A program made the position numbers and the translations under genes. Shown here one piece after another: positions 1-64,000 of a DNA stretch of 64,000 nucleotides. Source of the DNA: Pilasporangium apinafurcum (lineage: Eukaryota; Oomycota; Peronosporomycetes; Pythiales; Pythiaceae); assembly GCA_001600495.1 (NCBI GenBank), contig BCKE01000053.1, forward strand, positions 96,161 through 160,160. The letters are read 5' to 3'. How positions within the stretch are numbered: position 1 is the first letter of the stretch; every line of letters starts with the position of its first letter. Below the pieces are notes generated by a model that made no database searches, was not told the origin of the DNA, and saw only the letters and a program-made list of their open reading frames with translations.

Positions 1-1269
1 CCTGCACATATCCAAGCTCAATAACCATAGCATACCCACAATGAATGAAAGGATGATTTACGTACCGCATATTGATCGTCCACAAAGACTCATCACGCGA
101 TTCATCTCGTTCGTGAGAAACTCTGCGTCTTCATGTTGCTTCTTGCTGGGAAAGGAAGTTTCCATCAGAAACGTATTATTCTCGCTTACAACCATATAGT
201 TGATGCCTCTTCCACCAGCGCTATTCCTTGATCCGGAGGAACTCGACCGCAACCACATGTTACAGGTGATAGCAATATTCTCTGCTGCATTGAGTTCGAC
301 CTTCATCTTGCTCTCTACAGATGCATATGTTCGATCAAGGAGCTCTCCTTCAAGATCTTTTGCACTGGGAAGTGTCATACCAGGCGTACACAGCTGGAAA
401 GCTCTGATCAGATGCGGTTCATCAATATTCGTCCACGCATGACCAGTCACATAAAAGTGCATCGCCAGTGCTTCGTGAATAAGAGTGTGGCTTTTAAGAA
501 CGTGGTGCTTAAGTGTCGTTGCGACCTTTGCTAGTTCTTTGTTGTGCTGGGCAGAAGAAGGAGACGTGGTCCTTCTCATGTCTCCATCAGCAACTGCTGA
601 CTGTGATGATGCAAGTGCCATCTGCATAGGTGATGATGCCGATAGCGTCGATGCTCCTTGTGCCGGAATGACCGACAATTCTTCGTGGGCTATGGTGTGC
701 GGTAAGCGAGTGTGTGGTGCCACGTTCTCTTTTGTCCGCGCGACTCGAGTCTTCGTGTCCAGATCCACCCACAATGGTAGGACCTCAACAGGAACGTTCC
801 GGATTGTATTGCGAAATACTACACAGCGATTGAGATGTGCGCGCGCTTTCTCGCTTTTGCGATGATGCGGTACGTTCTGGTGACAATGCATGCATTCACT
901 GGTTGTCCCTTTGTGGGGGTCCTTGTCAAGTGTCAAGAACTTCCAGATCTCCGACTGTTTTCGGTGACCACGGTTACGGTTGCGCGTACCACCTAGACTG
1001 ACTGCGCGTCGACCAGCGCGTGTAGTTGGACGAGATGATGTACTGTTAGACGCGGATGTGGTCGCAAATGCTTCATCAGGATTGGCTGCATTTGTTTCTT
1101 CAACTGAGACACAGACTGAAGAGTGTGGAAAGTAATGGTAAGTGGATCCAATGTTTGTGGTGATGGAAGGATGTTCTGCTGCAAAGGGGGATGCGACTGC
1201 GAAATCTTGATGGTTTCCGACGCCGCCATTAGATCCTTCCGCTTCTAGCAGCAATTCCTCCATGGACAT
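1..1269 (-). CDS. BED zinc-finger / hAT transposase-like protein, 3' part outside window
   Basis: Reading from an ATG at 1269 (the upstream in-frame start would be GTG), the first exon encodes about 400 residues. A Ser/Thr-rich N-terminus is followed by a BED-type zinc finger (SEIWKFL, then CMHCHQ and HLNRC) near residues 105-150. The C-terminal part (NIAITCNMWLRSSSSGSRN, MVVSENNTFLMETSFPS) resembles the start of a hAT-type DDE domain with the usual W in the first catalytic block. The exon ends at 66 with donor GTACGT. An acceptor (TGTGCAG) lies at the window edge, giving a 64-nt intron at 2-65, so the gene continues outside. BED-hAT proteins bind and mobilise DNA transposons or are domesticated regulators. 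I cannot tell which, because the catalytic and dimerisation parts are not visible. BED finger call is firm; hAT call is moderate. Confidence 0.65.
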
Positions 1270-3224
1270 GGGTAAATCCGTGTGGACGGACACACTGACG
1301 TTGGCTGTGGTTATCGATTGAAAAGGAAACTCTCTCACGGGTATTTATTATATCAGTGGTGTGGTACACATGTATACGAAAAAAAGATCAAAATATGGTT
1401 TATTATCGTTTCAAATAATCAAAAGAAGGTGAAATACGTTGATTTGCTGTTGCAAACATATCACATTTTGCATTTTGATGACCCTCAAAAGGAAGTTGAA
1501 GCTGATAATCTGAAGTGGTGCAGCAGCAAAAAGTGGTTTTTGAATGTCCACACATGAAGCATCTTCACCTCATGACATATTGATTAGCTAGCATAACATA
1601 CAATTAGTAGTTGGATATAATCAGGGAAATCCATCATCTACTTTCAATCCAATGCCCACTAAAGGTAAAGGAGGCAAATGCTGTCATGTGATGATGCGTG
1701 ATCTCTGTGACAACATTCTTAAATTGTGATCAGTCTAAACAAGCACAAATATACGCGAGTCTCCCATAATAAACGTCGAAACTTTTGTAAATGGGTGCCT
1801 ACGAAGAATGGACAGAATATGGACACAATTTCTCATTTATTCTGTCAATGAAACCTAAGGGCAATATTAATACCCACATCCAAGCATTTGTGACTCGCTA
1901 AGTCTAACTTCCTGATCCTTCTGGAAAGGCCGGTGCACCAATCATTTTCACTTTCAGCCATTGTTCTCTTCGAAAGATATACAAGGAGTGGCACCGGAGA
2001 CAACAAGTACCTGAAGGACACGCGGCCAAAGTGATGGATATCTGTTGGTAACTATTGTCTACAGTACGCGAAGTAGTACACATGGGTAACCTACGACCCT
2101 TCACATCATTCTTTCTTCTCTGTTTGTTTGTTTTTTTACTGGCGTGCGTCTAGCATCGCTGATGCATTGCGCACCAAAATCACGAAAGGACTAAAGATGA
2201 CTACAAAATGCACTGAGCTAGAAGCAGACGAGCCTTGCTGAATGCAAAGAATGGAAAAGAGTTAAGGTGACCCTTCAGATTGACTTCGTTCTGACGCTCT
2301 CTCCCTCAGTATTGTCGTCGCTATGCACTATCATCAAAAATTTTCTCATTGTGTGAAGGCTTCGAGATCAGCATTATGGGATCCAGGGACCGAATACAAG
2401 TTATGATGGCATCGATCGAATCTTACCATTAAAGTCTGCTTGCAGCTGCGCCCAATTCTTTACCCATCGATCCATCGGATATTTATAGCGCAAAAAGGCA
2501 TATACACATTTATGCAGCCATGAGATGGCAAAAACGGGGGAAGAAGTTTTACACATCGAAAGAAATAACACATCCTAATTAAGTCGAGAGTAAGCACATT
2601 ATAGACTATTATTAGCTAAAATATAGTCACCTGCTGTATGATGGCGCTAGTTGGTGGACCGAACATCTGTCTGGATTCCTAGCAAAACTTGAGTATCCCA
2701 TACACTCTATCCGGCTATCACTCATTTGGAGTGTGTTAACCGCTATTTTTGTCTACGATAGTCATACTCTCTAATCTGTCTCCGAAACGCTCTATCTTTT
2801 TCTCTGCCGTCTGGAATTTTAGAACGCTGATGGCATTAAACTTGTGGGCCGACTTCAAAGTTTCCCCTTCCAGCTGGTCCTTGAACTTGGGATTTAGAGG
2901 CTAGAGTCAGCTGCTTTGGAATGTGATTGGCTAGAACCCATGTTTGGCAGAAACCGTCAAGAACAAAACCCAAAACTGAAAATCATCGAGCCAGGTTCTG
3001 ACTTACTTTGTCATCTTGTAACTGAGTCCTAACAGTATTTTCGTTCGCTAGCCCCTCCTCTTTTTTTCTCCTCTCCTCTCCGCCGAGCTCCTCCTCCTTG
3101 TATTTGGTCCATCTGATCTGCCCATTTGCCAAACTGCTCGCCCCTGAGCACATAGCATTGAAGTTGGTGCATGCAACTCAGATAATCCTGATTGACCCAA
3201 GTCACACATTAGACTGTTCATATT
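1270..3224. other. Intergenic spacer, 2 kb
   Basis: No gene is supportable here. The last 150 bases carry a strong pyrimidine tract (about 3050-3110) in front of the PX-domain gene, as often seen in promoters or 5' leaders. A short minus-strand ORF around 1904-2104 contains a few Cys residues but no recognisable domain. Confidence 0.5.
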
Positions 3225-4664
3225 ATGCCACCTACGACACCTCTAAATAAAGTCACCGTGTCATTTGCCGGTGTCTCCACTCGATGGAGTCCGGAAGAAC
3301 CTGTGGAGATGAAAGCGGCGGCAGAGAAGACACCGGAAGAAGACGATATCGAATCTTGTTCTTCACGAGCTGAAGAGGATGCTTCCGAAGTCTCTGATTT
3401 CATTCCAATTGTGCGTGGAGGTCGATCGAAGTCGCTAACTGAAGCAAAGTCTGTGCCAATGCTCAATGCAACACCAGAGCAAGGAGAGAAGGGATTAAAG
3501 AACTCTGTGATGTCTAGTGTTTGTTCCACCATCCAGCAGCCACCTAGTGTCGTCTTGGTACGCTCCACAACTGAAACACAAAGCAGCAATACCACGAGGA
3601 GTCCAATCACATCCTCAGAGGAAGCTCGGCGACGCAAGGAAGCGCGTGCGTTGCGACGTGCCATGTCGGCCGAGTTCTCACTCAGCATGTTACAGCAAGA
3701 ACTGGGCTACCCAAGGCGAAAACTATCAAGCACTATGTGTCCTCCAGGTCAGCCATTATCAAGAGAGAATCGCCGTCGAGGTAGTTCGGTTTTGGAAGAT
3801 TCAATCGCTCTACGTGCCAGTGGAGGTGGAAATGAGGAAGGAGATGAGGAGATTATTGTTCGCAGGAGTACTAGTGATAGAAGCAGCATTACTAGCCAGT
3901 ACAACCAGCTCGAACCTGAGCCAGAGGGAGGAGAAAACGATCTTGACGATGACGACGAAGAAAACTACAATTTCCTCGACTATCGTGTCGCCTCCGTCAC
4001 TGGCTACAGTCGCGACGCGGATGGCATTGTCTACTATGAAATCCTAGTCAAATCCATTGCGCATGGTCCGTTGTCAGCCTACAAAGTCCGTCGTCGATAC
4101 TCGGAATTTCGCGAGTTGCACCACTCGCTCTCCAAGGTCATGCCCCGCTCCAAAAAATCAACACTTTCAGAATTGCAACTCTCACCTGTTGGTTCTGTAT
4201 GCAGACAACACAGTTACAGCAGCGATGAAGAAGAACTCAGTCAATCCCCAGAACCGTCAACCTCCCTTCTCCGTCTGCAAAAGCACAAACCTGAGATCTG
4301 CCTACCTCCTTTGCCAGACAAAGGTGGACTCTGGTCTTATCTTCAGTTTGATAGCACGCCACTCCTTGAGCGTCGCGCGCGTTACTTCCACGCGATGCTG
4401 GTGGCTGCACAGAATCACGAAGGGGCTCGTGAAAGTCGCTTGCTCAACGACTTTCTCGGCACGCCGCCAGACTCGGTTGCTTTGAACAGTTCCGTGGATA
4501 ATACATACGTAAGCCTAAACCGATTTGCTGCTCCAAAACTGAGTTTGAGCATTGAATTCCAAGAGCGAAAGGACAAGGCGCGAAAGATCCGGACCCGACG
4601 CTCCTCCATTCCTCGTATTAACCAGCAAATCCAAGACGCTATAGACAGACAAGATAACCTTTAG
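3225..4664 (+). CDS. PX-domain protein (phosphoinositide-binding)
   Basis: Single-exon ORF of 479 residues from ATG 3225. Residues 1-250 are low-complexity and acidic/Ser-rich, with an Arg-rich patch (EEARRRKEARALRRAMS, 132-148). A PX domain spans about 251-416. It starts with YRVASVTGY, and the phosphoinositide-binding motif RRRYSEFREL lies at 289-298. After a roughly 50-residue Ser-rich insertion come the Pro-rich loop LPPLPDKG (360-367) and the RRARYFHAML helix that usually supplies the second basic contact. PX domains bind PtdIns3P and recruit proteins to endosomes. No BAR, RGS or kinase domain is present, so this is a short sorting-nexin-like protein of unknown partner. The C-tail is basic (KARKIRTRRSS). 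The insertion inside the PX domain is the odd point. Confidence 0.85.
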   Translation: MPPTTPLNKVTVSFAGVSTRWSPEEPVEMKAAAEKTPEEDDIESCSSRAEEDASEVSDFIPIVRGGRSKSLTEAKSVPMLNATPEQGEKGLKNSVMSSVCSTIQQPPSVVLVRSTTETQSSNTTRSPITSSEEARRRKEARALRRAMSAEFSLSMLQQELGYPRRKLSSTMCPPGQPLSRENRRRGSSVLEDSIALRASGGGNEEGDEEIIVRRSTSDRSSITSQYNQLEPEPEGGENDLDDDDEENYNFLDYRVASVTGYSRDADGIVYYEILVKSIAHGPLSAYKVRRRYSEFRELHHSLSKVMPRSKKSTLSELQLSPVGSVCRQHSYSSDEEELSQSPEPSTSLLRLQKHKPEICLPPLPDKGGLWSYLQFDSTPLLERRARYFHAMLVAAQNHEGARESRLLNDFLGTPPDSVALNSSVDNTYVSLNRFAAPKLSLSIEFQERKDKARKIRTRRSSIPRINQQIQDAIDRQDNL

Positions 4665-4788
4665 AAGAGGATAGAGCTCGTCCTCGCATATTACTTTCCA
4701 TGTGTGTATATGTATGTATTATTTGTAAAACCAGTATCTAAAGTAAACTATATCAACAGCTCTGTACAACAGCTTCACCAAGATTAAG

Positions 4789-6171
4789 TCATTTTTCTTG
4801 AATCAATCCAACGAGGAGCTCCACTTCTTCGCGTGGATGCTTTACGCCTTCGAATTCGTTCATTGATCTATCACTATTCCTTTTTCTACTTTTCTTCTTC
4901 GTAGATCGCTCTTCGACGGATTTCTCGGATTCTGGCTGCTTCGTATTATTTCCATTTTCTTTTTCCTCACTCTTATTCTTTTTCTTGCTCTCGACAATTG
5001 GGGTCTCTAGAATTAAGGGAATGTTTTCAAAATATGAGCTCTCCATCAGCCATCGAAAAGCCTCTAATCCAATGTATCCATGACCAATGTTTGCATGTCG
5101 ATCCACTCGAGAGCCACAGCTAGTTTTTGAATCATTCACATGCACCACTTTCAATGCGTTATGCCATTTCGATCCCATGCATTTGTGAAATGCTTGCATC
5201 ATCTGCTCACATTCAGTGCGAGTGGTTAAATCCCACCCACTGGCAAATGCATGACAAGTATCCAAGCAGATACCCAGACGTGATCGATCTGTTGTGGCAG
5301 TAGAACAAGATTGATTGACAAGTAGCGCATCAACTGCATCCAAAATGGCTCGCAGTTCTTGAAAGGTGCCTCCAATAGTGTTGCCTTGGCCGCACATGTT
5401 CTCCACCACGAGAGTGACGTCTTTTGTAGCATGGAGAACCTTTAACATACAATTGGCGATGTGCTGGATGCTTTCCGTGCGTCTACGCTCCATTTCCGTA
5501 TCTATTTCATCACTATCATCAATTTTTTCCTTCGTTTTCAGCTTTTTTCGCTTCTTTTGATTTTGACTTTGCTCCTGATCGCTTGTCCAGCGAGTACAGG
5601 ATCCTGGATGGAAAACATACAATTGGATTCCAAGACTTTGACATTTACTGACTTCTTCAATCATTAACTGTATACTCTTCTCTCGTTGTGTGGCATCATG
5701 TGACGCCAGATTTAATAAGTAGGAGCCATGCACGACGACATACTGCTTTTGAAATTGAGGCGCCTTATCTATCGCATCATGGAAGCGCTGAATAGTTTGC
5801 TCATCAAATGGAGCAATCGGACGCCATGATAGCCGTGGCCGAATGAAGAACGCAAAGCTTCTAGCCAGCGGTCCCAGCGCGAGCGCTCGTTGAACCGCTT
5901 TTTCTGGGCCACCAGACGCAGAAATGTGTGCTCCGATATACTTGAGTTTCTTTGGGAGTGACAAGATACTGGAGGCCGCTACTTCTACTGTCTTGATGAC
6001 CATCGAGCAACTACCAGATTTGATCTGATTTACACCAACAATCACTTGTGCGGCGCTTGCCTTACGAACAATGCGACATGAGCGAGCGCTCTCCGTTGCT
6101 CGTTGGGTTTGGCCGAGAATATCTTTTGTGAGGAAGCGAACAACCCTGCTTCCCGAAAATACTTTTCTCAT
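4789..6171 (-). CDS. APN1: Endonuclease IV family AP endonuclease
   Basis: Single exon, 460 residues, ATG at 6171. The core matches Nfo/Apn1: KYIGAHISASGG, VVVHGSYLLNLAS, FHPGSCTRW, VVENMCGQGNTIGG, CLDTCHAFASGWDL, VVHVNDSKT, SRVDRHANIGHG and LILETP. All His/Glu/Asp zinc ligands known for the family are therefore visible. The enzyme cuts 5' of abasic sites in base-excision repair. The protein is much longer than bacterial Nfo (about 280 residues). It has a basic N-terminal extension of some 75 residues (possible mitochondrial presequence), a Lys-rich insertion after the FHPGS block, and a Lys/Arg/Glu-rich C-terminal tail (STKKKSRKRNSDRS) that could be a nuclear signal. Dual nuclear and mitochondrial targeting is my inference. 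It lies 267 bp downstream of the MRPL46 stop on the same strand. Confidence 0.92.
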   Translation of the reverse strand: MRKVFSGSRVVRFLTKDILGQTQRATESARSCRIVRKASAAQVIVGVNQIKSGSCSMVIKTVEVAASSILSLPKKLKYIGAHISASGGPEKAVQRALALGPLARSFAFFIRPRLSWRPIAPFDEQTIQRFHDAIDKAPQFQKQYVVVHGSYLLNLASHDATQREKSIQLMIEEVSKCQSLGIQLYVFHPGSCTRWTSDQEQSQNQKKRKKLKTKEKIDDSDEIDTEMERRRTESIQHIANCMLKVLHATKDVTLVVENMCGQGNTIGGTFQELRAILDAVDALLVNQSCSTATTDRSRLGICLDTCHAFASGWDLTTRTECEQMMQAFHKCMGSKWHNALKVVHVNDSKTSCGSRVDRHANIGHGYIGLEAFRWLMESSYFENIPLILETPIVESKKKNKSEEKENGNNTKQPESEKSVEERSTKKKSRKRNSDRSMNEFEGVKHPREEVELLVGLIQEK

Positions 6172-6437
6172 AACGTAGAAATTACTTTAGCAGCCATCTA
6201 ATTGCTATGAAAGACTCGTTGGACACCGTTATCGCTTGTCGTTCCACTCTTCCCTATCAAAAATTATGAAGGACAGATCCAATCTCATCGATCAGTTGTT
6301 AAACAGAAGAAGCTCACTCGCTCAGCGTTTTTTTTGCGTTTGGTTTCTTTTATTTGTTTGATTGTGGAGGTTCCCTCTCCTCTCTTCTATTGTCTCGAGC
6401 TGAACACTACTACCTTCATCAATTCCACCACAATAGT

Positions 6438-7524
6438 TTACGGTGGCACGATCTTCTTCACGTAGTCGGCGATGTCAGTATCCAGATACTCTGCCAGTTC
6501 GTTCTGCGTGACCCACAAATAGTCGTCCGACTTATCATTTTGCAGCTGCACGTCGCCAATCAAATGCTGGGACTTGTAAAAGAACACCTTCGTGCCATCG
6601 TACTCACTGCCATCTTTCTCCTTGTCGTGCAGGTATGACACGTATCCGATGGGCGCAAACCCCACAGGTGTGACTTCCAATTCTTCACCACAGAACTCGG
6701 AGAGATGACGCACAGCGGCGTCGCGCATTTTCTCGTCATCTTTCTTCTCACCCACGGGGAAAAACCACGGGAACTTGGCATCGGTTTGCGCGTTCTTCAC
6801 GATGAGAAACACACGGCCCTTCAACGCGCGGTTCAATGACTTGCGATTGTCATTCAGGTCTATATATCATAAGAACAACGGCATCATTTAGTATTCTAGA
6901 GACGACCATATTGACAGCATATCCAGTATATAGATAAGCCATCCGCACCATCTTCTGTTTCTCGCGGTGCCAAATGGAAACCAGCACCAACGATCTCCTC
7001 CGGATCATCCGGTTCATTCGGCAGTGGTGCTTCTTCCGGCGTAATGTGGCGCGTGCCCGGCTCCATAAACCAGAAATCGTCCTCCAATCGCTAGTACATA
7101 CGGAAAATTAAGTCAAATTCAGATTCGCAAATAAATATAGGTTTTGAATTTTACTCCATCCATCTAGCAAGCATACCTGATCTTCCCGGAGGGCAATCTC
7201 ATGCTCCATCATCTCAAAATCTTCCTCCCATGACTTCAGATCCGGTTGAATCACAGGCAATCGCTCCAGGATACTCGCACTCAGGATTCTCCACTTCTTT
7301 CCATCGTCAACTGGTGGAGTGATGAGATAGTTCTTACGCTCCACTTTTTCCCGTGGTGGCTGGCGGGGCGGATGCGCATTCGGATTCTTGCGCTTTTCCT
7401 CCAATTTCTGCTTCTGACGCCACGTCATGCGCGGCTTCTTGGAGGCACTGGCAAATGCACGTTGTTGCTGCTGGTGCGTGAGCACATCGGTAGATGCAGT
7501 TAATGCACGACGGAAAGCCTGCAT
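6438..7524 (-). CDS. MRPL46: Mitochondrial ribosomal protein L46 (Nudix-fold), three exons
   Basis: Spliced from exon 1 7177-7524 (ATG 7524), exon 2 6949-7090 and exon 3 6438-6859. The introns are 86 and 89 nt with GT-AG ends (GTATGC...CTAG, GTGCGG...ATAG) and join in frame to 303 residues. The N-terminus (MQAFRRALTASTDVL, then QQRAFASASKK) looks like a mitochondrial presequence. It is followed by WRQKQKLEEKRKNPNAHPP and a large-subunit L46 core, LITPPVDDGKKWRILSASIL. The C-terminal half (NRALKGRVFLIVKN, FPWFFPVGEK, MRDAAVRHLSEFCGEEL) keeps a Nudix fold, but the catalytic Nudix box is not intact, as in other L46 proteins. It belongs to the mitoribosome large subunit. The reading frame across both junctions strongly supports the model. 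Confidence 0.9.
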
Positions 7525-8198
7525 CCTGACCGGATTGGGCTGCTGCTACTTTCGCTTGGAGCTGCTCGCTTGGCGGTGGTGGTGCACAAAATCATTGGGC
7601 CAGGAGCGGCGTTACCGGTATTAATATCGGTATTATTCAGTTTTTTTAATCCGGTATGTTGATATGCCGTGATATATACCGTGCGCGTTGTATAAATTTT
7701 GAGATTCCAGTGACTCGGTAAATAGTCACAGAAGATGATCCTTTTGGGTCCATTGGTTGAAGAAGAATGAACATGGGAGAGGGAGCGAGTTGCTGCTTCC
7801 GGTGCGCATATATGTCTCTTCCCTTATATTTCTCTTATGCGTGTGAAATATTCCATCCAAACAGCAGTCTGAGCGTCCTCCAGATCTTCGATATTTTCCC
7901 ATACAATAATTTCTGACTTTTCAATTTTGAGCCCGCAATCTCGATTAAAACCGCACCTAAAATGTGCAAAAAACTTTCGAAAATTATTCTTTTAGAAATG
8001 CCCGCTGCTCATCCGAGCCGCACCTAAATCCTCGTCAGCTATAGATCAAAATGCAAAATTTACCAAGATTTCTGTCGTCAAGAGTCGTGACCCTTCGCGC
8101 TGGCTCTGTTCTTCCTCAAGCTCCACGACTACAACGCCAGTGAAGTCATCAATCTTATCGACTTTCACCGCTCGACGAGAACACAATAGCGACAGAAA
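7525..8198. other. Intergenic spacer between MRPL46 and a small ORF
   Basis: AT-rich DNA of about 670 bp separating divergently oriented genes. It should contain the MRPL46 promoter. No coding potential or repeat is recognisable. Confidence 0.5.
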
Positions 8199-8426
8199 AT
8201 GGAAGGGTCTCCAGCTCAATCACCCTCAACCAAACAGTCGACTGGATCCACAACAGGTACACGAACACATATTCAAGTCTGTCAGCTTTGTCAGGGTCAT
8301 CGTATCGAAAAAGTGCTTTACGAATCGATGGTGCTCGATCGAACATGTTCAAAATGCGATGGGGAAGGTGTCATATTCACTAATGAATCCCCACGGTCTC
8401 AAGTCCCATCTGTACGAAGTGCATGA
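8199..8426 (+). CDS. Small zinc-ribbon-like hypothetical protein
   Basis: 75-residue ORF from ATG 8199. The middle part has the spacing CQLCQGH then CSKCDGEGVI, two CxxC(x)G knuckles about 20 residues apart, similar to half of a DnaJ-type zinc-binding cluster. Such mini proteins are common in plants and protists and often bind zinc and assist folding, but I cannot name this one. The last 12 residues look arbitrary, and a GGTGTC near 8370 could be a splice donor, so the 3' end is uncertain. It sits alone between MRPL46 (-) and the HSF-type gene (-). Codon context is acceptable; reality as a gene is plausible rather than proven. Confidence 0.45.
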   Translation: MEGSPAQSPSTKQSTGSTTGTRTHIQVCQLCQGHRIEKVLYESMVLDRTCSKCDGEGVIFTNESPRSQVPSVRSA

Positions 8427-8712
8427 GGGAAAAATGGCCATATTTGATCAAAACTTTTGGAGATATATTGATTCTCTTTTGTTTCCGAGTATTCATTGCT
8501 CTGGATTGCACAACTAAACATGTAAAAGAAAAACACTGACAACTGTTTTGCACTTGACTTCATGATTTTTGTTTGATGTCGACGCCCAAACATAAGGAAG
8601 GTCGACATATTCAATACACAAGTACACCACGCGTGATACTTTCACTTTGAGCATTGGCTGTACTTGGTAGCCTAATTGTTCTCTTGAACTTGACACATGC
8701 TTGCGTTCTCGC

Positions 8713-9900
8713 CTATTCCACAAACAGGAGGTTTTCCAATCCAAACTCTTCCGCTCCCGAGGGAACCGCTCGGTCTTGTTGATGACACAGTGCGTCTTTG
8801 TTGCTGTTATTAGCAACATTGACACCATCGTGCCAGTCAAATTCTAGAGGAAATGCTCCCAGTTCAAAACCCGAGGACGACGGATGCGACTCCCACATCC
8901 ATGGTTCCATGAACGCAACGCCAGACATAGTCGCTGCTGTTTGTGGCTGCTGATGGTGATGCATCTCCATTTTCATTTTCTCGTGGTAGTCCATCGGTTT
9001 GACGACATTATCCATATTTCCAGGTGTACGGTGGAACCCTCCAAAGCTCACCGTTGCCTCAACGTTCTCGTAAGGATATCTTGCATGGTTGGGTGTAGTT
9101 AAATGATGTGGCTGTAGTGGTGGGAGGATGAATTGCTTGTATGAGTCGTCACAGAAAGCTTCCAGCCCGTTCAGTTCTTGCAATGGGCGGGCAAGTTTCT
9201 TCAGTGGGGGTTGGTGGCTCGGCGTGTGGATACGTTGAAAATTATCCATAGTAGATCCTGCGTTGGTAGCATTGATGGGACTCTTGTACATTTCCGGGAA
9301 CATATCAGTAGCAATACCGGTGGAGACGTGGACGTTCATTGCACGTCGACGTGAAGATGTTTCCTTCAACTTCCGGTCGTTCCGGGTGATGCCATTGCCG
9401 ACTCGTCGACGAGGAGCAGCACCATTAACAGGTAATCCTGCAGTAGCAGGGCTTTTTTGTCGCCAGTGGTCACGGACTGAAGCACGCATGACACCCGTGA
9501 GGCTCGGATCAGGAGGAAACGAGTTGTGGCTGAACGTACAGACACCACTGGATTGCGTTTTTGTCCATTTGCGGAAACCAAAATTATTTAATTGCCGCTG
9601 GAAACTCGCGAATTTCTGGTGTTTAAAGTACTTTGGCAGGATCTGCTTCTCAAAGCGCTGCATATCGAGAATATGGAAAGCTGTCACGCGATTTGGCTTG
9701 AGTTCGTGGTTTTGCACCCATGCAATGACGTTCGGATCTTCGGTTTGCAAAATTGCATAAAGTGACCGCAAGAACTTGGGCACTTTACACGTGACCATAG
9801 TGGAATTAGAGGAACCATTGGTGGTTGTAGACTTGTTACTGTTTACGCGTTCATTTTTATTACCAGCGGTCAAAGATAATTGAGCGCTTGGAATGACCAT
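8713..9900 (-). CDS. HSF-type DNA-binding transcription factor
   Basis: 395 residues from ATG 9900. The frame stays open 30 codons further up to a TTG, but there is no ATG before a stop at 10018-10020. Residues about 38-115 form a heat-shock-factor winged helix: VPKFLRSLYAILQ, ELKPNRVTAFHILD, FEKQILPKYFKHQKFASFQ and RQLNNFGFRKWTKT, including the recognition helix motif FASFQRQLNNFGFRK. The usual heptad-repeat oligomerisation region is not obvious. The rest is Pro/His/Asn-rich with an acidic end (WHDGVNVANN, EEFGLENLLFVE) that could be an activation tail. Oomycetes carry many HSF-like genes with a single HSF domain of this kind. The target genes are unknown. Confidence 0.85.
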   Translation of the reverse strand: MVIPSAQLSLTAGNKNERVNSNKSTTTNGSSNSTMVTCKVPKFLRSLYAILQTEDPNVIAWVQNHELKPNRVTAFHILDMQRFEKQILPKYFKHQKFASFQRQLNNFGFRKWTKTQSSGVCTFSHNSFPPDPSLTGVMRASVRDHWRQKSPATAGLPVNGAAPRRRVGNGITRNDRKLKETSSRRRAMNVHVSTGIATDMFPEMYKSPINATNAGSTMDNFQRIHTPSHQPPLKKLARPLQELNGLEAFCDDSYKQFILPPLQPHHLTTPNHARYPYENVEATVSFGGFHRTPGNMDNVVKPMDYHEKMKMEMHHHQQPQTAATMSGVAFMEPWMWESHPSSSGFELGAFPLEFDWHDGVNVANNSNKDALCHQQDRAVPSGAEEFGLENLLFVE

Positions 9901-9990
9901 ATTGGACTTGGCCTCCGTTGATGGAGCTATTGATGATTTTGGTGTTGTTTGCGCCGGTCGAATTAGACTGGTCTTCGTGGAAGAAGACAA

Positions 9991-12900
9991 GGAAAGGTTG
10001 TTGTTGGTTATTGATGCTTATCACACTCGAACTTCGAATGATTGAGGTCCGCTTGTTGGCCCTTAATAGTGTGATGTGACGGTGGAACTGAAAATCCAAG
10101 AATGGTTCCGTCTTTCCAAAAGGCAAAACCGTGGTATGCGAAAGGATCTTTGTGTTCCTTCGATGGAGAGGAGCAAAAGGGAGAGGAGCGACACAGCCAG
10201 CCACTAAATAAAAACACGATACGACGCCATGAATGCATGTCACCAAAAGCTTCGAGAAGAGGAGAGGAGGAGAACAGGGAAGGGGGGATGGGCCTTCTAT
10301 TAAAGATCGCAACACCCTTTCACCTTCCTTTGCTTCAACGACAGGAGCACAGACGCATTCCCCTCAAATAGCAACTCATTTGGTGCTCTAGAACAGTTGT
10401 ATGCTGTGCTCTACATGCAACCAACGGCATGTAAAAGCTGTTGATTGTATCCCTATACGCCGCATTTCACTAAGGAAATGCCAGTAGTATATTAGTAATG
10501 GGAGAGCCTTTGGGTGGGTGATAGAATCTTCGTCTCCTACAAGAAATAAAAAGCATGGATTTAGAGCACTGGATTTGTCTCTCGACAAGGATCAGCAAAA
10601 AGGAATATTGCATTTATATTTTGAATGGATTTTCCACAAGTAAATACCGATAGTACTGGCATATTTGGCCTTTCTATTGGCTTCAATGAGAAATCTTACT
10701 TACACTTGACCTTTATTTAAATGGGCTGCAACCTGGATCCGATTCAGTTCTAGCTGATTCATTCCATTTACAAAGATGTAATTGCGCAATCACACACTAA
10801 GAAATTTACGAACACCTTTGTTTTCTCACCATTTCTTTTTTACTATCTAGAATTGAACTTTCATTAATTTTTTTAACAGCCAAAGATCCGTTGGTTTAGC
10901 ATCCACATGTTGACACTTCTTCATTTAATGCACCATATCGCATGAGTCGACTCAATTTTGACGCTAGACGTAGTGTAAATGATCAAGATCCAATTCATCA
11001 CATGAACAGGTGCTACTCTAGCAACAGTCGCAAGTGTGCATCTGCGATGGTGCATCAAAGCAAGGCAAGACAGCTGGTCAACTCTTGGCTAAGACAGCAA
11101 TGGGAAAAAACGTACACATACAAGTTGCTGCATGAGGGTCGCCATGGGCCACATGCTGTACTCATGGAAAAGGGGTGGGCAGACGAGTCGAAACACGGAT
11201 CCATCGCTGGTCTCATTTGGAGCCGTTAAGTACAGCGCATACTGCACCCAGTGAAACGGCGGCAGCACTGGTCCACGAGACAAGCGCGCGTACATACGAA
11301 AGGATCTTCCACAAACATTTAGATACAAGTACCGTCTTAACTCTTTAATATAATGTTGAAGTCATACAAAGCGACCTAACTTTACAATATATATGCACTG
11401 GATAGGCTATGCACAACTGAAGTTTGTGTTCTCGCATAGTGTAGGTGGGGATTTGGATACTGGTATAACGTAATATGCAAAAAAACGTAGAATATAAAGT
11501 AGCATGGGCAGCTGTCTAACAGCGTGCAATACAGCAGTTCAACTTGCCTCTCTCAGAGCAGGCCAGCTGAGTTGAACGCTATTTTATTCATAATGATACG
11601 ACGTAATATGAATCAACATGATATGACGTTTCACGCCAGCGGTGGCAGTTTCAACGGGAGGAAGCTCCTCTTCTCATTCTCACGCTGATCTGCTTCTCTC
11701 CCTACTGCACCCACACGTCTGCACGTTGACGTAACGGCTCGCAATCGATTTTCACGGGATTTTTCTCGGAGAACCCTCGTGGAACTATAATCGATAGCAA
11801 CGTGGCCATAGACGCACGCTACAGTGATCGACCGTGCGCTTCGTGGTTTCCTAGTTCCCGCTCTTTTTTTGCATACAGATATGTGGAATGAGATGCGCAT
11901 GTCTATCGCATTTAACATAATTTAAAAACAAAAAACTTATTTTGGAAAGCATGTGACGTTTGGAGTTGAGAATGCTGCCATCATCATCGTCGCGATAGAC
12001 CACCGACGCACGACATACTCATATATATATCTATATCCATAGAGAACGAGGAGGATGGGCTACTACTCTTCTTTTCGTCGTACGGGAGCAGATGTGTATC
12101 ATTCAACATCAACCTTCCATTAAGAAGGCTCTTACATCAGAATCAACCCAAGCACCTTTTTCACGAGCAATGAAAAAGGCCAGCAACGTTATGCACTCTT
12201 GCAGTCTTAATGGTTCAAGTTGTATACTGTAGGAGCCCTAGATGGCTTGTCCTATCATGAATATCATTACTAGGTACTACTATACACGATCAAATTGGAA
12301 GGATTATCTTAACCATCGATTTATTCTTATGTGTTGCTCTTAAGTATTCATGCGCTGACAGATGTAAGCAGTTTATTAGCAGTTGTATGCCATCCATACA
12401 CTTGACATATCTGGTGCTTTGCCAGTCAAAGTTGACAGCGGATCCTAACGAAGCTGTGATGGATGGAAACTTTTCTTAGTAAAAGCGTTTCTATCTCCAG
12501 AGAAGCGATGGAATCTAGTAGTCTACTTTGGCTAATCGTTCTCCTTCGAGGTGTTTCCTCCATGGTATCAATAGCACAAGATTGGTTGAGACTGGGTAAC
12601 ATACAATGCAAAAAGGATGCATAACGATCCAAAAGCGGATAAAAGAAGCTTATTGATTCAGTCAAGTCATTAGGAGCAAACTCCATAGATCCTAATGGCA
12701 ACTCATTAAATCTATCAATTTCTTTTTGTGCAATCTAATCCTGCCTAAATGGCTCTGTAAGTAATTTCTTCATACATGTACAGTTCTGTATAATAAGATA
12801 TTGAGATAATCGCCAACAAATGACGCTAACTTCCCACCAACGAATGTCGCGGATACCTTCCTGGCTTCACAATATAGAGCCAGCCAGTCCGGTCTGCTAC

Positions 12901-13123
12901 CTTTTAAGTATTGAAAAAAAATGTATCTTTAGGTTCAGAGACGATAGACGACAAGGAACCCTTGAGAAGGAACCTGTTAAGAACACGTTATGCATAACAT
13001 ATCTTAACTAACTCATTTGCGCAACTACGTGCCTGCAATTAAAAAATGAATTGATGCGTTGAGCTTTTTAGTTCGAAACAGCATGTTTACCGATGACACA
13101 CAAATAGCAAAGTACAACAAAAA
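9991..13123. other. 3.1-kb spacer with only ORF scraps
   Basis: No gene is convincing. On the minus strand, 12426-12750 reads as an open stretch (ELPLGSMEFAPNDLTES, FFYPLLDRYASFLHC) that looks protein-like but starts after an in-frame stop and matches nothing I know; it may be the remnant of a lost gene or element. A plus-strand ORF at 10942-11229 (95 codons) and a minus-strand Arg-rich ORF at 11631-11918 have no recognisable domain. A short AT run lies at about 12017-12035. Confidence 0.4.
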
Positions 13124-14441
13124 ATGACGTCGACGTCATTGCTGACTGCCAAGCTGCGACGTGCGCTGGACAAGCGGCGGCGTGTGGGGACGCTGCGATC
13201 GTTGCAAGTGCAGGACGATGCAGATACGGCCTGCATTGACTTTTTCTCAAATGATTACCTTGGATTTGCACGATCCAAGCAATTGCAGCAACTAGTGGAG
13301 AACCGGAAAGAAGAGATGCGTCACCATCAACTTCTTGGAGCTACAGGTTCCAGGCTGATTTCCGGGAATAGCAGCTATTTCATGCAAGTCGAGCGCGAAT
13401 TAGCGGCATTTTATAACAGGTATATCGATATTTGTGTATGCAATTGCCAGCGATGATGCTGACTCGTTTCTTTGTGATCAATCACGCAGTGAAGCAGCAT
13501 TGCTGTTCAATTCTGGTTACGCTGCCAATCTCGGTGTGCTGTCAAGCATACCACAGAAGGACGATGTCATTCTGTATGACGATCTTATCCATAACTCCTG
13601 TCACGAAGGCATTCGGCTGAGTCGTGCGTATGCCAATCGCAACGTCTTCGCTTTCAAACACAACGACCTTGTTGATCTACGTACCAAGCTGAAGCAACAT
13701 TGCACACCAGCGTCTTCTTCCTCCAATCGATGTGTGTTTGTAGTCGTAGAATCTTTGTATTCGATGGACGGCGACGTGTCTCCGTTGCAGGAGCTGACTG
13801 ACCTCTGTGAACAGTTTGGAGCGTTTATAATCGTCGATGAAGCGCATGGCACAGCCGTCTATGGTCCCCAAGGCTCTGGTGTCGTGCGTGCATTGGGACT
13901 AGAGCGCCGCTCAAACGTCATTGCTTGTAGAGTATATACTTTCGGCAAAGGCATGGGCTGCCATGGCGCTGTGGTCTGTGGCTCGCAGATCCTTATTGAT
14001 TACTTGGTGAACTATGCTCGTTCCTTCATCTACACCACTGCGTTTCCATTTGATCAGCTCGTGACGGTACAGTGCGCCCATGAATTCTGTGCCAGTGCCG
14101 ATAAGGAACGCGAACGTGTACTCGACTTGGTCCAGTACTTTAAGCGCAAAATCCAGCAAACGCCACTCATCCCATCGACCTCACTGCTGGAGAGCGACTC
14201 CCCTATCCAAGGCGTCATCTTCTCAGGTAATCACGAGGTACTAGATGCAGCCAGAGAGATGCGAATGATGGGGATCCATGTGATTCCAATTCGATCTCCT
14301 ACCGTACCAAAAGGTTCCGAACGCTTCCGTATCGTCATTCATGCCGATAATACTGAACAGGAAGTTGATTTGCTAGTGACAGCACTGGAGCAAATGTTTC
14401 GAGCGCGAACAGTAGGGAATACACCACAAGCGAGGCTGTAG
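13124..14441 (+). CDS. AONS-type (BioF-like) PLP-dependent alpha-oxoamine synthase
   Basis: Two exons, 13124-13419 and 13490-14441. The 70-nt intron (GTATAT...ACGCAG) contains a CTGAC branch-like site and a T-rich tract. Splicing restores AAFYN-SEAALLFNSGYAANLG, the expected family alignment, and gives 415 residues. Motifs in order: DFFSNDYLGFA, LLGATGSRLISGN, LFNSGYAANLGVL, LYDDLIHNSCHEGI, VVVESLYSMDGDVSPL, IIVDEAHGTAVYGPQG (PLP aspartate and histidine) and YTFGKGMGCHGA (Schiff-base lysine). The YARSFIYTTAFPF segment is typical of 8-amino-7-oxononanoate synthase, the first committed biotin-ring step from pimeloyl-thioester and alanine. KBL and ALA synthase are sister families, so the substrate is inferred. 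No clear mitochondrial presequence is visible. Confidence 0.8.
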
Positions 14442-14596
14442 AATCAACGCACATACATAGAGATCAGGATAGACATACATGCCATGATTTTCTTAGGATA
14501 ACATAGACAGATCATGTCACTTATTTTGAAACATTGGCTTTTCTTTTGTTTATTTTACCTAGCGTAGCATTGCGCGTTCTACGAGTTGTTTACCGG

Positions 14597-15436
14597 CTAG
14601 ACGGCGTTATCGAGGCGGTTTGTGCCAGCACGCAGCGTCAGTGACACTTTCTCTTGGGAATTATCATCATTCACAGTAGCTTTGGCCATGGCACGTTGCA
14701 GTAATCGTGAGCAGCCAATATTGCCGCTTTTCTCAGCGATCGCCAGCGGTGTCTGCTGGTCCAGATCTTCCCGAAATGGATCGGCGTGGTGATCTATCAA
14801 TAGTTTCACGATCAACGCGTGGCCACCCAGCGCTGCGAGATGTAATGGCGTGATGTGACGTTCGTCCTGGACGTTTGGATCGGCATTAGCTGCCAGAAGC
14901 AGTCTGATCATTTGAGCAATATTGAGCATTAGGTACTTGCAATTTATACTTAAAAACTAGAAACAAAAAACTGTGTGCGTTATCATACCGTGCACATTCG
15001 TTATGGCCACCGCGTGAAGCGTAGTGCAAGGCTGTGAGATTTTCTGTACTGCGACCATCGACGTCACGGTTTGTCGAGTTGACCCAGCGCTTGATGACGC
15101 GAGCATTGCCTGTTTCCGCTGCGGTCTTCACGAAGGAGGGCAGACCACCCATTGCTGTACCATCATCTATCCATCGATAATTAATATAAGCAGTTAATAC
15201 AGAGCTATCGTTCATAATACTTGGAGCATAAACATACGGGTCTTATTTTCACTAAAGGAAGGACGCTTCTTGCGGAGCATCTTGCGCGCCATGTGCTGAA
15301 GTTTCTCGCGCTGGTAGGACGAAGCTGCTACGATAATGATCAGCACCAGAATGAATACGACACCTACAGTTACTGCTAACGGGTGTAAGCCCTGCTGGGA
15401 GCTCGTCTCGAGATTCACGCGCCGATCTATATCCAT
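14597..15436 (-). CDS. Membrane-anchored ankyrin-repeat protein, three exons
   Basis: Exons 15238-15436, 14989-15166 and 14597-14903 join in frame to 227 residues. The introns are 71 nt (GTATGT...GATAG) and 85 nt (GTATGA...ATCAG). The junction ECAR/LLLAANADPN completes an ankyrin repeat, which supports the acceptor choice. Residues 18-40 (LAVTVGVVFILVLIIIVAASSY) are one transmembrane helix, followed by a basic stop-transfer region (REKLQHMARKMLRKKRP). Three to four ankyrin repeats follow (TALHYASRGGHNECAR; TPLHLAALGGHALIVKLLI; TPLAIAEKSGNIGCSRLL). The protein is probably a type III or signal-anchored membrane protein with its ankyrin part in the cytosol, serving as an interaction platform. 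The partner is unknown. It is transcribed divergently from the gene at 15625, with only 188 bp between the start codons. Confidence 0.8.
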
Positions 15437-15624
15437 CCTCGAGTTTGTGTAGCAAATTGCCTACGTGGCAAATGTGGTGCAACAAAATGAAGTCGGACAT
15501 TTTGTCTATATTTGTAATAAATTTTGGATAGGTGGTATTTTTTAAAATTTACAAAAAATTGGTATCTAATAGGTTGCACGAAGGTTAGCTAAAGGCTGTA
15601 CAAGCGGCAACCGCGGGCACAATA
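15437..15624. promoter_or_regulatory. Compact divergent promoter
   Basis: The ATGs of the ankyrin protein (-) and the unknown protein (+) are 188 bp apart. The interval must hold both promoters and both 5' leaders. It is AT-rich around 15500-15560. No named element is recognised. Confidence 0.55.
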
Positions 15625-16617
15625 ATGAGCAGTGATGACCCAGCGGATCTGTATGGAGGTCTAGTGATCCCAGCGAAGAAAGCGAAACGTGATGCACCAC
15701 TGGAAGCTGATAAACTATCAAAGCAGCATGAGGAAACAGTAGTGCCCACTACGAAGCGCATGCGTACGGAGAAACCACCGCTCGATCTACCTGCGACTAT
15801 TGCCAAGCTCATAGGGTACATGGTAAGCGAACACAACAGTTATTGTGGAATGGCCAGTACACTTCAATGGAGATTATTGACGGATGAGTTCTATTGTTAC
15901 TGATTCTCCACTTTATAGCGAAACGACAAGAAATTCGCCAAGGCAAGTGTCTTATTCGGTCAGCTCATCGACAATCAATTGACGACAGAGACGAGCGCGC
16001 TCTTCCTCGAAGAATTAAAAGACGCCATTGCCGCCAAAGGAATCACCACGTGGACAGGCAAGAAGGAGTTTGCGGCCCTTATCGAGAAAGTAGACAATAA
16101 GCGAGCTGTACTTTCTCCCAATGAACTGGCCATGGTTGATGACTGGAAGCTGCTGGCGATCACACATGCGCAATTGTTTACAGACGACACGTACGAGTTC
16201 GTGAAAGCTGCCAAAGTGGTCAAAATACGATTGGAGAGTCTGGTTGTTGCAATGGAAGCAACATCAGCAAATGATGGTAATGAAGAACAATCTGTCAGAG
16301 CAAACAGCCGGGAGCTGCTTATGCCGCTTCTGCGGACATTATACAGCAAACACCACATCCCATGGGCCAAAACAATGGTAGAAACGGTTCTGGCGATCGC
16401 CACGCGGCATCGATTGCGGTTTACAGAGGAGCAGCGAGAAGAAATCGATACCTGGACGAAAACCATTCGTGATCGGCGCAGTGCACCTTTGGTTACTCGA
16501 TCCGCTGGTTCCGAGGCAAGACGGAATGTGGTTGTCCAGGAAGATGGTACCAATGCTTCAGAAACCACGGTCAAAGTTGGACGGGCAAACCATCCACTCT
16601 TTAATAAGGAGATCTAG
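15625..16617 (+). CDS. Conserved-looking hypothetical protein, two exons
   Basis: Exon 1 15625-15822 and exon 2 15919-16617 are separated by a 96-nt intron (GTAAGC...TTATAG), giving 298 residues. Residues 1-60 are charged with two Lys-rich patches (PAKKAKRDAP, TTKRMRTEKP) that could be nuclear signals. The rest is helical and acidic/basic (NDKKFAKASVLFGQLID, LLMPLLRTLYSKHHIPWAKT, ATRHRLRFTEEQREEIDTW). No domain is recognised and there is no signal peptide or membrane segment. The nuclear location is only a guess from the basic patches. The frame-preserving intron and even codon use argue that it is a real gene. Confidence 0.7.
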
Positions 16618-17224
16618 CCGAACCAGACTAATAATCGTGGGATGTAGGGATCAAATCCGCATGGTCATTGCTGAAAAAAGAGAGAAATATGTGTATTATG
16701 CGCTGCTGAATAATATGACAGCTGGTCTGTCTCTTGTCCTCCTTGTGCTATCCAGATCAGGAAGGAAGTATTACATCACTATCGAAATGGTTTTGAGTCT
16801 GCACCGTCAAGTATAGTTATCACGTAACGACACGGACACATTTGATGGCCACTTGGGTTGAGTAAGCATGAGAACGATAGTATTTACAACCCCTATATTG
16901 CGGTTGCAGGGGAACATGAGTGAAAGGACTGGTCAGCTGAAGATTTGGCAACATTAAGTAAAGATCTCATCAGTATTCATAGTACTGGTTCAATCACCCT
17001 TGGCCACTCAGTTAATATTGGCTAACATTGAAACTTGTAACGATTACCGAGAACTCAAGTATGTTCTTCACTTGGAAAGACCCTCTCTTGCCTCACGGAT
17101 AATCTCATAGATGTAACAAAACTCCTGTATGCTACCTCATTATTATAATAATACTCACCTGACTGTGGTACTATCGTCGCGAGACTAATCTTGTTTTGTT
17201 GTATAGTCTGAGCACAGAACCAAC
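16618..17224. other. Intergenic spacer
   Basis: About 600 bp with no supportable gene. It lacks the two-block promoter sequence that several other members of the bZIP-like family carry upstream, so the gene at 17225 may be driven differently. Confidence 0.45.
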
Positions 17225-18551
17225 ATGATGGCGTGGAAAGGGGCTGTAATTCACGTCAGCACCAATCAGACAGATAACGAGATTGATCATTCTGCTGCGA
17301 AAGTGACTGCGGGGCTTATTGCAAATGAAGATGAAAAAGAAGAGTTAGCACCAACGACCGTTGATGAAGGAGCGGCTGCGCTCGCAGCGCGGAGGAAGAA
17401 ACAGCGCGACCATAAGCGACGCATACGTGCAAAACGTCAAGTAAGACTTTCTCCTTTGCGTTAAGTGAGACTTTGAAAGTTGGCTGAACGTTAATCGACG
17501 CATGTTATCTTCATGTGATCGATCTCTATAGAAACGTATGCTAGCGATGCAAGCGCAAGTGCATGCGCTGGAACAAGAATACGAGCGACTATACGTCAAC
17601 AATGTCTTCCAGCCGCACATACCGACTAGTCCTGAGTCCTTTGTACTGAGCAATCGATACGCGCAACTACGACAAGAGCAGGAAAAACTACGCTCGCAAA
17701 ACTCGCTCTTAAAACAGCAGCTCGCCGAACGAAACCTATTTGCGTCGATGGTTGACAGCTACCGCCAGGAATTCGAGTTTCCTGATGCGACCAGCGTGCC
17801 TCTAATTGCTACTTCCGAATCATCCTTACTGCTGACACTTACAAAATGCCATCGCATCATTCATGATTGCTGTGAGAGGATCTTTCACAATCATAAGCGC
17901 TTCAAAGGCGAACGGTTCAGCTCTGGTGCTCGTGTGTTTGGGTGGACCGATGAGCGGTACGTTGATGGCACGACGTTTCATTTCACGATGGAGAAAGTAT
18001 ACCCATTCGTCTCGGCCCAGCATTTAATGAAGAAAACCTGGCAATTGCTCACAGGGATTGATCAGACCCAAATAATTCACACGTCTGGATATATCCAGGT
18101 GCTACAGATTATTAGTGATGACATTGTCGTGTTAAGAAGACACATAAAGTATGCATCACTCAACATCGACACTATGATTGTCATGCTTGCGTTCCGATTG
18201 CAGACCGAGACGGGATACGTGGTCGCTTACACGTCCCTCGACCATGCTCATCTTCCAGTAGTGACAGATCCACTGGAGCAGAGATCGGAATTTCGTGTTA
18301 CATGGCTCGATACACTTGTGTGGCAGAGATTTGATGAACAGCCACTGCGAACGGAAGAGATTCACGTGCACAACGTGGGAGATCCGTCATTCGATTTATC
18401 AAGAGCATCAGAATGCAAAGTGACGTATGCCGGGAGCATCGATAACCACGAGCTTGACTTTGCGCGGTTTTTATTAGTCGAGATCGTTTGCATCCTCTAT
18501 CGATGGCAGCAAGCAATCACCGGGTCTACACTCTGTTGGTCGAATGAATGA
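17225..18551 (+). CDS. bZIP-like family protein, copy A
   Basis: Exons 17225-17440 and 17532-18551, 91-nt intron (GTAAGA...CTATAG), 411 residues. Exon 1 ends in a basic region RRKKQRDHKRRIRAKRQ. Exon 2 opens with the zipper-like coil MQAQVHALEQEYERLYV, continuing to about residue 155. The rest is the family's conserved C-terminal domain: SSGARVFGWTDERYVDG, YPFVSAQHLM, a beta-rich middle (IVVLRRHIKYASLNID) and RASECKVTYAGSIDN near the end. It is the most divergent of subgroup 1: the LYPxGASQC motif is replaced by FDLSRASEC. The basic region plus coil predicts dimeric DNA binding. The C-terminal domain may be START-like, binding a lipid or other ligand, which is inference from its layout. Some oomycete families annotated as M96 mating-specific look similar as I recall them, unverified here. 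Confidence 0.75.
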
Positions 18552-18988
18552 TGAAGAACTCGAGTGGAAATTTTTTATAAAATCACGCTGCAACATTACA
18601 AGACAAAAATGAACTAAAGCGCTGGTCATGATTGATTGAGCTTGGAGGATTATCAAACAGCATTCGTGGAAGATCCATTGCTATGCGTAAGTTGTATCAC
18701 GTCGGAGTTCTTGGTTGGTAGTAAGAGATTCTTCAAAAATGATGAAGGAGAAAAACTAAGTATTGTAATTGCGTAAACTGAATGGAAAGGACATTAATCT
18801 CCAAGTCGAAGCAAGTATTGATGATGTGGAGCCGATTCTGGAAAAAAAAGCACCGAAGTTGATGGGAATCTGACAGCATGTTCAATTCCAACTAAAAATG
18901 TGATCATTATGAAGAGACGATCCACCTCTGGAACACCTGAATCGATTAATCAGCAATGCCAAAGTGAGTTTGTCACTGGCATTATTTC
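18552..18988. other. Spacer between copy A and the Fanzor1 element
   Basis: AT-rich, no gene or repeat recognised. It ends at the left terminal repeat of the Fanzor1 element. Confidence 0.4.
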
Positions 18989-19258
18989 TTTAACCTTTTT
19001 TCCCCAGGCGTAGTAGAGAAAGCAGAGCTGTAGTGTATGAAGTAGACATTGTTTTATAGTGTTAGTTTCTACTGAGCCTCTCAATAGCGAAGCATATTGA
19101 ATTCAAGTATTTACCACCTCACGTCCATCTATTGAGTGTCGCTTCAACATCATCCGCCAAAACAGAAAGAACTGCAGCTTTGAGAAACAGGATAGTCAAA
19201 GGCGCCGAAAAAATCAAACCAACTACGAGGTGTCCTTGTTTTTGAACATTGTGATAAA

Positions 19259-21160
19259 ATGACATCAACGAGCGACGGTACTAAAGAGAACACCACTAAA
19301 AAGCGCAGAGCCCATCCAGATTTTGCGGAACGGAAAGTTCGACAAAAGCAAAGCGTATACACCACTGTGAAGACTGGGTGGCGAAAGTTTTGCAAAGATA
19401 AACAAATGACAGAAAAGATTGATGAGGCTGTGCGAGTTTGTTCAAGAATAGCATGTGAGGCATCCATGCTGGCGTCTGTTCATGTTCTGTGATTATTGGA
19501 AGCTGGCGAAGAACTCCCTTCATTGGATAATAACTTTTTCAATCGATGCACATCTGCAATAGCCAACTCGGCCGGCAGCGGAGAGGTTCATTCTGATTTG
19601 AAGACCAGTCTAGACCTTTACAGGACCCAACACTCTTCGGATTATGAACCGACAGAGAAGCAATCCTATATGAGTCAGATGTTGGTTATGATTGCTCAAC
19701 AAGCAAGGCAGAATTTTCAAGTCAGCAACCGATTGACATTCAACTTCCGGTTGTGTAAGTGGATGCGCCTGCAGATACGTCTTCACAACAGTGACTATTT
19801 TGAAAAGCACCAAGACAAGATAATCAAGAGTGCTGTTTCACTGCTGGTCCATGCGAGCACCCAAACTCAGCATAGCTTATCCAACCTGATCCCCGTGTAC
19901 TCCAGGTTCAAGAAGTATCCCATCCCTACTGCGGAAATTGTTTGGATGCAGGAATTATCGGATAGAGGAGAAACGAGATAGAACAGCTGCAACTCAAGTT
20001 GAAGAGCTCTCCGGAACGTCACATGCCCTTTCTCCGCACAATGCTGATAGACATACAAGCTCACGTGGATGATGGAATGAAGGGTTGCCGAGTCTGGTCT
20101 CTGCTTCCACAGAAGCACTTCAAACCCATTTTCATCAAAATCAATACTACCGTCCTGAAGGAACTTGCTAAGGCTTTGAGTGACTCTGTTGAGCTTTACG
20201 CCGACGAAGCTGAGTTATGGCACATGTACTTCAATATAGGTCTTGTGACCGAAGGCCAGCGAAAGGAGTTTGAGCACTTCATCTCGACCGACGGTATGTC
20301 AGTTGGTGTGACAATCTCCCGTCCAAAACTTCCCGCGAGAGAGCAAAAAGAGACATTTTCTCTTGAAGACCGGATCATCGGTTTAGATCCAGAGAAGAAA
20401 GAAGATCTTCACTGCTGTTGTCTACAAAGAGGAAAGCATGGCTACGCTGCAAAAACCGAAAGGAGAGAACGTGAAACATGAAGTCATCCACTGGTCGAAG
20501 GGCCGTTTCTGCAGAGAGTGCGGGTACCATAGACGAACAAAGTTGACTAAAGAGTGGATTGATGCTGAGCCTGACATCAAAACCTTCAATGAAAAGGTTT
20601 CTTCGGCGAAAGTTGGGAGCCTTGCCTCCTATTTGAGACGGGTGAGATTTTGTCTCGTGTATTTGGATCGTCTTCTTGACGTGTATTTATCAAAGAAGAT
20701 GAAGAGGCTACGATGGTCAACCTATATCCGTCGACAACAGACGTACGAGAAGGTAGTCAAGAGCCTTATAGATGGTAATAAACGAACTGTTATCGCGTAT
20801 GGAGATGCAAGTTTCACAAGCTCAGCTAAAGGCAACATTGCTATTCCTACAACGACTCTACGGAAGAAAATTGGTCTCAGATGCCGTGTTGTTGATGTGG
20901 ACGAGCTCAGGACGAGCAAGCTGTGTTGTGCTTGTCACAAAGAGATGAAAGGGTATGTGCCTGACGAAGAAATTGTCAGTGACGATCTTTATGGTGTGCA
21001 ACACTGCAAAAATAATGAATGTCATCACACATTGTGGGACCGTGACATCAACACCGCAATAAACATGTTAAGACTATTCATCGACCAAGTGAAGGAAAAG
21101 AAGAGACTCGAGGCGTCCACAAGGAAAGAGAACGAATTGGTATTCGAAATCAAAAACTGA
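19259..21160 (+). pseudogene. Fanzor1 (OrfB/TnpB-like RNA-guided nuclease), disrupted
   Basis: Starts at ATG 19259. It is broken by an in-frame TGA at 19490, a frame change near 19965-19985 and another near 20400. Across these breaks it keeps the Fanzor1 order: a Lys-rich N-terminus, a helical REC-like part (SYMSQMLVMIAQQARQNF), RuvC-I (RIIGLDPEKK, then IFTAVVYKEE in the next frame), the block WSKGRFCRECGYHRRTKLTK, RuvC-II region (VIAYGDASFTSSAKGN), a zinc ribbon (DELRTSKLCCACHK, GVQHCKNNECHHT) and RuvC-III (LWDRDINTAINML). The intact family uses a guide (omega) RNA from the element end to cut DNA. The three disruptions make this copy inactive as read. Sequencing error in one or two of them cannot be excluded, and I do not propose a repaired version. 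Confidence 0.85.
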
Positions 21161-21208
21161 GGTGATAAACGACCTCACTGGTATGATTCCGGAAACGGAT
21201 GAGTGTAG

Positions 21209-21265
21209 CCTTTATTCCCCAGGTGTTCTGTACCACAGATAATACAATGATGTGGGGAATAAAGG
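21209..21265 (+). repeat. 3' hairpin at the right end of the Fanzor1 element
   Basis: CCTTTATTCCCCA at 21209-21221 pairs perfectly with TGGGGAATAAAGG at 21253-21265, with a 31-nt loop. It lies 48 bp after the Fanzor1 stop. In TnpB and Fanzor systems the guide RNA scaffold is encoded at or beyond the 3' end of the gene, so this hairpin is a candidate scaffold or end-recognition structure. That role is inference. Confidence 0.6.
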
Positions 21266-21269
21266 TTAA

Positions 21270-21648
21270 GATGTATTAAGACAGCACACCATATTTATCA
21301 CAAAAGGACATGGAGTGAAAGCAACAAATTCCACAAGAACCGCTACTGTATCTTCGTTTTCTCGATGTTATAATTCAATACTCGCGCATTATTGTCCATA
21401 CTACATGATCAAATATAATGTCTGATGCTGATAAGTGGCGCTTGGTAGTTTGAAGTTTGTCGTGTAACACGAAAATTTTGCTACAGTGCAACATAATCAT
21501 ATCATAGTTGATGGGGCTTATAGATATATTCGTAATAAAATACCAAATCTTATGTCTAGCTTTTCACTTGCACATCTTTCATCACGCTACTTATCTGAAT
21601 TAAAAAAAAATGTACATAAGGAGAAGAATAAAAGACACATTCTTCTCC
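21270..21648. other. AT-rich spacer
   Basis: No gene. Near 21618-21652 an AAGGAGAAGAATAAAAGACACATTCTTCTCCTT arrangement forms a short hairpin (AAGGAGAAGAAT / ATTCTTCTCCTT) just past the stop of copy B, possibly acting in 3' end formation. Confidence 0.5.
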
Positions 21649-21651
21649 TTA
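21618..21651. repeat. Short inverted repeat downstream of bZIP-like copy B
   Basis: AAGGAGAAGAAT and ATTCTTCTCCTT form a 12-bp stem with a loop of about 9 nt around the stop region of copy B. It is too far from known eukaryotic terminator types to name; I record it as a structure only. Confidence 0.5.
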
Positions 21652-22981
21652 AGTGGTTCCTCCCGTCTTCATGTTGCTTGCTTCTGAGGATTCGTTTATC
21701 CAGCAAAGCGTTGATCCCATCACGGCCTGATCCCAGCGAATAACACCACACACGATCTCCACCAGGAAGAATTTTGCCACATCGGGGTCTAGGTTGTCAA
21801 TTCGCCCACCGCATGTGACTCTGCATTGCGAGGCACCCTGTGGGTAGAGTGAAGGGAGTCCGCTGCCGTCTACCACCATAGCATCTGTTTCGGCCAAGTC
21901 CTCTTCATCAATTCGTTGCCACACAAGCGTGTTGTGCCATATGACGAAATGTGGAGCTTCACGGTCAGGTTTCTCGACTAGTTTTCCGGCGTTTTTTATC
22001 CATGAACGCGGATCAATCGATCGATAACCAACAAGGTAGCCTTTTTCAGTCTGCATGCGAAAAACGAGCTTGTCGATAATCACATCAGCATCCAGCGATG
22101 AATAATGCACACGTCGTCGAACCACAATCATGTCATCATTCACCACCTGTAGCAACTGCAATCTGCCTGATGGATAGATACGGCGCATTTTATCGTCCTG
22201 CGTTAGAATAGCCCACGTTTGTTCCATCAGATGCCGTGCCGACACGAACGGATACGTTTTCTCGAGCGAATAGTGAATTACAGTGTCATCAACATACCGC
22301 TCGTCCGTCCAGCCAAATACTCGTGCACCAGAACTCATGCATTTCCCCTTCAGAAATCTTGTGTGAAACACTGTTTGATAGCTCTCATTAACGATTCGCT
22401 GGCATTCTTCTGCGGATAATGGCTCGAATGAATTGGCAACTGGTTTCACTGGGTCTTCTTGCTCGAATGAGAGTGGTAGAACACGTGGCCGCATAAATTC
22501 GATTCGATAACTACCCAATAATGATGCAAACCGCTCTCGTTCCCGAAGAATATTCTCCAGCATCGCATTTTGTTCGCGTAGTTCTTCAACTTCTAACCGT
22601 GTTTGTCGGTATTGAATGCTCAATTCTGATGAACTGGGACTTGATCGTATGCGCTGCTGCTGGGCTACGTTGCCGACATACAAGCACCGATATTGCTTTT
22701 CTAGCTCTCGCACATGTCCACGCATCGATAAGAGGTTCATCTAAAGCCAGACAGAAAAAAAATAAAAAATTAAAGCGAACCAGACGATACGGCCATGATG
22801 TAAAATCGATCTCACTCACTCTACGTCTCGCTCGGAAGAGCCGCTTGACCTCACGTTGCTTCTTAAGCCGCTCTTCTTCTTCGTCATCAAGTTCTGAGGT
22901 GTTGGTCATTTTCGCAGCATTGTCCATCGTCGCTTCTTCCTCCATTTCAGCTCCGATAACGGATTTGAGTCCCGTCATCAT
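21649..22981 (-). CDS. bZIP-like family protein, copy B
   Basis: Exon 1 22820-22981 (ATG 22981; GTG-initiated extension rejected) and exon 2 21649-22740, 79-nt intron (GTGAGT...CTTTAG), 417 residues. Acidic N-terminus (ELDDEEEERLKKQ) leads into the basic region KKQREVKRLFRARRR. Coil: MRGHVRELEKQYRCLYV through about residue 140. C-terminal domain: SSGARVFGWTDERYVDD, YPFVSARHLMEQTWAILTQ, MIVVRRRVHYSSLDADVI, LPSLYPQGASQCRVTCGG and WDQAVMGSTLCW. It is a typical subgroup 1 member, closest in motif content to copies L and F. Dimeric DNA binding is expected from basic region plus coil; ligand binding by the C-terminal domain is inference. The upstream two-block element lies at 23018-23085. Confidence 0.8.
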
Positions 22982-23017
22982 AGTTTTCTTGAAGGTCTCC
23001 ACGCTTTGGTTTTGGAT

Positions 23018-23085
23018 TTGTCGAGAACAGTTAAACCCACCAATACCATATAACTGTAAATGCCACTGTATACCTCCCGGTAAAT
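23018..23085 (-). promoter_or_regulatory. Shared two-block upstream element, copy B
   Basis: Read on the minus strand: block 1 ATTTACCGGGAGGTATACAG ends near 23064, then block 2 TTTAACTGTTCTCGACAA at 23018-23035, then GTGGAGACCTTCAAGAA just before the ATG. The same order occurs in front of copies F and L and relics E and G. Likely core promoter or leader, about 40-100 nt before the start codon. Confidence 0.65.
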
Positions 23086-26000
23086 CAAATGTATAACCAG
23101 TAGTCTCGATCAGTTAATCGGTTAACTCTGAAATAACAGCTTGGAAGTAGAAATGCACAAATCGCTGTCCAGTAGTTCCTGTGATCTTCCAACTCTGTCC
23201 AACAATGAAACACATCACTGTTTAGCATGACCAAATCTACCGCTTAAGTCGTGACATCATGCTCTTTCTTGGTTTCTTTCTGGGTCGAATCGTTATTTTC
23301 AACTTGATATTCTACGCGTACGCTCTCTCCATCCAATAGTTGGCAACGCCAACGTCCGAAGAGGAATGAATGGACGGTTTACAGAGCGAAAACATTCTAG
23401 GCAGAATAGTTTTGCTTAGCTCTGCATGCAATGCAGATGACATCATCAGACAAACCATCATCACACTGATTTCTGACTTGCGTTTCTTCCACCTAGTTAA
23501 CTTTTCACTGAATCACCAACTATAGAGCACATCTTCAGCCACAAGCCAGTTTTGATAATCGCACCCAATCACTCTCCAAACAACCATTTCCGAGCACCAT
23601 GTACAGCTCCAACTCCACAAATTCACCTTGACACATCCATTATGATCTTGTGCGACCATCTCCGAAGCAGTCCGTTAACTGTTGGTTTTTCTGCCCGTGG
23701 TCTCTCTGCTTATATTTACATAGGCATGTTGCATTTCTTTGTTGACTCAACACCAATTGCTAAGGTCTGCCAGCAAGACGAAAATTTGTCCAGCAGCTCC
23801 GTACTGCATGCATCCTTGCCATGTCACTTCTACTGGTAATATTGCATGTCTCATGCTTTCCACCACCAATCGCAATACGATATTGCAACCTTTCGATTTC
23901 TTCGATCTGCTAGTCCTCATTGATAAATTTGCAATATGAGAATTGAATAATCATTGGCCAGCCGGCCATATTCGACTTGTGCAAGTCGGACGACCAGATT
24001 CAGGAGCTTAGATCCAATAGTTCCCCTACACAGCACACACGGGCAACCACAGTAAACAACACAGAGCAATCTGTGATGCATGGTCTGCAGTTACTCACAA
24101 CCACCACCAACTCGGTGCAGGTCTCAAAAGCGAAAATCCATCGGTCCGACTTTTTTCAGCGAAGTTCCTAGTTGTAGGGTTGCTTACTGCGGCCGACCTG
24201 CACTCACATACATATTCCATTCTTTCACATCCTCTTTCTCGCTGGAACATAGATCCTAAGCGATACGTTATGGAGCGAAAAGAGAGCCCGCAAAAGAGCT
24301 CATGTGGGCATTGTTGCAAGTTTCGTCGCCCTTGAAGGAAAAATGAAGAGCGAATGTCGCCCCCAAATCACGACGGAAAGGTTTCATAAATTATCCTAAA
24401 TAGTGTGGGTGATGTTGGTGATTGGTCCATTCAAGGCTCAAAGTAAAATTCTAATCATGAGCTCCAAGCTTAATGACTAGGAACCAAGCATCATTGCCTC
24501 CGCTTTCTGTTCGCGTGCATTTTCTCGCCGCTAATTGTCGCTGTATGCTTTCCATTTCAGCCGTGTGTTTTCTAGAAAGTGTATGGTAAGACCGCATCCA
24601 TTCATCCTCGACACCGCATATTCTGCATGCCATTGGAGATGTGATGTTTGATGCAGTTTAAGTATTAGTACTGTCTGAGTGGGATGCGGTCTGGTAAATT
24701 CATGAATGACATTCACAGTGATCCATACGTGTTGAATCGAGCTCCTCCTATATGCGTCAGTGACAAGTGTGTAGCATTCCCAAACTACCTTTAAATAGAA
24801 GCACCATCTCCTGGGACACAATGCCAACCAAAGCACAAATCGAGTTATATGACGAGTACTGCAAAGGAGAAGTGCCCAGCGCAACAAAATCCAATGCATG
24901 CTCCTCCCAGAGAACCCATAATTGTCCTATAATCCCATGTCGCAAATATAAAGTCACCCATGTAACACTATTTTTTCATATTATACTATTAGAATTAACT
25001 AAAATGTTATAAATAGCATATAAATTTTTGTTTATATCAATACTATATTACGTAATAGTTATAACGGAAATTATTGTTTAAATTCTTCAATAAAACTGGG
25101 ACGACCATGGAAGCACTCAGTCGGTCAGCCTACACTCGATCAAGATGGAACGGCTCCACATTCCTGAAAATGCTGTGGATAGAACGTAGTTTTGCTGAAA
25201 AGCGGTAAAAAAAACAAAAGCGAGCTATTGTGGTCACCGGCACCAAAAATTCAGGTGGTTGCTAGATGAGTTGTCACTTAGACAATTCTTTGGTGGCTGG
25301 AATGGGAAAAGAAGCTTTAGTGATTACAGGGGAAAACTATCGCGCCTCAACTGAATGTTCTCGGATGTGTTTGCCTATTTTGGTGATTCGACATGTCACA
25401 GACGTAGGATCCTGCTGAGAGAAAGCATCTCACCACGCCGGTTCCTGAATTTTTTTCTGGGTGCTATGCATATGCATCACCTGGAGTTTCCCCTTCCTTA
25501 TGCCTACATGCCCAAGGCACTGCAAGGCGCTTGTCGGTTGTTCTACTTCTAACTGATCGAGATACTTAAGAAGAATGGAACACGCATATGGCAGCCATTA
25601 TCCAGATTTGATGTTCAACTGGATGATCTGCTTGCGTGCGGCAAATATTCGATGCACCCAGCCGTGAGGGATACAATCAGTTCTGCTATGATTTGTGTCC
25701 AACAATACGATCAATGTTCGGTATTCATGAGAGAAAAGTTAACGCCAGCATTTTGCGACAGGGTGCGTCACCAGCAGTTGGAAAAAATGGGCCGTTGTTC
25801 ACCACCACGGTGTCGGATGCTGAGTGAATGAATGTTTTTTCACACCTCTCTCTCGATGGGACTCTATGCAAACTACTCCGCTCAGTGAAGTAGCAGACCA
25901 TCTTTACGTGGCTAGTGTTGACAGTCCGACTTGCCCATTTGTTTGCTACACTCCAGAACACAAACGTGTTGGAGCGAAACAGCAAGTGAACACAGAGTCA

Positions 26001-26188
26001 TAAACGAGGGCTTTAAGAAGCTATCAAGAGCCAGCAGGGGTGTTTTTTGTGAAGATGGCGATATATAGGCAGGTAGTTGTTGTCGTTTGTTGCTGATTCA
26101 TGACCAACTTCGATGGAATTCTCTGTCGATAGTGGGGGAGAAAGGCAGGAACCGGTAAATTTGGCTTCTATTGTTTGTGTGTGTGTTT
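23086..26188. other. 3.1-kb TE-rich spacer
   Basis: No intact gene. It holds a CGACTTGTGCAAGTCG hairpin at 23973-23988, a further TCCGACTT near 24145, a minus-strand ORF scrap at 24451-24633 with an MACRICG motif, and a decayed ORF at 25430-25827 listed separately. Most of the remainder is AT-rich without recognisable content. Confidence 0.45.
25430..25827 (+). pseudogene. Decayed ORF of unknown family
   Basis: Two overlapping reading frames read like one protein after a frame break: MHMHHLEFPLPYAYMPKALQ, then after about 25550 LIEILKKNGTRIWQPLSRF, LLACGKYSMHPAVRDTISS and FCDRVRHQQLEKMG. Composition is protein-like over roughly 130 residues, but I do not recognise the family. Its neighbours are transposon debris, so a TE-borne origin is likely. 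Start and end are approximate. Confidence 0.35.
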
Positions 26189-26205
26189 TTTTTTACCGTG
26201 TACAG
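26189..26205 (+). promoter_or_regulatory. Block 1-like element upstream of copy C
   Basis: TTTTACCGTGTACAGTG, 93 nt before the ATG of copy C, matches the core of block 1 (TTTACCGTGAGGTATACAGTG) with the GAGGTAT spacer shortened. Block 2 is not evident here. Confidence 0.5.
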
Positions 26206-26297
26206 TGATCTCTTCTCGTGAAGTACCGGGCTTCTCTACTCGATCGCTCTGATTTCTTCTACTCCTGTCACTCAATCGAAAAAGCGTGAAGAATAGT

Positions 26298-27620
26298 ATG
26301 AAAATGCCCCCAAATGATGAAGAACATGTCACCGGTATGTTTCATCTAGAAGCTGCTTTCGTGAAAAACGCACAAACTTCAAAAATTCCAGACACTAACG
26401 CCGAAGAAAAGCGACTTAAGAAACAGCGAGAGGATAAACAGCGCTTTCGAGCGAAACGAAAGGTATGTTTGAGAATATTTAATGCACTGATAGCATGCGC
26501 GTGTTCTTGGTGTTAATCCACATGAACCAACGAAACTGATTTTGAATAATCTCTCTCGTAAGTATAGTCGATCGTTTCAGCGATGCATGCTCAAGTCCAG
26601 GTATTAGAAAACGAATACAGACGCTTATACGGTGGTCAAGTTTCAGAGCAGCACGGGGCTCTATCTTCTAGTCTTCACGATTTGGATATACAGTGCCGAT
26701 ATCAAACTACAAGAGCGGAAGTTGAGAGTCTGCGTAGGCAAAATACAGTTATGACCCACCAAATTGCCCTGCGGATTCGCTTCGCGGCACTCCTGGATGG
26801 GTATCGTATGGAGTTTGAGCGCCCACAGCCTCATGGACCACCAAGAAATCTCTCATATGATTCCTTTGCGCCACTCTCCGAAGAGGAATGTGATATCATT
26901 GTTCAGAAATGCTGTGAGACAATATGTCAACCAATATCGCAGTTTCGCGGTCGACGTCTGAGTTCTGGGGCATATGTATTAGGATGGAGTGATGAACGCT
27001 GGGCTGATGATACGACATTGCAGTTTACGCTCGAGAAAGTATTTCCATTTGTCTCGGCTCGCCACTTATTGGATCGTTCATGGGCTTTGATGACACAGGA
27101 AATCCAACCTATACCGTTTATCTACAAGCCAACAGATCTTGTGGTGTTGCAGGTAGTCAGTCCAGAGAAAGTTGTGATAAGAGTGCGATATTCCTGGATG
27201 CACACTGACGTGATGGTCACGTTGCTGGTGTTTTGGATGAAGACTTCATCGGGATACATTGTGGTGTACAAATCTATTAATTGTTGCGACTCGCCAGCAA
27301 CATCGTACCAGTGTAGACAATTAGAGCAACAAAGTAATCACCATTATCATCATCGAGGAGTATGGCCCAATGTACTCGTGTGGAATCGGTTCGAGGAACA
27401 GCAATTGCTGCCGACGGACGCGTTCGTTGCAGCGGAGAGTGTGTTACCATCGCTGTATCCGATGGGAGCGGCGGAATGTAGAGTGGGATGCAGTGGACGC
27501 ATCATCACCAATTCACAAGAAACCGCCAATCTATTAAGTGTGAACATTATTTGCAATACTGTCCGATGGGGTCAGGTAATGGCAGGATCCCCATTTCATT
27601 GGGGAAGCTCTGTTGAGTGA
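26298..27620 (+). CDS. bZIP-like family protein, copy C
   Basis: Exon 1 26298-26462 and exon 2 26568-27620, 105-nt intron (GTATGT...TATAG), 405 residues. The acceptor at AAGTATAG is chosen because it keeps frame and gives SIVSAMHAQV, matching sister copies; the nearer CAG does not keep frame. Basic region KKQREDKQRFRAKRK, coil MHAQVQVLENEYRRLYG. C-terminal domain: SSGAYVLGWSDERWADD, FPFVSARHLLDRSWALMTQ, LPSLYPMGAAECRVGCSGR and WGQVMAGSPFHW. The insert around CDSPATSYQCRQLEQQSNH is longer and His-rich. It is a clear subgroup 1 member but diverged in the glycine-rich motif (ARVFGW replaced by AYVLGW). Regulatory role inferred as for other copies. Confidence 0.8.
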
Positions 27621-27921
27621 CTTGAGATGCCAGCCCAATAGGAGACGAAAGGAAATAATAAATTTGTATGTGAGGATGTGATGGTTTTTGGTTGAATAAA
27701 GTGTTGAATGTTATTATGTGTGTACCAGCAGTCGGGAGGCGCAGAATAACGAATTTATACAGAAAATGAAAATGCCTAAGTGTTATTCATTCGAGATACT
27801 TGATGTACCAATTGTCATTGCAGTGGGAATATCGAAATAGTACTGACTTGCTGCATAGGACTTTCCTAAGATACATTGAAATGCTTTTATTTCCAAGTTT
27901 TTAAGTTAATTTTTGTTACTT

Positions 27922-28417
27922 ACAGTCGTGGACACCATAAAGGACACATTGGGCTATAACTTTCTCAGTTCTTTAGTATACGCAACAAGGATAATTGTAT
28001 TTGAAAGTATTTTTTGCTAGCTTTCTAATGATGTATTCAGCTGTTGAATTGAGGGATTTAAGCCCGAGATATGCTCATTCCTAGCGATTAGGACTGGTGA
28101 ATAAATTTAAATATATTGAAATTTGTATAGCAGCAAACGTGTCATCGATCGTTTTGTTACCGATATATGAACGAATTGGTCGAAAAACGATCGATGACAC
28201 GTTTGCTGCTATACAAATTTCAATATATTTAAATTTATTCACCAGTCCTAATCGCTAGGAATGAGCATATCTCGGGCTTAAATCCCTCAATTCAACAGCT
28301 GAATACATCATTAGAAAGCTAGCAAAAAATACTTTCAAATACAATTATCCTTGTTGCGTATACTAAAGAACTGAGAAAGTTATAGCCCAATGTGTCCTTT
28401 ATGGTGTCCACGACTGT
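27922..28417. repeat. Perfect 234-bp inverted repeat (fold-back element)
   Basis: Left arm 27922-28155 and right arm 28184-28417 are exact reverse complements as far as I can read, with a 28-nt spacer. The outer ends read ACAGTCGTGGACACCATAAA. Such ends resemble Tc1/mariner-type termini, and a similar end (CCTTTATGGTGTCTACGACTGTA) occurs at 53061-53083. Perfect identity of both arms suggests a recent palindromic MITE or gene-conversion between arms. There is no coding capacity. Confidence 0.85.
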
Positions 28418-28544
28418 TTCGGAGCTTAAAGTTTTGTTTGTGCATATTTTAATTCAGTTGATAAAAATACCAGAGTAGGCATCATCTGCCAAACTTATTA
28501 TGTGCCAAACTCTTCCAAAAAGACAAAAAATAAAGATAGGTCGT

Positions 28545-28930
28545 TTTCTGCAAAAATAAGGGCTGCAAGGCTTATGGATGGCCTCAAAGTAGCTATCGGA
28601 CAGCTACAATCAAGTCCTGCTTCCAACGTTTGCTACATCTGAGATGACTTGGAAACAAAAACGAATTTCCAACAAGGCTTCGAGAGCAATACTCACACTA
28701 TGTCAGTATAAATTCAAAAAATGCTGGAATACAAGATGGAGCGATCAGGGGGACGTGTGATGGAATGCAAAAAGGAGATTATACTTCGAAAGCGTGTTCT
28801 TGCTTTGGGAGAGGCAACTACAGTGTCCAAGCACAGAGAGAATTTTTGTGCTTATCGTGCAATTTGGTTGCAGATCGCGATATCAACGCAGCCAAAAACA
28901 TCTTTTTGAAAAATAAATGTTAACTCATTG
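28545..28930 (+). pseudogene. Fanzor2/TnpB-type C-terminal relic 1
   Basis: Interrupted reading frames give SNKASRAILTLCQYKFK, then EYKMERSGGRVMECKKE and, in another frame, FLCLSCNLVADRDINAAKN followed by IFLKN. The last part is the zinc-ribbon end plus RuvC-III motif (DRDxNAAxN) of IS607-type TnpB/Fanzor2. Multiple frame breaks make it dead. The downstream GGTCCAGGTATCAGAG is shared with the relics near 43.2 and 50.9 kb, so the ends derive from one element family. Confidence 0.7.
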
Positions 28931-29537
28931 GCCAATCTGGTCCAGGTATCAGAGCCCCCTTCCTCGAGGTGTCTGCTCGTCCAAGTACTTGTCAGATCCA
29001 AGTTGATCGATCGAAAAACAAAAAAACAGGCGTCACCATTTAATACTTTGGCATCTCTTGATAATTTTGTGATCCCTTGAAGGCTAGAAAATACATGGAA
29101 ACAATTTTTATCGACGTGAATACCTACGAACCTTGTGGAAGTAATGATAATGCTGTCCTGTGTTCCTCACAGCTGGAGCAAGCAAAGTTATGACCTAGTG
29201 GGATCAATAGAGAAATTTCGTGAGTGTTAACAATGTTATCACACAATGAGACTCATTGAACTCCTTTTTAGTAAATGTTACATACTTTTAATCTTTTTCT
29301 TTTGAAAATTCGCCGACAAGGAATGCAAACATCGAATCTCTCGCATTATCAGACGTTCAGTCTCTGGATATTGCCAACTTCTTTTTACAAATGCAGCTAA
29401 CTTAATGTCAAAAAAATAAAAGGTGAACTAGGCCAGCATTACCAAGTTTTGCATGTCAACCATGCCTTATTTACAAATAAGCTCCAATTTGCAGCCATGG
29501 TCTCATCACTCAGAGTGCTAGTTGGTATTTGGAGTTG
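28931..29537. other. Spacer, no gene
   Basis: AT-rich interval between a Fanzor2 relic and the 3' end of copy D. Nothing recognisable. Confidence 0.4.
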
Positions 29538-30809
29538 TCATGACCAACAAAGTGCCGATCCTGCCACGGTTTGATCCCACCGAATGATGATACAGAGTAC
29601 TTCTATCAATAGAATGCTGACAAGTTCGGATCCAGACGTAGTAGTGCGTCCACCGTAGATAGCTTTGCATACTGATGCGCCCAATGGATACAGTGATGGC
29701 AGTCCATTTTCTTCGCACACGATTGCTTCTGTTGGGGCTATTTCTTGCTCGTCAAACTTGCGCCACACCAGCCACGAGGCTTCATCATTTTGTTTAGATA
29801 ATTTGCTCTTTACTTTTTGCGCTGTATCATCAAGGGATCTATACATGACAAAGTATCCATCCTCCGTCTTCAAGCGAAACACCAGCATGGTTATGGTGAC
29901 AGCAGAGTCCAATTGCGGATACGACACATGGCGACGCACTACAACCATGTCCGAATTGATAACCTGAAGTACTGACAGGCTTGCCGACGGATACAAGATT
30001 TTAATTTCCTTGGGATCTGTCAACAAAGCCCACGTTTGCTCCATCAGATACCGTGCTGAGACGAACGGATACGTTTTCTCAAACGAAAATTGGACTGTCT
30101 GTCCATCAACACATCGTTCATCACTCCAGCCAAATATCCTTGCACCTGAGCTAACTCGCTTCCCTCTCATCGGTGTGTGCATCATAATTTTCTGATAGCT
30201 TTCTTGAATGAGACGATCGCAGTCATCTACTGATAATGGCTGAAATGAGTCTTCTTGAATTGGAAAGAGATCTATTTGATCTGCAGGTGGTAGCTCAAAT
30301 TCTACTCGATAGCCGTCAATGAGCGACGCAAAGCGATCTCGTTGCAAGAGTTGCTTCTCCATGACGGCGTTCTGCTTGCGCAACATATCAGCCTCTTGTC
30401 GAGCCGTGCGATAGTGATTAAATAATACTATCGTTGCTTGTGGAGATTCTAATTGTGCCTGCTGATGTTGCTGAGAGAGTTTATCGATATACAGGTCTTT
30501 GTATTGCTGTTTCAGGGCACAGACTTGCTCATGCATCACTACTAAGCTTTTCTGTCACATTGAGAAATGCATAGATAATAAAATTAGATGTTGGAAGTAG
30601 TAGAAACACACTGAATTTGCACATACAAACGACTTACTCACCTTTTGCCTCGCCCGAAAGCGCCGCTTCAGCTCGCGCTGTTTCTTAAGTCGCTCCTCCT
30701 CCTTCTTCCTCACTATTGCTGTTATATCCAGCGTGTCATGTTTGTTTTTCACCGAAATGTAATCACTCGCTAACTCTTCTTGACTGTCAAGAACAGCATC
30801 TCTGGTCAT
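29538..30809 (-). CDS. bZIP-like family protein, copy D
   Basis: Exon 1 30642-30809 (ATG 30809) and exon 2 29538-30551, 90-nt intron (GTGAGT...GACAG), 393 residues. Basic region KKQRELKRRFRARQK; coil begins MHEQVCALKQQYKDLYIDKL and is Gln-rich. C-terminal domain: SSGARIFGWSDERCVDG, YPFVSARYLMEQTWALLTD, MVVVRRHVSYPQLDSAVT, LPSLYPLGASVCKAIYGGR and WDQTVAGSALCW. A complete subgroup 1 member. DNA binding is inferred from basic region plus coil; nothing in the sequence identifies its target. Upstream it has a block 1-like sequence but no obvious block 2. Confidence 0.8.
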
Positions 30810-30896
30810 GTTCTACCGGCTTCAACGCGTCGTACGTTCAATAAATCAAACCGTCAGCTAAACAAAGAGAAAACGGAATTTTACAGGGAGGAGGGA

Positions 30897-30914
30897 GTGC
30901 TGTGTACGGTAAAT
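30897..30914 (-). promoter_or_regulatory. Partial block 1 element, copy D
   Basis: Minus strand ATTTACCGTACACAGCAC, about 90 nt before the ATG of copy D. It keeps ATTTACCG and the CA(C)AG tail but lacks the GAGGTAT core and block 2. Assignment is by similarity of sequence and position. Confidence 0.4.
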
Positions 30915-33310
30915 AATTTACCGGACTATCTTTGTCCAGTTGTTTCCAGTCCGGATTCAGTTCCTTCCTGTTGATCTCGCATCATCCATTTCTTGTCAAC
31001 CAACTTTGCTTCTCTGATAATTGCAGCGTGGCATGTCGAGCTTTCACTTGGTTTCGGCGCGTGCTCCTATTGCAGACTTTTTTTTGGTATTTTTGATATT
31101 AGAGATTGATGTCTGATCTGTGACTTGAGAAAGTCGGATGAACGTCGTCAGGCTTCAGTTAGATCATTAATCTTTTTCAGCGACAAATAAGCCAATACAC
31201 AAATCTTGAGTGATGTATGTATGGGTCGACCACATCATTTCGAGACTGAGTCGCTAAAACCGGGTGTGGCAACTCTGGCCGCGACTTAGGCTTGATTTTC
31301 TTGAAATGGAGCTGTTGATGATGGTGAGATTATTGGCGTTTTGTTTATAAAATGCAAATGTCGGACGCTCCCAACTTATCTGGTAGGACGAGGAACACAC
31401 CTTGGATAGTTTTCAGCCATTACCACCACCATCACCAACATCTGTCAGCAATAGCTGCGAAATTTCTGGTTAGTGACGACCACGTACATAACGAATCTAG
31501 ATTCCGTTTGACAAACAGATTGTGTATCCTAGATTGCCAAATTCATTTGTCACTTCAGCGACATGGAGGCAGTAATGCAACTTAAATTGCAACGTCGAGC
31601 TGGACAATACTCCTTCCTTGCCACCATATCCATTGCGATCTGTCGATTTGTGAAGGCAATACAAACGGATTGGAAAGCGGAAGACATCATTGCATGTGTC
31701 ATCAAGCGGATACGAGACACATCTGAATATCGTCCGTTGTCGCCAACGACACCGTAACGACATTTATTCGCATACCCCTTCGATAACGCCGACGTGCAAA
31801 ACCACATAGGCAGGTTAAATCCGACTTCAACCTAAACGAAAAGCTGCCTGTGAGTCGGACACACGTTGAGTACGGATACATTAACTCCTTTCCGTCACAA
31901 AATCGAACACGCTCCCGTTGTTAATTGCGATGTGGAAAGCAACGTCGGTAGTGGTTGTTGAGGGCATCTCCAGTGTTTATCAGCAGTGTCGCAGGAAGAA
32001 GTGCTAGGCATGGCATCCATTATTTTTACTTTAAATGCTGTGGGTACCTTACAGTCACTGCAAATACTAATGGAAATAAATCATTCTATTTTAGGTAAAA
32101 TAAGATTATTTTAGAGTTTCGTACTCAGCCACATTTTTCCCACGACGACGAGCCTTGCTCCATTTCAGCCCAAATGAGCTTCCCTGCGGGTTCTTCGCGC
32201 ACTCGACAGCGGATTCATTAGCGTTTCTGCTTATGCGAAAGGAAATCTGAGAGTGTGTACCGTGCAATTATACCAATCGGAACTGGCAAAGCAACCGACA
32301 TTCATGAAAGTTGATCCGAACAAAGTCGGATAGACTACCTTGATATGTTTGCTCTTGCGAAGTGTAGGCGGTGACTTGGGGTAACGAGTACGAGGTGATC
32401 TTTGCACATAAGAATATCTCAACGAGATTCTCTGTCTTTTTTGTTGTAATTGTCCCGCTGGCTTGCTAGGGAAAAGAAGAAAGAGAGCAGCTTGATAAAC
32501 TGCATTTCGTGGATCAGCTGGACTGGCCATTGCAGGCGAAAGTTAGTCGCCGACGGTAATATTGAACGACCACATTTTCCTATTTCTGCGCTATGGAAAG
32601 AGAAGTATTCGTTGGAATGAAGGAGTCATTGGATGACTCTAGTTGGATGTATCTGATTTTTGAGAGTAGAAAAGTTATGTGTTCGCGACATGCTCATCAA
32701 CCAGTGACTTGTCATCTGAAGGGTGACTGATATCACATTGAAAGTGTTGGAGTACAGTACTTACAGCTTGCTCGTGTGGAGAAGGAGGCTAGAATTATTA
32801 TCCATATTTCTACAATTTTTTGTGGATGTTGAAGCTTGCAATTGGGGAAGTGGGAAGTAATTGGTTAGCTTGACGACGGCTGCTATGGCAAAAGGATAGG
32901 AGTTACACGAAGATCTGGTGTGTGCAAGAAATCCAAACTAGAAAGGTCAATTTGTTGGCGAAGAAGCCGAAAAAGTATGGGCCGCGCGCTCTAATGGATA
33001 TTCAATGCGAAACCAACAAGCAGCACGTGTCCTCGAGTCAAATATTCCAACCGCTACAGAGAGAGAGCGTACGTATCAAACAACCGCTGCATGGAGAGTG
33101 TATGCGCCAAAATGTCAAATCAGCAATAGTCCTTCAATGTTTGGAAAAAGTTAAACTGAACAAAAGCGTGATTAGGTCAGTCTAACAGCATTATGTGCGA
33201 TCGGCTGCGTCTCATGTGACCAGTTCAAAACAAAGAATTCACATGCGTCGTAGCCACGTCGTGCTATTTATGACTGGTGAACCAATCCAAGCGGGGAACC
33301 CAGATTTCTT
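30915..33310. other. 2.4-kb spacer with AGTCGGA motifs
   Basis: No supportable gene. AGTCGGA or TCCGACT occurs at about 31126, 31816, 31850 and 32325, and the minus-strand ORF at 32231-32530 (99 codons) is Arg/Ser-rich with no domain. Probably old transposon remnants. Confidence 0.4.
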
Positions 33311-33380
33311 ATTTACCGTGAGGTATACAGATCCTACACGGTAAAAGTATTAATGGCGCTGTTTAATCGTTCTTGACAAA
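33311..33380 (+). promoter_or_regulatory. Shared two-block upstream element, relic E
   Basis: Block 1 ATTTACCGTGAGGTATACAG at 33311-33330, block 2 TTTAATCGTTCTTGACAAA at 33362-33380, then GTAGAGACCTTCAAGAAT. It is kept in front of a gene that is otherwise dead. Confidence 0.65.
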
Positions 33381-33457
33381 CGTAGAGACCTTCAAGAATA
33401 CCAGCGATGATAGGCTCTGATAGCGTCAAAGACGGGAATATGAGAAAATAAGCAGTC

Positions 33458-34640
33458 ATGGGCAATACCTGTGAAGCAGCAAATGTTGCAGACAAGAACT
33501 ATGACGAAGAGCGATTGAAGAAACAGCATGAGATCAAGTACCGTTTCCGAGTACGACCAAAAAAATGTGAACTGCCTGTTGCGAGTTCATACACCTGCCA
33601 TTGCATAATCTCATAACCTCTGCTTGATTAGAACAATCGTTTGGTGATGCGCGCTCAAGTGCATGAACTAGAGAAGAAATACAAACACTTGAATGTCGAC
33701 AACATAGCCAAGCAGTGACGAGGGAGATCATCAACTTTGAGATCTTTGGATCTGATTGTCTGATGCCGATATTCATGATTGGAGGCGAAGCAGCTTCGTG
33801 TGCAGAATGGGATGATGGAGAATACTTCAGAACAACAAGAGCTGTCTGCGTCGCTTATGGATAATTATTGAATAGCATCTGAACGATCAAGAACCGCGCA
33901 ATTTTCGCTCAATAAAGGATACTCGACATAACCAGATTATGGTTCGTTTGAGCTACTACCGGCGAAGAAATGCAAGTGGATTGTGAAGTTATTGCATGGT
34001 ATTATTGGTATTCAAGAAATCCGTAAGGTAAGTGCGTGAGTTCTGATGCATAAATATTGGGATGAAGTGACGAATGGTATATTGATGGCTCAGCGTTCTA
34101 ATATTCGCTCGTGAAAGTATATCAGTTTGTCGCAATACGACATTTGATGGAACAAACATGGACGGTTCTGACTCAAATGAATCAACTGTCACGCCTGCAT
34201 TTATTAGGTAAAATGCAAATTTTCCAAGTGGTAAGTGATGATATAGCTATCATTCTACGGCACATGCATTATCCATCACTGGATACAAGCGTTGAATCAT
34301 GTTTATGGTAACCATTTGTAAGAGCTTTGATGCGTCAGAAATCCTGCTATTCCATGTAAACCGGAATGGCTCATACTTCAACTCTGCGGTCATAATACTA
34401 CCAATCAGCATCTACTTACACTATTTAGAGTAATTACGAAACTGTTTTCATCAAAATTGTGCAATTGGTTGTTAGATGACGAGACTTGCTGAGCGATTGC
34501 AATGGACTAGGCACTTGACGGATTCGCTTCTCGCTCGATCGCGTATTGCTGAGATGGTTACTTTCTAAGTTGGGAAACGTGCGCAAGTGTGGCGCATTGT
34601 ATGTGTGGTGGTCGATGGGTGAATGAACAACTGACAATTG
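33458..34640 (+). pseudogene. bZIP-like family relic E
   Basis: Exon 1 is still readable from ATG 33458, with basic region KKQHEIKYRFRVRPKK. After an intron-like stretch, NRLVMRAQVHELEKKYKHLN (the family coil) is followed by a stop at 33716-33718. Downstream, stops and frame breaks interrupt segments matching the C-terminal domain: a DEW..NGI equivalent of DERYVDG near 34065, RHLMEQTWTVLTQMNQLSR near 34138-34195, and ASCDDIAIILRH-like residues to about 34270. The end near 34620 is approximate. This is the same two-exon gene as the intact copies, disabled by many independent mutations rather than one. Confidence 0.75.
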
Positions 34641-35469
34641 AAGGAAACTGGTCAAAGAAAGTCGGACGGTTTACAAATGTCTATTCAGCTTGCGCGGGGT
34701 TGATAATGAATGCGGGTGAGCGAGCACCAGGTGAGCTCTGTGAATGGCTAACGCTAGAGGGGCTTGTTTTAATGTGCTCATCATGACTGCCATTTAATTG
34801 GTAGGGTAAGAAGACGTAGCATACAGTCCCTAGAGCCCTTGACGTGTAGGGCCGACTTTTGCTAGGCTAAAGTCGGCTCGCCGACGGTCTCTATCACATT
34901 GGGAGTGTATACTTGCTTCTAAATGCAACTGTCGAGGATGTTAGCGTTATGTGGTTAAATGAAGCGAAAAACACGTAAATGCTCCTAAGAATGGTACGGA
35001 TGGATGAGAGCGAAACATGATCGACCGCCAAGCCGTTCTGGATGGATCACGTAGCTCTCACTCAATGCGCTGAGTTGTCCGATAACAGCAAGGTGAAAAA
35101 ATATTGGATGTTGCGCGGTGATATATCGTGTATGCAGTGCCAAATAGAAACCGATATGAATGGAGTATCGTATCCAGAATCAAAATCCAGTTGATCTTTG
35201 GGACTTGACAAATGCGGCATGGAGTGAGCGTACAGATCAGAGAAAATCAAGTGAATATAACGCCTGGACATGAAATAGTTAACCAAGAAATATTGTGGTG
35301 ACACAAACGGTAGGAGCGCAATCAAACGCCGCAGAGCAATACGATAGCCGTGTCACCCTAATGTGGGAAAAAGAGTCGCAATCATTCCATCGAATTCTAC
35401 CACCCCCAATCAATCAGCCAATCGACCAATCGGCCAACCGATGCATTGAGAGTACAGATCCAGAAAATT
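34641..35469. other. Spacer with a perfect hairpin
   Basis: Contains GCCGACTTT-TGCTAGGC-AAAGTCGGC type hairpin at 34851-34876. Otherwise AT-rich without genes. Confidence 0.45.
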
Positions 35470-35546
35470 ATTTACCGCGAGGTGCATTATACAGTGGTGA
35501 TACCGTTAAATGCCATCCGTGACTTTTTAACCGTCCTCGGTACATC
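35470..35546 (+). promoter_or_regulatory. Shared two-block upstream element, copy F
   Basis: ATTTACCGCGAGGTGCATTA then TACAGTG (block 1 with a small insertion) at 35470-35496, and TTTTAACCGTCCTCGGTACA (block 2) from 35525. The ATG is at 35586. Confidence 0.6.
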
Positions 35547-35585
35547 CAAAAACAGTAGTAGCACGTCGGCAGCAGAGAGCAAGTG

Positions 35586-36865
35586 ATGGTGAGATCAAAT
35601 GATGTCAAAGAAGCCGAGATGAAGAAGGATCCTTCCAACAAGAGTGTTGCCGAAGTGGTACAACCAACAAACCATTGTCACAGTGCAGAGGAAGAACGAC
35701 TCAAGAAGCAACGTGAGATCAAACGACACTTTCGAGCAAGACAAAAAGTAAATTCAATAAACAGTTTTGTTCGATAGCGTTGTGATACTAATCTTTTGTT
35801 TTGTTTTTGGATGATTAGAGTCATTTAATGATGATGCGTACACAAGTGAAAGAACTGGAGAAGGAATACGAACGATTATATATCGAAAGTGTCGCTCAGC
35901 AACAGCAAAAGCCGCCATTAAATCCGAGTTCGCTTGAGTTGAGCGTCCAATACCAACAAACGCGAGCGGAAGTAGAGCGTTTACGCGTACAGAATGCGAC
36001 AATGGAAAAGGAGCTTGTGAAACGCGCGCGATTTGCATCATTATTGGCTTCCTATCGTATAGAATTTGAGCTTCCACGTGAACTACCATTTTCACGCGAA
36101 CAAGAGGACCGAGTGGAGACAGTCGACGATATTGATGCGGTATTATCAGCCGAGGAATGTAGTCGGATTATTGCAGAGAGCTATCAAATCATTTTTCATG
36201 CAAAGCCACCGGTAGGCAGATGCCTTAGTTCTGGCGCGAAGATATTCGGGTGGAGTGACGAACGATATTTTGATGGGACAACGCTCCAGTACTCGCTGAA
36301 GAAGGCGTATCCGTTTGTCTCTGCACATCATATGATGGAACAATCATGGGCCATCTTAACTCAGGAAGAGCGCATACAAAAGTTGTATCCATTAGCCTCG
36401 TTGCGAGTCTTACAGGTAGTGAATGATGACATGATAGTCTTTCGACGATGGGTTCGTTACGCCTCACTGGATATTGACATCTGCACTGACATGCTAGTAT
36501 TTCGTATGCAAACCAATACGGGTTACGTGGTTGCATATCGATCGATCGACCAGCACTCGAGCTTGAAGAAGTCCAATTCCCAACATTTATCAAATGAAGA
36601 TGGCCTCCCGCATCGAGTAGTGTGGAACAGCAGCTTCGAATGGCAGCGTTTTGATGATGAAGAACTTGTCGTGGCGGATACAGTGGTGGTAGCTGACAGC
36701 GAACTCCCCTCGTTCTTCCCTCAAGGTGCATCTCAATGCAGCGTAACCTGCGGTGGTCGAATCCAGAATAAGCATTATGACGTCGCAAAGTTTTTCGTAA
36801 CGGAGTTAATTTGTATCGTGATACGTTGGGAGCAAGCGATAATTAGATCGAAATTTTGTGGGTGA
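35586..36865 (+). CDS. bZIP-like family protein, copy F
   Basis: Exon 1 35586-35747 and exon 2 35819-36865, 71-nt intron (GTAAAT...GATTAG), 402 residues. Basic region KKQREIKRHFRARQK; coil MRTQVKELEKEYERLYIESV, extended through MEKELVKRARFASLLASY. C-terminal domain: SSGAKIFGWSDERYFDG, YPFVSAHHMMEQSWAILTQ, MIVFRRWVRYASLDIDI, LPSFFPQGASQCSVTCGGR and WEQAIIRSKFCG. The N-terminus is acidic and Lys-rich, as in its sisters. The ORF ends a few residues earlier than in copies B and L, otherwise no defects. Of the intact copies it has the most regular heptads, so it is a good reference for the family. Confidence 0.8.
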
Positions 36866-39800
36866 GCATCGAAAAGTAAAGCCACAACACCATGTAAGAA
36901 TGAGCGAAAATGATTAAGCATCCCCATTCCGTCCATCAAAAGCAAGTTTTTGATCCAGAGAAATAATACAAAAATAATGGATTTGATAAGTATGCACTAC
37001 GACTACAGTCTTTAATCTGGTTGTGAGCAATCGTTATATGATCAGCATTTGACGACCAGGGGATAATTTGCTATCTGTATTTTGGAATTATCTCGTCATT
37101 CACATTTCTATGCTCAAGGGATCAAGTGACACAGTGAAAAATTTTTTAGTCGAGATCAGCTACGCGTCATTTATCCAAGACTGTGATAAGTTGCTTATCA
37201 ACGTGGAGAGACTGGGTTTACGTGATAATACAATCTCAGCACACAAAAATGTTCAGGTCTTACCACAGGTTTTCGTAAGGAAATGAGTCCGATACGAGCT
37301 TTTCTAAGTAGCTAGTCATGCCCTGCGCGGCAACCTGTGAATCAATTGATGAGAAGCACAATTACATTCATGTTGTTTTTGTTGGGGCAATTTTAACCTT
37401 TATTCCCCGCTTGTACAACGAATTGTACAACATTGAAACCGTTATTAGTTGTGAGAGCGAATTTGTGGATGCCTTCTATTGGATAAAATAAAGTAGATTT
37501 CAGGTTTGTTAGCGCCGTTTTTGCCGTCAAAATACGACAAATACTAATGGGACAACTCAAGGTGGGAGATCGCGTATGCGCAAAAACACAGAAACTCAAG
37601 GCCAGGCGAGAAACTTTACAAGTGTGTACAAGGTGTAAAATGGTAACCCTTTTACTGGCGTACACTGTTTTGCAGTGAGGAAAGAGGAGTATTAGAAACT
37701 GAGTTGTTCTTTTAATAAAGCTACCTAGAAAATGAAATGCATCCAATGATCTAAACGTTTGGTTCTTGAGTATCCTCTCTCTGAGCCTTTCCATGGTATT
37801 TGCAGTATGACTGTATCTCTCGTTGATAAGTATAGCGAAAGTTCGCCCGATATGCAATCTTTAAGTTGTGGTAGCGCTGAGTTGGAGTGGCTCACTTCGT
37901 TTTCGTTTAACACTAATGGGCTATTACGCCAATGGAACGTGAGCCAAAACCTGTCTGTCCCTGCCCTGTATGTATGAAGTTGAAGTGAAGTGAATGAACA
38001 ACATCACCAATTTTAACCAAAAAAGTTGTTAACTTCTGATATATAACTGGGTTTCAATCGTATTACAGGAATCCCAAGCAATATATTTGGCGCCTCTGAT
38101 TGGATGAAATATCATTACAATGCTTATAGGAATCATTCTAGAATTTGTAGGAGGCATTCTTGGCGGTTCGATTCGATTGAACATCATGCACCTCAGAGCT
38201 AAAGCGATTTCTAATACTGCTCACTCGTTCCAAGCTTCATTTATTCAAAAAAAAAAAAGTAATGCTTCTTAATATTGACAATGACCAATGAATGCGTTGC
38301 GAATGTACTTTTCGCACTGGTGATGCCAGCAGCTTTCTGAATTTTTTTAACAAGCAATCCGCGAGCCAACGGTGCCAGTTTTCAGTTGTTTTCCTAAACT
38401 CAAAAAATCCGCAACTGCCTTTTAGCACATAATATTTTGGCATAGGATAGTTTTTTATTTGTAATGATGAACAAAGCAAACAGCGTTCAAATCGAACTAG
38501 TGGTTGTCGAGTAATTAGCAGTCAAAGATGAGTATTCGCTTCCATTTTGGCATTGTTTTAGCTTGATGGTCATCGTTTTTATTTCTTTTGATTCATAATT
38601 CGTTTCATATATGTCATTTACCCTAACCATATTGAATAAAATGAGCTCTAATATTGTCAAGAGTGTTTGTCGTCCAAGTAATTTGGCGGCAATCTTCGAG
38701 TTATTGGTGCAATACTGTTGGTGTCTTAAGCCACTCTTCAGCACTTGAGTTCCATACTATGTGCTACAGAGTATATCATTGGACAAAAATGGTATTGTGG
38801 TATTTTTTATGTTCTGAACGACCTTGAGAATCGCAAAATCGATGACCATCTGACAGAAAATGCAAATTTTGTCGTACCAGTTCTCCTCTCTGGATGCTAC
38901 GACTTGGATAATAATCACGGGAAACAAGTTTTCTTGGACGGATCTGTTTCGAACTGCCACACATTTTCGTAGAGCACGAATAGCGGATTTTTTGGATTTT
39001 GGCCAACCTAAGAATTAGGCTGTTTTTGGCTCCCTTGACTTGCGGATTGCTTGTTAATAATTTTAAGAATGTCGATATATTCGACCAATCATCGTTAACT
39101 TATACTATTTAAGGTGAATTAAGCAACTGGCAGATGGCCGAAGGAGGTCGGATCATTCAACTTTGCCGCATGCAATCTGTGCAGCGATTGGAGATGATCA
39201 AATGCAAGGTGATCAACGCGAATGGGTTCACGTAAAAACTAGTACATGATACTCGCTTATTGCTACCATGTGACAGGTGGAATACCTTCATTGAACTGAG
39301 GCTCCTAGACTTGCAAACCCATTTTTTTGGCTGCGCATAATTTTGATCGACAAACTTGTCTTTTGTGAAAATTGGATGTCGCATCCGCACAGGCCCACAC
39401 TACAAGCGAAAGGTGTTGGAAGCGAATCGAAAGGCGCTTTTGTAGAGTGATGCACGTGGACGGGGGATTATTTCGATACACTACCATGTTCTGGCAAGTG
39501 CCAGCGCAGATTGGAGTCGACAAATTGTATATATACTCAATGGATTACAGCTCTCCGGCAGCATTAAATTACCGATGATGGGAGGCAACGGAACAGATAT
39601 CAAATTGCTCATTTACAGACGCCATACTGGTGAGAAAAAATGTCAAAATGGCTCGAGAAACGATCGGCTATCTGATATACAAATATTGAAGGAAAGTTCC
39701 AACGATATCACAACAGCCGTGTGGAGATTTGGTCACTAAATGCACTCGCTGGTATAGAAAACACTTTGAAAAATCGTTAAAGAAGGCTTGAGATGGCCAC

Positions 39801-40253
39801 CCGTGTTTGTGCTGAAAAGGAATTGTTTCTTCTGGCTGCACAATGAAAAAAATTGCCAGAGGCAAGAAACGCATGTCAGGAGGAAAAAATCGGGCCGGTT
39901 TGGAACGTATGAGTGCGTGGTATATGATATTTTGTGTGCGTATGGTATTAACCAGCATAAACTTCCCAGTTTAAATACCAATGCGTCTCTAGACGTAATG
40001 GCTATCCATCGTAGATAATGAGAGCGTACGGCAAAATATCAAGTCCCAATAACGCCTCAACACAGATAAAAGAAAGGAACGCGCGCGAAGGCTGGATCCA
40101 AGCAGCGTTATGATCAATAAAAAAGGCGTTAGTGTTGGACTGAGACGAAAGATCCAGTTACACAAATGTTGAACTGAAGTTGCAATTTATTTGCCCTAAT
40201 CAGCTGACATCCAGGCGATCGGCCGACTTATCGAGGATACTGGTGGAGCTTTA
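36866..40253. other. 3.4-kb AT-rich spacer with decayed mobile DNA
   Basis: TTTTAACCTTTATTCCCC at about 37388-37405 matches the terminal repeat of the Fanzor1 element, but no partner end is found nearby, so it is a solo end. An A12 run sits at about 38248. Open but interrupted frames between 38240 and 39580 (for example GKQVFLDGSVSNCHTFS near 38920 on the plus strand) look like a decayed ORF, possibly a DDE transposase, which I cannot confirm. Confidence 0.4.
37388..37405 (+). repeat. Solo copy of the Fanzor1-element terminal repeat
   Basis: TTTTAACCTTTATTCCCC is the reverse complement of the right end of the 18989-21269 element (GGGGAATAAAGGTTAA). It may mark a deleted or nested copy. Confidence 0.55.
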
Positions 40254-40330
40254 ATTTACCGTGAGGTATACAGTGTCTACGCTGTTGATACAGTGTTCAC
40301 AGCAGCATGGATTAACCGTTCTTCACAAGT
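40254..40330 (+). promoter_or_regulatory. Shared two-block upstream element, relic G
   Basis: Block 1 ATTTACCGTGAGGTATACAG followed by TG at 40254-40275, block 2 ATTAACCGTTCTTCACAAGT at 40311-40330, then GTGAAGACTTTCGAGAAT. Well preserved although the gene behind it is dead. Confidence 0.65.
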
Positions 40331-40389
40331 CCCAAACCGAATCGTGAAGACTTTCGAGAATAAACAATGGTGGGACCGAGCGCCTTCTA

Positions 40390-41610
40390 GAACAATGAAA
40401 TGGAGGAAAAATCAATGAAAGAAGGTGCCGCTGAAGCGTCTTTTGTCGCAGAAAACGACAATTTTGAAAAAGAATTACGATGTGGGCAAGATTACGAGCC
40501 CAAACGCTTCTGATCGAGGCAAAAAATACGTTGGATGGATATTGCTGTTTGTTCCCAAGGGGTAATCTCGCACTTTCATGTGCTCTTGCTTCCTTATATT
40601 CATCTGGTAGCAATACATGCTCAAATGAGAGAATTGGAGAAGGAGTACCAGCATATCTACATCGATTATGCTGCTCAGTAGGAGCGGATGTGACCAGGAA
40701 ACCTTGCTTTCTTGGGATTGAGCGTTTGATATCGGGCGACGAGACTGGAAGTGGAGCGGTTATACATAGAGAATGCGGCAATGGAGAAAGACTTTGCGAA
40801 ACAGGAGTGATTTACGTCACTTCTAGCTAATTAACGCATATAATTTGAGTCTTTATGCGCCTCGACGTTCATGCTTGACCAAGAGGACTAGTCGAAGCCA
40901 GATAACGTTTCATGTGTGCCATTACAACTCGGAGAATACTATCGAATTGTTTTCGAGAGCTATGATGCGGTTCTGCTCGCTAAATTCCCGAATAATAGGC
41001 GAGTAAGTTCAGGTGTGCAAGTGTTGATAGAGTGACGAATGGCATATCGATAGCTCCACGCTTCATTACTCGCTTCAAAAGATGTATCTGCTCGTATCAG
41101 CACGCCAGCTCATGAAACGAACCTGGAAGATTCTGGCGCAAGAGAATCGCATCTGATACATCTATCTGGTAAGATTCAAGTTCTATAGGTGGCGAGTGAT
41201 GACATGGTTGTGGTCAGGCGGTGTGTGCATTATCTGTCACTGGATGGTGATATGATGATCAATAAGCGTGTGTTTCGCCTACAAACCGATAAAGGTTTCC
41301 TTGTAACGTGTCGATTTGTTGCGCTACGTTTTAGGTAAATAAAGACTCCAGTATTTGCAATGAGATATGAAGACTCGAATCGGGTGAATTCGCTTAACAT
41401 CCTTGTGTGTCAAATTTTTGATGAAGAGGAGCTTGCGGAAACGAATGTGGTGGTGATTGATGATAGCGAGTTATCGTCGCTATTTTCCACGGTGCGTAAT
41501 AACGCCGAGTGATGTCCAAGCGGCGAATCCTCAACCAGGAACTGTACATGACGAGTTTTGATTGTGGAGATCGTGTGTGTCGTGATTTGATGAAACCAAG
41601 TGGTGACTCG
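40390..41610 (+). pseudogene. bZIP-like family relic G
   Basis: The coil is readable (QMRELEKEYQHIYIDYAAQ followed by a stop; then LEVERLYIENAAMEKDFAKQ). The C-terminal domain survives in pieces: SDEWHIDSSTLHYSLQKMY, SARQLMKRTWKILAQENRI, FRLQTDKGF-like residues, and FDEEELAETNVVVIDDSEL near 41420-41470, ending in IVEIVCVVI. At least six stops or frame breaks occur. The basic-region exon is poorly preserved. Similarity is highest to copies B, F and L. Boundaries are approximate. Confidence 0.75.
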
Positions 41611-42229
41611 ATGAATAGTTTTGATGGATGAAGAAGTGAGAATTGACGGAGGCAATCACTCCCATCTATCCAACATGGGATTACCGAGTGTTGTACGTGA
41701 GGCAACAATAGTGACATTTACGTATATGTAGAATGAAAGAGAAAGAAAAAAAACGGTGGTTGTTTTCACAATAGTCACATTGTATGTTTCTCCGTTGAGG
41801 TACAGATATGACCGCTCATGTCAGGTATCTGAGATTCATTCATAAAAGTGCTTGCCACAAACTAGAAAGTGAGCATAAAACTCAGACTGTCACACAACAT
41901 GACCGCTGTTCCGTCACAGTACACCAGAATGACACAATAAGTGACCAGAGTGTCACATACCAGTTAAATGAACGAGTCAACTGGAAGAGCAATCTCGTTG
42001 TTGTATTTCATTGTTACGATATGAGCTTTAGGAAGCAATAGCACTGAACGATCAAAGTTTCGATCGACTCGATCGAGTTCTGTGTAGGGCAAGAGGTGGT
42101 AAAAAAAAACTAAGAAGGAAAAGAGGAAAATTGCAAGACCATCCACCACTTTACAAACTCTGCTTGGAAAGTATGCTTTCATGAGCCAGGCCGACAAGAC
42201 GGAATTGTCAAGATCCGACTACTTCGCGG
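41611..42229. other. Spacer, no gene
   Basis: About 620 bp without recognisable content apart from an A-rich run near 41750 and 42105. The plus and minus ORFs here are short and unsupported. Confidence 0.4.
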
Positions 42230-42770
42230 AATACCTACGTCGTTGACGCTAGGCGAATGACACCAGATCATCCGTGATTACTTTCATACGATTTACTAGT
42301 CAAATAAATTGGGCAGTGATTCAGTTGCGGTACAAAATATTTGATTATCACGAAAAGCGTCATATTCATGGCACAGCCTTTAAGTGTTTGTTCGAGAAAA
42401 TCTTTCCGATTATGCATTAAAATAGGGTGTGTCGTGGCCGACACGTCACTCAGTCCTTCTCTTCCAAAACCATACACGAAAGATGGGAAAAATGGTGAGG
42501 TGCGGCATCGTGAGGCGTCGTTGAACGCGATGGCGTGTCAAAGACTTGACGAACAACCGCTGAGATCGGGCCATCTCGATGCTGATAGTGCCACATAAAT
42601 AGATAACCATGCTGAATGTACAGCCCAAACAGCCATATAGTGTAAAGTACCACATAGTATGCACATAAACAGCTACAAACTGACGTTTATGACGTTCTTA
42701 TTGATCGAGATTATGTGCATCCTGTTGCAATAGGGACATGCCATGACCAACGCATCATTGTGCAACTTGA
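42230..42770 (+). pseudogene. bZIP-like family relic M, closest to copy A
   Basis: MACQRLDEQPLRSGHLDADS near 42530-42595 matches LVWQRFDEQPLRTEEIHVHN of copy A, including the DEQPLR block not found in other copies. LLIEIMCILLQ near 42700-42735 matches its LLVEIVCILYRWQQ end. The intervening sequence is badly eroded and the N-terminal half is missing. It is a 3' fragment of an A-type gene some 24 kb from copy A. Confidence 0.6.
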
Positions 42771-43129
42771 AGCCTCTCACTGATTGAGTGAAAATATCTG
42801 AACATACATGGCTATCGGCCGTTATTGAATGCATTACTTGTGCTTTACTTGGTGCTTCTTGGACCCACTGCTCTCTATCGAATGTCAATAGCAAATGAGA
42901 CGAGGATGTGTAGTTGGAGATGGCAGCATTTACATGTCATGTACTATATTTTCCCTCTATGAACGATGCAATCTCTTCTCGAATGAAAACGCTTAGTAAG
43001 TGGTTGCCGCAGGTATTGGAGCCTCTATACAAACAGTAAACATCGAGATCGAACGGCACAGTGTGGTGCAAAACAAAAACCAAGAGTGAATGCCCAAGAA
43101 GATCGAGTACATAGGAAATCAAAGTAATT
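42771..43129. other. Spacer, no gene
   Basis: Nothing recognisable in about 360 bp. Confidence 0.35.
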
Positions 43130-43275
43130 GTTCAGAAAGCGTGGTGGGGTGCTATCGGTGCGAAAGGAAGGCAAAGATCATACTGGAATCATCTTTCTCA
43201 AGAATGAGCATTTATTCATCAGGTCCAGGTGTCCGAGCTGCCTACTCTGCGATTATCTAGTCTTAGCTTTTTGAA
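43130..43275 (+). pseudogene. Fanzor2/TnpB-type 3' relic 2
   Basis: TTCTCAAGAATGAGCATTTA then TTCATCAGGTCCAGGTGTC.GAG and TTATCTAGTCTTAGC match, base for base over most positions, the 3' end of the relic at 50590-50975. Only the last few codons (IFLKNEHLF equivalent) and 3' flank remain. Confidence 0.6.
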
Positions 43276-43975
43276 TCGGACCCAAAAAATAGGGCAGAGG
43301 ACCTTCTTAGGGGTACTTTTGTATCTCGTATGGTCATCATCTTCATTGTGTAGACCTTGTACTAATTTAGCGTAATAAATCTGGGCGGACCGCGTAATTA
43401 CACGTTGAAGTTGGGTAGAATTTTTTTTACGAAGAACAAAAACTGCGGGTGTGTTGTAATGCGGGTAAGGGCTGTGCATCCTTTTGAAAGTATACCTCAC
43501 TTAATTCAGTAATTTGTGTATCAGTTAAGGCGCAGCAACCCATTTTTGTACTTATTTAATGTAAAACGATTAAAGTGGGAGGCGGGTAGGGGGTACAGGT
43601 GTACCACTTGATCATGAAAGAGGGTCTTGTATTAGGAAGGACTCCTCCGTTTTTCCATTCACTTACCACGTGAGACTTGAGTGTATTCTTACACCAGCGC
43701 TGTGCATTGGTATAATAAGCGCAAGTGAAAAAACGAGTCGCAAGTGTCGACTGACTGTGCGCTTCCGGTTGACACAGCTCAGCCCATTGGACAGACAGAC
43801 CAGGCAGGCGACAGAGAGTGGGAGGAAAAACAGCACAACACAACCCAACAGGCGGACGGAGTGACTGACGAGTGTCGCTGGACCGTTTTCAGCCTCTTGC
43901 TTGTCTTTTGTTTCCAGTGTACGTTGGGCGAACTTAAAAGGAGATCAGGAGGAGGAAACAGCCACAGGAAATGCC
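43276..43975. other. Spacer upstream of the kinase gene
   Basis: No gene. The kinase reading frame stays open upstream of its first ATG to a TTG at 43901, and TTTCCAG at about 43911-43917 could be a splice acceptor of an unseen 5' exon. Confidence 0.4.
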
Positions 43976-46279
43976 ATGAGCGGCGCTTCCATGGAATTCC
44001 GGTGCGAAATGACGCGTCTAGATCCACAGAATCAGTCACAGGAGCGGGTAGAAGCGACATATACAGCCACAGAATCGCACGAAAGAAGGAGAAAAAGGAG
44101 ACGACGACGATTGTCTTCTATATCGAATGGAGTGGTAGGAAGTTTCGCGGTTTGGATTTCATCGTCTTTCTTTCAGGGTGTGTCTGCTGCGGCGTCTGTC
44201 CCTGTGAGCGTCGGTTTTGAGTTCAACGGCAAACATTCAGACTTTGCGCAGCAATATTATGTGCGATATCAGGCGTTGGACAGTGTCGACCAGATCGAGG
44301 GTCTCACTTCAGCATCTCTACCGGAAGAGCTGCTTTCCGAGCTAGATCAGCACGCACTCGAGTGGGAAGACTTACCGGGTTTACTTCAACGAGCGTTGTT
44401 ATGGGATGCAGGGTACGCCATCGCACAGGGTAGCAACCAGCTCGTCAAGTTGTATACACGCTGTGGCCGGACGATGGCCGAGATTTTCGTCCCGAAGAAA
44501 GCGTACGAGCGCACAGGCTGTACACCCCGAGAATGTGTGCTACCAAACGGCGAGAGCTTCTATCGACACAAGTACTGCGACGGTGATCAAATGGCGACGG
44601 CGAGTCTCTGTGCGGCCGAGAGCGATGATTCTCCACCGACCCACTCGGGTATGTGGGGCGATGGTGGTGAAATTGATACAATTCCAGAAGTAACGCTCAT
44701 GCGCCACGCATGGACAGACCATAGCAACAGTTATCTCATGTTTGCGTTGCATACGACCGCAGATGAAGTCGCGTACGAGAAATGCCCCACAACACCCGCA
44801 ATGGTCATCCCTTGTGTGTCGTATGCGACTTCCGACAAGAGCAAATGGTGTCGACCTGAACGCGGACCGATCGTACAGCCTTGGCTCACGAAATACGCCG
44901 AAGATCACCAAGAAGACCGAACATGGCTACTTGTGCCACTGACCATCGCGGTGTTTGCGGCACTGGCAGCCGTGACGGTGTATAGGTACAAAGCGGCGAT
45001 GCGTGAACGAGATCGGAAGTATAGTGACGATGAGTACAGTCAGGAATCGCTTTTTGACAGCGAATCGGTCGAAGCGTTTCTCATGTCGTCTCGACATGGC
45101 AGAAAAGCAGCCATTGATGACGATGAAGACGATGAGAATGGAGACGAAGAAAGTTCAAAAGAACAGCCTCAACGTCAACAACAACTCCGGGAAGGGGCGT
45201 TGAATGCTGCTGCGTTCGAGTATTTCAATTCCGCCATTGGGTTGTCAGCCTCCGCGTTTGATCCATTATCGTCAGTGCAACGTGTGCATCCATTACGTGG
45301 TCGCATCACGACGTTGCATAAAGGTGTGACGGCTTCATTTCGAAGAAACGAGATTGCGATTCGCAGCTTTCGGCTTTTTGAGGCGCATCGACGTATTCGG
45401 CAACTGCGCGTACCAATGCGTGATATCCAGTACTTGCGGGTATTGGCACAAGGCAACACCGGTGAAGTGTGGTTGGCAATGCATCAGGCAAAACAGGTAG
45501 CAGTCAAGCAATTGGTGCCGAGCAAACGTCGCGTGTTGCACGAGATGGAGATGTTTATGGCCGAAATTTATTTAATGGCGCAATTAAAGCACCCGAACAT
45601 TATCTCGCTGATCGGCATCGCGTGGACTACGCTCGAACACGTCGTGATGATCCAGGAACTGATGGAAAAAGGTGACCTGCAGAAATTCCTTGCCGCGCAG
45701 AAACTGCTGTCTCAGCCGGAGAAAAGTTTTACATGGAACAAACATCGCCTGCAAATCGCTGTGTCAGTGGCAAATGCGCTGTCGTACATGCATGCGCTCA
45801 CTCCAAAGTTGTTGCATCGCGACGTGAAATCGAGAAACGTGTTGTTGTCAGCGCAGATGGACGTGAAATTGTGTGACTTTGGCATCAGTCGTCGGAAATA
45901 CAATGCCGAAGAAGAAGAAACGAACCTCACGGTCACAGCTGCAGCAGGAACGATGTCATGGACCGCACCAGAGCTGCTGCTCGGTGAGGAATACTCGGAG
46001 AAAGTGGATATTTATTCGTATGGGATCTTACTAGGTGAGATCGACACTTGTACATTACCTTACCACGACCCCGAGTCGCTCGCTGATCGAGTGGTGCATC
46101 ACCCATTGCGACTGATGAAGCTGATCGTGAATGAAGGCTTTCGCCCTAAACTTTCACCCGACTGTCCACCACGGATTGCGGAATTGATTGAGGCGTGTCT
46201 GCAACGTGACGCTATGAAACGTCCTAGTGCACGGGAGATTTGTGCGTGGCTAAATCGAGGCAGCTCCAATAGTCTGTAA
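43976..46279 (+). CDS. Receptor-like TKL serine/threonine kinase
   Basis: 767 residues from the first ATG (43976). After a basic segment (ERRRKRRRRRLSSISN) a hydrophobic stretch (GVVGSFAVWISSSFFQGVSAAA) may serve as signal or anchor. A Cys-containing region of some 250 residues follows (YTRCGRTMAEIFVPKKAYE, CTPRECVLPNG, YCDGDQ), presumably outside the cell. A transmembrane helix lies near 316-339 (TWLLVPLTIAVFAALAAVTV). The kinase domain is at about 485-755: AQGNTGEVW (first Gly of the loop is Ala), VAVKQL, HRDVKSRN, DFG and SWTAPELLL, which is TKL-like. The juxtamembrane part is acidic and Gln-rich. The architecture suggests signalling from surface ligand to cytosolic phosphorylation. The ectodomain family is unrecognised. 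The true 5' end could include an upstream exon. Confidence 0.82.
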   Translation: MSGASMEFRCEMTRLDPQNQSQERVEATYTATESHERRRKRRRRRLSSISNGVVGSFAVWISSSFFQGVSAAASVPVSVGFEFNGKHSDFAQQYYVRYQALDSVDQIEGLTSASLPEELLSELDQHALEWEDLPGLLQRALLWDAGYAIAQGSNQLVKLYTRCGRTMAEIFVPKKAYERTGCTPRECVLPNGESFYRHKYCDGDQMATASLCAAESDDSPPTHSGMWGDGGEIDTIPEVTLMRHAWTDHSNSYLMFALHTTADEVAYEKCPTTPAMVIPCVSYATSDKSKWCRPERGPIVQPWLTKYAEDHQEDRTWLLVPLTIAVFAALAAVTVYRYKAAMRERDRKYSDDEYSQESLFDSESVEAFLMSSRHGRKAAIDDDEDDENGDEESSKEQPQRQQQLREGALNAAAFEYFNSAIGLSASAFDPLSSVQRVHPLRGRITTLHKGVTASFRRNEIAIRSFRLFEAHRRIRQLRVPMRDIQYLRVLAQGNTGEVWLAMHQAKQVAVKQLVPSKRRVLHEMEMFMAEIYLMAQLKHPNIISLIGIAWTTLEHVVMIQELMEKGDLQKFLAAQKLLSQPEKSFTWNKHRLQIAVSVANALSYMHALTPKLLHRDVKSRNVLLSAQMDVKLCDFGISRRKYNAEEEETNLTVTAAAGTMSWTAPELLLGEEYSEKVDIYSYGILLGEIDTCTLPYHDPESLADRVVHHPLRLMKLIVNEGFRPKLSPDCPPRIAELIEACLQRDAMKRPSAREICAWLNRGSSNSL

Positions 46280-46714
46280 TGGAAAAAAAATAAAACTCAG
46301 CAAAACACGCATTCTCATGTTTTATGATATCATGTTCTTGAAGCCAATGTATTCACTTCAAACGCGGCACTAGATTTATTTGATTAATAATGTATCCAGC
46401 TGGAGCAAAGCTCGTTCATAGAAATGAGTTCATGGTGTGGTGACAACACATTGTCATCACTACTATTGTCTATCAATCGCAATCCAACATGATCAGATAG
46501 GTCTTTCTTCTCTCAATTGACGCATGCAAACGTAGGCTCCACACAGCACCAGCGTCATGTATGACACGACAAGACATCCTCTTCCCATTGGCTCGTCAAC
46601 TCATTCACTTCAACCTGGATTTAAGAGCTGCTTACCTGCTCTTATCAAATCAAAAACTCATGAGCGATCAACTAACTCAAGTTACTTGCCAATTTGCTTT
46701 CAACTTAATATATC
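46280..46714. other. Intergenic spacer
   Basis: 435 bp between the kinase stop and the carrier start, same strand. It should hold the carrier promoter; no element named. Confidence 0.4.
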
Positions 46715-47644
46715 ATGACAACGCGGTTCTCTTCTTCCTCTTCTTCGATTGCACTCGCAGCACAGCCGTATGTGTGTGGAGGCGTTGCCTCCGTCGTAGC
46801 AGCGGTGGCGATCCACCCGATCGATCTCGTCAAAGTGCATTTGCAACTTGCAGGTCAGCAGGGCATTAATGTCACAGGAGTTGGGGTCTTTCGCTCGGTC
46901 GTGGCGAATGAAGGCATGCGAGGTTTGTATTCTGGATTGTCGGCAGCGATGGCGCGGCAGATGGTGTACGGCACTGCGCGATTGGGGTTGCATCGCGCGG
47001 TCTCAGACGAACTGATGGCTCGACGAGCCGCAAAAGGCGAGAATCCGTCACTGCCTCTTTTAGTCAAAGCTACCACTGCGATTTTTACGGGGGCAATTGC
47101 GGCAACACTATCCTGTCCGATGGACATCGCACTTGTGCGTATGCAGGCGGATACGCTAACGAAATCGAGTGAGCGGCGTGGATATTCGAATGTGTTTGAT
47201 GCAATTGTCAAAATCACCAAAACTGAAGGCATACTAACGCTGTGGCGTGGAAGCCTCCCACTGATCGCGAGAGGCGCGGCGCTGAATGTCGGCATGATGG
47301 CGTCCTATGACCAGGCGAAGGAGATGTTTTCTGTTCAATATGGATCTGGTTTCCTGACGAATGCAGGTGCGAGTGCAATTTCTGGGTTCGCCTGCGCTGT
47401 GACCTCATTACCATTTGATTTGGTCAAATCACGTTTGATGAACATGAAAGTCGATCCCATCACGAGAAAATATCCATACAGCAGTGTGACGGATTGTTTC
47501 ACGCAGATCATCGTGAAGGAAGGACCAACGCAATTGTGGCGGGGANTTTTGACGTATTATACTCGTTGTGCACCCAATACGATGGTTATGCTGTTGGTAT
47601 TGGAAAGTATCAACAGCATCTATGGTCCCTTCTTTCGTAGATGA
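46715..47644 (+). CDS. Mitochondrial carrier, 2-oxoglutarate/malate type, copy 1
   Basis: 309 residues, single exon from ATG 46715. Three repeats of about 100 residues each carry the carrier signature: HPIDLVKVHLQLAG, CPMDIALVRMQADTL and LPFDLVKSRLMNMK. RRGYSNVFDAIVKITKTEG, LWRGSLPLIARGAALNVGMM and ASYDQAKEM resemble SLC25A11 (oxoglutarate/malate exchange across the inner mitochondrial membrane) more than the dicarboxylate or uncoupling carriers. Base 47546 is ambiguous (n) and falls in WRGx, where the paralogue reads WRGYWTYY; the next residue here is Leu instead of Trp, so this spot may be an assembly error. It is 75-80% identical by eye to the copy at 54887. Substrate is inferred from family resemblance. 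Confidence 0.88.
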   Translation: MTTRFSSSSSSIALAAQPYVCGGVASVVAAVAIHPIDLVKVHLQLAGQQGINVTGVGVFRSVVANEGMRGLYSGLSAAMARQMVYGTARLGLHRAVSDELMARRAAKGENPSLPLLVKATTAIFTGAIAATLSCPMDIALVRMQADTLTKSSERRGYSNVFDAIVKITKTEGILTLWRGSLPLIARGAALNVGMMASYDQAKEMFSVQYGSGFLTNAGASAISGFACAVTSLPFDLVKSRLMNMKVDPITRKYPYSSVTDCFTQIIVKEGPTQLWRGXLTYYTRCAPNTMVMLLVLESINSIYGPFFRR

Positions 47645-47799
47645 ACACTAGTGCATTTTTAGTGGATAGCATAATAGCAGAGGTCATGTCACTTCAGCAC
47701 ATCCAGTAGACTATATTGTATAAACACTTAATACGTTTACCATTACTTCAAGAAGACAGCTCAGCACTCGAGAATACTTGCATTCTCCTTACATAGATC
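47645..47799. other. Short spacer
   Basis: No feature recognised between the carrier stop and the first bZIP-like relic of subgroup 2. Confidence 0.4.
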
Positions 47800-48430
47800 A
47801 CCAAAGAACCATAGCCGCGGTCCAGTCACTACCTCCTGCCAGTGTACACTCATCTTGACCACCTCGACTATCAAGCACCGAGCAAACAACATCTCGTCTG
47901 TGCCCAACCGTTCGCCAAAGAGTACAAAGGCAGATTCCTACTCATTCACAGAAGTTCCAAACGCTCCAACAGTGTCAGCATTGGAATGCTCGTCATCAGA
48001 GATGAGTCACTGCATAATGTTGAGTACATTAACGCGTTTGGTCACTCTACCTCGATTAAACCCAGGATTAGTACTGCTGGACGATTTGATCAGTCAATAT
48101 GCCGACGTGTAGCCGGACTCGGTCTATATGTGAAATGCCATTATGTTGACATAAGTCTCGATGTCTGGCTGCAGCAAAAACAATCGCAGCGCACAATGAC
48201 GATAACGGGACTAATGACTTGCGTCACCGCCATCTACGAAGTAGCCTGCAGCTGACAATACTCACCAAATAGTCCTCGATATTTTGACTGTGGGAAGTAA
48301 TTCTTTGCACAAGCATTACAGGTTAATCTGCCATGAACTCGCCGTCCAAGGAATAAATAGAGCGCGTATACATGGACAAGCAGTTTCACCAGTGTTATTG
48401 CAGCTACTTTTTTCCAGCAATACCCCATTA
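47800..48430 (-). pseudogene. bZIP-like family relic, subgroup 2
   Basis: Minus-strand fragments align with copy H: AVTQVISPVIVIVRC corresponds to TVVQKINDDVLIVRC, WHFTYRPSPATRRHID to LAFRVQTETGYVIGTR in a shifted frame, and the end VHWQEVVTGPRLWFFGD to VRWDQALSGSKLRYFSED. Stops and frame shifts are frequent. Upstream (48250-48430) CNACAKNYFPQSKYRGLFG may be the segment before the conserved GW motif. Boundaries are approximate. Confidence 0.55.
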
Positions 48431-48463
48431 GAGAACAATCACCTCACAGTTGAGTCTTCATCA

Positions 48464-49891
48464 TTAGCATGTGTTGTCCTCACTGAAATACCGTAATTTT
48501 GACCCGGAAAGTGCCTGATCCCAACGCACTGTGGCATTTACAATCTCGACCAGCAATGTTGACGCGAATTTTAGCTCTGTATTGTCCAATCGTCCACCTA
48601 CAGTTGTTGTACATTCCATCGCTTCATGCGAGTTGCCAGCAAATCGATTCGCAGTTCCATCCACATCATCACTACTACTCAGCGACTGCTCGTCAACATT
48701 GAACCAATTCATGGTATTGAGTTCCATTAAATCACTCAGCACGTTTTCTGTCTTCTTATGGTTCCACTTCTTGAGCGGAGACTCCAACAACCGCGTACCA
48801 ATCACATAACCAGTCTCAGTTTGCACACGAAACGCCAGCATGTGCACAAACACTTCCGTAGTAATCGGCATGAAATGGGCGCGGCATCTGACAATCAAGA
48901 CGTCGTCATTGATTTTCTGGACCACAGTCATCTTGGTCTTGGCATTTGGGAAGCAGAGACTGTCATCGGCAGTCAATGCATGCCATAAAAGCCGCATCAG
49001 AGACGCAGCCGACGCGAATCGAAACGATTTTGAAATCGAATATTCAAAGATACTCGTCCCAGGCTGTACACCAGCGCGCTCAATGTTCCATCCAAACACT
49101 TTTGCACTGTGAAAGTGATTTTCATTTTTCTGTCCAATCGAACAGAAGATCGTCTTGAAACTGTCCAACGTGAGCTTTTGACACTCGTACTCTGTAAGCA
49201 CCGGAAATGATCGGTTCGCATCTGTATTTCCTTCGATTCTTCGTAGTTCTTCAATCACTGTAGTTAACGTCGGCGGCTGGCTGAATTCCATGTGATACCT
49301 CTCCACAATTGTTATAAAGAGATCGTATTCCATCAATTTCTTCTTCCGTTCGGCGATTTGCACACGCAAAAGTTCTGCTTCGTATTTTGCGGACGCGTAC
49401 TGGTCCGCAATGGCTACAGATGGCGTTATCATGTATGTGGCCTCCAGTTGCTGCGGTAGCTGTTGCGCTATTTTGGTGGCAAACACTTGGTCATATTCCA
49501 CTTCCAGCTCGCATACACGTTGCCACATCGCTGCAATTGTCCGCTACAAAAAAAATGTGTGTAATATATAACCATAGTCCACCAAGAAATCGATAATGGT
49601 GCGGGCGTATATCGTGATTACCTTTTTCTTGGCTCGAAAGCGCTGTTGCACCTCGCGCATCTTTCGGCGGCGTTCGGCCAGTGCGATGGCTGCATCTACA
49701 TCGGCGAGTGTTTCGGTCGCATATACTTCCTCTACTTTCCCACGTATATCTATTCTGCTATCGATAGCAGTCGAATCAGCGCCGATCGCTAACGAAAACG
49801 AGTCAGCTTCCCATTCAACTGGCGGCTGCTGTTTCTTCTTCGTCATTGCCAGCTGAAATCCTTCACAGTCCACACCAAAATGGATACCCAT
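48464..49891 (-). CDS. bZIP-like family protein, copy H (subgroup 2)
   Basis: Exon 1 49622-49891 and exon 2 48464-49543, 78-nt intron (GTAATC...TTGTAG), 449 residues. Exon 1 is longer than in subgroup 1 and ends with RRRKMREVQQRFRAKKK, where the position of the invariant bZIP Asn is Met. Coil: MWQRVCELEVEYDQVFATKI. C-terminal domain is diverged: HFHSAKVFGWNIERAG in place of SSGARVFGWxDER, FRFASAASLMRLLWHALTA, VLIVRCRAHFMPITTE, SHEAMECTTTVGGRLDN and WDQALSGSKLRYF. The overall layout and intron position equal those of subgroup 1. It lacks the two-block element in its near upstream. Role inferred: dimeric DNA-binding regulator with a possible ligand-binding C-terminus. Confidence 0.75.
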
Positions 49892-49962
49892 ACTAAACTA
49901 TGACAAAAGCTTTAATGATATTTAATAGTGTGTAATTGCTTTGTTTCACATGCATATTAGTG

Positions 49963-50585
49963 TCATAATTTATGTACCGCAGCATGATCCCAATATACAC
50001 CGACATTGATGATGTCCTCCACCAAGCAGGACGCAAATTGTAGTTCCTCGCTGTGCAATAGTTCACAGAATGTCGTTTTGCATTCCACCACACCTGGTGG
50101 GTATACTGGTGATACTTGTTTACTGGCCGTGTCGCTTTCCTCTGGATCCAATGACTTACTGCTAAATAGCTCGACAGAGACATTGAAATTCTTTCTAATA
50201 ATCGTACCTGTTCTCGCATGGTGATGTCTCCTCCTCTGATTATGCGGTATTGTGCTGTCACCAATCATAATTTCTGAACTCAGCGTAAAATGTCCATGGA
50301 GAAGAGACAAATGATGCAAAAAAATGTAAGGTTGTGGTCGCACCTTCTTCACACGGAACTGACGCTTGACCTCACGCATCGAGTAACATCATTGCTGCAA
50401 TGTACCACATACATCAGCGCCGGTAGTGACGTTAGCGCTTCTGTCTTTTTCATCCAATGCTGAGATGCGAATTCTTTCACCCAATCCGCTTCGAAAGATA
50501 TGAAATCTCTTGGAAGATGAGAGTGACTAGTACAAATTAATGTAACATGCGAATAGGACTGCACATTGCTCCGAATATCATTCAT
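49963..50585 (-). pseudogene. Rearranged bZIP-like relic I (subgroup 2)
   Basis: Order on the minus strand is scrambled. A middle-domain piece (WVKEFASQHWMKKTEALTS, matching FASAASLMRLLWHALT) comes first at about 50470-50400. The basic region MREVKRQFRVKK follows at 50380-50343. Then, with coil and middle missing, comes the C-terminal end: VSPVYPPGVVECKTTFCE, SEELQFASCLVEDIINVGV and YWDHAAVHKL, to 49963. It is a chimera or nested deletion product of two copies. It cannot encode a normal family protein. Confidence 0.7.
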
Positions 50586-50589
50586 AGCT

Positions 50590-50975
50590 GTAGACTTTCA
50601 AGTGCAGCCTGGTGACTGGCTGTCATCTATCTCACTTGTGAATTTGCTACCACCTTGCGACATCAATTTCAGTCGAAGCGCGTGACCAAATCTCATTACA
50701 AGTTCAAGATGCTACCAAAGCACAAGATGGAAATGATTGAAGGAAAGATGATCGAATGTGGAGAACACTATGCAACAAAGACTTATTCTCAGTGTTGGAG
50801 AAGCAACCACGTGATGAAGTGCCAGAAAATATTTCAATGTTCTCACTGCAACTTTGTCCTTGATAGAGATGTCAATGGTGCTAGAAACATTTTTCTCAAA
50901 AATGAACATTTATTCATGGAGTCCAGGTGTCAGAGATGACTACTCCACGGTTGTCTAGTCTTAACTTTTGCTAGT
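50590..50975 (+). pseudogene. Fanzor2/TnpB-type C-terminal relic 3
   Basis: A 94-codon open piece at 50655-50939 reads HYKFKMLPKHKMEMIEGK, MIECGEHYATKTYSQCW, then KIFQCSHCNFVLDRDVNGAR and NIFLKNEHLF. This is the CxxC zinc ribbon followed by RuvC-III (DRDxNGARN) of IS607-type TnpB and Fanzor2. The first knuckle is SQCW instead of SxCG, so the ribbon has lost a Cys. Only the C-terminal quarter remains, without a start or the other RuvC motifs. It is inserted between bZIP-like relic I and copy J. Best preserved of the Fanzor2-type relics in the window. Confidence 0.75.
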
Positions 50976-51108
50976 TGAGCCGAACTCAGGTAAAAAAAAG
51001 CAAGTCCTCCCTGAGATACAAAAATATCTCAGGACTATTATATAAAATAGTATAATAGTACAAAATAGTTTAACTAGACATAGATTATGCTTGGCAAAAA
51101 TCATATCA

Positions 51109-52498
51109 TCAGCATTGCTGGGTGTGTCGTTCGTTCCCATAGAAACACAAGCGTGCACCCCCAACAGCGTTGTCCCAATGCACGTTCACTTGCAAAATTT
51201 CGACCAACAGGGCTGCCATCAGTGTCATCTCGTCGCTGTCAAAGATCCCGCCAAACGTTGCGGTGCATTTCATCGCACCGAAAGGACACATTGACGCACC
51301 ACTGTCACATTCATCACTATAGTCTTCCTGCTCTATTTCTTTGAAGTTGTCATCAATCAGTGGCAACTCTTTAAACACAAACCATTGTCGCATCTTCAAC
51401 CATGTGACCTCGTTTGATTCGGATCGAGTTAATGGATCTAACGCTCGCGCCCCAATTACATATCCATTTTCCGTCTTGACGCGATACACAAGCAAGTACA
51501 TCACAGCATGGGCGTCAGTGTCGGTCGGTGACACACAGACGCTCCGTCGAATGACTGCAATATCTGGACTAATAACCTGCAGCAGCTCGTTTTCAACTGT
51601 CGGTTGGGCTTCCCACATTTTTGCGTCGGTTATGACAAAGTGCCACATCCGCTCCATATGAAACTGTGCCGACGCGTAAGGGTACGACTTGGACATGGAG
51701 TACTGAAAGGTGGTGCCACTCATGGAATGATGATCCACTTTCCACCCAAACGCCTCCGCATCCACACAGAACCGTGGTTCTTTCCATTTGGTTGGATGGA
51801 GAATGTTTTGGAGACTATCGCGAATGATTCGGTGGCAATCGTCCACGTCTAGTGGTTTAAATGATGATGATGGAGGTGGTTCCGCTTCTGGTTGATGCAG
51901 CTGTTTGTCCACCTGTAGTTTTTCCATTTCTATCTGCAAAGCAGTGGGGAGCTCAAATTCCGGTTGATATCCGGCAACAAATGCCTTGAAGAGATCGTAT
52001 TCGTGCACTTTTTGTTTTGTTTGTGCGATTTCCACGCGTAACGTCTCTTCTTCCTCATACATGGTCCTGAATTTGTCGAATAATGCAACTGACTCAAAAC
52101 TCGGGGTTTGCGATCGTTTGGCGACAGTGATAGTGAACAGCCGCTTGTATTCTTCTTCTAATTGCTGTACTTGGTCCCGCATCCCCTGTACCTTTCCCTA
52201 CATTACAACAAATAGCCAACTCACTTTTTGGCTTTCGACTACCAGATATCTATTGCATCATGGATGGTGTGTTTACCTTCTTTTTGACACGAAATCGCTG
52301 CTTAATCTCTCGAGCTCGCCGCCTCCGCTCCTCCAGCGTCTTTCTGGCAGCGTGGTTTTGTTTCTTGTCTTCTTCCTTCTCTGTTTCATCATTCGTCACT
52401 ACATCACACTCCATCTCCAGCAGTGGCTCCTCAGTGTCGACCAAAGCAGTAACAGCGCCTTCCATTGTTCCCCATTCGACCGTTTCCTCCTTCGCCAT
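51109..52498 (-). CDS. bZIP-like family protein, copy J (subgroup 2)
   Basis: Exon 1 52277-52498 and exon 2 51109-52197, 79-nt intron (GTAAAC...ATGTAG), 436 residues from ATG 52498. An in-frame ATG at 52552 would add 18 hydrophobic residues; the inner start fits the sister copies better. Basic region ERRRRAREIKQRFRVKKK has Ala at the Asn position. Coil MRDQVQQLEEEYKRLFTITV. C-terminal domain: VDAEAFGWKVDHHSMSG, YPYASAQFHMERMWHFVIT, IAVIRRSVCVSPTDTDA, ASMCPFGAMKCTATFGG and WDNAVGGARLCFY. It is a clear relative of copy H. No two-block element upstream. Confidence 0.75.
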
Positions 52499-52552
52499 CG
52501 ATGCTTGTGTTTCTTTTGCATAAAAGAGAAATTTACATAATAAAGGAAGCAT

Positions 52553-53083
52553 TTTTACAGAAATAAATAATTAGGCTACTCAAAAGAATCGAACTAAAAA
52601 TTGAGCTAATTCCACAAGTTTACGCATCGCAGAGACATGCACTGAAGTTTTATTGTCAAAAATTTAATATGAATTTCATTATAGATCAACTGTGTGCATA
52701 CTAAAGTGCTATTAAAAATGCAGTCTTATTTGAGCTTTCCTCGTGCTGGGAACCTTTAATCTCAAAGTCTGAATCACTTCTTCCTTCGTCTATATCATCC
52801 TCTTTATCAAGCTAAGCTTCTTTCCACAGTTCAAATATCTGCTCTACTGTTGTACGAATCAGTACTTCAACCCTCGTTTGTTTGTTGTCTTGATACCGAC
52901 CAACATCTGCTGTAACTTCCTCAAATGCTACGTCGAGACATTGTAGCACATCATCCAACGTGGTCTCTATCAAATATTGTCTCCCAACCTTTCTTTTGAT
53001 GTGTGCTCAGAGTAGCTCGATTTTTTTTAGCAACCCAATTATCTTTCTGTGAAAATGTTTCCTTTATGGTGTCTACGACTGTA
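52553..53083 (-). mobile_element. Decayed transposon end with Tc1/mariner-like terminus
   Basis: The terminus CCTTTATGGTGTCTACGACT followed by GTA at 53061-53083 matches the outer end of the 27922-28417 inverted repeat. Inside, minus-strand frames (KRKVGRQYLIETTLDDVLQC, LDVAFEEVTADVGRYQ) with stops look like the C-terminus of a DDE-type transposase. I cannot assign the superfamily firmly. The left end is not found. The 53083 boundary abuts a TA dinucleotide. Confidence 0.45.
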
Positions 53084-53084
53084 A

Positions 53085-53155
53085 AATCCGTTTTCTGAAA
53101 AATATAAGAGCCAAAAGGCTCATGGATGGTATCGTGCAGTGTAAATAAATTCGAC
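53085..53155 (+). pseudogene. Possible Fanzor2-type fragment 4
   Basis: GTTTTCTGAAAAATATAAGA and GGCTCATGGATGG closely follow the sequence at 28548-28600 within Fanzor2 relic 1. About 70 bp only; the transposon terminus lies immediately to the left. Confidence 0.4.
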
Positions 53156-53469
53156 CATGTCATAATAGCGCATCAGTCGCTTCACAAGAGCAAGTTGTGC
53201 GTCGAGCACACACACCAGATCGATGAACCAGGAACATAAGCACAAGCGTGACGAGCAGGAAGGCTGATGTAACAACAGAAGATGCATTCAAGTGCTCAAC
53301 TGTTACCATGAAGTAGGTGATACTCTGCTGCAATCCCGTCATCCAGCAAGAAGTAAACGCGCAAGTGTTGACGATGAAGAAAATCCAGATCAAAGCCTGA
53401 CACGTCGCGAACCTGCACGTGCTTCGTTATCTCAAAGATAACATCCTACTGCCGGAACTCATCATGGGA

Positions 53470-54095
53470 TTTTTTTTACAAATGTTGTACTGGCGTATGT
53501 TTACAAGCAAAGACACAAGAAGTTGAAGCAGAGGGAGCATGAGTACGCTAAGATCATTCGGGAGATGCCTTCATTCAGGACAGCGTCGTATGACCAGTAT
53601 ATGACAAACGTCAAGTATGTGTGGAGACATTTCGACTTCATGGTGGGTTTTGTGCGGTGCATGCATTTCGTAAATTACGTTTCCTTCATTTCAGATTTAG
53701 TCGGAAGACGTTGGCACATCTGACAAAGCAGTTGGTACCCACATCGAGTCCTCAGATTTCCATTGCTGTCGATGACTGGAGTCGATAGGACTTTGTCAAG
53801 AGTCACGCGCATGGACTCGTGAAGCAGTTCACACGTGAGCTGGCAAAGCGCGCGACCGCACTACAGATCGCGAGTACCGCACGAGTCAGCGGTGCTCTGA
53901 GTGCTACCAACAGCTTGAGGAGACGCCATTCCCAACAAAAAAGGCTGATGGAAGCGCGGACGTCAAGCTTTCCTATCAGGTTCTCCGCTTCAACAGCAGC
54001 GAGTGAAGAATCACATGGGAGCGAGATGTCAATGCATCGAAAAACATCCTTACACTCGCCATGTGTCTCCTACATGGACTTCCAAGGTCACTAGA
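53470..54095 (+). pseudogene. Fanzor1 C-terminal relic
   Basis: Frames joined across several breaks read KLKQREHEYAKIIREMPSF, then AHLTKQLVPTSSPQISIAVD, GLVKQFTRELAKRATALQ, the zinc-ribbon entry EYRTSQRCSECYQQLEE and RuvC-III ITWERDVNASKNILTLAM. It is the same family as the element at 18989-21269 (DELRTSKLCCACHK, LWDRDINTAINML) but of a different lineage. An in-frame TAG and at least two frame shifts disable it. No terminal repeats are seen. Confidence 0.7.
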
Positions 54096-54886
54096 GTTAC
54101 AACGATGACGAGTAGAATAGAGTGTAGAAGGAGTGTTTGTGGGCAGCGGGAAAGTCTAGTAACTTCTCAAACGCGTCTACACGGTTTAGTCTGTATTGTG
54201 GTAACCGCCAATAGCGCATGGAGCCGAAAAAAGCATTGATGCTCCTCATTCTGTTGGTTCCACCACTGAATTTATTTTGGGAGCAGCATACACGTAATCC
54301 TCCATCAATCGCAACCAATCAACTCGCAACGGAAAAGGGACAAAGGTTGCACAAACAGGAACTCATCTTTCCCAAGCACCCCTCAAACCTTTCAAACTGA
54401 ATACATACGCGTACATTCAATCTGGCAGCAAAATGGATCACCGAATTAACCAGAGCGATGACACACCCTTACGTCATCTTTCCCGTGGAATGTGCACAAT
54501 GGCCATGCAACATCACAGTAGACTCGATGAAAAGTGTTGTGATGAAAGGCTGGTACGTCATGCACAAAAGCGTTGCTGGCTTCGTCATTAAAAGAAAAAA
54601 GCTTCCATTACCTTTCATAATCAATACCTCTCCTATGTCATTATACACACTCATCCCCTTTCATTTTCTGCTTGGTGCAAACGAAGTAACCCTATCCTCA
54701 AAACACATACAAGCACCCATACAAAAACCCTATTCAATTCAACCACTCACACTATCTAGTCAAACAGACCTCTATAAAGATAGTTACAGTACCTGATCGC
54801 TTTCCTTCACCAGCTCAGTCACTCACACTCTTCAAAGTCCCCCCAAGCAGCCAAGAGCTCCATCAGCTACCTCCACTTACTTGTAC
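54096..54886. other. Spacer upstream of carrier copy 2
   Basis: No gene. The last 150 bp are pyrimidine-rich (CCTTCACCAGCTCAGTCACT), as expected for a 5' leader of the carrier. Confidence 0.4.
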
Positions 54887-55828
54887 ATGGCTCCTTCATC
54901 TTCTTCCTCTAAATCCTCCTCCATCGCGCTCGCAGCACAACCGTATATCTGCGGTGGATCTGCGGCGGTGTTCGCTGCTGTCGCGATCCATCCCATTGAT
55001 CTCGTGAAGGTGCATCTGCAACTCGCGGGGCAAACGGGCGCGAATGTCACGAGCATCGGTGTCGCACGGTCGGTCGTCGCAAAGGAAGGTGTTAAGGGAC
55101 TTTACTCGGGTCTCTCAGCCGCTGTAGCGCGGCAGATGGTGTATGGAACTGCTCGGTTGGGGATGCATCGTGCGTTGTCCGACAAACTTATCGCCAGACG
55201 CGTCGCGAATGGTGAAAATCCGTCGTTACCACTCGCCGTAAAATCCATTTCTGCGATTGTGACTGGCGCGATTGCTGCGACATTGGGATGTCCAATGGAT
55301 GTGGCGCTTGTGCGGATGCAGGCCGATACGCTTGCAAAGGAAACCGAACGACGTGGGTATAAGAATGTCTTTGACGCGATTTTCAAAATTGTCAAAGCTG
55401 AAGGTGTGACGACATTATGGCGAGGCAGTATCCCACTTGTGGCACGTGGTGCGGCCATGAATTTAGGTATGATGGCGTCCTATGATCAAGCGAAGGAGAT
55501 GCTTACGGCACAATATGGTCCGGGATTCCTCACGAATACTGGGGCCAGTGCGGTTTCTGGATTTGCTTGTGCGTTTACGTCACTGCCATTTGATTTGGTG
55601 AAATCACGTTTAATGAACATGAAGAAAGATCCATTGACGGGTAAAATGCCCTACACGGGTGTGACGGATTGCTTCCGACAGATCATTGTAAAGGAAGGAC
55701 CGGCCAAATTATGGCGCGGCTACTGGACGTACTACACGCGTTGTGCGCCGAATGCAATGATTGTATTGCTGGTGGTGGAGCGGATTAATAGCGTCTACCG
55801 TGCGGCGTTTGGGTTGGATGAGAAATAG
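54887..55828 (+). CDS. Mitochondrial carrier, 2-oxoglutarate/malate type, copy 2
   Basis: 313 residues from ATG 54887 (an in-frame TTG lies two codons before). Same three-repeat design as copy 1: HPIDLVKVHLQLAGQTG, CPMDVALVRMQADTLAK and LPFDLVKSRLMNMKKDP, with RRGYKNVFDAIFKIVKAEG and LWRGSIPLVARGAAMNLGMM. The end KLWRGYWTYYTRCAPNAMI is intact, unlike the ambiguous site in copy 1. The Ser-rich first 15 residues differ from copy 1. The two paralogues lie 7.2 kb apart in the same orientation, with the subgroup 2 bZIP-like genes and Fanzor relics between them, so a tandem carrier pair was probably separated by later insertions and duplications. Predicted inner-membrane oxoglutarate/malate exchanger; substrate inferred. 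Confidence 0.9.
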   Translation: MAPSSSSSKSSSIALAAQPYICGGSAAVFAAVAIHPIDLVKVHLQLAGQTGANVTSIGVARSVVAKEGVKGLYSGLSAAVARQMVYGTARLGMHRALSDKLIARRVANGENPSLPLAVKSISAIVTGAIAATLGCPMDVALVRMQADTLAKETERRGYKNVFDAIFKIVKAEGVTTLWRGSIPLVARGAAMNLGMMASYDQAKEMLTAQYGPGFLTNTGASAVSGFACAFTSLPFDLVKSRLMNMKKDPLTGKMPYTGVTDCFRQIIVKEGPAKLWRGYWTYYTRCAPNAMIVLLVVERINSVYRAAFGLDEK

Positions 55829-56115
55829 AGTGAGGAACAAACAGAAAGAGGAAGGCGTGCTTTGACACGACTAACAGAAAAATCAAGACTAACAAGATGA
55901 CCGTGAGTCTTTGATGGCGGTTGTTCAGCGACGATCGAGACAAGACACACCAACAACAAAGTGAAAGTATGGTAATGTTCGTGTCAATATATATTGGGTG
56001 GCTGTAATCCCCTTTTGCACTCGTTCACTGTCTTCTCAGGTTCGCTTTGGTTTAACATGTTGGTATGAAATGCATGTATGCATTGCTGAGTTTTCGCTTT
56101 CTTTGGTCCAGCTTT

Positions 56116-57624
56116 TTAGTTCAGCAGCTTTTGCAGATCCGCTTCCAGCACATGGGGACGGATGCTTGCCTTATAGCGCATGAACGGGATTCCATTCCTA
56201 TCCACGAGAAATTTCGTAAAATTCCATTCGACAAACGGCCCAAATACACCCGGCAAGCGCTCGTTCAGAAAGATAAATACTTCACGTGCCTTGGGTCCAT
56301 TCACATCACCTTTGGTCATGATCGTGAAGAATTTAGTGAAAGTATCGTAAATTTGTTTTAGGTAAGTGCGGATTTCTTTGTCGGTTGCAAACTCCAAGTC
56401 TCCGAACTGCCCACATGGGAAAACTAGCACGCGTAGCCCCTTGCTGTAGTATTTTTCGCTAATTTCAAGGAGCTCCGAGTAATGCAGCGCAGCTTCTGGG
56501 TCTTTGTTGGCAACATTGACAATCAACACTACATGTCCACGCAACAATCTCATTGGATATTCTTGTCCAGTGTCTTCGACATCTTTTAACGAATAAAACG
56601 ATGTCGATGGAGAAGCTAAACGTACAAGCTCAGGATGAACTTCTTTGTACCTGGCACCAGCGTCCAACAGTAGTAACAGCCAATCATCTTGTTCCTCTTT
56701 CGTTAAGAAATCCAGGAACTCAATCTGATCATTGTTCCATAGTTTCAAGCCGTGGTAGAGCGGAGAGTGTGTGGCACCTCGTTCGTATTGTACTAGTGCA
56801 TTTTCAAGGTCGAGATGCGTTAGTTCTTCTCGTGCTACGTCGTTGTCAAATAAGTACAACGCTTGGTATTTGGCTTTGTTGATTACAGCATAGCGTCTGC
56901 GCTCGGTTTTGGTACCGACAATTTCATTCCCATTGCTACAATGCGAGAGCGAGCCACCAAAGACCCGTCGCACAAACGACGCTGGAGGTTTGGAAAAGAC
57001 AAATCCAGCGCGTGTGGCACCATCCGTGACTCCCCAGACTGATTTCTTTAATTTCTCATTGTCCTGGGACTTTGGATATGCACCAGGTGACACCAATTCA
57101 TAATAGTTGTTATCGTCAACATATGTTGGAAGCAATTCTTCATAGTCGACCTCATGCATCGGCGTGATGAATCCGCTGAGCACCAACGCTTCCGCGAGTT
57201 GCTGTGCACCATCTGGCGTGGCATTCCTCGCATGAACGCGGCTCAAATATTGGTAAAGTGCCAGCAAGAGCTTATCACCTCTCACATACGGGAGCGGTGG
57301 GCGTCGGAATGGCTTCTTCCAGAAGATTCCCGTGGGGAAAACTTGGTTTCTTATGTCTGGGGTTAACAAATATACCGCAGCAGCGTCAGCTTGGACTTGA
57401 AGCGCCGGTGGATGCGTATGGAAGCTCAATAACCGATCAAAAACGCGTCCCTCAACGATTGGTGGCCTTGGCGTTGATGGCATAATGGGTAGTCCCACAG
57501 TTCCAGCTAATTGGTGATCCTCCTCATCCAACAGATCCAAATCCTCTAGCTGTTCGCGATGGCGGGTTTCATGATCTCGCGCTTTCTCAGCGAGCTTTGC
57601 CAGTACTTCACCAGCGTTCGCCAT
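56116..57624 (-). CDS. DEP-PH-glutathione-peroxidase-like fusion protein
   Basis: 502 residues, single exon from ATG 57624 (upstream GTG rejected). Three modules: a DEP-like domain (about 60-165, GDKLLLALYQYLSRVHA then ALVLSGFITP), a PH-like domain (about 225-340, RRYAVINKAKYQALYLFDND, IEFLDFLTKEEQDDWLLLLL) and a glutathione-peroxidase fold (about 355-502: GHVVLIVNVANK, VLVFPCGQFG, FVEWNFTKFLVDRNG). In true GPx proteins NVASxC/U places the peroxidatic Cys or Sec after the first strand; here it reads NVANKDPEAAL, without Cys. The Gln (FPCGQF) and Trp (WNFTKF) of the catalytic set remain. The domain is therefore probably a non-peroxidase, possibly sensing or structural, while DEP and PH suggest membrane association. 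An oomycete-specific fusion as far as I know. Confidence 0.82.
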   Translation of the reverse strand: MANAGEVLAKLAEKARDHETRHREQLEDLDLLDEEDHQLAGTVGLPIMPSTPRPPIVEGRVFDRLLSFHTHPPALQVQADAAAVYLLTPDIRNQVFPTGIFWKKPFRRPPLPYVRGDKLLLALYQYLSRVHARNATPDGAQQLAEALVLSGFITPMHEVDYEELLPTYVDDNNYYELVSPGAYPKSQDNEKLKKSVWGVTDGATRAGFVFSKPPASFVRRVFGGSLSHCSNGNEIVGTKTERRRYAVINKAKYQALYLFDNDVAREELTHLDLENALVQYERGATHSPLYHGLKLWNNDQIEFLDFLTKEEQDDWLLLLLDAGARYKEVHPELVRLASPSTSFYSLKDVEDTGQEYPMRLLRGHVVLIVNVANKDPEAALHYSELLEISEKYYSKGLRVLVFPCGQFGDLEFATDKEIRTYLKQIYDTFTKFFTIMTKGDVNGPKAREVFIFLNERLPGVFGPFVEWNFTKFLVDRNGIPFMRYKASIRPHVLEADLQKLLN

Positions 57625-58489
57625 GACTGTGTGCGTTCTCACCGATGTATGGTTTTGAGTGACTGACCAACAAAAAGCGAAGAACCGATGTTGCCGTTAA
57701 GAGTTGTTCTTCAATTATGTGGGACGAGGTGTTTTTCCTCTTTCAGTTGGAGAAATGCATGACACCTGAGAGTTGTACACTCGTTTGGCCAGGCCCATTA
57801 TTGAGTATAAGTTCCGTAAACTCTAAAAATGACTGAACATTCGCATCCTGATTGATCTCTAGTTTCGCCGACCACCTACTTGAATAACTGTATCAAAGTG
57901 ACAACAAACGATTACTCTGATTAAAGCGCATGTATCCATTTACCCATAGCGTTCTATGCTTAAATAGTACTAGCGTATCCAAGACGATGATTTGTCATTC
58001 CAGAAGCCATTTTGATGGGAGCAACGCATAATCAGATAGTACTTTTTTTTTGTGAAGTGCTCCTTTCTGTTGCATCATCACAAAATTTAGATCTGATGCT
58101 GTGTGCACTATTACCAAATCACTAATTGCGGATTTTGCATTTCTCCAATGAATGGCAAATAAGCAACTGCGTAGCTCGATCTTCACGTGGTGGGGTCCAA
58201 AGTGTCACTGTGTAACGTAATGTGAGGGATATCGAAGGGTTTTTATTTTGTACGAAGCAGGAAGTCACAATACTAGCTATATTTTCTAACACAACACAAT
58301 TTTAACTCTGCTATACGAAGCGAAGCTTTCTATTTATAATCAGTCTCGCTTATAACGCTCAAATTCACCACTTCTTCCAGGTCAACTGTCATGCACTCGT
58401 TGAAATGCAATACTACCCTAGGTCAACGAAAGATTACTTTGGATGATTCTTCGCCTGGTATTCCCCTTCTCTACTACGTCAACTCCAAT
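57625..58489. other. Spacer, no gene
   Basis: About 860 bp, AT-rich. It contains the promoter of the DEP-PH-GPx gene at its left side and nothing else recognisable. Confidence 0.4.
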
Positions 58490-59190
58490 GAAGCTTCGGC
58501 CTTGTTGGGATTTGATCCCAACGAATCACGATAAAAATGATTCCACCGTGAATAACTTGATAATCTGGGTTATCTAATCATCCGTCACATGCACTGCATT
58601 GCAAAGTACCATCAAGTCAAAGCAATGGGAACTCACTGCTATCGATCAGCACAAGATATGTCCGACAAAGCTCCTCTTTGACCAGCGATTCCATAGCAGC
58701 GTATTGTACCAGATCACTCGATGTATATTGTCATACTCAACTGAGATTGCTGAAAACAGAGTGTTGGATTTCCTGAAGCGTGATCTAATCGGTCGATATG
58801 CAAAAAGGTAGCCTATGTCGATGTATAAGCAAAACACAAGCATGCAAAGTATCACATAAGCGTCCAGCGACGGCTAATGCGAGTAGTGATGCGCCACCGA
58901 CCCACGATTATGTCGTCACTCACCATCTCTAATACTAGCATTTTGTCAGACAGATGGAGATAGCAGATTTGGCTCCCTTGCGTTATCATCGCCCACTTCT
59001 GCCTCATTAGATACCGCACCGGAGCGAACGAATATGGTTTCTCGTGCTAGTACTGAATCGCGATACTGTTGATAGACCGCTCGTCGCTCCAATCAAAGAT
59101 GCATGCACCTGTACTGATGCCTCTGCTTGTTGGAACTTTTGAGTGGAAGATCGAATATCCTACCAATAACTCACCATTTCGAAGAGCTTG
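58490..59190 (-). pseudogene. bZIP-like family relic K
   Basis: The minus strand matches the C-terminal two-thirds of copies B, D and L in order: remnants of the SSGARxFGW(S/T)DER region near 59075-59120, RxLMRQKWAMITQ-like residues near 58985, the VVRR strand near 58890-58910, LVQYAAMESLVKEEL-like residues near 58680-58700 and the IRWDQ end near 58500-58530. Stops and small deletions are numerous. The coil and basic-region exon are missing. Confidence 0.65.
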
Positions 59191-60603
59191 TTTCACGAAT
59201 CAAATTACTTATTCACGTGCGAGTTATTACGGTAGCGGGTGAGTATTTAGCCTCATTACAGCATGCGGATTCTGATATTTCGGCTGGGACTTCACATCAT
59301 AGATCATAAAATAGCTACCGAGTCAATCCAACCATCTTAACCTCCTACATGGCCAGTTCCTCTAAGATGAAGATTGCTGGTTTAAGTCCTTCAAGCGGCA
59401 ATAGCTAAAGCCCGGTAGTAGTTGTCTAGTTATTCTGATGGCTATTATTGTTGCTATGATCAACTGATCCAATGTTTGGTTTTTGTTTTGAGATTATCAT
59501 ATTTTTCATGAGCAACATTTTTATGTTTATAGCTAAAGCAAAGTCCGACGAACACCCTACCAGTACAATTCTACCAATTGATGACTCTTCATCGAATTGC
59601 GCACTACGAAAGAATTCCAGGATCATTTGCAGGAGAAAAGTCCCATGATTCTGAATTGTACTATATTTCGACAAAACGATCAACTTTCTGTAGAGTAGGT
59701 TGTTCTTATTTCTTACGTAGTATGGATTTCTTGCCTAGGATCCTTTCTCTTTCATCTCTTCTCGATGTTGCTGTCGTAAAGTTCCATTCTCGTTGACAAG
59801 TGCAACAGTTGATGGACTGGAATCCTACATTCTCTTGTACTTGAATCGCCATACGCAAAAAAAACTGTATGGCAGAACTCTCGTGGAAATAATGGCATTA
59901 GATGCTTATTTTCAAAGCGATATTCGTATTACACGACGTATTTAAACGGAAAATCGCTAATGGTCTTGACAGATACCTATCGCTGGCATTCTAGAGCATC
60001 CATCCCATTCTACCACCTCTTCATGATTTCATTTAAGTATGAAGGGTGTATGACTTCAATTAAAAAAGAATCAACGATAAATTTCATCATTTTTCTATGT
60101 TTCCAGCATTTGAGTGGCTGCGTATGATGATCAGGGCTGATCGACTAACGGCAAAAAAAAAAGCATTCACCATAGTTGCCGCAAAAGAAATGGTGATGGC
60201 GTATACAATCGGTGGTAAGCTGTTCGTCATCTTGAAGCCATCTTGTCATCAGCAATACAAGTGAAGTTTAGATCCTGTTTTTGTGAATTGCACCTTTGTA
60301 TATGATTGCAAGTCTAAAATCTGATGTTGTGTTCACAGAATGTAAGTAGAATGAGAGCGTACTGGACTCTCTGAAACACCAGAACAAGTGAGTGCTAATT
60401 ATTCGATCGACTTTGGTGCAGTGTGGGCGCATAATATTTAGTGAAAGTGATGCACTCTTCTAAGCCAACGAAATGTGCATGTGTACGTGGACATATCTCA
60501 TCAGCCATTAATTATTATCAGTTCACTTTTAATCACGTCTATCCGCTCAATTGCGAAATACTTATTCGACGCAACATACCATATACCTCATATATTTTAC
60601 CAC
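59191..60603. other. 1.4-kb spacer
   Basis: Mostly AT-rich. The minus-strand ORF at 59426-59683 and plus-strand ORF at 59578-59796 have no recognised domain. A TCCGAC motif occurs near 59546. No gene is supported. Confidence 0.4.
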
Positions 60604-61950
60604 TCAGTCCTCGCATGGTGGTTCTCTTTCGCGCTCTCTGTTTGCATCAGAGGTGTGTGTTCCCCAGCAAAGCTTCGATCCCGCTACCGCCTGATCCCAA
60701 CGGATCACGGTAAACACGACTTCAACGATAAGAAACTTGACAACATCACTGTCTCGAGTATCAATTCGTCCACCGCACGTCACTCTACATTGTGAAGCAC
60801 CCTGAGGATAGAATGAGGGTATCTCACTGTCGTTGACCATGACTGTATTTGTCTCGACCAGCTCTTCATCATCGAGACGTTGCCATACTAGAGTGTCATG
60901 TGAGATCACTTTTTGTGGAGCTTCAAATTCAACTTGGGTTGCTGAAGATAGAGAGTTTGCCCTCCTCCAACGTGGTTCAATGGAGCGATACGCGACAAGG
61001 TAGCCCTTGTCAGTCTGTAAACGAAACACTAGCATGTCGATCATCACATCAATATCTAAAGACGGGTAATGTACGCTCCTTCGAACCACAATCATATCAT
61101 CACTCACTACCTGCAATACCTGCATCCTCCCGGAAGGATGGAGATAATGAATTTGACTCACTTGCGTTAGCATCGCCCAAGTTTGTTCCATAAAATGTCG
61201 CGCCGTAACGAAAGCATACGTTTTCTCGAGCGAGTAGTGCAACATGGTGCCATCAATAAGCCGTTCATCACTCCAGCCAAATACTCGCGCTCCAGAACTA
61301 ACACGTCTACCCTTCGGTATCCTTGGATGGAAAATTGCTTGGTAGCTCTCACAAACAATGCGACGGCATTCCTCGAAAGATAATGGCGCAAAGATTCCGT
61401 CTGGTTTCGTTAAGCCTTCTTGCTCAAATAAAAAGAATGATCTCGCGTCTGGAAGCTCAAATTCCAAGCGATATCCATCCAGTAGCGACGCGAATCGCTC
61501 TCTTTTCACAAGCTCTTTCTTCATCATCGCATTCTGGGAACGTAGCCGCTCAACTTCTATCCGAGTTTGTCGGTATCGGGCGCTCAACGTCATGGAACTG
61601 GGACTTGATGATCGTACCTGTTGCTTTTTAGGCATATTACCGACGTACAGTCGTTGGTATTGATTCTCCAGTTCTTTCAACTGTGCGCGCATTGCCAGTA
61701 AAGAACTCTAACAAAGCAGGATAGAGACAGGAAAAACGTAACGTTAACATTAATTAGATTCTCATGTCCTAACAGCTGTCACACTCACCTTCTGTCTCGC
61801 ACGGAAGCGCCGTTTATCCTCGCGCTGTTTCTTGAGTCGCTCTTCTTCTTCATCATCACCATTTTCTGATGTATTCGTCGAATCAGAGGTAGTTTTGCTT
61901 ACCATTATCCCCCCCATTTGATCCTCTTTTACAGCATTCGGTCCTATCAT
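60604..61950 (-). CDS. bZIP-like family protein, copy L
   Basis: Exon 1 61789-61950 (ATG 61950) and exon 2 60604-61707, 81-nt intron (GTGAGT...GTTAG), 421 residues. Basic region KKQREDKRRFRARQK, coil MRAQLKELENQYQRLYVGNM with a further heptad stretch VERLRSQNAMMKKELVKRE. C-terminal domain: SSGARVFGWSDERLIDG, YAFVTARHFMEQTWAMLTQ, MIVVRRSVHYPSLDIDV, IPSFYPQGASQCRVTCGG and WDQAVAGSKLCW. The extreme C-terminus adds a charged tail (DANREREREPPCED). It carries the full two-block element upstream and is the best-preserved copy on the right flank of the cluster. Confidence 0.82.
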
Positions 61951-61994
61951 TATTTATTTGCTCTTTGAAGGTCTCCACACTCTAACTTCTGGAA

Positions 61995-62062
61995 TTGTCA
62001 AGAACGGTTAAATTGTATGGGTAATAACTTAACCGCAGTGACACTGTATAGCTCACGGTAAA
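61995..62062 (-). promoter_or_regulatory. Shared two-block upstream element, copy L
   Basis: Minus strand: block 1 TTTACCGTGAGCTATACAGT at 62042-62062, block 2 TTTAACCGTTCTTGACAA at 61995-62012, then GTGGAGACCTTCAAAGAG before the ATG at 61950. Confidence 0.7.
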
Positions 62063-64000
62063 CGAAAGAACAGCCAACCCTCGATGGTCGATTGGCCAGC
62101 CAATTGTCGAATGAATGCGAGTATTGTTGTCGTGAAGCTAGTTGAAAAGGAGTTTCGATCTTTGTACCTTCATATCCTTGGTGTGCTGACGTTTGACTCA
62201 CATCACTACCATTCTTTCTTGTATGATTTTCCTGATTTATCCCTTGGTGTCACCGGATAACTTGAGGAACTGAACCGAACGTTACTCAATGTGTGTTGTT
62301 TACAAGTCATCAGTAGATTTCTCTCCATCCAACACACACGTTGGTTAGCCAAATTATGTAGTCGTTGGACTTGCATCACCACAATTTCTTGTTTGCTTTC
62401 TGAGTTAAGGCGTTATCTTTGACTTGATCTTTGGACCCGTACGCTCGCTCCACCCGTATGTTGGCAAACTTGTCAATTTTGGGTTCATAAAGGAGAGATG
62501 GACTGCGCGTGACACGCTGATGAACACTGCATACGATGCATATAACATCACGATCCAAGTCAACAGCACACCGTCGAGTTTGTCTCACGCTTCTTGCATC
62601 GCATGGGCCATCTCCTTCGTATAATCAACACAATATTGCCGGGGTGGATGGATACACTTGACATGCCCACCTAATAATCATTTTCAGCGCTCTCTCCACC
62701 GATAAGCTTTTACGTCGGTGACGGGAGTGGGCAATCCCAATTTTACACCTCCATTCTAATGGTTGAACGTTTTTTTTCTCATGAGGAGCGGTCGGTTTTT
62801 ATCCCTTCTAATCACCCTCTGTGGATAATCCATCTTTCGGTTGAGCCATACAATCGCCATTCCACTTGCCAAGTCTGCTATATCGGCGCTTCCCATTGAA
62901 TCGTCATAGATAGCAAAAGGGGCTATACAATTCCTGAGGGTGGTTAGAGTTGTGACTTGTCACTCCACTCTGGAAGTATCGCATTTTCATTTCCAACCAT
63001 GGCGGGTGACATGTTTCACCTACGCGCATGCCTTTTTCATTCTGTTTTGCTCTGGCTTCCATACACGCAGCGGATGTGATCACTTGTCTGCACACATGAG
63101 AGCAGATTAATAGGGGTCGTTGTCAATCCGACTCGAGTAGGTCGGCCCAAATATGAGCGTTGGAGCATCTATCATCTATCATCCGGCAGTTGATCGTTCC
63201 AACTCATCGAATCCGACAGCCACAACACTAAGTGCGTATATAACTCCTTCCTCTCAGATTTCACCTTACTCGCAGGCATCCCCAACATGGTCACCCACAA
63301 TGGTTACCATCAACCCTGCGCGAGTCGCATATGAGGCATGTTAAGGTTGGTCCGACTTACTTCCTCAACTATCGGGTTGGTTGTTCACGGTTTACTAACA
63401 CCCACACATACACACCGCAGAGCCCCCATGTGTTCCTCTTCTATTAGCACAGTGTGGGGGCTATAGTGTCGCGTAGAGCGAGCGAGAACCTCGTGATGGC
63501 CGCCTCATGCGAGTCAGAATTGCGGTAAGTTTGTCGTCGTCGTTGTGGAAACAATAGGCCCGCAACGTTGGTGAAACCTCTCTCATACTACCTTAAATAA
63601 TGTCAATGGCATCTCTTGATTGGTGGATTTTACAAATTCAGTTGGATTTATAGGATGAGTTAGCTGCAGGACCTTGTGCAAGCAACTTGCTTACTTGGGT
63701 CACGCACATGCAACTTCCAGAGCAAATGTGAACAGTATGGATTACCAATAGACTGATTGCAAGACAAAACTAATGGCAAAATGGCGCTATCTACTACAGT
63801 GGGAGCATTTTCAAGTCATTGTGATGCATGAATAATCTTGTAATTACTTATTAACTGGGGTGAATTCAACAAACAACAATTGAGAAAAGCGGTTGGACTC
63901 ATTCACCTAAGGAGATCCTCATAGATGCCAAAGATACCAAAGTACCGGACACCTACTCCCTCTTGGGCCTATAACACCAGTAAAACTGGCAGGACTCCTC
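62063..64000. other. 1.9-kb spacer at the right edge
   Basis: No gene is supported. The minus-strand stretch 62376-62640 is nearly open in two frames and could be a retroelement scrap, unconfirmed. A CCGACTCGAGTAGGTCGG hairpin lies at 63128-63145 and a TCCGACTT at about 63352; between them is a short plus-strand ORF (63153-63344, Ser/Thr/Pro-rich). CCCCCATGTG and CACAGTGTGGGGG near 63425 and 63455 form another weak inverted repeat. Confidence 0.4.

Follow-up and report, generated by a model that had tools for sequence, protein, structure and literature searches.

Eight open bZIP-like genes with a predicted C-terminal START fold, and a promoter box private to their cluster, in the oomycete Pilasporangium apinafurcum

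The HD-Zip III and IV proteins of plants combine a DNA-binding domain, a zipper, and a START domain in that order. In the class IV members ATML1 and PDF2, the START domain regulates protein turnover and affects dimers (PMC10126025). Among oomycetes, 71 bZIP candidates have been described in Phytophthora sojae, in which the Asn of the basic region may be replaced by Cys, Arg, Val, or other residues and tandem clusters occur (Ye et al. 2013, PMC4046829). They have been sorted into N-R, C-R, R-R, V-R, N-K, and "other" classes; 48 of the 71 are intronless, and no extra domain is reported save a single PAS domain (PMC4046829). The terms Q-R, Gln, glutamine, START, and lipid were not found in the main text of that paper. 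When P. infestans bZIPs were assayed on protein-binding arrays, a motif was obtained for 11 of 17 Asn-type, 1 of 7 Cys-type, and 1 of 5 Val-type proteins (PMC11267843). In that species, the same position is substituted (by Cys, Val, or Tyr) and many of the genes are stage regulated; the sections of that study drawn on here describe neither a Gln class nor a START domain (PMC11267843).

We analyzed a window of 64,000 nucleotides (contig C53, positions 96161 to 160160) of the P. apinafurcum assembly and searched the whole genome (36.5 Mb in 136 contigs). Eight intact exon 2 open reading frames lie where the initial annotation had placed copies A, B, C, D, F, H, J, and L. Addition of an upstream exon ending in a basic region yields eight open two-exon models of 393 to 454 aa, in agreement with its claim of eight genes open after splicing. 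Their positions in the window are as follows.

17225 to 18551, plus strand: gene A, with exon 1 at 17225 to 17440 (basic region) and exon 2 at 17532 to 18551 (coil and predicted START domain)
21649 to 22981, minus strand: gene B, with exon 1 at 22820 to 22981 and exon 2 at 21649 to 22740
26298 to 27620, plus strand: gene C, with exon 1 at 26298 to 26462 and exon 2 at 26568 to 27620
29538 to 30809, minus strand: gene D, with exon 1 at 30642 to 30809 and exon 2 at 29538 to 30551
35586 to 36865, plus strand: gene F, with exon 1 at 35586 to 35747 and exon 2 at 35819 to 36865
48464 to 49891, minus strand: gene H, with exon 1 at 49622 to 49891 and exon 2 at 48464 to 49543; Met at the Asn position
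51109 to 52552, minus strand: gene J, with exon 1 at 52277 to 52552 and exon 2 at 51109 to 52197; Ala at the Asn position
60604 to 61950, minus strand: gene L, with exon 1 at 61789 to 61950 and exon 2 at 60604 to 61707 (the input for structure prediction)

In all eight models, a predicted GT-AG phase 0 intron of 71 to 105 bp lies directly 3' of the basic region, and exon 1 ends in basic residues of the LKKQREDKRRFRARQK type; the splice sites are predicted from sequence alone, and C, D, J, and L also allow alternative open splices. The cluster begins at 17225 with the ATG of A and ends at 62062 with the far edge of the L promoter box (see below). Like the P. sojae set, whose mean length is 382 aa, these genes show replacement of the Asn and many tandem duplicates, and the P. 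sojae introns are mostly 60 to 90 bp (PMC4046829). Unlike that set, in which 48 of 71 genes lack introns, all eight cluster genes have one intron at a fixed place.

Several lines of evidence bear on the proposal that the N-terminal half carries a bZIP-like basic region and coil. An hhalign comparison of 18 basic region-zipper stretches of the family (15 from the Gln clade defined below and 3 from outside it) with six canonical bZIPs of the same genome returned a gap-free match over 45 columns (probability 79.7, E = 1.5e-5). A bridging paralog on contig C21 (L064; 599 aa, single exon) passes the Pfam bZIP_1 cut-off (7.9e-8), retains the Asn, and over the coil and the START region is similar to the profile built from the eight window genes (E = 1e-14); its basic region can be aligned gap-free with those of the window copies. 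Two further members on contig C26 are also N type and single exon and resemble a window protein in their C-terminal parts (E = 4.7e-5 and 3.0e-4). These comparisons argue that the basic region and coil share ancestry with canonical bZIPs. No Pfam model of any family, bZIP included, exceeded its cut-off in the eight spliced N-terminal parts; the sub-threshold bZIP matches listed are bZIP_Maf in A (E = 0.45) and bZIP_2 in J (E = 1.2), HMMER filters hiding most weak matches. Nor was a homeodomain listed in these parts at E values up to 10.

The N-x7-R/K signature of the basic region is absent from all eight proteins: the Arg eight residues after the Asn position and the surrounding basic residues are retained, and the Asn is replaced by Gln in A, B, C, D, F, and L, by Met in H, and by Ala in J. 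Gln occupies this position in 16 of the 18 clade members, spread over five contigs (13 of 15 aligned members, together with L010, L012, and L017, which were read by eye). No clean phase 0 splice was found for L010. Zipper positions are filled by Met, Leu, and then mostly Leu at seven-residue spacing; the conserved zipper spans about three heptads and is interrupted by a variable loop, after which comes a second helix. Genome wide, there are 22 Pfam bZIP_1 matches, 18 of them over the cut-off and eight located on C21 at 420 to 442 kb, and the Asn is retained in each of the eight Pfam matches whose sequence was examined.

A START-like fold had been suspected for the C-terminal domain, with a disordered C terminus named as the outcome that would speak against it. 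AlphaFold modeling of L exon 2 reached a mean pLDDT of 78.9 with 31 paralogs in the alignment and of 64.8 with the eight window sequences only. In the 31-paralog model, every 10-residue block of residues 111 to 240 has a mean pLDDT of 86 to 97, so that disorder is not predicted there. The model runs from a short helix through a loop and a long helix into the C-terminal domain, which consists of strands, two helices, further strands, and a long C-terminal helix. In Foldseek searches against the PDB, the top match was the START domain of CERT (E = 1.3e-8, probability 1.00, TM score to target 0.56), with BmCBP, STARD4, STARD10, STARD5, and PYL receptors ranked lower. The number of PDB matches at E values of ≤1e-3 was 90, versus 72 for the model built with the eight window sequences, and the best 50 of the 90 are all START domains, among which we count BmCBP, or members of the related PYL receptor fold. 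The best four viral matches were likewise named START proteins. The C-terminal domain is thus predicted from the structural model to adopt the helix-grip START fold, as had been suggested.

In its predicted fold, the domain resembles CERT, STARD4/5/10, BmCBP, and the PYL receptors; it differs from them in sequence, with 7 to 15% identity among the matches listed, and the Pfam START model (PF01852) is blind to the window copies. PF01852 was absent from the matches listed for the eight exon 2 proteins at E values up to 10, no Pfam family exceeded its cut-off in any of these proteins, and the genome's 19 PF01852 matches are all on contigs other than C53. When the 31-member alignment was compared with five of these 19 START domains, the match was weak (probability 15, E = 0.0017, 58 columns), and homology to START domains by sequence was set aside on this score. 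Since sequence profiles show only this faint likeness, we make the START assignment at the level of the fold. Peptide patterns taken from copy L matched 13 prokaryotic stretches and 6 stretches on viral contigs, none of them a relative by tblastn. The conserved C-terminal motifs described in the initial annotation held in part: SSGARxFGWxDER is exact in four of the eight copies (A, B, D, and L) and nearly matched in F and C, whereas ASQCRVTCGG is exact in B and L only. A hand-made coding pattern run over the genome gave no matches and was dropped.

By sequence and model, these proteins follow a common plan: after an N-terminal stretch comes a basic helix whose Asn is replaced, in most copies by Gln, and a short zipper is then separated by a loop from a second coil, which precedes the predicted START fold. 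The coils would dimerize the protein, the Gln-type basic helix would contact DNA with altered specificity or affinity, and the START pocket may bind a hydrophobic ligand (a lipid, sterol, or similar). The bound ligand might then alter stability, dimerization, or DNA binding, making each paralog a ligand-tuned switch. DNA binding, dimerization, ligand binding, and gating are what we infer for these proteins; by analogy with the plant HD-Zip proteins, the pocket of the START fold probably acts as a sensor of hydrophobic ligands that gates a DNA-binding dimer. Our judgment leans, with modest firmness, toward such a ligand-tuned bZIP-START switch. Counting against it are the lack of Pfam matches above cut-off, the faint sequence likeness to START domains, the brevity of the conserved zipper, the support lost in a 20-row tree (see below), and the scarcity of motifs among Cys-type and Val-type P. 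infestans bZIPs, which makes DNA binding by Asn-substituted bZIPs uncertain. That the N-terminal half might instead be a charged coil that happens to precede a START protein, with no bZIP derivation, would fit the failure of Pfam bZIP models to exceed their cut-offs in any window copy, but is highly improbable in view of the gap-free profile match to canonical bZIPs and of the paralog on C21, which Pfam recognizes as a bZIP and which shares the C-terminal domain.

The loss of the Asn from all eight copies could also mean that they have no specific DNA binding and act as partners or dominant-negative titrators of N-type bZIPs, with the START fold setting their abundance or location. Most of the substituted P. 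infestans bZIPs gave no motif on protein-binding arrays, and heterodimer or blocking roles are considered in that study (PMC11267843). The present genome has canonical N-type bZIPs, and members on C21 and C26 match the C-terminal domain of the family. However, the retained Arg and neighboring basic residues count against such a role, and the recurrence of Gln across the clade and its five contigs suggests a specific role rather than loss; we consider partnership of this kind unlikely. Alternatively, the proteins might be DNA-binding bZIPs of altered specificity whose START fold is a structural or protein-interaction module devoid of ligand. The sequence distance of the domain from the Pfam-recognized START domains of the same genome would be consistent with this, but its nearest neighbors in the PDB are START and PYL domains that bind ligands, and it remains recognizable across diverse paralogs, and we regard a ligand-free module as unlikely.

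Beyond the open genes, we searched all six frames of the window with a profile of 31 family members, which includes the eight window genes themselves, and recovered 29 rows at E values up to 10. Apart from the eight genes, 17 of these rows lie in six decayed stretches, and the other four (E = 5 to 11) were discarded as chance. Together with tblastn, the profile thus bears out an earlier count of about six dead copies, listed here.

33635 to 34302, plus strand: relic E, two-frame pieces with 8 stops in 206 codons, found by tblastn and profile
40598 to 41542, plus strand: relic G, an almost full-length exon 2 with 12 stops in 310 codons, found by tblastn and profile
42319 to 42763, plus strand: the 42-kb relic, mainly the C-terminal part, nearest to A
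47797 to 47925, minus strand: the 47.8-kb relic, a C-terminal fragment found by tblastn and profile
49975 to 50268, minus strand: the 49.98-kb relic, a C-terminal fragment (tblastn E = 3e-5)
58440 to 59154, minus strand: the 58-kb relic, in three frames with the 5' part missing, of the B/L/F clade

The profile match extends to the 5' part in two of the six relics (E and G). Counted over a longer matching stretch, relic G has 15 stops. Profile support for the 42-kb relic is weak (E = 0.045 for the best row), yet this relic matches A by tblastn at E = 1.7e-13. Use of both strands (three open genes on the plus strand and five on the minus strand) and mobile-element relics between copies had also been noted, and two TnpB/Fanzor-type pieces were recovered.

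20438 to 21157, plus strand: TnpB/Fanzor-type zinc-ribbon piece between A and B (Pfam 1.9e-5, just under the cut-off)
50616 to 50936, plus strand: TnpB/Fanzor-type relic (Pfam Cas12f1-like TNB, E = 8.3e-14) between H and J

A Pfam scan of four other open intergenic pieces and of two just upstream of the 20.4-kb element detected no mobile-element domain.

Upstream of several copies, a pattern search uncovered a 21-bp promoter box, TTTACCGTGAGGTATACAGTG, which occurs six times in the genome with at most three mismatches. Four of the six matches are in the cluster (B, L, and relics E and G), the other two carry three mismatches, and a reversed control gave none. These sequence counts show the box to be private to the cluster, where its full and partial forms are distributed as follows.

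23064 to 23084, minus strand: box of B (TTTACCGGGAGGTATACAGTG)
62042 to 62062, minus strand: box of L (TTTACCGTGAGCTATACAGTG)
33312 to 33332, plus strand: box upstream of relic E, two mismatches
40255 to 40275, plus strand: box upstream of relic G, with no mismatch to the pattern
35471 to 35496, plus strand: box of F, long-spaced form
26192 to 26207, plus strand: box of C, short-spaced form
30899 to 30913, minus strand: partial box of D (TTTACCG core)

Both halves of the box recur in F and C at altered spacing, and D retains the first. The distance from the start of the box to the ATG is 103 to 115 bp in B, C, D, F, and L. A looser pattern, TTTACCG-N(0-14)-TACAGTG, has 5 matches in the window versus 0.01 expected and 10 genome wide versus 17 in the reversed control. 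Matches to it outside the cluster are therefore attributed to chance, the genome-wide count being below the control, and the forms in F and C count by their place only, because the loose pattern does not stand out from chance genome wide. A search of 400 bp around A, H, and J detected no such box, an absence that speaks against a need for it in the general function of the protein. A second box (TTTAACCGTTCTTGACAA) is common to B, L, E, and G, and four of its eight genome matches with at most two mismatches fall in the cluster; it is not claimed as specific, there being 35 matches versus 41 in the control at three mismatches.

Identity among B, L, E, and G reaches 90% in the box, against 29% in the preceding 80 bp and 34% in the following 89 bp; identities were counted without gaps, which underestimates the values further out, and these four copies were chosen for their common spacing. 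In simulations, the 12 stops in 310 codons of relic G require a neutral distance of about 0.2 to 0.25 or more, at which an untouched 21-bp box has a probability of about 0.015 to 0.005, a figure to be read with the discovery of the box by pattern search in mind. The box of relic E, with its two mismatches, is insignificant alone (0.21 at a distance of 0.2). This pattern is suggestive of survival of the box before relics E and G beyond neutral expectation. One may go further and picture lineage-specific, ligand-gated "Gln-class" bZIP-START receptors with a shared promoter module that is possibly self-read (autoregulation), the dead copies that keep the module being transcribed or acting as titrating decoys, but we hold this fuller scheme to be decidedly doubtful.

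The family extends well beyond the cluster. With one window protein as the query, 68 matching stretches were found genome wide (richest on C53, C36, C1, C12, and C26), a lower bound on the number of places in which relic pieces are also counted; all those on C53 fall inside the cluster. In a tree of 31 selected members, an 18-member Gln clade that includes the window copies is supported at 100/100, contrary to the possibility, raised at the outset, that the copies might group as unrelated families. Neighbors on the same contig tend to group in this tree (five on C12 and a pair each on C36 and C1), as do A, B, C, D, F, and L (97/91) and H with J (99/96). Four of the six relics could be placed: E, G, and the 58-kb relic with B/L/F (97/97) and the 42-kb relic with A (93/89). 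In a 20-row tree, support for the clade of A, B, C, D, F, and L was lost. Unconstrained trees put H and J beside genes of other contigs; a single clade of all eight window genes is not rejected (p-AU = 0.25).

The closest pair, B and L, is about 60% identical. Nine of the 28 pairs have a dS of 1.5 to 3.2, and the other 19 are saturated and not computable; NG86 dN/dS in the nine computable pairs is 0.16 to 0.25, a range that shows purifying selection on the copies. As synonymous sites are near or at saturation, the turnover is old and not a recent burst. The view of the cluster as part of an expanding family stands insofar as the cluster is real and the genome-wide family far larger, but the expansion is not recent, with dS at least 1.5 wherever computable. 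As judged from the trees and relic placements, the history of the cluster is one of local birth and death, as had been proposed, and the cluster is best explained as one local branch within a large superfamily of bZIP-START regulators.

We found no oomycete or stramenopile protein combining a bZIP and a START domain in the open-access literature, the listings being judged partly by title and abstract. A link to the "M96 mating-specific protein" was rejected, as M96 is described as a low-complexity extracellular protein (PMC12054190), a poor fit. Expansions of this kind being known, the advance is likely to lie in recognizing that one of them includes a Gln class and a predicted START fold, and it is possible that P. 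sojae proteins share the same START fold. The cluster presents a short promoter module that appears to have outlasted the divergence that erased its flanks. Asn-substituted oomycete bZIPs are a known puzzle, most of those of P. infestans having given no DNA motif (PMC11267843). A START domain behind the zipper would, if shared, partly explain this, because a ligand or partner may have to precede binding. As in plant HD-Zip III and IV proteins, the START domain would follow a zipper; unlike in them, the DNA-binding region is of the bZIP type, with no homeodomain. The likeness is most simply convergent because the lineage differs, and the layout would represent an apparent case in which a lipid sensor was joined convergently to a DNA-binding zipper, in parallel to the HD-Zip III and IV proteins.

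Two members of the bZIP-START family lie next to each other in inverted orientation on contig C12 of the same genome:

C12:623030-624106, plus strand, family member L016
C12:625717-626811, minus strand, family member L018

Comparison of their DNA in 60-bp bins revealed two consecutive bins near the C-terminal end that are 100% identical, whereas identity in the preceding bins is 39-78% and the DNA past the stop codon is unrelated. On the basis of this sequence pattern, the identical stretch is likely to be a recent gene-conversion tract.

The C-terminal region of the family is also matched by two more clusters, one at about 420-448 kb on contig C21 and the other at about 186-302 kb on contig C26. 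Their fully read members, one from C21 and two from C26, are single-exon bZIPs that possess the canonical basic-region Asn. In the C21 bZIP L067 (C21:422760-422882), a stop codon lies shortly past the basic region, which means that the gene is either dead or interrupted there by an intron.

Within the window, other genes and mobile-element pieces occur among or beside the bZIP copies:

8713-9900, heat-shock-factor-type DNA-binding gene, immediately outside the cluster
20438-21157, TnpB/Fanzor-type zinc-ribbon piece among the copies, marginally under the Pfam cut-off
46715-47644, mitochondrial-carrier gene, on one side of the H/J part of the cluster
50616-50936, TnpB/Fanzor-type zinc-ribbon piece among the copies, detected with Pfam
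54887-55828, mitochondrial-carrier gene, on the other side of H/J
56116-57624, ORF of 502 aa within the cluster span, with a glutathione-peroxidase domain at its C-terminal end

As judged by eye, the two mitochondrial-carrier genes are similar to each other; given their positions on both sides of copies H and J, duplication in this region may therefore have extended beyond the bZIP genes.
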